Shown here piece after piece: positions 1 to 45,378 of a stretch of 45,378 nt of DNA. A program made the position numbers and the translations under genes. This stretch comes from Thiomicrospira sp. (lineage in GTDB: Bacteria; Pseudomonadota; Gammaproteobacteria; Thiomicrospirales; Thiomicrospiraceae), in contig JAUUDE010000002.1 in assembly GCA_030826915.1 (NCBI GenBank), positions 1 through 45,378 on the forward strand. Direction: 5' to 3'. Under the pieces are notes generated by a model. It did no database searches. It saw only the letters and a list, made by a program, of their open reading frames with translations, and was not told the origin of the DNA. The stretch's first letter is position 1. Every line of letters starts with the position of its first letter.

Positions 1-1583
1 CCATAACTTAATGAATTATTTTCACTTAGCGGGTAACCCAAAGATAATCTTACACCTAAATTATTCGTTGTATAATCCGAAATATCTAACTGAGTTGCAT
101 CTATTTCACTGTAATAAAGACCAACACCAAAACTGACACCATCATCAGTAAAGTAAGGATTGGTAACACCAATATCCGCTGATTTTTTTGCTGCACTCGT
201 TGCTACACTAAAATTAAGTTTGTTACCACTTCCTATGAAGTTACGCTCAGACACACCTATATTAAAACTCACTCCATCCAACTGAGAATAACCTACACCA
301 GCAGAAAAAGAACCTGTAGGTTGTTCTTCAACCTTCACAACTAAATCCACCTGGTCTTTAGATACGCGTTTTGTTTCAATATCTGTACTTTTAAAGAAAC
401 CTACACGTTGCAAACGCTCTTTTGATTGTCGAACCATTTTCAAAGAGTATGGCGCGCTTTCAAACTGGCGCATTTCTCTGCGAATAACATGATCTCGAGT
501 ACGTGTGTTACCTTCAATTTCTATACGGCGAATATAAACACGTTTCTTCGGTTCAATTTTGAAATTAATCGCAATGGTTTGATTTTCTTTATCAAGCAGT
601 GTTTCAGGTACAACCTCTGCAAAAGCATAACCTTCTTCACTTAGAAGGTCTCGTATTGCATTAACACCGGCAATAACCTTACTTCTTGAAAACACGTTAT
701 TTTCGTTAACATCAACCAGAGATTGCAACTCTTTTTTAGTCACAATAAGCTCACCCAAATATTGAATTTTTGAGATCTTATATTGTGGACCCTCTGTCAT
801 ATTGATAGTTATGAAAACCTTGGTCTTATCTGCAGAAATACTCACCTGAGAAGAACGTATTTTAAACTCCGCATAACCTCTATCTAAATAGTAAGACTTA
901 ATCGTCTCAATATCAGCTTGCATTTTAGGCTTGGAATATTTATCACCACTACCAAAGGTCACATTCTCTGCCATTTGCATCAAGGATTTTAAGCGCTTAT
1001 CTGAATAGACTTCATTCCCAATCAAATTAATCTTGCCTATCGTTGCCGGTTCACCCTCTTTAATCTCAATTTTTAAAGAGACTCGGTTACGAGGCAACTC
1101 TGTGGTGACTATATCTACAGATGCCGCATAATAACCTTGGTTTTGATAACGCCTTTTCAGATCAACAATAACGTGATCCATCTGAACTTGATTATATATA
1201 CGACCTTTTTTAATCCCCAACCCATCTAAAGCGGTATTTAAAACATCTGTTTCAATTAAGGAATTACCTTCAATTTTAATCTCGGTAATCGATGGTCGTT
1301 CTACAACTTTAACAACGAGAGTACCATCATCTCTTTTAAACAATGAAACATCCTGAAAAAACCCAGTTTTATATAGTCTTTGTATACTTTCTTGTACCGA
1401 AACACTATCCAACTCTTTGCCTGGTCGAATAGATAAATAGCTATCAATGGTTTCCAGCCCAATCTTATTTGCACCTTCCACCTTAATATCTTTAACGGTA
1501 AAAGCATAAGACAGGGCTGGTGTAAATAATATGGCGGCTATGGCCGAAGATAAAACAGTATTACGAGATTTTTTGTGAAACAT
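1..1583 (-). CDS. bamA: BamA, outer-membrane protein assembly factor (C-terminus cut by window edge)
   Basis: BamA is the central subunit of the BAM machine that folds beta-barrel proteins into the outer membrane. About 527 residues are visible from an ATG at 1583, one base after the rseP stop. Residues 1-27 form a signal peptide ending in SYA; repeated POTRA modules follow (for example FTVKDIKVEGANKIG at residue 28 onward and RIEIEGNTRTRDHVIRREMRQ near residue 350). The beta-barrel begins near GYSQLDGVSFNIGVSERNF, and about 100 residues of it are seen before the edge. It is the last gene of the frr-side envelope block, translationally adjacent to rseP. Family assignment is firm; the C-terminal half of the barrel is outside the window. 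Confidence 0.96.
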   Translation of the reverse strand, partial: MFHKKSRNTVLSSAIAAILFTPALSYAFTVKDIKVEGANKIGLETIDSYLSIRPGKELDSVSVQESIQRLYKTGFFQDVSLFKRDDGTLVVKVVERPSITEIKIEGNSLIETDVLNTALDGLGIKKGRIYNQVQMDHVIVDLKRRYQNQGYYAASVDIVTTELPRNRVSLKIEIKEGEPATIGKINLIGNEVYSDKRLKSLMQMAENVTFGSGDKYSKPKMQADIETIKSYYLDRGYAEFKIRSSQVSISADKTKVFITINMTEGPQYKISKIQYLGELIVTKKELQSLVDVNENNVFSRSKVIAGVNAIRDLLSEEGYAFAEVVPETLLDKENQTIAINFKIEPKKRVYIRRIEIEGNTRTRDHVIRREMRQFESAPYSLKMVRQSKERLQRVGFFKSTDIETKRVSKDQVDLVVKVEEQPTGSFSAGVGYSQLDGVSFNIGVSERNFIGSGNKLNFSVATSAAKKSADIGVTNPYFTDDGVSFGVGLYYSEIDATQLDISDYTTNNLGVRLSLGYPLSENNSLSY

Positions 1584-1584
1584 A

Positions 1585-2979
1585 TTAACCATGAGATATT
1601 CTTATTACATCATTAAAAACAGCCAGAACAGTTAGACTGACAAGAACCATCAATCCCAGAGTCTGACCTACGACCATTACACGTTCACTCACTGGTGAAC
1701 CCTTAACTATTTCTACTAAATAATACAGTAAGTGCCCGCCATCTAAGACCGGAATTGGTAATAAATTTAAAATACCAATACTCAAACTTATTAAACCAAC
1801 AAAACTTAAAAAAGCGACCAGGCCTGATTGTATTGCTTGGCCTGAAAACTGAGCGATACTAATTGGACCAGATAAATTTTTAGTACTCACCTCTCCAATA
1901 AGCATTCTCTTAAGCATGCTAAGACTCATCACAACCAAATCCACACTACGGTGATAAGCTTGAACAAAAGAATCTATAAAACCGTACTGAACAATCGTTG
2001 TATAAGGCTTAAAGGTATCCTTATCTACCTGAACACCTGCTCCTATCTTACCGAGCAATTTCGTATCTATCTCAACAGAATCTAGCTTAACATCTTGGTT
2101 ATAACGGACGCCTGAACGCTCAAATTGAACGTAAATTACTTGATTAGGTTTTGACTGAACTACTTTAACAAAATCCTGCCAGTTCTGGATAGGCTTTTCA
2201 TTAATCGAAATAATTTTGTCACCCGGCTTTAGCCCTGCTTGTGCAGCCGCGCCAGCCTCCAAAATTTGACCTAAAATAGCAGGGACTTCAGGCTGAGCTG
2301 GTTTGAAACCTAACAATTGCAACCAATTTTGATTGGTTTTATTAATATCGATTGCAGAAAGGCTCACTGCTGGCAAATAGATTTCTTTCGTCTCGGCAAG
2401 ATCTTTAAAAGCAAGGCTAACCTCAGCATCACCATTAGCTATAGACTGAAACAGCTGCTGTTGAACCATCTGCCAACTATGAACAGGGACATGATTAACC
2501 TCAGAAACCGACCAAATCTGACCATCATTTAGACTGACATTATTAGCCTGCATTGCCTGTGTAATTGCCGTATTTGGCTCAACATCAGAAACCAGAGGTT
2601 TCATTCCTGATACTCCAACCATAAACATAATGGCAAACACAATCCAGGCAAAAATAAGATTTACCATTGGCCCGGCCAATACGACAGCAATTCGTTTATA
2701 TACCGATTGTCTATTAAACGCTCGTGCAAGATCTGGCTCTACTAATTCACCTTCACGTTCATCTGCAAATTTTACAAAGCCACCCAAAGGAATCTGACTG
2801 ATAACAAATTCAGTTTCTTTTCCTTGAATAGTGTATACGGGCTTACCAAAGCCAATTGAAAATTTAAGAACTTTGATATTAAACCAGCGAGCAACTTGAT
2901 AGTGCCCCCATTCATGAATGGTAACAATTAAACTCATCACCACCACAAACCCCAAAAGAGACCAAATAACTTCCATCAA
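1585..2979 (-). CDS. rseP: RseP, site-2 intramembrane zinc metalloprotease
   Basis: RseP cleaves membrane-embedded substrates, in E. coli the anti-sigma factor RseA and remnant signal peptides, within the inner membrane. The 464-residue protein shows the zinc-binding HEWGH motif at residues 22-26 in the first membrane segment, a periplasmic PDZ domain around AAQAGLKPGDKIISINEKPI, and the second active-site motif PVLDGGH in a C-terminal membrane segment. It lies 6 bp after cdsA and 1 bp before bamA, so the three are almost certainly co-transcribed. In many gammaproteobacteria dxr sits next to or near this gene; it is missing here. A second start one codon in is possible (MM). Confidence 0.96.
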   Translation of the reverse strand: MMEVIWSLLGFVVVMSLIVTIHEWGHYQVARWFNIKVLKFSIGFGKPVYTIQGKETEFVISQIPLGGFVKFADEREGELVEPDLARAFNRQSVYKRIAVVLAGPMVNLIFAWIVFAIMFMVGVSGMKPLVSDVEPNTAITQAMQANNVSLNDGQIWSVSEVNHVPVHSWQMVQQQLFQSIANGDAEVSLAFKDLAETKEIYLPAVSLSAIDINKTNQNWLQLLGFKPAQPEVPAILGQILEAGAAAQAGLKPGDKIISINEKPIQNWQDFVKVVQSKPNQVIYVQFERSGVRYNQDVKLDSVEIDTKLLGKIGAGVQVDKDTFKPYTTIVQYGFIDSFVQAYHRSVDLVVMSLSMLKRMLIGEVSTKNLSGPISIAQFSGQAIQSGLVAFLSFVGLISLSIGILNLLPIPVLDGGHLLYYLVEIVKGSPVSERVMVVGQTLGLMVLVSLTVLAVFNDVIRISHG

Positions 2980-2985
2980 TCAGAC

Positions 2986-3798
2986 CTATACAACTGAACT
3001 AAAATGCCAAGCAAGATAAAGCATTGGAACAGCGATAAGCAAACTGTCTACTCTATCTAGAACGCCACCGTGGCCTGGTAGTATTTTGCCACTGTCTTTT
3101 AAGCCAACTTGGCGTTTAAGTACGCTTTCAAACAGGTCGCCAAACACAGAAAACAAAGCGATGAATACAAAAACAAGGGCAAGTAAATATACAGAAACTT
3201 TTAGCTCCGGCTGCATATAAAACAAAGCGAATACAGCAACAACAAAAGTAAGCACGCCTCCGCCAAAGACACCTTCCCATGTTTTACCTGGGCTAACATG
3301 AACAGCCAACTTGGTTTTACCAAACTTTCTACCACTAAAATAAGCGCCTGTATCTATAGCCCAAACCATTAACATACTCAAGAACAAGGCCATAGGACCC
3401 AGTTCAGTTCTAAACTGAACCATTGTGACCACAAATAAAACAATGGTTAAAACACCAGAGAAAAGCACAAAACCAACCGATTTAGTACCAACTTCACCTT
3501 TAGTTCTTTGGTAGCGAGTTACAACAGAAACCATCACAATGGCTTCTAGAAAAGTGAGTAACAGAATATTTTGATTACTTAACGCATCAATTGCAAAATT
3601 AGCACCCACCAAAACGCCTAGAGCAAAAATCAGTCTTAATGCAGGGGCTTTTAACTGTGCAAAAACAGCCCACTCCCAAGCGGCAATAAACCCAACAAAA
3701 AGAAGAACACCTTTCCAAACTAAATCAGACGAATAGAATAATGCCCAAATTGATAAAGCCGCCAAAACGACTGCTGTAATAACCCGTTGTTTTAACAT
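2986..3798 (-). CDS. cdsA: CdsA, phosphatidate cytidylyltransferase
   Basis: CdsA makes CDP-diacylglycerol from phosphatidate and CTP at the inner membrane, the branch point of phospholipid synthesis. The 270-residue protein is hydrophobic throughout with several membrane segments. It carries the family signature near the C-terminus (SPGKTWEGVFGG, then LPGHGGVLDRVDSL with the metal-binding Asp). The ATG at 3798 overlaps the last codons of uppS, indicating translational coupling, and rseP follows after 6 bp. Length matches the family (about 270-285). Confidence 0.95.
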   Translation of the reverse strand: MLKQRVITAVVLAALSIWALFYSSDLVWKGVLLFVGFIAAWEWAVFAQLKAPALRLIFALGVLVGANFAIDALSNQNILLLTFLEAIVMVSVVTRYQRTKGEVGTKSVGFVLFSGVLTIVLFVVTMVQFRTELGPMALFLSMLMVWAIDTGAYFSGRKFGKTKLAVHVSPGKTWEGVFGGGVLTFVVAVFALFYMQPELKVSVYLLALVFVFIALFSVFGDLFESVLKRQVGLKDSGKILPGHGGVLDRVDSLLIAVPMLYLAWHFSSVV

Positions 3799-4526
3799 TG
3801 TTGAATCTGCTCACTTGTTTTTCCAAATCTACGCTCTCTTTTAGAAAAAGAGTCAATCGCTTTATCAATTTCTTTTTCACCAAAATCAGGCCAAAGAGCA
3901 TCTGTAAAATACAGTTCTGCATAAGCCATCTGCCAGATTAAAAAATTACTAATACGCTGTTCGCCACCCGTTCTAATCAATAAATCTGGTTCAGGCAAAT
4001 CGGACAACGCAATAAATCTGTTTAAAGATTCTTCAGAAAGCAACCCTACATCAGTATCTGGATTCGCTTTATGCCAAAGTTTGACTGCCTCAACAATATC
4101 CGCACGACCACCATAGTTAGCAGCTATCGTCAAAACTAAACCCGTATTACTCTCTGTCAAAGCTTCTGCTTTAGCAATATTCTCTTGAATTTCTTTATTG
4201 AAAGCGGTTCTATCACCAATGATTCGTAATTGAACATTGTTTTCAGCAAGCTTTTTCACTTCTTTTTGAAGCGCCAACAAAAAGAGACTCATTAACTTAT
4301 TCACTTCTTCTTGTGGACGCTTCCAATTTTCAGTGCTAAAAGCAAAAAGCGTTAAGGCATCCACGCCTATTTCAGAACAATAAGAAACCACTCTTTTTAC
4401 GGCATTCAAACCTTTCTGATGACCTACAAACCTAGGCAGTAGACGTTTTTTTGCCCAACGGCCATTACCATCCATGATAATCGCAATATGTTTAGGCTGA
4501 TTAGGATTGTTAGCTACTTCTGACAA
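3792..4526 (-). CDS. uppS: UppS, undecaprenyl diphosphate synthase (cis-prenyltransferase)
   Basis: UppS condenses isopentenyl diphosphate units onto farnesyl diphosphate to give the C55 lipid carrier for peptidoglycan and other envelope glycans. Visible motifs are HIAIIMDGNGRWAKKR with the catalytic Asp at residue 19, FSTENWKRP, and DLLIRTGGEQRISNFL near the C-terminus. I start it at a TTG at 4526, because GGAG stands five bases upstream and the N-terminus then matches family length (244 residues). An upstream TTG at 4547 would begin inside a strong hairpin and is less likely. The gene overlaps cdsA. A terminator-like hairpin separates it from frr, so it may have its own promoter. Confidence 0.93.
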   Translation of the reverse strand: MSEVANNPNQPKHIAIIMDGNGRWAKKRLLPRFVGHQKGLNAVKRVVSYCSEIGVDALTLFAFSTENWKRPQEEVNKLMSLFLLALQKEVKKLAENNVQLRIIGDRTAFNKEIQENIAKAEALTESNTGLVLTIAANYGGRADIVEAVKLWHKANPDTDVGLLSEESLNRFIALSDLPEPDLLIRTGGEQRISNFLIWQMAYAELYFTDALWPDFGEKEIDKAIDSFSKRERRFGKTSEQIQQC

Positions 4527-4545
4527 ATGAACTCCAAAAACAAAC

Positions 4546-4585
4546 AAAAACGGCCTTAGAGTGCTTATTACTCTAAGGCCGTTTT
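4546..4585 (-). terminator. Rho-independent terminator after frr / hairpin in the uppS leader
   Basis: A perfect 15-bp inverted repeat (4547-4561 and 4571-4585, AAAACGGCCTTAGAG) encloses a 9-nt loop. Read on the minus strand it is followed by TTTTTG. It should end transcripts coming from pyrH-frr. It lies only about 20 bases upstream of the uppS start, so it could instead attenuate uppS expression. Confidence 0.8.
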
Positions 4586-4679
4586 ATGTACACAAGTTTA
4601 AATAAATAAGAGGGCACAATAAAACTCGTTAATTATGCCGTAATTGCGTATAAATATCGACTTAATTTACACTGAAACC

Positions 4680-5237
4680 TTACACTTCCATCAAACTTTC
4701 TTCTTTTTCAGAAAGGAGTGCATCGACTTTGTTAACGGCTTCATCTGTTAGCTTCTGAATTTGATCTTCACTACGACGAGCTTCATCTTCCGTTATCTCT
4801 TTGTCCTTTAGTAACTCTTTTACATCACCATTAGCATCACGACGAACATTACGGATAGCGATACGTGCATTTTCAGCTTCTTGTCGTGCTACCTTAGTCA
4901 AATCGCGACGGCGCTCCTCTGTTAATGGTGGCATAGGAATACGCATGACATTACCGTTCGTAACAGGGTTAACACCTAAGTCAGAAATCATAATAGCCTT
5001 TTCAACTACAGCTACCATTGGTTGTTCCCATGGTTGAACAGTTAAGGTGCGAGCGTCTTCCACATTAATATTAGCAACCTGACTGATTGGAACTTGAGAA
5101 CCATAATAATCAACCGTTACCGAATCAAGAATGCTTGGGTGTGCACGCCCTGTTCGAATTTTTGCAAAGTTAGTCTCTAAATTTTCAATCGACTTCTGCA
5201 TTCTTGACTGAGCATCATTTTGAATTTCATTTAACAT
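4680..5237 (-). CDS. frr: Frr, ribosome recycling factor
   Basis: Frr splits post-termination ribosomes together with EF-G. The 185-residue length is exactly typical. Recognisable segments are [16 protein letters not shown] near the N-terminus, [17 protein letters not shown] in the middle and the C-terminal helix. It follows pyrH by 3 bases, so the two form one unit that ends at the hairpin near 4546-4585. In E. coli dxr comes next; here uppS does. Confidence 0.97.
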
Positions 5238-5240
5238 CTT

Positions 5241-5960
5241 TTATTCTCCTGCACTAACCAAGGTGCCTTCATCGTCACCCTGTACAATTCTAATTACCGC
5301 GTCATTTTTAAACATATCAAAAACACGGATTGGCATTTTATGATCTCGACACAACACAAAAGCGGTCATATCCATAACCTGTAGATTTTTTTGGATTACA
5401 TCGTCATAACTTAACGCTTGATAACGAGTTGCAGCTGGGTCTTTAACCGGGTCTGCCGTGTAGATACCATCTACTTTAGTCGCCTTTAAAACGATGTCAG
5501 CATCAATTTCAATCCCACGTAATGCTGCCGCCGTATCTGTAGTAAAAAATGGACTACCCGTTCCAGCCGCAAAAACTAATACTTCACCTTCTGCAAGCTG
5601 CTTTTTAACCGTATTGGCATTAAAACCGGAAGACACACCTTCAATTGACATGGCTGATAAAACTTGTGATTTCATACCCTGACTTTCAATAACATCTCTT
5701 AAAGCTAAGGCATTTATAACTGTCGCCATCATACCCATATGATCTCCAGTAGTACGCTGAATACCAGAGTCTTGGATTTGAGCTCCACGGAAGATGTTTC
5801 CACCACCAACAACAATACCTACTTCAACACCTAAATCACGCAATGATTTAACCTGAGATACAACGCTTTTTAAAGTCTGTGCATCCAGCCCAAAGTCGCC
5901 ATCCCCCATTAAAGCTTCACCACTAAACTTTAATAATATACGTTTATATTTAAGTGCCAT
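5241..5960 (-). CDS. pyrH: PyrH, UMP kinase
   Basis: PyrH phosphorylates UMP to UDP, the entry to UTP and CTP; the bacterial enzyme belongs to the amino-acid kinase fold. Motifs are RILLKFSGEALMG at the N-terminus, VGGGNIFRG, TGDHMGMMATVINALALRD and the nucleotide-binding DADIVLKATKVDGIYTADP. An in-frame start exists at 5987, but the ATG at 5960 gives 239 residues, is preceded by GGGGA at proper spacing, and starts MALKYKRILLKFSGE as in homologues, so I prefer it. It lies between tsf, which ends in a terminator, and frr. Confidence 0.96.
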   Translation of the reverse strand: MALKYKRILLKFSGEALMGDGDFGLDAQTLKSVVSQVKSLRDLGVEVGIVVGGGNIFRGAQIQDSGIQRTTGDHMGMMATVINALALRDVIESQGMKSQVLSAMSIEGVSSGFNANTVKKQLAEGEVLVFAAGTGSPFFTTDTAAALRGIEIDADIVLKATKVDGIYTADPVKDPAATRYQALSYDDVIQKNLQVMDMTAFVLCRDHKMPIRVFDMFKNDAVIRIVQGDDEGTLVSAGE

Positions 5961-6092
5961 ATTCATCCCCAGTTCTATTTGTGTCAATCCAAAGCATTTT
6001 ACAAGTATTTAATTTAGACAAAACAAGAAATTACATACCCTGTTAAATCAAAGACTTAGAAAAAACTCTTAATAACAAAAAAAGCCACATAC

Positions 6093-6142
6093 AAAAAAGC
6101 CATAGCCAGCCCACTTTTCAGCAAGGCTTAGCTATGGCTTTA
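6093..6142 (-). terminator. Terminator after rpsB-tsf
   Basis: An 11-bp inverted repeat (AAAGCCATAGC; 6096-6106 with 6131-6141) with a further partial stem inside. On the minus strand it is followed by a run of T (6098-6093). It lies 13 bases downstream of the tsf stop. Confidence 0.8.
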
Positions 6143-6154
6143 CAGACAACAGAA

Positions 6155-7039
6155 TTAACCTGTAACTGCTTTACCAGCCAAAGCTACTTCTGCAGCGAAA
6201 TCTAAAGTTTCCACTTCAATACCAGCACCTACTTCTAAACGAATAAACGCTGTTACTGTTGCACCACTTTCTTTCAAAAGCTTCTCAACAGTTAAATCAG
6301 GGTTCTTAACGAAAGACTGACCTAATAAAGTAATTTCCGATAGATACTTGCGCATACGACCTTCAATCATTTTTTCAATGATTTCCATTGGCTTACCGCT
6401 TTCCTGAGCTTGCTCAATCTGGAACGCACGTTCTTTAGCAACCATTTCTGGATCAACGTCTGCTTCTGAGATTGCTGCAGGGTTAACTGCCGCAATATGC
6501 ATAGCAACATCACGTGCAAGTGCTTCATCACCACCAGTGATAGCAACAACAACACCTATTTTTTCACCATGTTGATACTGACCAACAACGCCTTCTGATT
6601 CAATTTTCTTAGCAAAACGAAGCGTCATGTTCTCACCAATACGAGCAATCATCTCACGACGAACTGTATCAACAGTTTCACCAGAAGCCATTGTTAGCCC
6701 CATGATTGTTTCATTATCAGTCGTATCCTCAGCTAAAGCCAATGCAGCAATTTCATTAGCAAATGCTTTAAACTCATCACCTTTAGCAACAAAATCTGTT
6801 TCACAGTTTACTTCTGCAATAATTCCAGATTTCTTATCATCAGAAACCGCAATTGCAATCACACCTTCCGCTGCAACACGTCCAGCTTTTTTATCTGCAC
6901 CAGCCATTCCCTTCTTACGAAGAAATTCGATTGCTGCATCCATATCACCGTCAACTTCCGCCAACGCTTTTTTACAATCCATCATCCCTGCGCCTGTTGT
7001 TTGACGTAGGTCTTTAACCATTGCTGCTGTAATAGCCAT
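6155..7039 (-). CDS. tsf: Tsf, elongation factor Ts
   Basis: EF-Ts is the nucleotide exchange factor that regenerates EF-Tu-GTP. The 294-residue protein begins MAITAAMVKDLRQTTGAGMM with the UBA-like N-terminal domain (GAGMMDCKKAL) and contains the signature ETDFVAKGDEF and the paired exchange domains. AAGGA lies before the ATG. It is the second gene of the rpsB-tsf operon and is followed by a terminator. Confidence 0.97.
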   Translation of the reverse strand: MAITAAMVKDLRQTTGAGMMDCKKALAEVDGDMDAAIEFLRKKGMAGADKKAGRVAAEGVIAIAVSDDKKSGIIAEVNCETDFVAKGDEFKAFANEIAALALAEDTTDNETIMGLTMASGETVDTVRREMIARIGENMTLRFAKKIESEGVVGQYQHGEKIGVVVAITGGDEALARDVAMHIAAVNPAAISEADVDPEMVAKERAFQIEQAQESGKPMEIIEKMIEGRMRKYLSEITLLGQSFVKNPDLTVEKLLKESGATVTAFIRLEVGAGIEVETLDFAAEVALAGKAVTG

Positions 7040-7089
7040 TTTGAAATCCTTAATTTAAATATCTATAAATCAAACTTCAGCCTGGAATG

Positions 7090-7101
7090 ACCAGGCCTGG
7101 T
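7090..7101. repeat. 12-bp palindrome ACCAGGCCTGGT between rpsB and tsf
   Basis: An intergenic copy of the window-wide CAGGCCTG palindrome, extended to 12 bp. It sits 13 bases downstream of the rpsB stop. It could form a small hairpin in the rpsB-tsf transcript but lacks a T-tract typical of a terminator. Confidence 0.7.
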
Positions 7102-7114
7102 TATTTAAATCTTA

Positions 7115-7855
7115 TTATTCAGCTGCTTTATCGTCAGCTTCAACAAAATCATCACCTTCAACCGCAGTCGTAATGGTAGCTTTACCTTCATTGATTGCGT
7201 CTGCAGCTGCAGAAAGATATAAAGTGATAGCACGGATTGCATCATCATTACCAGGGATAACGTAATCAACATCACGCGGATCGTTGTTTGTATCTACAAC
7301 ACCGATAACAGGAATTCCAAGGTTTTTAGCTTCTTGAATAGCAATTTTTTCATTACCAGTATCAATAATAAAGATTGCATCAGGCATTGCACGCATATCT
7401 TTAATACCACCTAAAGACAGCTCTAACTTCGTCTTTTGACGAGTCATCATTAACGCTTCTTTTTTAGTGATTTTTTCAAAAGTACCATCTTTTTCCATTG
7501 TCTCAAGTTCTTTAAGACGTTTGATAGACTGTTTGATAGTTTTGAAGTTTGTCAACATACCACCTAACCAACGGTAATCAACATAAGGCATACCACAACG
7601 TTGTGCTTCTTGAGCAACTAACTCACGTGCTGCCTTTTTAGTACCAACAAATAATACTTTACCTTTGTTAGCCGCAATTCCGCCCATCATGTTTAACGCA
7701 TCGTTAAACATTGGTAATGTTTTTTCTAAGTTAACAATATGAATATTGTTACGTGCACCAAAGATGTACTCAGCCATCTTAGGATTCCAATAACGAGTCT
7801 GGTGACCGAAATGAACACCAGCTTCTAGCATTTGACGCATGGTTACTTTTGCCAT
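7115..7855 (-). CDS. rpsB: RpsB, 30S ribosomal protein S2
   Basis: S2 is a late-assembling protein of the small ribosomal subunit. The 246-residue sequence has the classic segments [19 protein letters not shown], the coiled-coil hairpin in the middle, and [19 protein letters not shown] followed by [20 protein letters not shown]. The acidic tail ([14 protein letters not shown]) is usual. It is the first gene of the operon and has a long leader with a stem-loop and a recognisable promoter. Confidence 0.98.
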
Positions 7856-7895
7856 GATTTTTTCTCCAATATTTGGGTTAAGCCTCCGTCTACCC

Positions 7896-7934
7896 CATAA
7901 AACGAACTAAGATTATTTAGCACCCCGTTTTATG
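7896..7934 (-). promoter_or_regulatory. Stem-loop in the rpsB 5' leader
   Basis: A perfect 9-bp stem (CATAAAACG, 7896-7904 with 7926-7934) closes a 21-nt loop, 41 bases before the rpsB start on the minus strand. In E. coli S2 represses its own operon through the leader. This hairpin is the obvious candidate for such a site, which is inference. Confidence 0.45.
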
Positions 7935-7990
7935 TGTCGGTAAACGTGCGGATTTTCTGTTAAAATTCCTCTCATTCGAAAGGCGCGGCA

Positions 7991-8019
7991 TTTATACCAT
8001 ATCCTAGCCAAATTAACAA
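7991..8019 (-). promoter_or_regulatory. rpsB: Candidate sigma-70 promoter of rpsB-tsf
   Basis: On the minus strand TTGTTA (8019-8014) and TATAAA (7996-7991) are separated by exactly 17 bases. They are followed by the G+C-rich stretch TGCCGCGCC, the kind of discriminator typical of growth-rate and stringent-controlled ribosomal promoters. Confidence 0.55.
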
Positions 8020-8093
8020 TTTAAATTCATTAATTCTCGGTAATTTAGCTACAAAACGCCAAGAGTTAAATTTTCAACTAAAAAGACCTTCTT

Positions 8094-8876
8094 ATGACTA
8101 TAAAAATTAAAACTGCTGATGAGATTCAAAAGTTGCGTGTTGCTGGAAAACTGGCCGCCGATGTTCTAGAAATGATTGCACCTTATGTTGTACCGGGTGT
8201 CTCAACTGGGGAACTCAATACAATCATGCATAAATATATGGTTGATGAGCAAGGTACCATTCCTGCAACATTAAATTATCACGGCTTCCCCGCTTCAAGC
8301 TGCATTTCAATTAACCAAGTAGTGTGTCACGGTATTCCGGATGATAGAAAAGCACTTAAAAAAGGCGATATCGTTAATATTGATGTCACTGTCATTAAAG
8401 AAGGTTACCACGGCGATACTAGCCGCATGTTTGAAGTTGGTGAGGTTAAACCGTTTGCAAGTCGTTTATGCAAAGTGGCTCATGAATGTTTATGGTTAGG
8501 AATTGAACAAGTTAAGCCTAACGCAACCCTTTATGATGTCGCGTTTGCAATCCAAAAACATGCTGAAAAAAACAACTACTCCGTAGTACGTGAATATTGT
8601 GGTCATGGCATTGGTGCTGAGTTTCATGAAGAGCCTCAAGTATTACACTACGCAGCTCCAGAACTGAAAGAGATCGTTTTAAAACCTGGTATGGTATTTA
8701 CCATAGAGCCAATGATTAACCAAGGTAAAGCTCCTGTAAAATTATTGGCCGATAATTGGACTGTCGTCACCAAAGATCGCAAGCTCTCTGCGCAATGGGA
8801 GCACACTTTGACCGTAACCGAAAAAGGTTATGAAATATTTACACTTAGAACAGAAGAAAAACCGGTATTACCTTAG
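8094..8876 (+). CDS. map: Map, type I methionine aminopeptidase
   Basis: Map removes the initiator methionine from nascent proteins. All five metal ligands of the pita-bread fold are recognisable: Asp in NIDVTV (about residue 95), Asp in GYHGDTSRMF (about 106), His in GHGIGAEFHEEP (about 169), Glu in FTIEPMI (about 204) and Glu in QWEHTLTV (about 235). Length 260 is standard. It is divergent from rpsB, a common arrangement in gammaproteobacteria, and precedes glnD. Confidence 0.97.
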   Translation: MTIKIKTADEIQKLRVAGKLAADVLEMIAPYVVPGVSTGELNTIMHKYMVDEQGTIPATLNYHGFPASSCISINQVVCHGIPDDRKALKKGDIVNIDVTVIKEGYHGDTSRMFEVGEVKPFASRLCKVAHECLWLGIEQVKPNATLYDVAFAIQKHAEKNNYSVVREYCGHGIGAEFHEEPQVLHYAAPELKEIVLKPGMVFTIEPMINQGKAPVKLLADNWTVVTKDRKLSAQWEHTLTVTEKGYEIFTLRTEEKPVLP

Positions 8877-8907
8877 TTCAACTAAAATAGATTAAACATT
8901 ACTTAAT

Positions 8908-8927
8908 AAACACCTTGAGAGTGTTTT
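8908..8927 (+). terminator. Weak terminator-like hairpin after map
   Basis: A 6-bp stem AAACAC/GTGTTT (8908-8913 with 8921-8926) with a 7-nt loop is followed by a single further T. The stem is short, so this is tentative. Confidence 0.35.
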
Positions 8928-8999
8928 GAATGAGAAGAACAATAGTTACGCAAATATCTATCTCAAACAAAACACCTACATAATTTAAGAGTCCTATTC

Positions 9000-11639
9000 A
9001 TGCCTAACCGCCCCAGTATTCCAAACTTTATGCAATCTATTGAAGAGAAGCAATCTCCTACTCCTGAGCAGATAAAAATTGGACGTACCATATTAAATGA
9101 GTTCACCAATTATCAATTTGAGCAATTTGAGAATGGTGGTGCTGTAGCAGAGTTAATTAAAGAGCGCTCCGCCTTTATTGACCAGTTCTTAAAAATGATC
9201 TGGCAAAAATTAATTCCAGAAGACATTGCAACATTAATCGCAGTTGGTGGTTATGGTCGTGGTGAATTACATCCATATTCAGACATTGATTTACTTATCA
9301 TCTGCGAGCAAATAACTGATAATCAAGAACAGTTATCTACATTCATTACCTTTCTTTGGGATCTAGGTTTTGATGTGGGTTATGCTGTACGCACCATTCA
9401 AGACTGTAAACAAGCAGGTCTGGAAGATGTCTCAACCGCTACAAACCTACTTGAATCACGTTGGTTAACAGGTGATTACAGCCGTTTTGAAGAACTCCAA
9501 AAACTGTGGAGTAATCAAACCTCTTTCTGGGCAAGTAAAGACTTCTTCCAAGCCAAGTTTGATGAACAGGAAAACCGCCACCAACGTTTTAACGATACTA
9601 TTTATCAACTTGAGCCTAATATCAAAGAGAGCCCAGGCGGATTGCGTGATATTCAAACTATTTACTGGGTAGCTAAAAGACACTTTAACGCAAATTCAAT
9701 CAATGAACTTGTCCAACGAAATTTCTTAACAACAGAAGAATTTTTAGAGATTGAAGCGGCTTATAAATACCTCAACCGTATACGCTTTGCTTTACAGCAC
9801 AAAAAGAAACGTCGTGAAGATCGCCTACAATTTGACCTACAACAATCTATTGCCGAAAGTTTTGGCTATGAAGACAATGAAGATAAAATTGCGGTTGAAC
9901 AATTTATGAGCAGCTACTACCGTAATGTTCATAACGTTGTAAAATTAAATGAGATTTTGCTACAACACTTTCGTGAAGTTTTATTTGATGATGACAACAC
10001 GGTTACAAAACCAATCAATAACCATTTCAAAACCGTCAATGATTATTTAGACATCACACACCCCAAAGTATTTTTAAAAAATCCAACTGCTCTACTTGAA
10101 TCCTTCATTATTTTAGAGAGCCTACCTGATCTTAAAGGTCTGCGCTCCAATGCAATTCGCTCTATTCGTGACCACTTATACTTGATTGATGAGAACTTCC
10201 GTAATGACCCAATAAATAAAGCCTTATTTATGGAGATTTTCAGACAACCTAAAGGGGTAAATGCGGCGGTAAAACGTATGCACAAATACGGTGTTTTAAG
10301 CGAATATCTACCAGTATTTAAAAAAATCACTGGCTTAATGCAATTTAATATATTTCACGCCTATACAGTTGATGATCATACAATTTTAGTTATCAGAAAC
10401 TTACGTCGTTTCTTTGTAGATGAATTTACCTATGAATTCCCTACAGCGCACCAAATCGCCAAAAATCTATGCAAACCAGAAATTCTCTTTTTAGCTGGTC
10501 TGTTCCATGACATTGCTAAGGGCAGAAATGGCGCACATGAAATATTAGGCGCGGTTGATGCAACTGAATTTGCTCAAAAACATAACCTGTCTAAAAAAGA
10601 CGGCAAAATGATTAGCTGGTTAGTGCGGTACCACCTAGATTTTTCAAGTATTGCTCAGAAAAAAGATTTAAGCGATCCAGAGGTCATTCAATACTTTGCC
10701 AATCTGGTTGGTGACCAAGAGCATCTTGACTACCTTTATTTACTAACGGTAGCTGACGTCTGTTCTACCTCAGCAGATGTTTGGAATGACTGGAAAAACT
10801 CGCTATTTCTAGAGCTGTACAATGAGACTTCCAATGTACTTGCTACAAACGTTAACTCTCCTAAAGATAAAGAGAAAAAAGCACTACAAACCCAAGAAAA
10901 ATCACGAGAAATCCTTTCAAAACGAGGCATTCCATCTACTGAGTTTAAACAATTCTGGCAAAGTTTATCGAATAGTGAATTCTTTAGCCGACAAAACCCA
11001 AACGACGTTGCAAGAATTACCAAATTGCTTTACACATGCGATAAAAACAAAGAACACGTGTTTCTTCAAGAACAAACACAAAAAGGCGCATCTGAACTTG
11101 TTATTTACATGCCAGACCGAGATTATCTTTTTGCGCATATCGCGCATACTTTAGATTCACTAGGTACAGATGTTGTTGAAGCTAGAATTTTCAGCACGCT
11201 AGACAAAATGACACTGGTTATAATCTACTTCTTAGACCGTGAAAATCACGATTATATTGATGAATCTCGTCATGCTGAAATTATTGATAAGGTTAAATAC
11301 CAGTTAACCCAAGATGAAATTGAACCACTTGAAATGACGAATGTACTCAAAAATAGGCGTACACGTCATTTTGATACTCCAACAGAGATTATCTACAATC
11401 AAGTCAACGATTGCATGACTGAATTAACCATTAACACCAAAGACACCCCAGGCCTGCTCGCTCGCATTGGTTGCGCCCTTAAAACAGAAAATATTCGTTT
11501 GTATGATGCCAAAATTCATACCGTAGGCGAAAAAGCAGAAGATGTATTCTTAATAAGCCAAACAGACAACCTAGCTATAAAAAGCAAGGGAAAACAAAAG
11601 CAATTAACCGAAGCGTTAATTGAAATGATTGAACAATAG
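9000..11639 (+). CDS. glnD: GlnD, PII uridylyltransferase/uridylyl-removing enzyme
   Basis: GlnD senses glutamine and uridylylates or deuridylylates PII proteins, setting glutamine synthetase activity and nitrogen-regulated transcription. The 879-residue protein has the nucleotidyltransferase motif GGYGRGELHPYSDIDLL at about residues 82-98, the GlnD linker (SPGGLRDIQTIYW), an HD hydrolase motif LFHDIAKGRNGAHE near residue 500 and two C-terminal ACT domains (from about 700 and 805) that bind glutamine. The map-glnD neighbourhood is known from other gammaproteobacteria. No other nitrogen-regulation gene is nearby. Confidence 0.96.
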   Translation: MPNRPSIPNFMQSIEEKQSPTPEQIKIGRTILNEFTNYQFEQFENGGAVAELIKERSAFIDQFLKMIWQKLIPEDIATLIAVGGYGRGELHPYSDIDLLIICEQITDNQEQLSTFITFLWDLGFDVGYAVRTIQDCKQAGLEDVSTATNLLESRWLTGDYSRFEELQKLWSNQTSFWASKDFFQAKFDEQENRHQRFNDTIYQLEPNIKESPGGLRDIQTIYWVAKRHFNANSINELVQRNFLTTEEFLEIEAAYKYLNRIRFALQHKKKRREDRLQFDLQQSIAESFGYEDNEDKIAVEQFMSSYYRNVHNVVKLNEILLQHFREVLFDDDNTVTKPINNHFKTVNDYLDITHPKVFLKNPTALLESFIILESLPDLKGLRSNAIRSIRDHLYLIDENFRNDPINKALFMEIFRQPKGVNAAVKRMHKYGVLSEYLPVFKKITGLMQFNIFHAYTVDDHTILVIRNLRRFFVDEFTYEFPTAHQIAKNLCKPEILFLAGLFHDIAKGRNGAHEILGAVDATEFAQKHNLSKKDGKMISWLVRYHLDFSSIAQKKDLSDPEVIQYFANLVGDQEHLDYLYLLTVADVCSTSADVWNDWKNSLFLELYNETSNVLATNVNSPKDKEKKALQTQEKSREILSKRGIPSTEFKQFWQSLSNSEFFSRQNPNDVARITKLLYTCDKNKEHVFLQEQTQKGASELVIYMPDRDYLFAHIAHTLDSLGTDVVEARIFSTLDKMTLVIIYFLDRENHDYIDESRHAEIIDKVKYQLTQDEIEPLEMTNVLKNRRTRHFDTPTEIIYNQVNDCMTELTINTKDTPGLLARIGCALKTENIRLYDAKIHTVGEKAEDVFLISQTDNLAIKSKGKQKQLTEALIEMIEQ

Positions 11640-11713
11640 ACACAGAAAATTTACATAACATTTACTTGATTTCATTGGAGATAAAACAGATACCCTATGG
11701 AATCAATTCAGCT

Positions 11714-12097
11714 TTAACCCTGATACTCAAACAATTCGAAGGCATTATTATCTAAATCTTTGATAAAAAGTGCTTTTCTGCCTGATTTACTGCTTGTATA
11801 AGAGACATTCATACCTTCTAATTTATCTGCAAAAGTTTCAATAGAATCAACTCGTAACGCAAAATGAAAATCCCTTCCACCGTGCTCTGGACGAATCGTG
11901 TCAGTATTTGGATTATCCAACTGCATAATATGTAAACTTTGCCCTGCATGTAAATCAACCCAATAACCAGGAAAGTCAAGCTGCGGTCTTTTCAAGATAG
12001 AAACGCCTAGCAGAGATTGATAAAAAGCTAAAGTTGCATCCGCATCTTTGACAATAATACTCACATGATCCAAACCAATAACCTTAGCCACACACAC
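11714..12097 (-). CDS. VOC-superfamily protein (glyoxalase/dioxygenase fold)
   Basis: A 127-residue, single-module VOC protein. It has the paired beta-alpha-beta-beta-beta units, starting IGLDHVSIIVKDADATLAFY and DFHFALRVDSIETF. Probable metal ligands are His11, the His in DFHFALRV and the Glu in FELFEYQG. Many such proteins are lactoylglutathione-lyase-like or of unknown substrate. The substrate cannot be read from sequence, and no pathway partner adjoins it. It is convergent with glnD and divergent from the ArsC-like gene. Confidence 0.8.
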   Translation of the reverse strand: MCVAKVIGLDHVSIIVKDADATLAFYQSLLGVSILKRPQLDFPGYWVDLHAGQSLHIMQLDNPNTDTIRPEHGGRDFHFALRVDSIETFADKLEGMNVSYTSSKSGRKALFIKDLDNNAFELFEYQG

Positions 12098-12137
12098 CTC
12101 TTTTACAATTAAAACAGAACGAAGACAAACTAAAACT

Positions 12138-12158
12138 ATTATAGCAAAATGCTATAAT
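12138..12158. repeat. 21-bp inverted repeat ATTATAGC-N5-GCTATAAT
   Basis: A perfect 8-bp inverted repeat between two divergent genes. Each arm contains TATAAT or its complement, so it may hold back-to-back -10 elements or an operator. No good -35 hexamer is seen at 17 bp on either side. Confidence 0.45.
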
Positions 12159-12179
12159 CTCAAGAAAAATTCACATTTA

Positions 12180-12203
12180 AACGCCCTATTATTAGGGCGT
12201 TTT
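12180..12203 (+). terminator. Terminator-like hairpin between divergent genes
   Basis: Stem AACGCCCTA/TAGGGCGTT (12180-12188 and 12193-12201) with a TTAT loop and a short T-run on the plus side. Neither flanking gene reads into it from a normal 3' end: both start on either side of it. It may end a very short RNA or act as a leader structure for the downstream gene. Confidence 0.6.
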
Positions 12204-12287
12204 GGTATTAAGAAACAATACCAAACAAAACAAGTTAAGTTCAAAATAACAGATAATTGAACAAATTAAATAGAGTGAGAAATCAAT

Positions 12288-12629
12288 ATGATTATGTACG
12301 GCATTCCAAACTGCGATACCGTTAAAAAAGCACAAAAATTTTTAGAAGCTAATGAAATTGAATTTGAGTTTCATAACTTTAAAAAACAAGGCTTAAACCT
12401 AGAAACTGTACAAAAATGGCTCGAATCACAACCAATTGAAGTATTAGTCAATAAACGCAGTACGAGTTGGAAGAAACTAACAGATACTCAAAAAGAACAA
12501 TTACTTTCTGAAGAAGATTTAACGGTTTTGACTGAAATGCCAACCTTAATAAAACGCCCTGTACTTGAAACCGACGCTAAACTATTGGTTGGATTTAAAG
12601 CAGATGAATATCAACAAATTCTCTCATAA
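12288..12629 (+). CDS. Spx/MgsR/YffB-type ArsC-family protein
   Basis: A 113-residue thioredoxin-fold protein of the ArsC/Spx family. The N-terminal YGIPNCDTVKKA carries the lone redox Cys at residue 9, and the C-terminal TLIKRPVLE is the family's conserved Arg-Pro segment. The single N-terminal Cys and placement just before dapE match the YffB-type subgroup, which lies next to dapE in E. coli and many relatives. True arsenate reduction is not implied. Start at the ATG at 12288; a second ATG two codons later is possible. Confidence 0.85.
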   Translation: MIMYGIPNCDTVKKAQKFLEANEIEFEFHNFKKQGLNLETVQKWLESQPIEVLVNKRSTSWKKLTDTQKEQLLSEEDLTVLTEMPTLIKRPVLETDAKLLVGFKADEYQQILS

Positions 12630-12751
12630 GTCTTTACTTTCTAATCTAAGACTAAGAAAGCGTATTTAGAGTGTAAATAAACCATTTATCGCTTCTCAAA
12701 AAGGTCTTAAAGCCCTAAAATAGCTCATCAAAATTCAAAAAAGACGCTACC

Positions 12752-13885
12752 ATGACTGAAACCATTCAACTTGCCCAACAACTTATTCAAATTGATTCTG
12801 TAACTCCTAATGACAAAGGTTGTCAGAAGATGATTGCAGACTACCTAAAGCCAATGGATTTCAAAATAGAAAACATGAAATTTGGCGAAGTAGATAATAT
12901 TTGGGCTCGCAGAGGCACCGAATCACCTTGCTTGGTTTTTGCTGGCCATACCGATGTCGTACCTACGGGCCCAGAATCAGCTTGGACACATCCTCCATTC
13001 TCCGCACATATTGATGGTGATATGATGTTTGGACGTGGTACGGCTGACATGAAAAGCTCCATTGCTTGTTTTATGGCTGCGAGTAAACGTTTTGTCTCTG
13101 AGTACCCTCATCACAAAGGCTCTATTGCTTACTTAATTACCAGCGACGAAGAAGGCCCTGCTATTGATGGAACAGTCAAAGTTATAGAAACGTTAGAAGC
13201 TCGTAATGAAAAATTTGAATACTGTTTAGTTGGAGAACCCTCAAGTTCTAATAAATTAGCTGATTCAATTAAAAATGGGCGTCGTGGTTCTTTAAGCGGC
13301 ACTTTAACAGTTAAAGGTGTTCAAGGGCATATAGCCTACCCACAACTTGCAGACAACCCAATTCACAATATGGCTCCTGCACTTGAACAACTTGTGCAAG
13401 TGCAATGGGATCACGGAAATGAGTACTTCCCTCCTACGTCATTCCAAATTTCCAATATTAATTCTGGAACAGGTGCAACCAATATCATCCCAGGAGAAGC
13501 TGTGATTCAGTTCAACTTCCGTTTTTCAACTGAACACACAGCAGAGTCCTTACAAGAAAGTGTGCATGCAATTCTTGATCATCACAACCTAGAGTACACT
13601 CTGGACTGGAATCTATCAGGCCTGCCTTTTATTACACCAGCTGAAGGCGAGCTTATTCAAGCCGTTCAAGATGCCTCACAAACTATTTTAGGTTACAAAC
13701 CAGAACTCTCTACTGCGGGGGGAACTTCTGACGGTCGCTTTATTGCTCCAACGGGCGCACAAGTTATTGAACTAGGCCCTATAAACGCAACCATACATAA
13801 AATTGACGAGCAAGTCAGTGTGAGTGATTTAAACAAGTTAACTGATATTTATTATCAAACAATGGTTAACTTACTGGCAAACTAA
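12752..13885 (+). CDS. dapE: DapE, succinyl-diaminopimelate desuccinylase
   Basis: DapE hydrolyses N-succinyl-L,L-diaminopimelate in the lysine/meso-DAP pathway that feeds peptidoglycan. The di-zinc M20 peptidase motifs are visible: FAGHTDVVPTGP (about residue 63-74), GRGTADMKSS, the catalytic SDEEGPA, GEPSSSN and the C-terminal GGTSDGRFIA and HKIDEQVS. The 377-residue length is typical. It follows the ArsC-like gene by 122 bp on the same strand. Confidence 0.97.
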   Translation: MTETIQLAQQLIQIDSVTPNDKGCQKMIADYLKPMDFKIENMKFGEVDNIWARRGTESPCLVFAGHTDVVPTGPESAWTHPPFSAHIDGDMMFGRGTADMKSSIACFMAASKRFVSEYPHHKGSIAYLITSDEEGPAIDGTVKVIETLEARNEKFEYCLVGEPSSSNKLADSIKNGRRGSLSGTLTVKGVQGHIAYPQLADNPIHNMAPALEQLVQVQWDHGNEYFPPTSFQISNINSGTGATNIIPGEAVIQFNFRFSTEHTAESLQESVHAILDHHNLEYTLDWNLSGLPFITPAEGELIQAVQDASQTILGYKPELSTAGGTSDGRFIAPTGAQVIELGPINATIHKIDEQVSVSDLNKLTDIYYQTMVNLLAN

Positions 13886-13928
13886 GAATAATATTTATTT
13901 ACCCAGACAAGATTAAATTGAGAAATAA

Positions 13929-14168
13929 ATGACCGAGACTGAAATTCCAACATGGCTACAATTTACACTTATTGCCCTACAACTCATGGCATTTGCTGTG
14001 TTTGTTTATTTTGTATGGCCTTTGGTAAAAAAAGAAAAGTGGAAAACCAAGTTTTACGATAATAAAACCGCCCGCTCTATCATTATCGTATTCATTCTTA
14101 TCTTTATTTTTGTTTGGGGGTTAGGCGCTTTTTTTGATGCATTCTTCCCTGTTGAAGTTCTTCGTTAA
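13929..14168 (+). CDS. Small two-helix membrane protein, function unknown
   Basis: A 79-residue protein with two clear hydrophobic helices (about residues 10-31 and 48-70) joined by a basic loop (KKEKWKTKFYDNK). It starts 43 bases after dapE on the same strand with AGAAAT before the ATG, and is probably co-transcribed with it. I do not recognise the family. Coding is supported by hydrophobic periodicity and by its tight fit after dapE rather than by a named domain. Confidence 0.6.
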   Translation: MTETEIPTWLQFTLIALQLMAFAVFVYFVWPLVKKEKWKTKFYDNKTARSIIIVFILIFIFVWGLGAFFDAFFPVEVLR

Positions 14169-14356
14169 TAGCTATTCAGAGTCTACTATTTAACTTATTA
14201 AATTAACATTCTGTTTACATTCAAAATTGTCCAATATCAATAAAGCACTATTAGTTAGAAAAAATTAACCATCATCATCCATAACATCAATAAGCATCGC
14301 TATAAACTAAACCTAGTGTATTCGTTAAATTTACTTAAGTTAATTAGGCATGCCTT

Positions 14357-14820
14357 ATGAACATAGCCAAAACCATTTCTGAAACCATTCTAGGTCAAGA
14401 TATATCTGCAAAAGAGTGCGAATTTTAGCCAGTGCAGTCACTCAACGTTCTCTTAAATAAGGAGAGATTCTATTTGATAAAGGCACAAATGATGAAACTT
14501 TATACCTATTAATTTCCGGAAAATTAGAAATAGTTAAAGTCTTATCTAGTGATAAAACCATCAAAATTGACACTTTAAAAGAAGGTACTATGACCGGTAA
14601 GTTAAGCTTTATTGATGGCAACACTCATACAATGCGTTTAGTTGCTAAAAAGGACAGTAAAGTCTTAATGCTACACAAAAATGCATTTGAAGAACTGGTT
14701 GAAAAAGAACCTATGTTAACCTACCATATAAAGCGTTCAATATTGCGTTACTCGCACACAATGCAACGTAAAATCAATGCTAAATATTTAGAAATGCACC
14801 GTATGGTTCAAAACCAATAA
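14357..14820 (+). pseudogene. Cyclic-nucleotide-binding-domain protein, frameshifted and stopped
   Basis: Joining two frames rebuilds a protein of about 154 residues. It begins MNIAKTISETILGQDISAK in the ATG frame at 14357. That frame ends at a TAG after GCGAATTT, and the coding sense continues one frame over as LASAVTQRSLK, a TAA at 14458-14460, then GEILFDKGTNDETLYLLISG. The last segment is the start of a CRP-like cyclic-nucleotide-binding fold, and IDGNTHTMRLVAKKDSKVL follows. So one indel near 14420 and one nonsense codon break the gene. No DNA-binding domain follows, so even the intact form would be a stand-alone sensor. The fragment from 14461 is otherwise intact. Confidence 0.75.
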
Positions 14821-14859
14821 ACTGCACAGTATTAGAGTAGAGCCACTTTTCATTAAATA

Positions 14860-14886
14860 AAAAGGAGGCATTCGCCTCCTTTTTTT
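14860..14886. terminator. Bidirectional terminator
   Basis: Stem AAAAGGAGGC/GCCTCCTTTT (14860-14869 and 14874-14883) with an ATTC loop. T-runs follow in both directions, serving the convergent cNMP-domain pseudogene and the symporter gene. Confidence 0.9.
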
Positions 14887-14903
14887 ACTGCCACAAAATC
14901 ACC

Positions 14904-16340
14904 TTAACTTTTGTCTCGTTTTGCATTCCAAACATAGATTGCATAGAGTGCGAAGGTTATCAAAACCATCGTCACCACAGCATCATCTGCTACCAAGTTT
15001 GTTGAAAACACTACCATAACAGCAATGGGTGCAATCCACTTTAAAACAAAAATAAACACACTCATTAAGTTACCGGATAAAGGAATTTCCTGACTTCGTA
15101 CATCGTCTTTCAAAATCCATGCAACAAATACTGCCATTAACAGACCACCTAAAGGCAACATAATATTAGCTGTAATGTAATCAACAGAATCAAAGAAAGT
15201 ACGTTCTCCCAAGAAGTGTAAATCTGACCATTCGTTAAATGACAACACCGTGCCAATACCAATCGTCCAGATAATAAAGCCTAAAATCCAGGCGGCTTTA
15301 ACACGCTTAATCCCCCAGTTTTGATCAAACCAACTTACCGCAGGCTCAATCAATGAAATGGCCGAACTAAGTGCGGCCATAACAACCAAAGCAAAGAATA
15401 AAGTCCCAAAAAACCAGCCTCCTGCCATTTCACCAAATGCTACCGGCAGGGTTTGAAACAATAAGCCTGGACCTGAACCTGCTTCTAAGCCATTTGCAAA
15501 TACAATGGAAAAAATAACCAGGCCTGCTAAAAGTGCCACAATTGTATCGGCAAACGCAATCCAAAGCCCTGCTTTTACAATCGAGTATTCTTTAGAAAGG
15601 TATGAACCATAAACCATCATGGTTCCAAGCCCAATACTTAAAGTAAAAAACGCATGCCCCATAGCTGTTAATACCGCTTGCCAAGTCAGTTTAGAAAAGT
15701 CTGGCGCAAATAAGAAATTAAGGCTTTGCGTAAAAGCACCCGTTGTCGTTGCATAACCTAGCAAAACCAAAAGAATCAATAACAGACCAGGCATCATAAA
15801 AGTAATGGCTTTCTCAATACCACTTTTAATGCCTTTAGCCACCACAATCACAGTAAACAATGTCACTACAGTGTGCCAAAAAATAAGTTCGTAAGGGTTT
15901 GCTAACAGGCCACTAAAGTGTTCTCCCACGGCATTTGCATCAATACCAATAAAAACACCTTTTAAACTGTCTACAAAATAGGACACCGCCCAACCTGCAA
16001 TAACGGTATAAAACGACAAAATTAATGCTCCGGCTAAAACGCCATTCAGTCCAAGCAATCCCCACAAACGACTGCCGCCATTCTCACGCGCTACATTAGC
16101 CATAGCCTGCACTGGGTTTGCCTTACCTGCACGCCCTAATGCTAATTCAGAAAGCAGTACAGGAATACCAATTAACAACACACACCCTAAATAAACCAAA
16201 ACAAAAGCGCCACCGCCATTTTCACCAGTAATATAAGGAAATTTCCAAAGATTCCCTAACCCAACTGCTGAACCAACCGCTGCCATAATAAAAACAGTTT
16301 GAGATGACCAAGAATCTTTAGAAAGTTGTAACTGACTCAT
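14904..16340 (-). CDS. NSS/SNF-family sodium-dependent transporter
   Basis: A 478-residue, highly hydrophobic protein of the neurotransmitter:sodium symporter family, which imports amino acids or related amines with Na+. TM1 carries the family signature GSAVGLGNLWKFPY with the unwound substrate and sodium site, followed by GGGAFVLVYL. The remainder gives roughly eleven to twelve membrane helices of the LeuT fold. The substrate cannot be told from sequence; bacterial members often carry tryptophan, tyrosine or alanine. The gene stands alone, divergent from murB. Confidence 0.92.
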   Translation of the reverse strand: MSQLQLSKDSWSSQTVFIMAAVGSAVGLGNLWKFPYITGENGGGAFVLVYLGCVLLIGIPVLLSELALGRAGKANPVQAMANVARENGGSRLWGLLGLNGVLAGALILSFYTVIAGWAVSYFVDSLKGVFIGIDANAVGEHFSGLLANPYELIFWHTVVTLFTVIVVAKGIKSGIEKAITFMMPGLLLILLVLLGYATTTGAFTQSLNFLFAPDFSKLTWQAVLTAMGHAFFTLSIGLGTMMVYGSYLSKEYSIVKAGLWIAFADTIVALLAGLVIFSIVFANGLEAGSGPGLLFQTLPVAFGEMAGGWFFGTLFFALVVMAALSSAISLIEPAVSWFDQNWGIKRVKAAWILGFIIWTIGIGTVLSFNEWSDLHFLGERTFFDSVDYITANIMLPLGGLLMAVFVAWILKDDVRSQEIPLSGNLMSVFIFVLKWIAPIAVMVVFSTNLVADDAVVTMVLITFALYAIYVWNAKRDKS

Positions 16341-16393
16341 GTATCTTCCTTTATAATAATCATTATTTGAATCTCATTATACACAAGACTGAT

Positions 16394-17416
16394 ATGCATA
16401 TTCAGGCCAACCATTCTCTACAGCCCTACAATACATTTAACATTGATGTTAAGAGCCAATACTATATAGAAATCAATAAACAAAGCGATATTCTTACCTT
16501 AAGAAGTGATCTTAAAATTGCCTCTTTACCTTGGCGAATTATTGGTGACGGCAGTAATATTCTATTTACCCATGACTTGGAAGGCGTAACCGTACGCTGT
16601 ACCTACGACAAAATAAAAGTGGTAAAAGAAGACAATGAGAATGTCTGGATTTCTGTGGGTGCGGGAATGAAATGGCATGACCTTGTCACTTATACCGTAG
16701 AGAATAATTGGTGGGGCTTAGAGAATTTAGCCTTAATTCCTGGAACAGTTGGTGCCGCTCCTGTACAAAACATTGGTGCCTATGGTTCCGAAGCTCGAGA
16801 TACCATTACCAGAGTACAAACTCTAAATATCTATGATGGTCAACGCATTGAGTTTAGAAATGCTGAGTGCAACTTTGGCTATAGAACCAGCCTGTTCAAA
16901 CAAGAATTTGTTAATAAACTTCTTGTTCACCGTGTTACTTTTAGACTACGAAAACTGCAGTACGGTAACGCCAACTTAGTTTATGAACCTCTAAAACTCG
17001 CCTTGCAAGATATTCCAAAACCAGAATACACACCTAAAATGGTGTACGACGCTGTTATTGACATTCGTCAGAAAAAACTACCAGATCCAAAACGTCAAGG
17101 TAATGCAGGTAGTTTCTTTAAGAATCCAATTATAGATGTTGATTATTTTGAGACACTAAAAAAAGAGTATCCCGATATTCCTCACCACAAAACCTTAGAG
17201 GGTCAATACAAAATTCCAGCCGCTTGGTTAATTGAAAATACAGGCTGGAAAGGTCGTTCCCATGGAAAGTCTGCTGTTTCTGCTAAACATGCGCTGGTAT
17301 TAGTCAATTTAGGAGGGGCAAAAGGTACTGATATAGAAGAGTTATACCAACTGGTGCAAGAAGATGTAAATCATAAATTTGGTATTTATTTAGAACCTGA
17401 AGTTATTGTTTTATAG
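16394..17416 (+). CDS. murB: MurB, UDP-N-acetylenolpyruvoylglucosamine reductase
   Basis: MurB reduces the enolpyruvyl group to give UDP-MurNAc in peptidoglycan precursor synthesis, using FAD and NADPH. The FAD-domain motif ASLPWRIIGDGSNILF, the GLENLALIPGTVGAAPVQNIGAYG region with the Tyr of the active site, the catalytic GNAGSFFKNP and C-terminal GGAKGTDIEELY are present. The ATG at 16394 gives 340 residues and the E. coli-like N-terminus (NHSLQPYNTF). An in-frame TTG at 16367 is less likely. Confidence 0.96.
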   Translation: MHIQANHSLQPYNTFNIDVKSQYYIEINKQSDILTLRSDLKIASLPWRIIGDGSNILFTHDLEGVTVRCTYDKIKVVKEDNENVWISVGAGMKWHDLVTYTVENNWWGLENLALIPGTVGAAPVQNIGAYGSEARDTITRVQTLNIYDGQRIEFRNAECNFGYRTSLFKQEFVNKLLVHRVTFRLRKLQYGNANLVYEPLKLALQDIPKPEYTPKMVYDAVIDIRQKKLPDPKRQGNAGSFFKNPIIDVDYFETLKKEYPDIPHHKTLEGQYKIPAAWLIENTGWKGRSHGKSAVSAKHALVLVNLGGAKGTDIEELYQLVQEDVNHKFGIYLEPEVIVL

Positions 17417-17507
17417 AGCTCAATAAAGGTTTTAATAAAAATTCTTACAAACCTTTTTTTATCTCTCAAAATTTTGCCAAGCTCTCACCCCTTATCAAGG
17501 AAAGCAT

Positions 17508-18125
17508 ATGCAAGCTAAAATGAAATATTTCGTCCTTTTATTGGCAATCAGCCTTTACCTACCAAATGCATTCGCATGGCAAGAAGCAGAAACAGATGAA
17601 GATTCACCGGTTAAAGTCTGGACACAAACCGTAGAGAACTCGAATTTTAAAGCGTTTAGAGGTCAAGTCAAAATTAACGCGGCTTTAACCAAAATACTCG
17701 ATGTTATTCGTGACACTGCCAACATTCCTAAATGGTATCACAACACGATAGAAGCAAAAAAACTGAACGTCATTAATGAAAAACAATCCTTAAGCTACAC
17801 CGTTACTTCTGCACCCTGGCCTGTTACAAACCGAGATTCTGTTACGCTCGTCACCCTTAAACCACAAGAAAATGGTAAATATATTATTGAATTAAGCGCT
17901 CGACCAAACAAATATCCATTGCAAGAAAATCGAATTCGAATTCCAAAGCTAGAAGGTTTTTGGAAATTAGTGCCAATCAAAGAGAATGAAACAGAAGTAA
18001 CTCTGCAAATAGCCGCTGAACCTGGCGGAGAAATACCAAGCTGGCTTGCCAACTCGATGGTCATAGATATGCCCTTTTACAGTTTAAGCAACCTTAAAGA
18101 ACGAGTGGAAAGTAGCACGAAATAG
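17508..18125 (+). CDS. Secreted START-domain (lipid-transfer-like) protein
   Basis: A 205-residue protein with a cleavable signal peptide (hydrophobic YFVLLLAISLYLP, cut after AFA). A START/SRPBCC-like domain follows, seen in GQVKINAALTKILDVIRDTANIPKW, then SAPWPVTNRDSVTL and GFWKLVPIKENETEVTLQ. START proteins bind lipids or other hydrophobic ligands in a deep cavity. A periplasmic location suggests envelope lipid binding, but the ligand is unknown. It lies 91 bases after murB and is followed by a bidirectional terminator. Confidence 0.8.
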   Translation: MQAKMKYFVLLLAISLYLPNAFAWQEAETDEDSPVKVWTQTVENSNFKAFRGQVKINAALTKILDVIRDTANIPKWYHNTIEAKKLNVINEKQSLSYTVTSAPWPVTNRDSVTLVTLKPQENGKYIIELSARPNKYPLQENRIRIPKLEGFWKLVPIKENETEVTLQIAAEPGGEIPSWLANSMVIDMPFYSLSNLKERVESSTK

Positions 18126-18154
18126 CGAATAAAAGTTAGTGAACTCACAAACAA

Positions 18155-18178
18155 AAAACCACCAGGCCTGGTGGTTTT
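18155..18178. terminator. 24-bp perfect palindrome terminator containing CAGGCCTG
   Basis: AAAACCACCAGG and its exact complement meet without a spacer, ending in TTTT on both strands. It separates the convergent START and mscS genes. Its core is one of the twenty CAGGCCTG copies of this window. Confidence 0.85.
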
Positions 18179-18204
18179 AAGTAAGACTTACAAGAACAAC
18201 AAAA

Positions 18205-19311
18205 CTATTTTAGAACCTCTATTTCAGGCGAATTTTCAATATGTAAAGTACGTGTTGGAAAAGCCATTTCAGCACCGTGAGACTCCACAATATCACTAAT
18301 GGTTAACAATACATCTTGCTTAATCTCATGAAACTTTATCCAGTCTGTTGTCTTTGTAAAAGTATAGATAAAGAAATCCAAAGAGGACGAGTTAAAGGCA
18401 TTAAAGTTAACAATCAGAGTTTGATGATTGTCAATCTCGGGATGCTCTCTTAACATTTGTTTCACTCCTTTAATAATCTCTCGCATTTTATGTACATCTG
18501 CATAACGAATACCCATCGTCTCTTTAATTCGACGGTTTGTCATTCGTGATGGGTTCTCTATTGCTATGTTTGCAAAAATACCATTCGGAATATACAGAGG
18601 ACGCTTATCAAATGTTCGGATTGTTGTTCTTCGCCAGCCAATTTGCTCAACAGTGCCTTCAATCTCTTGATCAGGAGAACGAATCCATTCACCTACTGTA
18701 AATGGCTTGTCCATATAGAGCATTAGGCCTCCAAACAAATTACTTAGTAAGTCTTTAGCGGCAAAACCGATGGCAATACCACCTACTCCACCAAAAGCTA
18801 ACAGGCCTGTTAAACTTACTCCAAAAGCATTTAAGAAGAATAAAGTAGTTATTATAAAAACAAGTAAACGAATAATCTTTGCAAAGGCTTCAACAGTAAC
18901 TTCATCTAAACGCTCATCCTCTCTTGCAAAAGTTTTTAAATGTAATTCCAATCTTTGTACTAGACGAATCGCAAACCAACCAACTGACAAAGTCAGAATT
19001 GTTGATTTAAATGACAATATAAACGGCACAATATCAGTGTAAACACCAAACTGAGTAATAGTGGTAGTTAAAGCTAAAACCAAGCCTGTTACCCAAATAA
19101 AGAAAGAAACCGGCGCCCTGGCAGCGTCCACAAAACTATCAACCCAAACTCGGCCTGCTTTTTCCAATTTAAGGTGCACAATGCGTAAAACATAACGCTG
19201 AACAATATCAATAATAACGGTAATCGTAAGTATTGATAAAACCAATAATAACCAAACCTGGCCGCCAAACATAGCAACCAACTCTGTCCAAATTTGCGTT
19301 AACCATTCCAT
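18205..19311 (-). CDS. MscS-family mechanosensitive channel
   Basis: A 368-residue inner-membrane protein that should release osmolytes on hypo-osmotic shock. Four to five membrane helices precede the pore-lining helix and beta domain: GVSLTGLLAFGGVGGIAIGF, then AAKDLLSNLFGG, then KPFTVGEWI and TVEQIGWRRTTIRTFD. This length and the extra N-terminal helices resemble YbdG/MscM-type members rather than the short MscS. Its ATG overlaps the nagZ stop by one base (TAATG), so it is translated from the nagZ transcript. Confidence 0.92.
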   Translation of the reverse strand: MEWLTQIWTELVAMFGGQVWLLLVLSILTITVIIDIVQRYVLRIVHLKLEKAGRVWVDSFVDAARAPVSFFIWVTGLVLALTTTITQFGVYTDIVPFILSFKSTILTLSVGWFAIRLVQRLELHLKTFAREDERLDEVTVEAFAKIIRLLVFIITTLFFLNAFGVSLTGLLAFGGVGGIAIGFAAKDLLSNLFGGLMLYMDKPFTVGEWIRSPDQEIEGTVEQIGWRRTTIRTFDKRPLYIPNGIFANIAIENPSRMTNRRIKETMGIRYADVHKMREIIKGVKQMLREHPEIDNHQTLIVNFNAFNSSSLDFFIYTFTKTTDWIKFHEIKQDVLLTISDIVESHGAEMAFPTRTLHIENSPEIEVLK

Positions 19312-20381
19312 TAAATTAATTCCTGTTGATCTTGTTGTTGATTAATCTTGTCAATGACCGTTATAGCGGCCTGCCATAAAGGGTCGTACTGCAATTTAGA
19401 GTAGTCAAACTTACCATGTGCATGAAGGCGAATTAAACGAGCATGCGATAAAGTATCTGAATGCCAATGCACTTTACTTAATACCTCATCGGCTGCCATT
19501 GGGTCATTGCACACCAATACTAAATCACAACCCGCTTGTAATGCTTGCCTCACCCTTTCCGATGCACTTCCAAATTCAGTCGCTGCTTTCATACTCATAT
19601 CATCACTGATAATTGCACCCTCAAAATGGCATTGTTTTCGCAATACATCCTGCAACCAATGTTCAGAAAAGCCCGCTGGATTTTTATCAATTTGAGAATA
19701 AATGACGTGAGCAGGCATGATGGCATCAACCCCATTTTCAATTAAACGCAAAAATGGCTGAATATCGTGCTGTTGAATTTCAGCAAAGGGACGCTCATCT
19801 AACGCTACTTCCAAATGGCTATCGGCCTCAATAAAACCATGACCTGGAAAATGTTTAGCGACCGAAGCCATTCCCGCCTTACGCATACCATTCATTACAT
19901 GAAAGGCTAAATTACCGACCGCAATTGGATTAGCGTGAAAGGCTCTGTCACCAATCACTTTACTACCACCATAATCTAAGTCCAAAACAGGAGCAAAACT
20001 AAAGTCGATGCCAACAGAAAGCAGTTCGGCAGCCAATAACCAGCCTACTTTTTCCGCCACTTCATAGCTATATTGTTTATCTTGATTATAGAGTTCACCC
20101 AATACTCGCATAGGTGGTATATGAGTAAAACCGCTTCTAAAACGTTGTACTCGTCCACCTTCATGATCTACCCCAATCAGCAATTTAGGGTGACGCAGGT
20201 CATGAATTTGTTGACTCAATTTTTTTATTTGCTCTGCAGATTCAAAGTTTCGGCTAAAAAAGATAACGCCTGCGACCATCGGATCCATTAAGCGTTCAAT
20301 CTCATGGGCTTGAAGTTCGGTGCCTTCAATATCAACCATTACGCTGCCTAATGACATGGATTTACCTGCGATATGATTCAT
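19311..20381 (-). CDS. nagZ: NagZ, cytoplasmic beta-N-acetylhexosaminidase (GH3)
   Basis: NagZ removes GlcNAc from GlcNAc-anhydroMurNAc-peptides in the cytoplasm during peptidoglycan recycling. The GH3 motifs are visible: GVIFFSRNFES, IGVDHEGGRVQRFR, KHFPGHGFIEADSH with the catalytic His of the mobile loop, and the nucleophile in ISDDMSMKAA. I choose the ATG at 20381 because AAGGA precedes it and the N-terminus then starts as in homologues (356 residues). An in-frame start at 20453 would add 24 basic residues. A murein-recycling-type operon lies upstream beyond a small MOSC gene. Confidence 0.94.
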   Translation of the reverse strand: MNHIAGKSMSLGSVMVDIEGTELQAHEIERLMDPMVAGVIFFSRNFESAEQIKKLSQQIHDLRHPKLLIGVDHEGGRVQRFRSGFTHIPPMRVLGELYNQDKQYSYEVAEKVGWLLAAELLSVGIDFSFAPVLDLDYGGSKVIGDRAFHANPIAVGNLAFHVMNGMRKAGMASVAKHFPGHGFIEADSHLEVALDERPFAEIQQHDIQPFLRLIENGVDAIMPAHVIYSQIDKNPAGFSEHWLQDVLRKQCHFEGAIISDDMSMKAATEFGSASERVRQALQAGCDLVLVCNDPMAADEVLSKVHWHSDTLSHARLIRLHAHGKFDYSKLQYDPLWQAAITVIDKINQQQDQQELI

Positions 20382-20515
20382 TTTTATCCTTTTGCGTGCT
20401 TTTTTGATAAATAACTTTATGCATATCATACCCAAAAATAGCACCATAAACACAAGCTTAACTTTACTGTCATATTGATTTAGTAAGATTTTCTCAAAAA
20501 ATTAAGGAAATCTTG

Positions 20516-20965
20516 ATGGCTAAACTGATTGGCATTGCGACACACCAAGAATCAAAAGGAATTATTACCACCCACGATGAAATTTCTGTTTCACTTGAAG
20601 CGGGTTTAAAAGATGATTATCAAGGGCAGAAAAACCGAAAAACTCAAGTGACATTACTCTCGTTAAAAAGCTGGCAACAGGCCTGTAAGGAAGCGGGCAA
20701 AGAAATTGATTGGACAGAACGCAGAGCCAATTTATTACTGGACGACATGGAGTTTGACGACTTTATGGTTGGTCTACAAATTCAAGTAGGGTCAGTTTTG
20801 CTAGAAATCACTAAAGAAACTGACCCTTGTTTAAGAATGGAAATGTTACAACCGGGCCTTAAAGACGCCCTAACACCCAAGTGGCGTGGTGGTGCACGTT
20901 GTAAAGTTTTACGCGCTGGCTCAATCAAAGTAGGCAATAACGTTAGTCTTCTAAAACGTCTTTAA
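20516..20965 (+). CDS. MOSC-domain protein
   Basis: A 149-residue stand-alone MOSC domain (molybdenum cofactor sulfurase C-terminal type). Homology is suggested by the start MAKLIGIATH, the segment TQVTLLSLKSW, ERRANLLLDDMEF, then the conserved Cys in KETDPCLRMEM and the end RGGARCKVLRAGSIKVGNNV. Such proteins bind or carry sulfur or molybdenum cofactor ligands; the specific role is unknown. The ATG at 20516 is preceded by AAGGAAA. It stands alone between minus-strand genes. Confidence 0.82.
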   Translation: MAKLIGIATHQESKGIITTHDEISVSLEAGLKDDYQGQKNRKTQVTLLSLKSWQQACKEAGKEIDWTERRANLLLDDMEFDDFMVGLQIQVGSVLLEITKETDPCLRMEMLQPGLKDALTPKWRGGARCKVLRAGSIKVGNNVSLLKRL

Positions 20966-21041
20966 GTTCATTAACAGCATTCTGAAGTCACTTTAAAAGT
21001 AAATTAAATCTCTTTTGCTAGCAAGCAAAAAAATTACCGAC

Positions 21042-21842
21042 TTATTTCACAGAACGTGTTTTTACATCCAGATAATCACGCCATTGATCACCAATTAAAT
21101 TTACCGCTAAAACCACCAACATCAGAGCAATACCTGGTGCAAGTACAAGATGTGGTGCCACTAACAAATAACGAGTTCCCTCTTTAATCATGCTCCCCCA
21201 TGAGGCTTCTGGCGGTTGTACTCCTAACCCAAGAAAGGACAGGCCTGCTTCAGAAATTACTGCTCCTGCAATGCCAAATGTCGCTTCTACACCTAAAGGT
21301 GCTAAGATGAGTGGTAATACATGACGATACAGCATAATTGGCGTGGGCACCGCTAAAGCTCTGGCCGCCAAAATATGCTCTCTGTTACGAATACTCATGG
21401 TTTGCGCTCTTGAAAGCCGAGCATAGCCTACCCAGCCGACCACCACTAAGGCAAATACCACATTTTCTATACCAGGTCCTAAAATAGCGGCTAAGGCAAT
21501 GGCTAGAAGTAAGCCTGGGAAAGCTAAAAATACATCAATCACCTTTGTGATAATTCTGTCTGTCCAGCCACCTAGGTAACCACTTAATACACCTATGCTG
21601 GTTCCAATTATTGCCGAAAAGAAAACCACGCCTAAAGCGACAAACAAAGAGGTTTGAGCGCCAAGCGCAACCCTTTCTAAAACAGGTCGCCCAAGTTCAT
21701 CTGAACCTAACCAGGCCTGGTAACTTGGTTCAGCCAAAAATGCGTCTAAATGTACCGTATTAGCATCGTCTCCAATTAAGAAACCGAATAAAGCCAAGAC
21801 TAACCAAGCAATAACAATCAAATAGCTGAATATCTTTAACAT
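21042..21842 (-). CDS. Peptide-type ABC importer permease, DppC/OppC-like
   Basis: A 266-residue inner-membrane permease of the dipeptide/oligopeptide ABC class. It shows the short periplasmic segment LGSDELGRPVLERVALGA after TM1, a DppC hallmark, then the coupling EAA-type loop HILAARALAVPTPIMLYRHV and GLSFLGLGVQPPEASWG. Last gene of the operon; its start overlaps the stop of the other permease by one base. No ATPase gene is present in the operon, so it must use one encoded elsewhere. Confidence 0.9.
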   Translation of the reverse strand: MLKIFSYLIVIAWLVLALFGFLIGDDANTVHLDAFLAEPSYQAWLGSDELGRPVLERVALGAQTSLFVALGVVFFSAIIGTSIGVLSGYLGGWTDRIITKVIDVFLAFPGLLLAIALAAILGPGIENVVFALVVVGWVGYARLSRAQTMSIRNREHILAARALAVPTPIMLYRHVLPLILAPLGVEATFGIAGAVISEAGLSFLGLGVQPPEASWGSMIKEGTRYLLVAPHLVLAPGIALMLVVLAVNLIGDQWRDYLDVKTRSVK

Positions 21843-22765
21843 TAGTTTGCCACCCTAATTCTTGGGTCAAGCCAAGCGTAAACCAACTCTGTTAATCCAT
21901 TGATTGTAATGTAAGCGACACTAATCACTAAAATACAGCCCTGCACCACTGGATAATCACGACGTTGAATCGACTCAACCAATAACTGTCCAAGCCCAGG
22001 CCAATCAAAGACCACTTCGGTAATAACAGCGCCACCCAATAATGTACCCAATTGCAAGCCCAGAATGGTTACTACAGGTAATAAGGCATTTAATAATGCA
22101 TGCTTTCCATAGACTAAAGAAGATGGTAAACCTTTGGCCTGAGCGGTACGAATAAAGTCCTCATGCATCACTTCTAATAACGATGCTCTTAACATACGTG
22201 CCAAAATAGCGGCTAATGCCGTACCAAGTGTTATAGCGGGTAAAACCCAAGAAAACGGTTGTTCTGCACCACTTACTGGCAGCCACGCCAAACCCAGTGA
22301 AAAGACTAAAATTAGCATTGGACCTAACCAAAAGTTAGGGATGGAAACCCCAATGAGTGAAACGGTCATAGAAAGATGGTCAGGCCACTTACCTGCTCTT
22401 AAGGCTGCCCAAATTCCGAGTGGAAACGCTATCAGTATCGCTACTAATAAGGCCATAACCGCCAATTGCAACGTCATCGGAAAACGTTCTGCAATTAAAT
22501 CGGAGACCGGTTGCTGAAAAAACAGAGACTGACCTAAATCAAAATTAACCAGGCCTGTTAGATAATGAATATATTGTGTCCAAATAGGTAAATGTAAACC
22601 TAATTGTTCTCTTAAAGCTGTTTCATCCGCAGGGCTTGCCCAATCGCCTAACATCACCGCAACTGGATCACCAGGAACTAAATGGATAAGAAAGAAAACC
22701 AGTGTTCCTACCACCCACGAAACAAATAGAACCGAACCCAATAAACGTAAAATATAAGCAATCAA
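21842..22765 (-). CDS. Peptide-type ABC importer permease, DppB/OppB-like
   Basis: A 307-residue permease with the N-terminal DppB signature (LVPGDPVAVMLGD), a membrane core, and the coupling loop MLRASLLEVMHEDFIRTAQAKG followed by ALLPVVTILGLQLGTLLGG (quoted in parts). It overlaps the YkuD gene upstream by ATGA and the second permease downstream by one base, so all three are co-translated. Substrate class is peptide or nickel-like by family. The neighbouring L,D-peptidase argues for murein peptides, which is inference. Confidence 0.9.
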   Translation of the reverse strand: MIAYILRLLGSVLFVSWVVGTLVFFLIHLVPGDPVAVMLGDWASPADETALREQLGLHLPIWTQYIHYLTGLVNFDLGQSLFFQQPVSDLIAERFPMTLQLAVMALLVAILIAFPLGIWAALRAGKWPDHLSMTVSLIGVSIPNFWLGPMLILVFSLGLAWLPVSGAEQPFSWVLPAITLGTALAAILARMLRASLLEVMHEDFIRTAQAKGLPSSLVYGKHALLNALLPVVTILGLQLGTLLGGAVITEVVFDWPGLGQLLVESIQRRDYPVVQGCILVISVAYITINGLTELVYAWLDPRIRVAN

Positions 22766-23244
22766 GCCACAATCTCCACATGGGTATAAGGCTCTACCAA
22801 TTCAAATAACTCAACAATATCTTTATTACGCATACGAACACAACCATGAGACATCGTCACCCCCATAGGTTCACTATCGGGTGTGCCATGTATATAAATA
22901 TAACGTTGCATGGTATCTACATTTCCCAAACGGTTTAATCCCTTTTCTTTTCCCGAAAGCCATAAAATACGGCTTAAAATCCAATCTCGTTGTGGGTACT
23001 CTTTGGCTAATTGAGCAACAAACACTTCACCCGTTGCTCGACGTCCTACAAAGACTGTATTTATAGGCAAACCTGCGCCAATTTTGGCACGCACAATATG
23101 TTTACCTAAAGGGGTTTTACCCGAGTCTTTTTCACAACCAACACCATTAAGTGCGGTACTAACAGAGTATGACTTTACCAACTCATTGTGCTGGTAGAGT
23201 TTAAGACGTTGTTCTGAAATGCTTATAAGAATGGTATAGGACAA
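22762..23244 (-). CDS. YkuD-fold L,D-peptidase without signal peptide
   Basis: A 160-residue protein that is all YkuD domain. The active site is IHGTPDSEPMG followed by MSHGCVRMRN with the catalytic Cys. Most L,D-transpeptidases are exported to crosslink murein; here the domain begins at residue 3 (YTILISISEQRLKLYQ), an in-frame TGA lies just upstream, and no export signal is possible. This resembles the cytoplasmic L,D-carboxypeptidase ElsL/LdtK of Acinetobacter, which trims tetrapeptides for recycling. The start appears to be TTG with no clear ribosome binding site. It is translationally coupled (ATGA) to a peptide permease. Confidence 0.85.
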   Translation of the reverse strand: MSYTILISISEQRLKLYQHNELVKSYSVSTALNGVGCEKDSGKTPLGKHIVRAKIGAGLPINTVFVGRRATGEVFVAQLAKEYPQRDWILSRILWLSGKEKGLNRLGNVDTMQRYIYIHGTPDSEPMGVTMSHGCVRMRNKDIVELFELVEPYTHVEIVA

Positions 23245-23331
23245 TGAAATTCACAAGTTTGTTAAAACTAAGTTTATTCTACCCTTGATTACCTAGGCTT
23301 TAAATGCTTTTAGAAAAAAGAAGCAAGGTTT

Positions 23332-24885
23332 TTAACCAAGACTCTTTGAGCAATCCAGTAAACCATCCAGACGGCCATCCGAATACAAATGATATCCTGA
23401 CACCTCTTTTCGAGCGACGGCATATTGATCTTCATACCATAAAGGCATAGCGGCTAGCGTTTTCTGCAGATGGCGCTGTAACTCTTGATAGAGCTCCGCT
23501 TGTTTTTCTAAACTGTGCGTTTTGCCTGCTAAACGAATAAGGTTATCCGCTTTATCATCACGATAACGCCCCCTATTGGCACCATTAGGAGGAATTGCTT
23601 CTGAGTCAAAAATATACTGAAAAATATCCGGGCTCTTTACCCCTACCCAAGCTAAACTATAGAGTTGAAATCGGCCTTTTTTAATATCGCTGTAAAAGGT
23701 TCCCCAATCATAGCTTTGAATATTCAGGTGAATGCCAACCTGTTTTAACTGAGATTGATAAATGGTTGCCAGACGTATCCTTGTTGGATCATTCGATGTT
23801 TTATAACTCATTGTTAAGATTGGCTCATTGTGTTCGTTATAACTCACCATATTGTCAGGCAAATTATCCAAGTTTAAGGTTTTTAATAACGCCTTAGATT
23901 TTTCAGGATTAAACTCATAGCCAGGCATATCCTTAACCCCACTCCAATGTTTAGGAACGAGTAAACCACCGGCTAACCTCGCATGACCTGAAAACATGGC
24001 ATCTATAATGGCTTGGCGATTAATACCATGCGCTATCGCTTTTCTTAATGCGGATTGACTTAGTAATGGGTCTTCAAAGTTAAAGCCAATATAACCAAAA
24101 TTTGTACCACCATGCCAACTCACTGCTAAATCAGGCTGTTTTTGGCAATATTGAACCAGCTCAGGTGAAAGGTCATTCTGGATAATATCCAACTCACCTT
24201 TTTTTAGTTTTAAAACTCGAACCGTCGCATCTTTTACAGGAGTAAACTGAAGAGACACATTGTCTTTTCGTCGTTTTAGAACTAACTTCTGCTCAGACAG
24301 TGAAATAAATTCACAAGGACCTGAGCCGATTGGATTTTCCTGAAATCGATGTTGTTTTTCAATGAGTGCTTTAGGCAATATACCAATCACCAATCGCCCT
24401 ACAAACAAAGCATCCGCCTGCTTTAACTCAAATTCAATCTGATTTTCATTCACAGCTTTTATCGATTTAATTTCCTTTAAAGAACCTCTGTGAGCAGAAC
24501 CAAAACCAGGGTCTAAAATACTCTCATAGGTTGCCACTACATCTTCGGCGGTTAAAGGCTCTCCAGTATGAAATATAGACTTTTCATTTAGGGTAAAGAG
24601 GTAACGTGTATCCGAAAGTTGCTGCCATGATGCCAAATCAGGTACAGCTTCAAACTGTTCGTTGAAATCAATAAGTTGACGATACAAAAGACGATTAACC
24701 CGACTAGAAAGTGCATCTGTCGCCTTTCTTGGGTCCAACATTCTGGGACGAGAGGTAATACCAACTCGAATTAATTGGCTGTTACCAATAGATTCACAGC
24801 CTGCGAGAGCTGCCAAACCTAAAGAACTGCAACCAACCAATGTATTCTTAACAAAGCTACGGCGGTTTATTCGACTGTTACTCAA
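23332..24885 (-). CDS. Peptide-type ABC transporter substrate-binding protein (Tat lipoprotein)
   Basis: A 517-residue family-5 solute-binding protein. It has a twin-arginine motif (NRRSFVK, residues 7-13) and a lipobox ending at Cys30 (LAALAGC), so it should be exported folded and anchored as a lipoprotein. Family features are RPRMLDPRKATDALSSR, LLYRQLIDFNEQFE and the ligand-domain segment GGTNFGYIGFNFEDP. First gene of the operon with the YkuD peptidase and two permeases. Ligand is unrecognisable directly; peptides are the usual class. Confidence 0.9.
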   Translation of the reverse strand: MSNSRINRRSFVKNTLVGCSSLGLAALAGCESIGNSQLIRVGITSRPRMLDPRKATDALSSRVNRLLYRQLIDFNEQFEAVPDLASWQQLSDTRYLFTLNEKSIFHTGEPLTAEDVVATYESILDPGFGSAHRGSLKEIKSIKAVNENQIEFELKQADALFVGRLVIGILPKALIEKQHRFQENPIGSGPCEFISLSEQKLVLKRRKDNVSLQFTPVKDATVRVLKLKKGELDIIQNDLSPELVQYCQKQPDLAVSWHGGTNFGYIGFNFEDPLLSQSALRKAIAHGINRQAIIDAMFSGHARLAGGLLVPKHWSGVKDMPGYEFNPEKSKALLKTLNLDNLPDNMVSYNEHNEPILTMSYKTSNDPTRIRLATIYQSQLKQVGIHLNIQSYDWGTFYSDIKKGRFQLYSLAWVGVKSPDIFQYIFDSEAIPPNGANRGRYRDDKADNLIRLAGKTHSLEKQAELYQELQRHLQKTLAAMPLWYEDQYAVARKEVSGYHLYSDGRLDGLLDCSKSLG

Positions 24886-24937
24886 GATAGAACACTCTCT
24901 GAATTCCCAAATAAATATAAATTCAATCTCACTACCG

Positions 24938-26296
24938 TTATTTCGTTGCTTGCATTAAAGCATCATAAGAACTCAAGTCTTCAAACGTTAAATCACCAAG
25001 AGTTGCCTCTAAAGTCAGACGATTAATGACTTGATTATGCAAAGCCTCAATAAGGTTTTTATGAGCACTTGTTTGATTTGCTCGAGCGGTCAAAACCTCT
25101 AACATACTATTTAGGCCAATTTTAAAACCCTCTTCAGCAGATTCTAAAAAGGCATCATTGGATTTCACCGCTTCTCTAAGGGCAAGAATCAAATGCTCAC
25201 CACGCTCAAGGTTAAGCACTAAAGTTCTCACATTCAATTTTGCGCTCTCTTGGCTGTCGCGTAAACCTTGTTGTGCCGCCATCGTTTTATGTTTAGCCGC
25301 TGTTACTTGTGAATCTGTTCCTCCACCGGAAAACAGAGGTATTGAAACAGTAACACCAACCGATGTTCTATCACTATCTACATAAGCAGAACCTGCTTGG
25401 TAGTCACTGTAGTTGGTATCAGAATATTTCGCCTGTAGTGCAACGGTTGGCCAGTAACCCGATTTCTGAACCTCAATTTCTTCATTTGCCGAAGCTAGCT
25501 GTGCTTTGGCTTGCTTAACAGACAAATTTTGCGTTTCGGCTTGTTTTTCCAACTCTTCAATATCAAATGATTCTTTTGGCAAATTCACATTCGCCTTTAG
25601 TTGCTTTAAGTTGTTTTTCTTGATGGATGATATGGTTGCTCCGCTAATTTTAGCAAGAGATTCCAACGCCACATCAAGGCTGTTTTCTGCATTAATCGTA
25701 TCGGTTCGTGATAAGTCATAACTCGACTTTGCCTGTAACACATCCACGCGGCTAGACAATCCAAGATTTGCAGACGCTTCTGCCACTTCAAGCCCTGTGT
25801 ATTCAGCTTTTTGCTTCTTTTTAGCTAAATTTAAAGTGTTTTGCGCCAGCAAGACATCAAAATAACTTTGTGTGACTCGTAACAATAAGTCTTGTTCCGC
25901 ATTTTTTAAAATAGCCAGTGCCACATCTGTACCATACTTGGCCTGATCATAACGAGCCCAACTGGCATGGTTATATAAAGATTGATTGAGTGTGACAGAG
26001 ACATCTCTTGTCGTTACATCACTCACATCATTACTACTGTCTGTTACAAAATAGCTTCCATCTGCTTGAATTTGAGGTAATAATGCGGCACGTGCTGTTG
26101 TTGTACCTTGAATATCAGCTTGGTATTGCGCTTTAGCTTGAGCCAACTTTGCATCATGAGAAACAGCCATATTATAGACATCACTCAAACCTATAGGCGC
26201 AGCAAAAACCCATTGCGACGCCACTGCAAACATGGAAGCGGCTAGAATAGAACGTGTTAAGACACTCTTTAATTTAAATTGATTATTTTTTTTCAT
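24938..26296 (-). CDS. tolC: TolC-family outer-membrane efflux/secretion channel
   Basis: A 452-residue TolC-type protein that forms a trimeric channel linking inner-membrane efflux or type I secretion pumps to the outside. A signal peptide ends near AVASQWVFA; then come two homologous repeats of coiled-coil helices and strands, each beginning with an APIGLSDVYNMA- or NLPKESFDIEELEKQAETQ-like helix. Its ATG lies within the end of the CYTH gene (14-bp overlap), so translation is coupled. No pump genes adjoin it, which is normal for tolC. Confidence 0.92.
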   Translation of the reverse strand: MKKNNQFKLKSVLTRSILAASMFAVASQWVFAAPIGLSDVYNMAVSHDAKLAQAKAQYQADIQGTTTARAALLPQIQADGSYFVTDSSNDVSDVTTRDVSVTLNQSLYNHASWARYDQAKYGTDVALAILKNAEQDLLLRVTQSYFDVLLAQNTLNLAKKKQKAEYTGLEVAEASANLGLSSRVDVLQAKSSYDLSRTDTINAENSLDVALESLAKISGATISSIKKNNLKQLKANVNLPKESFDIEELEKQAETQNLSVKQAKAQLASANEEIEVQKSGYWPTVALQAKYSDTNYSDYQAGSAYVDSDRTSVGVTVSIPLFSGGGTDSQVTAAKHKTMAAQQGLRDSQESAKLNVRTLVLNLERGEHLILALREAVKSNDAFLESAEEGFKIGLNSMLEVLTARANQTSAHKNLIEALHNQVINRLTLEATLGDLTFEDLSSYDALMQATK

Positions 26297-26780
26297 CTTC
26301 TGTCCAACAATTAAATGGATACTTACTGAGATTAATATTATAAAAACGAACTTCTTCAGTGACTTCTCGACCTGCCCAATTTGGAATTTCGAACTCTTCT
26401 AACTCATTATTCATTTCAACTTCAGCTACCACCAACCCCTGATTGTCACCAAAAAACTCATCTATTTCCCAAATATGCGTATCGACCTTAACTAAATAAC
26501 GAATCTTTTCAATAACCGGGCCTACCGCAAGGGTCTCAAGTATTTTTTTACCCTCTTCAAGCGGAATGTCATATTCATACTCGTCACGACTCAAACCAAT
26601 TTCTAAGCTTTTAATATTCATATTCGCTTTTTCACCTTCAATGCGAACGCGAACCGAACTTTTAGCGCTTTTATCTGAAATGTCGTTTAAATAACCCTGC
26701 GCAAATCGTGTTTGCTTATGAGCAAGCTTTTTCCACTCGCTGTTTTTTAATAAAAACTTACGTTCTATCTCTCTTGCCAT
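26283..26780 (-). CDS. CYTH-domain protein (inorganic/organic triphosphatase type)
   Basis: A 165-residue single CYTH domain. It begins with the family signature EIERKFLL and continues with Arg/Lys- and Glu-rich strands of the triphosphate tunnel (SVRVRIEGEKA, KIRYLVKV, WEIDEFFGDNQGLVVAEVE). Short bacterial CYTH proteins hydrolyse tripolyphosphate or similar triphosphates. Adenylate cyclase activity is possible but less likely for this subtype. It overlaps tolC and follows cysM by 51 bases on the same strand, so cysM-CYTH-tolC may be one transcript. Confidence 0.88.
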   Translation of the reverse strand: MAREIERKFLLKNSEWKKLAHKQTRFAQGYLNDISDKSAKSSVRVRIEGEKANMNIKSLEIGLSRDEYEYDIPLEEGKKILETLAVGPVIEKIRYLVKVDTHIWEIDEFFGDNQGLVVAEVEMNNELEEFEIPNWAGREVTEEVRFYNINLSKYPFNCWTEDEKK

Positions 26781-26831
26781 GAAGTATGGTTCCTAAATAC
26801 TTTGTACATTTAAGTTTAGTTTTTTGAATGG

Positions 26832-27725
26832 TTATGAGTTATAAACACCAGTAGAAAGATAGCGGTCACCACGATCACAAATAATACATACAATGACTGC
26901 ATTCTCAACCTCATCAGCCACTTTTAAAGCAGCTGCTACAGATCCACCTGAAGATACCCCTCCAAATATACCCTCTTCAACGGCCAACCTGCGCATAGTC
27001 TCTTCAGCAAGGGTTTGTGACATATCAATGGTTCTATCTACACGAGTAGATTCATAAATTTTAGGCATGTACTCTGCTGGCCAGCGACGAATCCCTGGTA
27101 TAGCCGCTCCGTCTTCAGGCTGAACACCAACAATCTGCACCTTAGAATTTTGCTCTTTCAAATACATTGATGTTCCCATGATTGTACCTGTTGTACCCAT
27201 CGCACTTACAAAATGCGTGATTTCTCCTTGAGTATCGCGCCAAATTTCCGGGCCTGTTGAATCATAGTGAGCCAACGGATTATCAGGATTTGCAAATTGA
27301 TCAAGAACCACACCCTCTCCATTTGCAGACATTCTAGCCGCTAAATCACGCGCACCTTCCATTCCATCTTCTTTCGTCACTTCGATCAGCTCGGCACCGT
27401 ATGCCGCCATGGAGGCTTTACGTTCCATACTCATATTATTAGGCATAATCAATTTCATTTTATAACCCATCATAGCCGCCGCCATCGCTAAGGCAATCCC
27501 AGTATTACCACTGGTTGCTTCAATTAGAGTATCCCCTGGAGAAATATCACCTCTCATTTCAGCTTGTTTAATCATATTTATGGCAGGCCTGTCTTTAACC
27601 GAGCCAGCAGGATTATTCCCCTCTAACTTGGCTAATACAACACTGTTGGTATTGGGGTTGATCATTCTTTGTAACTTAACTAAAGGAGTATTACCCACAA
27701 AATCCATTAATGTTTTGTATTCCAT
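26832..27725 (-). CDS. cysM: CysM, cysteine synthase B
   Basis: CysM makes cysteine from O-acetylserine and sulfide or thiosulfate with PLP. The PLP lysine lies in NNPAGSVKDRPA, the phosphate-binding segment in EATSGNTGIALAMA, and the SAMGTTGTIMGTS and EEGIFGGVSSGGSVAAA loops are intact. The residues DGAAIPGIRRWP are typical of CysM rather than CysK. Length is 297. It lies downstream of a 578-bp non-coding region containing a large inverted-repeat element and one CAGGCCTG copy. Confidence 0.95.
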   Translation of the reverse strand: MEYKTLMDFVGNTPLVKLQRMINPNTNSVVLAKLEGNNPAGSVKDRPAINMIKQAEMRGDISPGDTLIEATSGNTGIALAMAAAMMGYKMKLIMPNNMSMERKASMAAYGAELIEVTKEDGMEGARDLAARMSANGEGVVLDQFANPDNPLAHYDSTGPEIWRDTQGEITHFVSAMGTTGTIMGTSMYLKEQNSKVQIVGVQPEDGAAIPGIRRWPAEYMPKIYESTRVDRTIDMSQTLAEETMRRLAVEEGIFGGVSSGGSVAAALKVADEVENAVIVCIICDRGDRYLSTGVYNS

Positions 27726-27759
27726 TCTTTCTTTCCAATTGTTATAACGTTGTTGAATA

Positions 27760-27771
27760 ACCAGGCCTGGT
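27760..27771. repeat. 12-bp palindrome ACCAGGCCTGGT upstream of cysM
   Basis: An extended copy of the window-wide CAGGCCTG palindrome, 35 bases upstream of the cysM start, where it could lie in the leader or promoter. Confidence 0.7.
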
Positions 27772-27781
27772 AACTCTTAAA

Positions 27782-27889
27782 AAGAGGATAAGAACAATCC
27801 TAAAGCCATAAGTCCTAGCGTAATAAGGTTTATTATGACATTCATTGCAAAAATAGGCATAAGATTGTTGTGTTATTGCTTATCCTCTT
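27782..27889. repeat. 108-bp nested inverted-repeat element
   Basis: Outer arms AAGAGGATAAG (27782-27792) and CTTATCCTCTT (27879-27889) pair perfectly. Continuing inward AACAATC (27793-27799) pairs with GATTGTT (27863-27869), leaving a 9-nt bulge. A separate hairpin TAATAA-GGT-TTATTA lies inside (27821-27835). It could be a structured RNA, a small miniature inverted-repeat element, or a leader element for cysM. I see no target duplication. Confidence 0.6.
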
Positions 27890-28143
27890 ACAGTTTTCTC
27901 AACACTGAAAACACAATCAACAAACTACCAAAACCCAACCAAGCAGTTGATGGGAAATAAAACCACCACATTACTACCCTAAAGAAATATAGGCTAACCC
28001 AGTAAAAGCAGCAAATACCTGATTCCCTTGCTCAAGAGTTATTTGCATTAATATATTGAAACGCCCTACCTCTTTATCTGCTTGTCGGTCTGGTATTTGG
28101 TTTAATAACAAGAGATTGTTCACAAAAAAGAAAAGTAACTGTA

Positions 28144-28159
28144 TGGCATTAAATATGCT
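28144..28159 (+). promoter_or_regulatory. Sigma-54-like promoter motif upstream of the chemoreceptor gene
   Basis: TGGCATTAAATATGCT has the invariant GG and GC pairs ten bases apart and TGGCA on the left. Three consensus positions are off. It is 145 bases before the start codon. Motility genes often use alternative sigma factors, but this is tentative. Confidence 0.3.
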
Positions 28160-28303
28160 TTCCTACTTTTTAACAAACTTATCATTACAGCTAATTTTAT
28201 ATGAATACAGCGGTGAATAATTAAAATTGTATCCTTAAAATAATGTAAACCGGTTTATTCAGAAAGATGAAGTTTCAATACCTATGATTCTAGGAAAACT
28301 GTC

Positions 28304-30756
28304 ATGCTAGCCAATGCATCTCTTAAAACAAAAGTTCTCATTTCAGCCTCTACAATAGGTTTGATAGCGGCAACCATATTGGGTATGGTTATCTACGCAA
28401 CATCAGTAGCTCCGATTCAACATGAAGAAAGACAAAGAATCATTACTGAAATGACTGATTACATTAACAGTCAAATCAACCTCAAGATTCAAGCAGGTAT
28501 TTTAGGCTCAACCTCTTTGTCTATTGAAGAAAAGATCATTGAAGCACTAGAAGTTGAAGAGCGTGAAGAGATTATTCCAACTCTTTCAGGAATTCGTGAC
28601 AAGTTTAAAAGCCAAACAGACTACAAAAACATTCAAACTCAACTTATCACTGCAGACGGCCGCTCTATGGTCAAATCTTGGGATTTAAACAGTTATGGTC
28701 AAAACCTTACAAGCAACCCACTTATAAGAAATGCTATGGAGCACAAAAAAGTGGCCAGTGGATTCTCTTAGTTGACAGAGAGTATGTTAAAAACCGCTAT
28801 GGAAGCATGCCTGTCATAGATAAAAACACTACATTGACTGATAAATATGTTGTGGCTAATGACAAATGGTTTCCAAAAGAGGTAGTAAATTTTGCTAAAT
28901 CAGCTTTCCAACCAGTCGATGGAGAGTCAAATTCCGTTTATACGCATGATGACAAGGCATTAATCGATATTCCTGCCCTTGATGAAGAAGGCAAAGTCTT
29001 TGGTCGTCACCTATTTATTTTGGATAAAGAACAGTATGAAGCCCCCATTGATGCTGCGGTTTCAGCAGCTCAAATTTCATTAGCAGGGATCCTTTTAGCT
29101 ATCTTATTATTAACGTTGGCAATCATATATATTGTAAGCCGATTGGTTATTTCACCGTTACAACTTGTTCAACAAAATACATCAAAAATACTGCAAACAG
29201 GTAATTTCAGCATTCGAAATCAGGTTAAATCTCAAGACGAAGTGGGTAAAACCTCTCAAGCGATTAATAACCTGTTAGAAAGAATCGGTATTGCTCTAAA
29301 AGAAGCCAATCAAACCGTTTATGCCATATCACAAGGTGATTTTACCACTCGTATATCAGGTAATTACCAAGGCGATTTAGAACAACTTAAAACAGGCATT
29401 AATTCAAGTACTGAAACCATTTCATCTGTAATGGATAAGCTTTCTACGGCAATGATTACCATGCGCGAAGGTCAATATAACACCGAAATTAAAACAGACA
29501 ACACAACTGGTAGCTACAAAGCAATGCTGGAAAATGCAGCCCAAGCTTTCACAGAGACCAACTTAGTTATCTCGGAAATTAACAGCGTTATTATGGAGAT
29601 GCAAAGAGGAAACTTTGACGCTCGTGTAACCATTGATGCAAAAGGTGATTTAGATACGTTAAAAACACACATTAATGAATCCATGCATAACTTAAACTCT
29701 GCAATCAATGATATATCTATTGTGGTCACGGCATTAAGTGATGGTGATTTAACCAAAGCCATCAGCAACCAATACCTTGGAGACTTATTAAAATTAAAAG
29801 AAGCGACTAACCAGTCTATAGCAAACCTCTCTGGAATAGTATCTAAAGCCGTTCAGTCAGGTATTGTGGTTAATAATGAAGCAAATAGTTTATCCCAAGG
29901 TGCTGAAGTGTTAAGTGAAAAGGTTCAACAACAAGCCGCGGCTGTTGAGGAAACATCAGCAACAATGGAAGAGATGAATGCTGCTGTACAGAACAACACA
30001 GAGAACGCAAGCCAAGCTGCTGAAGTGGTAGAAAGGGTTCAAACTGAATCTGAACAGGCCAGCCAAGTTATGAGCCGCACAATTGAAGCAATGAATAGCA
30101 TTCAAGACTCAAGTAATGAAATTGCCGATATTGTTACTCTAATTGACAGTATTGCTTTCCAAACAAATCTTCTTGCCCTTAATGCGGCGGTAGAAGCTGC
30201 TCGTGCTGGTGAGCATGGTAGAGGTTTTGCTGTTGTTGCAGGTGAAGTGCGTGCTCTCGCTCAAAAGTCAGCAGATGCTGCTAAAGACATTAAACATTTA
30301 ATCGATTCAAGTGTACAAAGAATAGGACAAGGAACAAAACTGGCGAGTGAATCAGGTGAAGTAATTCAGGGCATCACAGATTCTATTAATGACGTAGCAA
30401 CAATGATTCATCAAATCAATACAGCTTCTCAGGAACAAGCTGAAGGTATTTCACAGGTTCACCAAGCCATAAATGATATCGACTCAGCCACTCAAGCCAA
30501 TGCTAGCTTAGTTGATCAAACATCAGATTCGGCTCAAAACATGAGACAACAGGCCAATGAACTAAACGAAAACATGGCCTTCTTTAAAACAAATCATGTT
30601 GCACCAATGAGCATGACTACTGCGTCAAAACCTGCCTACGCCCTAGTAAACACTAGGCAAGTTGCTTCTCAACCTACTAGATCAGTAACCAAAACAGCAC
30701 AAAAACCGCAAGAACCCGCAAACAGTGGTAGCGATGATGAATGGTCGGATTTTTAA
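28304..30756 (+). pseudogene. Methyl-accepting chemotaxis protein, split by a frameshift
   Basis: The N-terminal part (28304-28771; TM1, then a periplasmic Cache-like sensor through [19 protein letters not shown]) hits a TAG. The protein continues one frame over as [21 protein letters not shown]2 ([19 protein letters not shown]), a series of HAMP-like modules and the signalling hairpin with [20 protein letters not shown], ending EWSDF like a CheR-tether motif (WxxF). Joined, it is about 816 residues. A lost base near 28768 would restore the frame. The downstream frame is open from 28678, but an independent start there would lack TM1 and most of the sensor. It could be decay, phase variation or a sequencing error. 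Confidence 0.8.
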
Positions 30757-30798
30757 AGCTATCGATTGAGAATCAAGCAAAGCAAGCTCTAAAAATAA

Positions 30799-30838
30799 AG
30801 TGCCTCCCTAAAAGTGAAAAACTAACTATGGAGGCACT
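30799..30838. terminator. Terminator between the chemoreceptor and the 286-residue protein gene
   Basis: Stem AGTGCCTCC/GGAGGCACT (30799-30807 and 30830-30838) with a 22-nt loop. The minus-strand side is followed by TTTATTTTT, the plus side by few T, so it serves the minus-strand gene best. Confidence 0.65.
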
Positions 30839-30854
30839 AAATTAAGAACAATAA

Positions 30855-31715
30855 CTATTCAACCACGTAACCATCTAAACGCTTATACCAGCCTTTTAAC
30901 CAACGATTTTCCATACGCTCTTTAGGTGCTAATTTTACTCTCAATTTTAACCTTAATTTTGCAGAATCTATCAACGCTTTAAGTAATTGTGTATCTGTGA
31001 TTTTATCAATTTCAATATCTCTAGCTAGCATAGAATCCAACACTGAAATCAAGCCCCACTGCTCACCTTGATACTGTTCATTTATATTGCCAAGTCCTTT
31101 AAAATTAACATAATCAATCAAGGCAAAGCGTCCAAGCTTAAAGGCTAGCATTCGGTTAATTATTTTTTGGTACTGCTTGCCTCTCTGCTTATCTAAGCTT
31201 AATAAAGCATTTTCAAAACGAACTGAAAATTGATTAACGATAAACTGAGCTTGATGACCTCGAGTGGATAACAACCACTGTTTCAATTCAATTAACCTAG
31301 CCGAATGTAAACTGTTGTCAAAGGCCCGCTTACTTTTCCAGGGCGAGACAAACGGAGAAAGCTCTACCATCCAAGACGGTGGGGATTTAAATTGAGCTAC
31401 ATATTCAAACATTGCCGGAAAAGTTTCATAGAAAGGCTCTCCTCCCTCACCCGTAAACCAAATAAAGTGCCCTATCCCCATAGATGGAAAGTCTTCACCT
31501 TCACCCCAAAAAGTTAGATTTTCTGGTTTAGACGCGCATTCATTTTGGTAAATTTTATCGCCAAGCCAACTCATCTCTGAATGAGAGATAGAATGAATAC
31601 TTGAGTAATTTAGAGTCTGTTTGGAATTTACTTCTGCTATACAGAAACTTGAATTAAAACAGAGAACAACGGCGAGCGTTGTTTGGTGAATGGAAGACTG
31701 AAACAAGCACTGCAT
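30855..31715 (-). CDS. Conserved secreted protein of unknown function
   Basis: A 286-residue protein with a probable signal peptide (hydrophobic TTLAVVLCFNSSFCIA). The rest is soluble with distinctive segments IYQNECASKPENLTFWGEGE, FPSMGIGHFIWFTGEGGEP, FALIDYVNFKGLGN and a C-terminal NRWLKGWYKRLDGY. I recall close relatives of this pattern as hypothetical proteins in other marine gammaproteobacteria but no named function. The conserved Glu and GIGHFIW patch recalls lysozyme-like hydrolases; that is only a guess. It is transcribed alone, after the GST gene on the same strand. Confidence 0.75.
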   Translation of the reverse strand: MQCLFQSSIHQTTLAVVLCFNSSFCIAEVNSKQTLNYSSIHSISHSEMSWLGDKIYQNECASKPENLTFWGEGEDFPSMGIGHFIWFTGEGGEPFYETFPAMFEYVAQFKSPPSWMVELSPFVSPWKSKRAFDNSLHSARLIELKQWLLSTRGHQAQFIVNQFSVRFENALLSLDKQRGKQYQKIINRMLAFKLGRFALIDYVNFKGLGNINEQYQGEQWGLISVLDSMLARDIEIDKITDTQLLKALIDSAKLRLKLRVKLAPKERMENRWLKGWYKRLDGYVVE

Positions 31716-31776
31716 TTTATAAGAACTTTTTCAGGTTCTGAGTGAATAAAAGTACTTGCTTCATTAAATTGCTTCT

Positions 31777-32442
31777 TTAGTCAACAAGAAGTGTCGCTAA
31801 GTAGCCGTCCATATGCTTAACCATGCCTTTATACATCATAGGCAATTCAGGCACCACAGATTCTTGCACACAGTCTAAAGCAAGTAAGTTTTCTGACCAT
31901 TTAGCGAGTTTAGGCGTATTGGCTAACAAATCAATATTAGTTAATTTTTTTACAAAATTCATTCGCATAAACATTGGAGCATAAGCCGCATCAATCATAT
32001 TAAATTCAGAACCATTAAAAAAGCTACCACCAGAGTGAACCGCTTCTAATTGAGCTAACTTTTGCAAAACAACCGCACGTTTTTCATTTGAAACCGCTTC
32101 ATCTTTATTGGTAACCATTGGATGAAGTGCCATAAGAATATCGCCACCAAAACTGATCCATGCTCTATTTTTGGCTTTTACTAAAGGGTCAGTTGGTTGT
32201 AATGATGGTGGGGTAATTTCATCAACATATTCTTGAATAACAGAAGATTCAAACAGCACATCATTCCCTACTTTCAACACAGGAACTTGACCTAAAGGAG
32301 AGAGCTCTTTGAACCACTCTGGTGGGTTATTTAAGTCAATATAGGTAATGTCGAAATCAATATTCTTCTTCTTTAAAACAATCACGGCACGTTGAACAAA
32401 TGGACATAACTTAAAACTAATTAAGTCTAATTTAGCTGACAT
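31777..32442 (-). CDS. Glutathione S-transferase-family protein
   Basis: A 221-residue GST. The thioredoxin-like N-terminal domain has the CPF motif at residues 13-15, where Cys or Ser is the catalytic or glutathione-contacting residue, and the cis-Pro segment LGQVPVLKVGNDVLFESSVI that binds glutathione. An all-helical C-terminal domain with the conserved NMIDAAYAPMF hydrophobic staple follows. The Cys form suggests an omega/beta-like or glutaredoxin-related role. Substrate is unknown. It is separated from the upstream ferredoxin gene by a terminator. Confidence 0.9.
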   Translation of the reverse strand: MSAKLDLISFKLCPFVQRAVIVLKKKNIDFDITYIDLNNPPEWFKELSPLGQVPVLKVGNDVLFESSVIQEYVDEITPPSLQPTDPLVKAKNRAWISFGGDILMALHPMVTNKDEAVSNEKRAVVLQKLAQLEAVHSGGSFFNGSEFNMIDAAYAPMFMRMNFVKKLTNIDLLANTPKLAKWSENLLALDCVQESVVPELPMMYKGMVKHMDGYLATLLVD

Positions 32443-32533
32443 AAATCTTCCTTAAAATAAAAAGGCATCTCTAGGGTACATTCTTAATACTCTTAAAACC
32501 TAGAAATAGATTGGGTTTACAAAAGATTAAAAC

Positions 32534-32604
32534 ATAAAAAAAGACCACTTGGTATACCCATTCTGAATTTTACTTTTCAGGATTAGGTATGCCTTGTGGC
32601 CTTA
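32534..32604 (-). terminator. Terminator after the trhP-yfhL unit
   Basis: Long imperfect stem (32543-32558 with 32586-32601, three mismatches in 16 pairs) followed on the minus strand by seven T. It ends the transcript of the ferredoxin gene before the GST gene. Confidence 0.7.
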
Positions 32605-32629
32605 ATTAATATAGTTGAAAATAAACTTT

Positions 32630-32887
32630 TTAGATTTTGTCTGATTTAACCAATTCTGTGAATTTTTCATATAAAGTTTCATGGTCTTCAACTCTATTCG
32701 GGTCGGTAATAATGACATCCAATGGGCAAACACTGATACAAGTTGGGTTATCATAAAACCCAACGCATTCGGTACATAAATCTGGATTGATTTCATAGAT
32801 TTTATCTCCCATATAAATCGCTTTATTTGGGCATTCAGGCTCACACATATCGCAATTTATACAGCCTTTAAGAATCTTCAACGCCAT
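32630..32887 (-). CDS. yfhL: YfhL-type 2[4Fe-4S] ferredoxin
   Basis: An 85-residue ferredoxin. The first cluster uses C9, C12, C15 with C19 (GCINCDMCEPECP). The second uses C38, C41, C50 and C54 and has the spaced CxxC-x8-C-x3-C pattern (CTECVGFYDNPTC then VCP) plus a C-terminal helix, as in the YfhL group. It starts 5 bases after trhP ends, so the two are co-transcribed. It is a plausible electron donor for the U32 hydroxylase, which is inference from gene linkage. Confidence 0.9.
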   Translation of the reverse strand: MALKILKGCINCDMCEPECPNKAIYMGDKIYEINPDLCTECVGFYDNPTCISVCPLDVIITDPNRVEDHETLYEKFTELVKSDKI

Positions 32888-32892
32888 GATTT

Positions 32893-34422
32893 TTACCCGT
32901 TAGCCTTCGCTGCATTACGGTTAATTTCGTCTTTCGCTTCTTGTTCTTGTTTGGTTTTTTTAGCCGCTGCATCACGCTTAACGTCACCACCCCAAGATTC
33001 ATTACGCATCACTAAACAGAATTTAAGCACAGAATCATCCAAATCTTTAAACGGGTTTGGAATACGCACAATCCAACCTGAACCTTTTGCGCAATCCACT
33101 ACTTCATCATGGTGTGTTTGCATATGGTTTAACACCATAGAAACGTTTCCAGCTGGGCTCATAATTTCAATTGAATCGCCTACGCAGAACTTGTTCTTAA
33201 CATCAATTTCTAAGAACGACTTACCATCACGCTCAACCACATCAGTCACTTCTCCCACAAAACGCTGATGCTCTGACTTAGAGACACCGTATTCATAGTT
33301 TTGATACTCTGAATGCACGTGACGACGTAAGAAACCTTCAGTATAACCACGGCTAGCTAGGCTTTCTAAGTCCGTTAATAGGGTTTGGTCAAATTCTTTA
33401 CCTTCTAACGCATCATCAATCGCTTTACGATAAACTTGTGCTGTTCTAGCCACATAGTAATGAGACTTAGTACGTCCTTCGATTTTTAGTGAATGTACAC
33501 CCATATCAACTAACTCAGGAATCAGTTCAACCGCACGAAGATCTTTTGAGTTCATGATATAAGTACCATGCTCATCTTCAAATGCTGGCATTAACTCACC
33601 AGGCCTGCCCTCTTCTTCAAGAAGCATCGCCATTTCTGTGGTTTCACCTAAACCTAAGGTCGGTTCAGGCGTATTACTTGTAACCTCTGGAGCAGCTCTA
33701 TCGGTACTGCCTGTCAAATCGGTAATATTCTCTACTTCAATACGTGGCGTACCAACTACATCACCGGTTTCATCTTCTTTGGCTTCATAGGTGTTGTAGT
33801 TCCAACGGCAAGCATTAGTGCAAGTTCCTTGGTTTGCATCGCGTTTATTGATGTAACCAGATAGAAGACAGCGGCCAGAATAAGCAATACACAAAGCCCC
33901 GTGAACAAAAACTTCCAGTTCCATCTCTGGTACTTTTTCACGAATTTCACGAATTTCAGCAATGGATAATTCGCGAGAAAGTACCACACGGCGTACACCA
34001 TTTTGATACCAAAACTTTACCGTAGCCCAGTTTACCGCATTGGATTGAACCGATAGGTGAATCTCTTGTTCTGGGAACTTCTCATGAACCATTGCAATCA
34101 GGCCTGGGTCAGACATGATTAAAGCATCCGGTTTCATTGCTATAACCGGCTCAATGTCTTTCATGTAAGTATTCACTTTAGAGTTATGTGCGGCAATGTT
34201 ACTCACTACATAAAACTTCTTGCCAAGCTCATGAGCACGAGCAATCCCTTTGGCTAGATTCTCTTCATCAAACTCATTATTTCTAACACGAAGACTGTAA
34301 CGAGGTTGGCCTGCATAAACGGCATCAGCACCGTAGGCAAAGGCATATTCCATGTTTTTGGTTGTGCCGGCGGGCGATAAAAGTTCTGATACAACACGTG
34401 TATTAAGGTTGTCTGCTTTCAA
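32893..34422 (-). CDS. trhP: TrhP (YegQ), U32-family tRNA uridine-34 hydroxylase
   Basis: TrhP forms 5-hydroxyuridine at tRNA position 34, the precursor of cmo5U, with prephenate and an iron-sulfur cluster in E. coli. The 509-residue protein shows the U32 start ELLSPAGTTKNMEYAFAYGA, YAGQPRYSLRVRNNEF, the cysteine-bearing HGALCIAYSGRCLLSGYIN and QGTCTNACRW, and EDEHGTYIMNSKDLRAVE. It has an extra stretch at about residues 215-265 and a basic, low-complexity C-terminal tail (RDAAAKKTKQEQEAK), making it longer than the E. coli protein. Start is TTG at 34422, with AGGAGA six bases upstream. Confidence 0.93.
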   Translation of the reverse strand: MKADNLNTRVVSELLSPAGTTKNMEYAFAYGADAVYAGQPRYSLRVRNNEFDEENLAKGIARAHELGKKFYVVSNIAAHNSKVNTYMKDIEPVIAMKPDALIMSDPGLIAMVHEKFPEQEIHLSVQSNAVNWATVKFWYQNGVRRVVLSRELSIAEIREIREKVPEMELEVFVHGALCIAYSGRCLLSGYINKRDANQGTCTNACRWNYNTYEAKEDETGDVVGTPRIEVENITDLTGSTDRAAPEVTSNTPEPTLGLGETTEMAMLLEEEGRPGELMPAFEDEHGTYIMNSKDLRAVELIPELVDMGVHSLKIEGRTKSHYYVARTAQVYRKAIDDALEGKEFDQTLLTDLESLASRGYTEGFLRRHVHSEYQNYEYGVSKSEHQRFVGEVTDVVERDGKSFLEIDVKNKFCVGDSIEIMSPAGNVSMVLNHMQTHHDEVVDCAKGSGWIVRIPNPFKDLDDSVLKFCLVMRNESWGGDVKRDAAAKKTKQEQEAKDEINRNAAKANG

Positions 34423-34467
34423 GGCAAATCTCCTAAAATAATGAATTTGATTAACTGAGCGCGTATT

Positions 34468-34968
34468 CTATACTAAATGAGATATTTTTTCTTGCCAAAA
34501 CAACCGTTTATCTTCTGCGGTTATTGCCGCATTGGCTGGACTGGTTGATGATAAAACAATGTATTCAATATCATCTGGAATAGACTGCTGTTTGATAACG
34601 TAACGTTTAAAGAGTTGTTCGGCTTTTTTACCATTGAAACAGATGGTTTTAATACTTGGATATTTTTCTAAAAGCATTTCAAAATCATTTGCTTGCGGAT
34701 TTTTAATAGCCGAATCCAAACTACCTTGTCGCTCACAAGCCGCTAACACATCCCAAAGCACCAGGCCTGCTTGTCGAATCAAGGCTGTTTTATCCTCATC
34801 AGAGTCAATTGGTAAATCAAAGATTGAACTCATAATTGGCCAAAAAGCGTTTCTGGGATGTGCATAGTAAAAAGCTTGATTAAGTGATTCAACACTAGGC
34901 ATAGTGCCCAAAATCAAAACTTTGGGTTTAGCGGAGATAATGGGGTCAAACCCCAAACATAAAGACAT
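34468..34968 (-). CDS. DNA-deoxyinosine glycosylase (uracil-DNA glycosylase superfamily)
   Basis: A 166-residue member of the UDG superfamily. The N-terminal motif LILGTMPSVESL, the segment AFYYAHPRNAFWPIM and the C-terminal LSSTSPANA are those of the hypoxanthine/deoxyinosine glycosylase group rather than classical Ung. It would remove deaminated adenine (hypoxanthine) from DNA. It is the last gene of its strand before the intergenic gap following rimO. Family placement is by motif; exact substrate is inferred. Confidence 0.82.
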   Translation of the reverse strand: MSLCLGFDPIISAKPKVLILGTMPSVESLNQAFYYAHPRNAFWPIMSSIFDLPIDSDEDKTALIRQAGLVLWDVLAACERQGSLDSAIKNPQANDFEMLLEKYPSIKTICFNGKKAEQLFKRYVIKQQSIPDDIEYIVLSSTSPANAAITAEDKRLFWQEKISHLV

Positions 34969-35065
34969 AAGAGTGCTTTGTTAAAATTTAAGTAAAGCAA
35001 TGATAACGCAAAGAAGGAGCAAGTTCATTGAAATAGAATGTAATCAATGGCAAATAAAAATACAA

Positions 35066-35090
35066 AAAAGGCTCTAATTTGGAGCCTTTT
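35066..35090 (-). terminator. Terminator after rimO
   Basis: Stem AAAAGGCTC/GAGCCTTTT (35066-35074 and 35082-35090) with a 7-nt loop; on the minus strand a T-run follows (35069-35064). It lies 25 bases after the rimO stop. Confidence 0.85.
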
Positions 35091-35114
35091 CAGTCAATAA
35101 AATCTTATTTTTTA

Positions 35115-36488
35115 CTAACCCAGTTCAATATAAGAACTTTCTTGAGTCACAAATTCATCAACCGGTTTTGCCCAGAGGTCATATTCATCCGCACCAATAA
35201 TCTCAACCGTAACAAACTGCCCTGGCTGAAGATGAAACGCATCATCAATAAACACCATACCATCAATCTCTGGTGCATCCGCCATTGAACGTGCTACTGC
35301 TCCCTTATCGTCAATTTCATCAACCAGCACCTTCATGACTTTGCCCACTTTGGCTTGCATTTTTTCAGCACTGATTTTCTGCTGTAATTGCATAAAACGG
35401 TCATAACGCTCTTGTTTGATTTCATCAGGCACTTGCTCAGCAATCTCATTGGCCGTTGCGCCATCAACTGGTGAATACTGGAAGCAACCTACTCTATCCA
35501 ATTGCGCTTCTTTAAGAAAATCTAACAAATCCTCAAACTCTTCTTCAGTCTCACCAGGGAAACCAACAATAAAAGTAGAACGAATGGTTAAATCCGGTAC
35601 CGCTTCACGCCATTTTTTAATACGTTCCAGTGTTTTTTCTACATTCCCTGGGCGTTTCATCGCTTTTAAGACACGAGGGTTAGCGTGTTGCAGCGGCATA
35701 TCTAAATACGGCAATATTTTACCCTCTGCCATTAATGGAATAACCTCTTCCACATTTGGGTAAGGGTAAACATAGTGTAAACGTACCCAAAACTCATCTA
35801 CCCCCCCCATTTCACCTAGGGCTTCAGATAAACCTACCATAGACGTTTTGGTTGGACGCCCTTCGGCAAATTCGGTTTTGTATTTTACATCCACACCGTA
35901 AGCCGCCGTGTCTTGAGAAACCACCAATAACTCTTTAACACCTGCTTCTTTCAAACGTTTTGCTTCATTAATCACATCTGCAACTGGGCGGCTAACTAAA
36001 TCACCACGCATCGATGGAATAATGCAAAAGGTACATCTATGGTTACACCCTTCGGATATTTTTAAGTACGCGAAATGTTTTGGCGTTAATTTAATTCCTT
36101 GCGGTGGCACTAAATCAACAAACGGATTATGTTTTGGTGGTTCAACAACATCGTGTACCGCAGTTAACACTTCTTCATAGGCTGCAGGCCCTGAAACCGC
36201 TAAAACTTTAGGGTGCACTTCGGTAATTTGATCTTCTTTCGCGCCTAAACAACCTGTAACAATGACCTTACCATTTTCTTCCAAAGCCTCACCAATCGTA
36301 TCCAATGACTCTTGCACTGCACTATCAATAAAACCACACGTATTCACAATGACTGTGTCGGCATCTTGATAGCTATTGGTAAGTTGATAACCTTCTGTTC
36401 TTAACTGGGTTAAGATTCGTTCACTATCCACTGTGGCTTTTGGGCATCCCAGACTTATGACACCTACGGTAGGCTGTTGTTTTGACAT
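35115..36488 (-). CDS. rimO: RimO, ribosomal protein S12 methylthiotransferase
   Basis: RimO adds a methylthio group to an Asp of S12 with radical SAM chemistry. Three domains are evident: the N-terminal UPF0004 domain with cluster cysteines ([35 protein letters not shown]), the radical SAM core with CNHRCTFC, and a C-terminal TRAM domain ending [15 protein letters not shown]. The length of 457 is typical. It is transcribed on the minus strand next to the Cys-rich mini-gene. Confidence 0.95.
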
Positions 36489-36552
36489 GCTAACTACTCT
36501 CCTAAAATTTCAGTTGTGGTATTTTAACTGATTAAGCCTAGAAGAGATATAT

Positions 36553-36811
36553 TTAGCGAGCCATGTCCCTATCACTTTGAACCGATACCAAATTGTGTTG
36601 ATGAATATGTTTCATTTCCCTAAAAGTCTGTTTTATTGCACACGAGCTTTGCAAATCACATTGATGGCAATTTTTAGGCTGACACATTTTTAAACAGAGT
36701 AGTTTCAACAACGACTTAGTTTCGTTATCCAAACAGCGAATATCACTTGGATGAAGAAAACCTGCTTCCACAATTTTTAGCTAATTGCTCTGACTTAATT
36801 TCAATTTTCAT
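36553..36811 (-). pseudogene. Small Cys-rich protein, frameshifted in an A5 run
   Basis: Removing one A from the run at 36774-36778 joins an ATG start at 36811 (MKIEIKSEQLAK) to IVEAGFLHPSDIRCLDNETK, giving a smooth 85-residue protein ending in a Cys cluster (LKLLCLKMCQPKNCHQCDL, then CAIKQTF). As it stands only an internal GTG-started 72-residue piece is open. The cysteines (CxxxC, CxxC, then C) suggest a metal or Fe-S site. AGGTG precedes the ATG. The gene is divergent from fbpABC across a Fur box, hinting at iron regulation. I do not recognise a named family. Confidence 0.6.
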
Positions 36812-36891
36812 ACTTAAACACCTATTTAGTCGACTATTTAACCTATATTTAATTCAAACTTGTCTTTGTTTAAAAAGTTTAAGGATTTTTC

Positions 36892-36921
36892 TTGTAAATA
36901 GCAATCATTATCATTTACAAT
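36892..36921 (+). promoter_or_regulatory. fbpA: Promoter of fbpABC with embedded Fur box
   Basis: TTGTAA (36892-36897) and TACAAT (36916-36921) stand 18 bases apart. Between them 36894-36912 matches the 19-bp Fur consensus at 14 positions, including AATCATTATC perfectly. Repression by iron-loaded Fur is the expected control of the iron-transport genes and perhaps of the divergent Cys-rich gene. Confidence 0.65.
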
Positions 36922-36960
36922 ACCCTTTAAGTTGAGATCGACACTTTTAGGGATTTAAAA

Positions 36961-37998
36961 ATGATGAAATGGAACAAACCTTTTACTTATCTGGCAAGTA
37001 GCATTATAGGCATCAGTTTATCTGTACCTGTAAACCTCTATGCAGCCGATGAAGTTAACGTTTACTCGGCACGTAAAGAACAATTAATCAAACCATTACT
37101 TGATGAATTTACCCGCGAATCAGGTATTGAGGTTAATTTAATCACCAGTAAAGCCGATGCCCTTTTGAAACGTTTGCAGACTGAAGGCAAAAACACACCA
37201 GCCGATATTTTGATTACAACGGATGCTGGACGTCTACATAGAGCAAAAGAATCTGGTGTTTTACAGTCTGCTATAACGCAAGCTTTAAAAAATAAAGTGC
37301 CTGTCAACCTGCAAGACAAAGATGGTTACTGGCTTGGTCTGACAACTCGCTCTCGTGTAATTGTGTATGCAAAAGACCGAGTTAAGCCATCGGAGTTAAG
37401 CACTTATGAAGATTTAGTTGACCCTAAATGGAAAAAACGCATCTGCATTCGTTCATCTAACAATATTTATAACCAATCACTTGTCTCATCAATGATTGCA
37501 CATCAAGGTAAAGAAAAAACCGAACAATGGGCAAAAGGCTTAGTCTCTAATTTTGCTCGTAAACCCAAAGGTGGTGACCGTGACCAGATTAAAGCGGTGG
37601 CAGCTGGGCAATGCGACATCGCCATTGTTAACACTTATTATTTAGGGCAAATGATTAACGGTAAAGACCAAAAGCAGAAAGATGCGGCAAGTAAAGTGGC
37701 TGTTTTTTGGCCAAATCAAAACGACCGTGGTGCACACATCAATGTTAGTGGTATCGCAATTACTAAAGCGTCCAAAAACAAAGATAACGCATTAAAATTA
37801 ATTGATTTTTTATTATCTAAAGATGCACAGGTCTGGTATGCAAAAGTCAATAATGAATACCCTGTTATTAAAAACGCAGAACTCAGCGATACATTAAAAA
37901 GTTGGGGTGATTTTAAAAGTGATGCTTTAAATTTAACCAAGCTTGGTGAATTAAACGCTGAAGCCGTTCGTATTATGGATAGAGCTGGCTGGCGTTAG
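36961..37998 (+). CDS. fbpA: FbpA, periplasmic ferric-iron-binding protein
   Basis: A 345-residue family-1 solute-binding protein of the Fe3+ type. A signal peptide ends near NLYAA; the mature start DEVNVYSARKEQLIKPLLDEF is the classic FbpA/FutA N-terminus. The paired Tyr of NTYYLG (about residues 225-226) are the iron-ligand tyrosines of the class, and LLSKDAQVWYAKVNNEYPV is conserved. First gene of fbpABC, directly after a Fur-controlled promoter. Confidence 0.94.
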   Translation: MMKWNKPFTYLASSIIGISLSVPVNLYAADEVNVYSARKEQLIKPLLDEFTRESGIEVNLITSKADALLKRLQTEGKNTPADILITTDAGRLHRAKESGVLQSAITQALKNKVPVNLQDKDGYWLGLTTRSRVIVYAKDRVKPSELSTYEDLVDPKWKKRICIRSSNNIYNQSLVSSMIAHQGKEKTEQWAKGLVSNFARKPKGGDRDQIKAVAAGQCDIAIVNTYYLGQMINGKDQKQKDAASKVAVFWPNQNDRGAHINVSGIAITKASKNKDNALKLIDFLLSKDAQVWYAKVNNEYPVIKNAELSDTLKSWGDFKSDALNLTKLGELNAEAVRIMDRAGWR

Positions 37999-38024
37999 GC
38001 TTATAAGGTTAATTAAGAAGTATC

Positions 38025-39653
38025 ATGAAAAATTCGCTTAACCGCTGGTTACTGCTCTCGTTGGTCATAACATTACTTATGACCACGCCTATTTGGGTTT
38101 TATTCAGTTTCATTTTTGAACCGACAAATGAAAACTGGCTTCACCTGTCTGAAACCTTATTACCAGAGTATATCGTCAACTCTTTGTGGTTGATGTTTGG
38201 TGTTGCAATTGGCACCCTACTCTTTGGTGTAAGCAGCGCATGGTTAGTTAGTCAGTATCAGTTTTTTGGGCGGTCTTTTTTTCAATGGGCTTTACTTTTA
38301 CCCTTAGCACTTCCTGCCTATATTATTGCTTACACTTATACAGGCCTGCTTGAGTTTGAAGGGCCTGTGCAAACCTATTTAAGAAGTATTTTCTCCGTTG
38401 CCAGTATCAACACATGGTTTCCAGAAATCCGCTCTTTAGGGGGCGCTGTACTGATGTTTTCTCTTGTACTGTACCCTTATGTTTACCTGCTGGCTAGAAG
38501 TAGCTTTGCCAACAATGGCTCACAAGCAATGGAGGTCAGTCGTACCTTAGGAGCGGGGCCATTTAAAGGTTTCTTTTTGGTTGCCTTACCAATGGCTCGC
38601 CCCGCCATAATCGCTGGGTTAACCCTTGCTTTAATGGAAACGCTTGCTGATTTTGGAACCGTACAATACTTTGGCGTGCCTACGTTCACCACAGGCATTT
38701 ACAGAACATGGACTGGTTTTGGTGATACTACTACCAGTGCGCATCTCTCTCTTATTTTGCTCGCTTTTGTTGCTACAGTAATGCTATTAGAACTCTGGTC
38801 AAGAAGACAGGCTCGATACTTTAACTCTAATAAAAAGCCTCAAGACCAAACATTAACACCGCTTAAAGGCAGACAAAACCTAGTTGCGTTTTTAGTATGT
38901 TTATTGCCTGTTCTGCTTGGGTTTTTAATCCCTGCGGCACAGCTTTTATATTGGAGCATTGCAACCGCTGAAGAGGGGCTAAATAGTGAATTTTATACTT
39001 TGGTATGGAACAGTTTCTCTCTTGCTTTTATTAGCGCAATCATTGTGCTATTCATTGCCCTAACTCTGGCGTATTTAAAGCGTATTAATCAACACCCTCT
39101 TGCCAACATTTCCACACGTATAGCAACTCTGGGTTACGCCATTCCTGGTACGGTTATGGCGATTGCGGTGATGATTCCCCTTACCTGGCTAGACAATTCC
39201 ATTGATGAGTGGATGCAAAGCAATTTTGGTATTTCAACAGGCCTGTTGCTGTCAGGTACTCTGATTGCATTAGTTTTTGCCTATACCTTGCGTTTTCTTT
39301 CCGTTTCCTTACAGACCATCGATTCAGGTTTAGAACAAATCAAACCGACTATGGATGACTCAGCACGTACTTTAGGTGCTAGCCGCTTTAAGATACTTAA
39401 AGAGGTTCATATCCCGCTTTTAAAAAGCAGCATCATTACCGCCTTTTTACTTGTCTTTGTTGAAGTTTTGAAAGAACTGCCAACCACCTTAATTTTAAGA
39501 CCGTTTAACTTTAACACCCTTTCAGTGAGAGCCTATGAAATGGCGGCTGATGAACGCCTTGCAGACTCAGGTTTGCCTGCCCTGCTTATTGTCTTAACAG
39601 GCCTGATACCTGTGATTATCCTTAGTAAAATGATTGGAAAAAAACATGCGTGA
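38025..39653 (+). CDS. fbpB: FbpB, ferric-iron ABC transporter permease
   Basis: A 542-residue permease with about twelve membrane helices and two fused permease halves, as in FbpB/HitB. Each half has an EAA loop: MEVSRTLGAGPFKGFFLVALP and DDSARTLGASRFKILKEVHIP. It lies 26 bases after fbpA and overlaps the ATPase gene. Confidence 0.93.
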   Translation: MKNSLNRWLLLSLVITLLMTTPIWVLFSFIFEPTNENWLHLSETLLPEYIVNSLWLMFGVAIGTLLFGVSSAWLVSQYQFFGRSFFQWALLLPLALPAYIIAYTYTGLLEFEGPVQTYLRSIFSVASINTWFPEIRSLGGAVLMFSLVLYPYVYLLARSSFANNGSQAMEVSRTLGAGPFKGFFLVALPMARPAIIAGLTLALMETLADFGTVQYFGVPTFTTGIYRTWTGFGDTTTSAHLSLILLAFVATVMLLELWSRRQARYFNSNKKPQDQTLTPLKGRQNLVAFLVCLLPVLLGFLIPAAQLLYWSIATAEEGLNSEFYTLVWNSFSLAFISAIIVLFIALTLAYLKRINQHPLANISTRIATLGYAIPGTVMAIAVMIPLTWLDNSIDEWMQSNFGISTGLLLSGTLIALVFAYTLRFLSVSLQTIDSGLEQIKPTMDDSARTLGASRFKILKEVHIPLLKSSIITAFLLVFVEVLKELPTTLILRPFNFNTLSVRAYEMAADERLADSGLPALLIVLTGLIPVIILSKMIGKKHA

Positions 39654-40719
39654 ACTCTCTGTTAAAACCGTGAAATGTACTCACAGCAATATACAAATTT
39701 TAAATGCTATTAACCTGCAACTCTCTGCAGGAGAGATTGGTTGTCTGCTTGGCCCTAGTGGATGTGGGAAAACCACCCTGTTGCGAACCATTTCTGGGCT
39801 TCATCCCGTTGTTGAAGGAGAAATCTATTTAGGTGAACAACTTGTCTCATCAAAGCAAGTTCATATTCCTACCGAACAACGACATATTGGCATGGTGTTT
39901 CAAGATTACGCGCTTTTTCCGCACATGAATATTGCTGATAATATTCACTTTGGGTTATCTAAAGCGACCTATAAAGAGAAAAAAAAGCGAACAAAGGAGC
40001 TGCTCGAACTTGTTGGTTTACCTGGTATCGAGAAACGCTACCCTCATGAACTTTCGGGTGGACAACAGCAACGTGTCGCCCTTGCTCGAGCCTTGGCACC
40101 CAAACCAAGCATTCTGTTAATGGATGAACCCTTTTCAGGTTTAGATGTTGAATTGCGTGAAAACCTAGCTCGTGAAGTACGAGAGATTTTAAAATCAGAA
40201 GGCATTACCGCCTTAATGGTCACTCATAACCAAAACGAAGCTTTTGCTATGGCGGATAGCGTTGGCATTGTAAACCAAGGAAGCCTACTGCAATGGGACA
40301 CACCCTACAAGATTTACCACGAACCTGCCGACCCATTTGTTGCCGACTTTATTGGCCAAGGTATGCTCATTCAAGGTTCTATTTGCGAATGCCAAGGTGT
40401 ACACACAGAAATTGGTTTACTTAAAACCAACCTGCCTTTTGAGGTTGAAACAGGGCAAAAAGTATCGGTACTTGTCAGACCTGACGACATTGTGCATGAC
40501 GATGACAGTGAATGGCAGCTTGATGTTGTTAGTAGAGCCTTTAGAGGCTCTCACTACCTATTTACCTTAAAACTTGATAATGGTGAACTACTGCAGTGTA
40601 TGAGCCAATCTCATCATGACCACCCTGTTGGTTCCAAAATTGGCGTACGCGTAGAAATGGATCACGCGATTGTCTTTCCGCTTCAATGTTCATGGAAAGG
40701 ACAAAATATCTGTGATTAA
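39646..40719 (+). CDS. fbpC: FbpC, ferric-iron ABC transporter ATPase
   Basis: A 357-residue ABC ATPase that powers ferric-iron import. Walker A is GPSGCGKTTLL (about residue 37), the signature LSGGQQQRVALARAL, Walker B LLMDEPFSGLD, with the switch His in MVTHNQ. A C-terminal TOBE-like regulatory extension follows (VLVRPDDIVHDDDSEW). I start at the ATG at 39646, which overlaps the fbpB end by 8 bases; an upstream in-frame TTG is less likely. Confidence 0.94.
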   Translation: MRELSVKTVKCTHSNIQILNAINLQLSAGEIGCLLGPSGCGKTTLLRTISGLHPVVEGEIYLGEQLVSSKQVHIPTEQRHIGMVFQDYALFPHMNIADNIHFGLSKATYKEKKKRTKELLELVGLPGIEKRYPHELSGGQQQRVALARALAPKPSILLMDEPFSGLDVELRENLAREVREILKSEGITALMVTHNQNEAFAMADSVGIVNQGSLLQWDTPYKIYHEPADPFVADFIGQGMLIQGSICECQGVHTEIGLLKTNLPFEVETGQKVSVLVRPDDIVHDDDSEWQLDVVSRAFRGSHYLFTLKLDNGELLQCMSQSHHDHPVGSKIGVRVEMDHAIVFPLQCSWKGQNICD

Positions 40720-40740
40720 TCCTGTAATGACAATGGGTAA

Positions 40741-40800
40741 AACAATAAAATTAAAAAATAAAACAATAAAAATGAAACAATAAAAATGAAACAATTTAAA
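40741..40800 (+). repeat. Tandem repeat of AAACAATAAAAATG units before the porin start
   Basis: The 14-base unit AATAAAAATGAAAC occurs twice in a row (copies starting at 40765 and 40779), preceded by diverged A-rich copies. The first copy creates an ATG AAA CAA TAA micro-reading frame immediately upstream of the true start at 40786. Slippage here could shift translation efficiency. Confidence 0.6.
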
Positions 40801-41958
40801 CCTGAATTCAAATTAAACAAACCAATATTATCTAGAACCAAATTGCTTTTAGCGCTTAGTATTTTTGGCTTTACACCAATTATCCAAGCCAGCCCAACTC
40901 AAACTAACATGGCGGTAGAAACCAAAGCTTTGGATTACACTGCAAACTTAAACTATATCCATCAATCTAGTTCAGATCGTGACTTAGTGCCTAGTAATAC
41001 GCTTTCTGCAGACTTGACCGTTACTTATCAGGCAAGTTCTTCAATTTTATGGAATTTGCACATTGAAGCGGCTTCTACGCAAAATAATCATACCGTTTCT
41101 AAGCTGATTGCCGACAGTAATGCTGATGCAGGTTCAGCTGAGGATGAGGCCAATCAAGGTCGCATTCAAGTATCAGAATTTTTCATTCAGAAGACATTTA
41201 ATGCAAATAATCAAATAACAGCAGGCCTGGTTGATGCAACTGCTTTTTTAGACAGTTCTTCGTTTGCTAACGATGAAAACATGCAATTTATCACCTCTTC
41301 ACTTGTCAACAACCCGGTCATTGATTTTCCAGACTATGTTTTAGGCTTTGCTTATCAACACCAATTTTCTGAAACAATCGGATCTACTCTATTTATTTCA
41401 TCAACGCACGGATTGTCAGACAACGCTGCTCATAGTTACAGTAATTTGTTTGAAGTTCGAGATGATCAAAAAGGCATTTTTAGTGCTCTTGAAACGCAGT
41501 TTAATACTGCACAATTAGAAATTAAATCCGGTATTTGGTTACATAATGGAGAGCATGAGGCGTTAAATGATAGTACACAAAAACATCTATTCAACTATGG
41601 AGTCTATGTAAACATTGATAAAAGTATACAAAAACACGGCTTTTCAATGCGGCTTGGCGCTTCTAACCCTAAAGTAGCAACAACAGACCAATTTTTCTCT
41701 TTGGCTTACCAGTACGCCAATAATGACGATGTGTTTGGGTTAGGCTACAGCCAGACTTTTCAGTCAGACTATATTCAAGGAACAAGTATCAAAAACCCTC
41801 AAGTTATTGAAGCATATTGGAATAAAAATTTAGGAAAAAACTGGTCGGTTACGCCATCCATTCAAATGTTTAAAAATCCACAAATTGATGATGAAACACT
41901 GTACATAGAGAGCGATAGCATTTATAACACGAATGTGCGTCTAACCTACAACTTTTGA
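40786..41958 (+). CDS. Outer-membrane porin-like protein (LbtU-like)
   Basis: A 390-residue exported protein. After a signal peptide (cut near IQA) come alternating beta strands and a C-terminal aromatic residue (NVRLTYNF), the insertion signal of outer-membrane barrels. The overall pattern, with a central acidic loop (SNADAGSAEDEANQGRI), resembles the LbtU/porin group linked to siderophore or iron uptake. Its place right after fbpABC supports an iron role, but the ligand is unknown. The region before the ATG is a tandem repeat without a clear ribosome binding site. Confidence 0.7.
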   Translation: MKQFKPEFKLNKPILSRTKLLLALSIFGFTPIIQASPTQTNMAVETKALDYTANLNYIHQSSSDRDLVPSNTLSADLTVTYQASSSILWNLHIEAASTQNNHTVSKLIADSNADAGSAEDEANQGRIQVSEFFIQKTFNANNQITAGLVDATAFLDSSSFANDENMQFITSSLVNNPVIDFPDYVLGFAYQHQFSETIGSTLFISSTHGLSDNAAHSYSNLFEVRDDQKGIFSALETQFNTAQLEIKSGIWLHNGEHEALNDSTQKHLFNYGVYVNIDKSIQKHGFSMRLGASNPKVATTDQFFSLAYQYANNDDVFGLGYSQTFQSDYIQGTSIKNPQVIEAYWNKNLGKNWSVTPSIQMFKNPQIDDETLYIESDSIYNTNVRLTYNF

Positions 41959-41993
41959 TAAAAATCAAACGCTAGGTTAGACATAGAAAGAAA

Positions 41994-42416
41994 TTAGAAA
42001 GGTTTTACAACAACTAGAATTAGAATAACGGTTACTAAAAACAGTGGAATTTCATTTGCCCAACGGTAATAAACTCCACTGTGATCCAAATGGCCTTCTT
42101 GCATCTCTTTCATGCGTTTTTTGGCCCATAGATGGTAGGCCAACATTAACAATACAAACACAATTTTAGCGTGTAACCAGCCCATACCTTCGGCTATTGG
42201 AAAATACGCCAACCAAAGCCAAATACCCGTACCAATTGCCAACATCATCATAATCGTCATAAAACCATATAACTTTTTCGCCATAATCGCTAAACGATCA
42301 ACATCCTGCCCTGCTTCTTTTCCTTCTACAAAATGTACAAAAATTCTAGGTAAATAAAAGATACCTGCCATCCAGGACATCACAAATAAAATATGAAAGG
42401 TTTTAAGCCACAACAT
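41994..42416 (-). CDS. hemJ: HemJ-type protoporphyrinogen oxidase
   Basis: HemJ oxidises protoporphyrinogen IX to protoporphyrin IX, the penultimate step of heme synthesis in many bacteria that lack HemG and HemY. The 140-residue protein has four membrane helices, begins MLWLKTFHILFVMSWMAGIF with the conserved helix-1 His, has RIFVHFVE, LYGFMTIMMM, a conserved WLHAK and ends VVVKPF, the family's hallmark. It is convergent with the porin gene and divergent from the first FKBP gene. Confidence 0.9.
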   Translation of the reverse strand: MLWLKTFHILFVMSWMAGIFYLPRIFVHFVEGKEAGQDVDRLAIMAKKLYGFMTIMMMLAIGTGIWLWLAYFPIAEGMGWLHAKIVFVLLMLAYHLWAKKRMKEMQEGHLDHSGVYYRWANEIPLFLVTVILILVVVKPF

Positions 42417-42486
42417 TGTATTTCTCCAAGTTAATTAATTTTTTAGTATCATACCTTTTTTTACACAAACTAATAGCCGAGTCGCA

Positions 42487-42972
42487 ATGAAAATTGAAAT
42501 TAATAAAGTTGTACAGATAAATTACCTACTTACCGATGCCGATGGTAATCAAATGGATGCATCGAATGGCGAACCACTTGCCTACTTGCATGGACACCAC
42601 AATCTTATCCCTGGTTTAGAAGCGGAATTAACAGGAAAACAAGCTGGCGACAAATTCACAGCAACCATTCCTGCTGAAGAGGCTTATGGTGAGAAACAAG
42701 ATCACCTTGTGCAATCTGGAGTGCCTAAAGACATGTTTCAAGGCGTTGAAAAACTGGAAGTTGGGATGCGTTTTGAAGCGCAGTCAGAACAAGGTTTTCA
42801 CTCTGTTGTTATCACTGAAATTTCTGAAGAAACCGTTACCGTTGATGGTAATCACGAAATGGCAGGCATGGACTTAACCTTTGAAGTAGAAGTAATCGAT
42901 ATTCGTGATGCCACTGAAGAAGAGATTTCACACGGTCATGCACACGGTGCTGGTGGACATCAACACGATTAA
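42487..42972 (+). CDS. SlyD-like FKBP peptidyl-prolyl isomerase (copy 1)
   Basis: A 161-residue FKBP with an inserted chaperone flap, the SlyD-type layout. Key segments are EINKVVQINYLLTDADG, LAYLHGHHNLIPGLEAEL, AYGEKQDHLVQS and GMRFEAQSEQG. It ends in a His-rich tail (SHGHAHGAGGHQHD) that could bind Ni2+ or other metals. In hydrogenase maturation SlyD delivers nickel. Paired with a close paralogue just downstream. Confidence 0.9.
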   Translation: MKIEINKVVQINYLLTDADGNQMDASNGEPLAYLHGHHNLIPGLEAELTGKQAGDKFTATIPAEEAYGEKQDHLVQSGVPKDMFQGVEKLEVGMRFEAQSEQGFHSVVITEISEETVTVDGNHEMAGMDLTFEVEVIDIRDATEEEISHGHAHGAGGHQHD

Positions 42973-43111
42973 TTTTACTGGCTTGCACAAAACACGCTTA
43001 AATTCAGTGCAGATATGAAATTGAAACGGTATCATAAGTGTCAATAGTAGAACCATTTCTATTCAAGCTAAGTAGTCGACTAAAAAATTACAGATTTTCA
43101 GGATATAAAAA

Positions 43112-43591
43112 ATGAATATTGAACAAGATAAAGTGGCATTAATCGAATACACCTTAACCAATGAACATGGTGAGCAGATGGATGCTTCTAACGGTAACCC
43201 GCTTGCTTACCTTCACGGGCACAATAACTTAATTCCAGGATTAGAAGCTGAGCTTGAGGGTAAAAAAGTCGGTGATAAATTCAAATCAACCATCCCAGCA
43301 GAACAGGCTTATGGCGAGCGAGTAGACGCTTTAGTTCAAACCGTTCCATCTTCAATGTTCCAAGGTGTTGAAGAACTAGAAGTAGGTATGCGTTTTGAAG
43401 CACAGTCTGAACAAGGTATGCATTCTGTTGAAGTAACCCATATTGACGGAGACCAAGTAACCGTTGACGGAAATCACCCGCTAGCAGGTCAAGCTTTAAC
43501 TTTTGACGTTGAAGTGGTTGGCTTACGTGAATCGACAGAAGAAGAGATTGAACATGGTCATGCACATGGCGATGGCGGTGTACATCACTGA
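43112..43591 (+). CDS. SlyD-like FKBP peptidyl-prolyl isomerase (copy 2)
   Basis: A 159-residue paralogue of the preceding gene, with aligned segments DKVALIEYTLTNEHGEQ, LAYLHGHNNLIPGLEAEL, AYGERVDALVQT and GMRFEAQSEQG. The His-rich tail is shorter (HGHAHGDGGVHH). The two copies probably arose by tandem duplication. AGGA lies upstream of the ATG. It is followed by a terminator. Confidence 0.9.
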   Translation: MNIEQDKVALIEYTLTNEHGEQMDASNGNPLAYLHGHNNLIPGLEAELEGKKVGDKFKSTIPAEQAYGERVDALVQTVPSSMFQGVEELEVGMRFEAQSEQGMHSVEVTHIDGDQVTVDGNHPLAGQALTFDVEVVGLRESTEEEIEHGHAHGDGGVHH

Positions 43592-44193
43592 TAAGGTGGT
43601 TAACTAATCCATCAAATACCTAAAGCCCCTCTAAACTCATAGTGAAATTAAATGGGCTTTTTGGTTAGACCTGACATCTAAAGTGCATTAATCGTTCCTC
43701 AAATACAGCTTTTCAAACTCCACTAACGAAATTCAGTCATTCTACAGGTACACCACCTATAAGAAACTGTAAAGCACCTATATAGAATCAAACATCTCTT
43801 TCATATTGTAAAAACCTTTAAACACGAACCGTTGTGTTATTTCTATTTTTAGGTTGCTGAAAAAGCTGTATACAATGACTTCAATATTAAATATCTCATG
43901 ATTCTTTGTATTTTTAAAAAAGTACACTATGAACTTTGCTCTAAATGAAAACTGAGTTTGCTTAACGTTTTCTATAAGAATAGGCCTCTGTATTAGTACC
44001 TTGTGTTATATCTTTAGACATTAGATAACATCTTGATAAACTGATGGTTTCTGTAAGAACAAATCTATGAAAACTAGTAAGAATAAAAAGTCATCTTTCA
44101 TTTAAATGTAGGTGCAAACTCTAATGCACCAGTTGCTCAGAAAAATAAAAAAAGCTAAGTAAACGATAAAATGAAATATTAAGTCAACAGCTA
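43592..44193. other. Non-coding, A+T-rich region
   Basis: Apart from the terminator at its start, I see no convincing gene, RNA or named repeat in about 530 bases here. It separates the conserved FKBP genes from a decaying gene and an insertion sequence, so it may be eroded DNA. Confidence 0.6.
43622..43662 (+). terminator. Terminator after the second FKBP gene
   Basis: Stem AAAGCCC (43622-43628) with GGGCTTT (43654-43660), a 25-nt loop and a T-run (43658-43662). Confidence 0.6.
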
Positions 44194-45237
44194 TTATTGA
44201 TGCGTTTCTAAAGCTTCAAAATCTTTTACAGGAAGCGGCTTGCTAAAATAAAACCCTTGATAATAAGGCATGTTCATAGCTTGTAAGCAAGTCATCTGCT
44301 CGGTGCTCTCAACGCCTTCTGCAATTACACCTACATTAAAATTCAAACCCAGATCGAGTATAGCTTTAACCATCATTAAATCTAAAGCATTTTCAACAAT
44401 ATCTTGGACAAACGAAGCATCAATCTTAATTTCATCTACTGGCAGTCGCTTTAAATAACTTAAAGAAGAGAATCCTGTACCAAAATCATCCAAAGAAACT
44501 TTAATTCCTAACTTTTTTAGTTCAATCAATTTTTTTATTGTTTGAGACATATCTCTAACCATAATCGATTCTGTAATTTCAATGGTTAATAAACCTGGGT
44601 TGATACATTTGTTCTTAATAATCTTAGAAAAACTCTCCACAAAATCTTTATGCCAGACTTGCTTGGCACTAACATTAACCGCTATTGAAATGTGTTTTAA
44701 ATTAGGATTTTTACTCCATTTACTAAGTTGTAAACAGGCTTTTTCTAGGAGATTAAGACCCATAGGAATAATTAAATTAGATTCTTCGGCTAAATGAATA
44801 AACTCATTTGGCATAATCATGTTGCCATTATCATCTAACTAAAGCTTCTGCACCAATTAATTTTAAATTACTGTCATATTGAGGTTGATAAAAAAGACTT
44901 AACCCTCCTGTAAAAATTGCCTTTTTAAGCTGGCGCTTCAAACAAAATGATATTATCGCGGCCTTTCTCTTTAGCTTTATATAAAGCTAAATCAGCTAGT
45001 TGCAAAAGTCGTTCAGGATTATCAGATTCTTCTGGAAACATAACAATACCAACACTTGATGCTACTTCATATTCAAGTGGAATGGCAATTTGCTTATTCG
45101 TTAATAATATTGGTTGTGAAATACATTTTTTGATTTCTTGTGCTATTTTAATAGCTTTGGCTGAAGCGGCCTCTTGATTATCTGATAAGTTGTTTAAAAC
45201 AATAACAAACTCATCACCACCAAACCTAGCAACAATG
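44194..45237 (-). pseudogene. GGDEF-EAL cyclic-di-GMP protein, decayed and truncated by an IS
   Basis: Three reading frames of the minus strand carry parts of one protein. 44925-45237 encodes IVARFGGDEFVIVLNNLSDN through LALYKAKEKGRDN and then stops. 44831-44941 encodes LKRQLKKAIF to IGAEALVR and then stops. 44194-44820 encodes the bulk of the EAL domain (EITESIMVRD, SLDDFGTGFSSLSYLKR, KIDASFV, VIAEGVES). GGDEF and EAL signatures are intact, as are EAL metal and catalytic motifs, but at least two frame changes and the IS at its 5' side destroy it. It would have made or degraded c-di-GMP. The C-terminal piece alone is unlikely to be active. Confidence 0.8.
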
Positions 45238-45378
45238 TGTAGTGGTCAACAAATCCCGAACGATATTTTAAGTTTTTCTTCTGTTACTGCAGGTGCTTGA
45301 CCATCATTGTACGAATGAGGTCTTTGCCAGTTGTAGTAACTCATTAAATATTCGCCAATATCTTTTTTGGCTTCCTCA
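45238..45378 (-). mobile_element. IS3-family insertion sequence, right end (cut by window edge)
   Basis: The element's terminal repeat starts 5'-TGTAGTGGTC at 45238, facing the GGDEF fragment. It carries the last 43 codons of a transposase (see the CDS entry). IS3 elements typically start with TG and end in CA; a target duplication cannot be checked because the other end is outside the window. Confidence 0.75.
45246..45378 (-). CDS. IS3-family transposase (DDE integrase), C-terminal fragment
   Basis: The 43-residue fragment EEAKKDIGEYLMSYYNWQRP then HSYNDGQAPAVTEEKLK ends with the segments typical of the IS3-family rve integrase C-terminus (YYNWQRPH). The stop codon lies within the terminal inverted repeat. 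The upstream part, including the DDE residues, is outside the window. Confidence 0.8.
   Translation of the reverse strand, partial: EEAKKDIGEYLMSYYNWQRPHSYNDGQAPAVTEEKLKISFGIC

Follow-up and report, generated by a model that had tools for sequence, protein, structure and literature searches.

The octamer in the 45-kb window

The window, the whole stretch of 45,378 nucleotides of Thiomicrospira sp. DNA that was analysed, contains 20 exact copies of the octamer CAGGCCTG, which lie in peptidase, ABC permease and other genes and in intergenic DNA (Table 1). With the strands merged, it is the most frequent 8-mer of the window. Dinucleotide shuffles of the window contained on average 0.32 copies and at most 2, with 0 of 100 shuffles reaching 20, and an order-3 Markov model gave an expectation of 0.76, so that the iteration far above chance claimed in the earlier note was borne out. 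A recount returned the figures of that note, namely 17 coding and 3 intergenic copies, a split that depends on our choice of open reading frames. The N-GGC-CTG reading frame is shared by 13 of the 17 coding copies, and the proposal of that note that codons are bent to fit the word was right.

Table 1. Copies of the octamer in the window, from the first to the last
Element	Position	Strand	Context
CAGGCCTG	1819..1826	.	peptidase M50 (RseP-like) gene, Gly-Leu frame
CAGGCCTG within ACCAGGCCTGGT	7092..7099	.	intergenic, tsf-like and rpsB-like genes either side
CAGGCCTG	11449..11456	.	glnD-like gene
CAGGCCTG	13617..13624	.	M20 peptidase gene
CAGGCCTG	15519..15526	.	SNF symporter gene; octamer unchanged in 4 word-rich relatives
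CAGGCCTG	18163..18170	.	intergenic, convergent genes; part of longer inverted repeat ACCACCAGGCCTGGTGGT
CAGGCCTG	18802..18809	.	mscS-like gene
CAGGCCTG	20678..20685	.	MOSC-domain gene, offset 0 frame
CAGGCCTG	21240..21247	.	ABC permease gene
CAGGCCTG	21712..21719	.	ABC permease gene, offset 0 frame
CAGGCCTG	22550..22557	.	ABC permease gene
CAGGCCTG	27584..27591	.	PALP-family gene, offset 2 frame
CAGGCCTG within ACCAGGCCTGGT	27762..27769	.	intergenic
CAGGCCTG	33600..33607	.	U32 peptidase gene, offset 2 frame
CAGGCCTG	34099..34106	.	U32 peptidase gene
CAGGCCTG	34762..34769	.	uracil-DNA-glycosylase-superfamily gene
CAGGCCTG	38341..38348	.	ABC permease gene
CAGGCCTG	39238..39245	.	ABC permease gene
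CAGGCCTG	39598..39605	.	ABC permease gene
CAGGCCTG	41222..41229	.	gene of 390 aa, no Pfam match at E 1e-8

Distribution in the genome and the family

The window's own genome, G000, belongs to Thiomicrorhabdus (Thiomicrospiraceae) and is a draft of 1,786,265 bases in 99 contigs that is 86% complete. It holds 655 copies of CAGGCCTG, as compared with 1 copy of the reversed-word control; the enrichment is not confined to the window, and the earlier description of a highly iterated, genome-wide palindrome resembling HIP1 in form stands. Over 374 kb of G000, the copies were evenly distributed among 21 stretches (chi2 28.6, 20 df) and their spacing was Poisson-like (CV 1.00 vs 0.99 simulated). The density is 1 copy per 2.7 kb in G000 and ranges in the family from roughly 1 per 1.8 kb to 1 per 8.5 kb. 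Among 62 genomes of Thiomicrospiraceae, the distribution is bimodal, nearly all-or-none, with 236-1173 copies in 32 genomes and 0-74 in the other 30.

The Gly-Leu frame common to most coding copies of the window would be compatible with the word being a functionless by-product, whether of codon usage, of terminators or of a mobile repeat. The reversed-word count argues against this, as does the absence of the word from close relatives with a similar composition. Moreover, copies occur in all frames, coding and non-coding, and the Gly-Leu frame is not universal: it accounts for 88 of the 114 coding copies sampled in G000 but for 9 of 29 in G035, which prefers another frame and belongs to a genus that is word-rich in 9 of 9 genomes.

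The extended element

The octamer, taken as the unit in the earlier note, turned out to be part of a longer element whose form varies between species. Of the 11 word-rich genomes examined as samples, 10 show AC/GT flanks at CAGGCCTG together with T-tracts about one helical turn off the dyad. The tracts are strongest at intergenic copies, where T at +6, +7 and +8 has frequencies of 0.64, 0.66 and 0.59 (256 half-sites, 11 genomes pooled), as compared with 0.33, 0.25 and 0.26 at other GGCC sites (338 half-sites); coding copies show 0.43 at each position against a background of 0.25-0.28. The remaining genome, G035, has no T-tract (0.80 of 3 vs 0.78 background). Both halves of the palindrome carry the tract about independently of each other, and a one-sided tract was looked for in the genomes with CAGGCCTG and not found. 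Perfect copies barely exceed those with a single mismatch (138 vs 120 in G000, 341 vs 336 in ten other genomes pooled), and with the word masked the surplus single mismatches fall mainly at outer positions.

Other words in word-poor genomes

Three word-poor genomes, G023, G020 and G063, bear other dispersed words of similar plan, ACCGGCCGGT, ACCCGGCCTGTTGAGTTTT and CCCAGCCTGGCAGATTTT, respectively, each with AT-rich tracts beside it. The first occurs 1025 times in G023 and at most 15 times in each of the other 36 genomes searched; like CAGGCCTG, the word of G023 (CCGGCCGG) is a palindrome, and it is flanked on both sides. The words of G020 and G063 are non-palindromic and one-sided. That of G020 has T-tracts at about 12-16, 25-28 and 36-37 (33 sites), and its right half resembles that of word-rich relatives, among which G020 is nested in the ComEC tree (SH-aLRT 100). 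That of G063 often stands in inverted pairs; its 13-mer is found 94+117 times there and at most twice in each of the other 61 genomes. For these longer words, perfect copies outnumber single mismatches by 107 to 22 (G023), 30 to 12 (G020) and 12 to 6 (G063). The four words within one family are clade-specific dialects.

No dispersed word was detected in 14 further word-poor genomes, of each of which 18-61 kb was sampled, the sampling having left out 13 word-poor genomes (one of them, G069, covered for 2.6 kb only). Candidate words in G003, G013, G019, G024 and G064 were rejected, each being confined to one repeat field, and k-mers from G010, G012, G016, G022, G026, G028, G029, G031 and G068 yielded no dispersed word other than C/G runs.

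Placement, origin and maintenance of word sites

In each of the 5 sets compared, word density peaks between convergent genes, the set of G063 having been chosen at listed sites, and some intergenic copies of CAGGCCTG lie inside terminator-like inverted repeats. An intergenic excess was not seen in the G035 sample. When word-rich and word-poor orthologues were aligned, 118 of 126 pairs were gap-free at the word site, indicating that sites arise by substitution, not by insertion or copying. Once formed, CAGGCCTG is maintained at orthologous positions: among 105 orthologue pairs from two word-rich genomes, 37 had the octamer unchanged, as compared with 62 of 1018 control 8-mers. The copies within terminator-like repeats are a further point of agreement with a functionless by-product, an explanation which the origin by substitution and the strong retention against in-frame controls nevertheless oppose; we regard it as already contradicted and improbable in the extreme.

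Methyltransferases and the word

In form, the word recalls HIP1 and the alternate HIPs of cyanobacteria, which are likewise octameric, GC-rich and extremely iterated palindromes, with other words replacing the main one in some relatives. In Elhai's model, an orphan methyltransferase, here acting on AGGCCT or GGCC, would let methylation-guided repair or another process accumulate the word. The outward bias of the surplus single mismatches agrees with that which Elhai reports for HIP1 (PMC4390886, in part), and some methyltransferase family is present in many word-rich genomes. However, when the earlier suggestion of an orphan methyltransferase was followed up with four Pfam families (PF00145, PF01555, PF02384 and PF02086) over 37 genomes, none tracked CAGGCCTG, and we rejected all four as sources of a cognate enzyme. 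None of the four had a match in G017 (653 copies) or G027 (522 copies), both 99% complete, and G000 and G033 had only borderline PF02384 matches (E 6.9e-4 and 6.3e-4). A HIP1-type model fits poorly with the two genomes lacking all four families. T-tracts, and the one-sidedness of two of the four words, would be unexpected for a methylation site and set the present words apart from HIP1, as does the want of a consistent methyltransferase. Maintenance by methylation is thus very unlikely in our judgement.

Competence apparatus and receptor candidates

In known uptake systems, ComP is a specific receptor and ComN a proposed one. ComEC was found in 33 of 37 genomes, including G000. Those without it are G004, G006 and G029, which are fragmented drafts (G006 being word-rich), and the 99% complete, word-poor G031. 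Since most word-poor genomes have ComEC too, it does not track the word, and we rejected loss of competence as the cause of word loss, ComEC being near universal and the four exceptions uninformative.

Of 22 genomes searched for the pilin family PF07963, G000 alone had 0 matches, the remaining 21 having 3-15 each. Its top matches were set aside as receptor candidates because their N-termini look, on our reading, like those of type II secretion pseudopilins. The GspH family PF12019 was set aside on weak matches in only 3 of 37 genomes, and a pilin-rich locus adjoining a MiaB-like gene in 9 genomes showed no clear co-variation with dialect. Among the papers listed in literature searches, no report was seen of competence, of an uptake word or of the present repeat for Thiomicrospiraceae.

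Interpretation and comparison with known systems

We prefer the hypothesis that CAGGCCTG is the core of a candidate DNA uptake signal, a self-recognition tag for natural transformation in Thiomicrospiraceae, and consider this somewhat probable from the genomic patterns. The competence apparatus would include a receptor for DNA at the cell surface, perhaps a minor pilin, that prefers the short GC-rich core accompanied, at a distance of about one helical turn, by T-tracts, which would favour bending. Word-bearing fragments would enter cells and recombine more frequently, so that mutations making or restoring the word would spread by molecular drive, mostly under weak coding constraint. A shift in receptor specificity would then shift the genomic word and give rise to dialects. 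Within this scheme, the iteration, the extended motif, the dialects, the origin of sites by point change, their maintenance at orthologous positions and the intergenic and terminator bias are observed in the genomes; receptor, uptake and drive are what we infer. Among the three roles offered in the earlier note, the uptake signal is best supported, by the dialects, the T-tracts and the terminator bias; the methyltransferase target is poorly supported in view of G017 and G027.

Several observations count against an uptake signal: the lack of a PF07963 pilin match in the draft G000, a ComEC that does not track the word, palindromic words where known uptake words are typically non-palindromic (PMC1939737, in part), a density below that of known systems, random spacing, G035 without a T-tract, 14 sampled word-poor genomes in which no dispersed word was found, and the near parity of perfect and single-mismatch copies. 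Alternatively, a dimeric chromosome protein acting inside the cell, such as a nucleoid organiser or a segregation or repair factor, may bind the word genome-wide, with dialects following changes in its recognition surface. The symmetry, with A/T tracts placed one turn off the dyad, would suit a dimer that binds with bending, as would the near independence of the two halves and the flanks on both sides of the G023 word. Uniform placement over the sampled contigs, retention of the octamer at orthologous sites and the absence of a pilin match from the window's own draft genome are also consistent with such a protein. On the other hand, the words of G020 and G063 are one-sided, about half of the family is without CAGGCCTG, and the 14 sampled word-poor genomes showed no replacement. 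The peak between convergent genes and the inverted pairs of G063 match what is known of uptake words in terminators (PMC1852404, in part). We regard a chromosome-protein site as unlikely, if worth keeping in view.

Two families are reported to include species with strong uptake words (Mora et al. 2020, PMC7811141, in part). If the uptake signal is real, Thiomicrospiraceae would join Pasteurellaceae and Neisseriaceae as a third bacterial family with genome-encoded, self-specific signals, of separate evolutionary origin. Most of its word-bearing species would use a palindromic core centred on GGCC, beside at least three further dialects, one of them having changed within one genus from a symmetric to a one-sided form; we hold this, from comparison of the genomes, only a little above evenly balanced. 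The family would then be a new place to find an uptake receptor. Free-living and cultivable, and with dialect switches between close species, it offers a test of spread by receptor preference against a cellular role. If the word does not serve uptake, then a recognition code extends over the whole chromosome, differs from one species to the next and is equally unexplained.

The traits found here have also been published for USS and DUS (PMC1626085, PMC7811141 and PMC1852404, each in part). As in the USS of Pasteurellaceae, a strict core is dispersed in hundreds to more than 1000 copies with T/AT-tracts beside it (here most distinct in G020), non-coding DNA is preferred, variants are specific to clades and sites arise by point mutation. 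Unlike USS, most word-rich species here have a palindrome of different core with tracts on both sides; density is lower, dialects at genus level are more numerous, and uptake is a prediction. USS and DUS are spaced somewhat more evenly than random, whereas spacing here is random, and their perfect copies outnumber single mismatches, which here is clear for the longer words. The DUS of Neisseriaceae differ in being non-palindromic, in having a known receptor, ComP, where ours is only inferred, and in that word-poor species are common in Thiomicrospiraceae. DUS dialects have been published (PMC3630211, in part); as in that family, the dialects here are family-wide and have a sub-core in common, with an indel or a change of one or a few bases separating some of them, and inverted pairs near gene ends recur in G063.

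The palindrome in the window, its genome and its family

The octamer palindrome CAGGCCTG is the top-ranking 8-mer of the window, with 20 copies as compared with a mean of 0.32 and a maximum of 2 in dinucleotide-keeping shuffles, and the runner-up 8-base palindrome has 9 copies, approximately its expectation. The earlier note had described it as a highly iterated palindrome of this genome, and the draft genome containing the window, G000 (1,786,265 bases in 99 contigs, 86.4% complete), indeed carries 655 copies as compared with 1 of the reversed word used as a control. We also reproduced its counts of 17 coding and 3 intergenic copies, with 13 of the 17 read in the N-GGC-CTG frame; the host genes are ordinary in their Pfam matches. 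Over 374 kb of G000 (20 stretches and the window), the spacing is Poisson-like and the counts are even from stretch to stretch. The genes of the window that we take to be rpsB and tsf were named with the help of a t44 RNA.

The top named match of the window's RpsB is Thiomicrorhabdus sp. Milos-T2 (97%), followed by further Thiomicrorhabdus, Hydrogenovibrio and Thiomicrospira, and the host is therefore placed in Thiomicrospiraceae. The enrichment extends well beyond the window: 32 of 62 genomes of this family contain 236 to 1173 copies (word-rich) and 30 contain 0 to 74 (word-poor), with none in between. Word-rich genomes make up 15 of 32 in the window's genus, 7 of 11 in Hydrogenovibrio (genus assigned through G068), and 9/9, 1/1, 0/4, 0/1 and 0/4 in the remaining genera. 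Among 21 genomes from other families of the class, the top count was 222 (control, 91), and the highest word-to-control ratio at counts above 100 was 108 to 15.

Shape and origin of the sites

AC is favoured before the octamer and GT after it. A T-tract lies at +6 to +8, about 10 bp from the dyad, in 10 of 11 sampled word-rich genomes, and was not found in word-rich G035 (0.80 of 3 versus 0.78). In the 11 genomes pooled, T frequencies at +6, +7 and +8 were 0.64, 0.66 and 0.59 for intergenic copies (256 half-sites), 0.43 at each position for coding copies (698 half-sites), and 0.33, 0.25 and 0.26 for background GGCC sites (338 half-sites). The tracts on the two sides are approximately independent, and a second, weaker T excess occurs at +20 and +21. 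The most frequent flank varies by lineage, with mixtures: ACC in G000, G030, G018, G027, G033, G036 and G035, AAC in G005 and G017, and AGC in G008 and G025.

We compared 28 coding sites of the rpsB region in word-rich species with word-poor orthologues, of which 118 of 126 were ungapped at the site and 8 gapped. The mean mismatch to the octamer was 3.15 (2.88 for upstream control 8-mers), and residues were identical in 53 of the 118. Between word-rich orthologues the octamer was intact at 37 of 105 positions, compared with only 62 of 1018 for in-frame neighbour 8-mers (each reciprocal pair counts twice). In G000 there were 138 perfect and 120 single-mismatch copies, the chance expectation for the single-mismatch copies being 82.5; ten further genomes together had 341 and 336 (chance expectation 311.5), and the 10-mer of G023 had 107 and 22. 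In each of the five sets, word density peaked where neighbouring genes converge; an intergenic excess was not found in the smaller G035 sample.

Different words in word-poor relatives

Three of the sampled word-poor genomes, G023, G020 and G063, carry a different dispersed word. That of G023, ACCGGCCGGT, has A-/T-rich flanks on both sides and 1025 copies, as against 0 to 15 in 36 other genomes searched. The G063 (Hydrogenovibrio) word, CCCAGCCTGGCAGATTTT, is frequently found in close inverted pairs; its 13-mer was counted 94 plus 117 times there, and none of the 61 other genomes had more than two. Since three of the four G063 stretches were picked at listed word sites, they inform on shape, not density. 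In G020 the word is ACCCGGCCTGTTGAGTTTT, and 33 sites aligned on GGCCTGTTGAG show T-tracts at 12-16, then 25-28 and 36-37, confined to one side. A quick ComEC tree of 30 genomes places G020 with word-rich G005, G008, G017 and G025 (SH-aLRT 100) and G023 with word-poor G003, G010, G012 and G024 (SH-aLRT 89-90). Because the right half of the G020 word, GGCCTGTT followed by a T-tract, is similar to the right half seen in G005 and G017, the word looks like a shifted specificity and not a new element.

Possible roles

The earlier note had offered a methyltransferase target, a nucleoid or replication mark, or a DNA uptake signal; our data disfavour the first and favour the last as a candidate. Elhai (PMC4390886) ties cyanobacterial HIP-type palindromes to methyltransferases, and in CAGGCCTG, as in HIP1, single mismatches are biased outward. 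However, word-rich G017 and G027 gave no matches to the four families searched (PF00145, PF01555, PF02384 and PF02086), and G000 and G033 gave only borderline PF02384 matches. With regard to these families, the word is probably not a HIP1-type palindrome kept by methylation.

Most traits of the Pasteurellaceae and Neisseriaceae uptake sequences, as given in PMC1626085, PMC3630211, PMC7811141 and PMC1852404, are found here: a dispersed strict word, AT-tracts, a bias towards non-coding DNA, inverted pairs near the ends of genes, sites arising by point change, and dialects. Known uptake words differ, however, in being non-palindromic (PMC1939737) and spaced somewhat more evenly than random (PMC1626085), neither of which applies to CAGGCCTG. 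ComEC does not discriminate, since 33 of 37 genomes have it, G000 among them. Of 22 genomes searched for pilin N-termini, 21 gave matches and draft G000 did not, a real point against uptake, softened by the small size of G000 relative to its relatives (about 2.5 Mb). No receptor candidate emerged from families, the pilin search or pilin loci. On these comparisons we lean, with some reserve, towards a dialect-forming uptake signal in a family other than the two already known, a leaning slightly weakened by the lack of a T-tract in G035; the main rival, a site for a chromosomal binding protein, appears rather unlikely.

A pilin-rich locus lies beside a MiaB-like gene (stretches L313-L321), its short pilin having a constant N-terminus and a variable remainder. 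The G020 short pilin is closest to those of G012 (55%) and G030 (51%), with 38-48% to clade mates.

Features located in the window and in sampled stretches of relatives
Location	Genome	Positions	Feature
Window	G000	7877-7968 (-)	t44 RNA (Rfam RF00127), 70.5 bits, upstream of rpsB-like gene
L232 (C1)	G020	~87209-89076	ComEC, aligning only to residues 1-618 of a relative's 862; C-terminal part seems absent; D12-class methyltransferase match just past its end
L256	G018	41-3804	38 copies of a repeat with CGTGGATTGAAA in <4 kb; perhaps a CRISPR array
L136	G030	8706-11445	~19 GTCATCCTGA, both orientations, within 3 kb
L126	G019	9918-15620	Large local repeat field, one 10-mer 96 times in 5.7 kb
L277	G064	8853-16049	Large local repeat field, several words with 18-35 copies each across 7 kb
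L134	G024	7986-8256	Tandem repeat, 18 bp unit
L123	G003	13477-14683	Tandem repeat, ~393 bp unit

Numerous eight-base runs of C or G were also seen in the AT-rich drafts G029 (L181, L182) and G016 (L175, L176).
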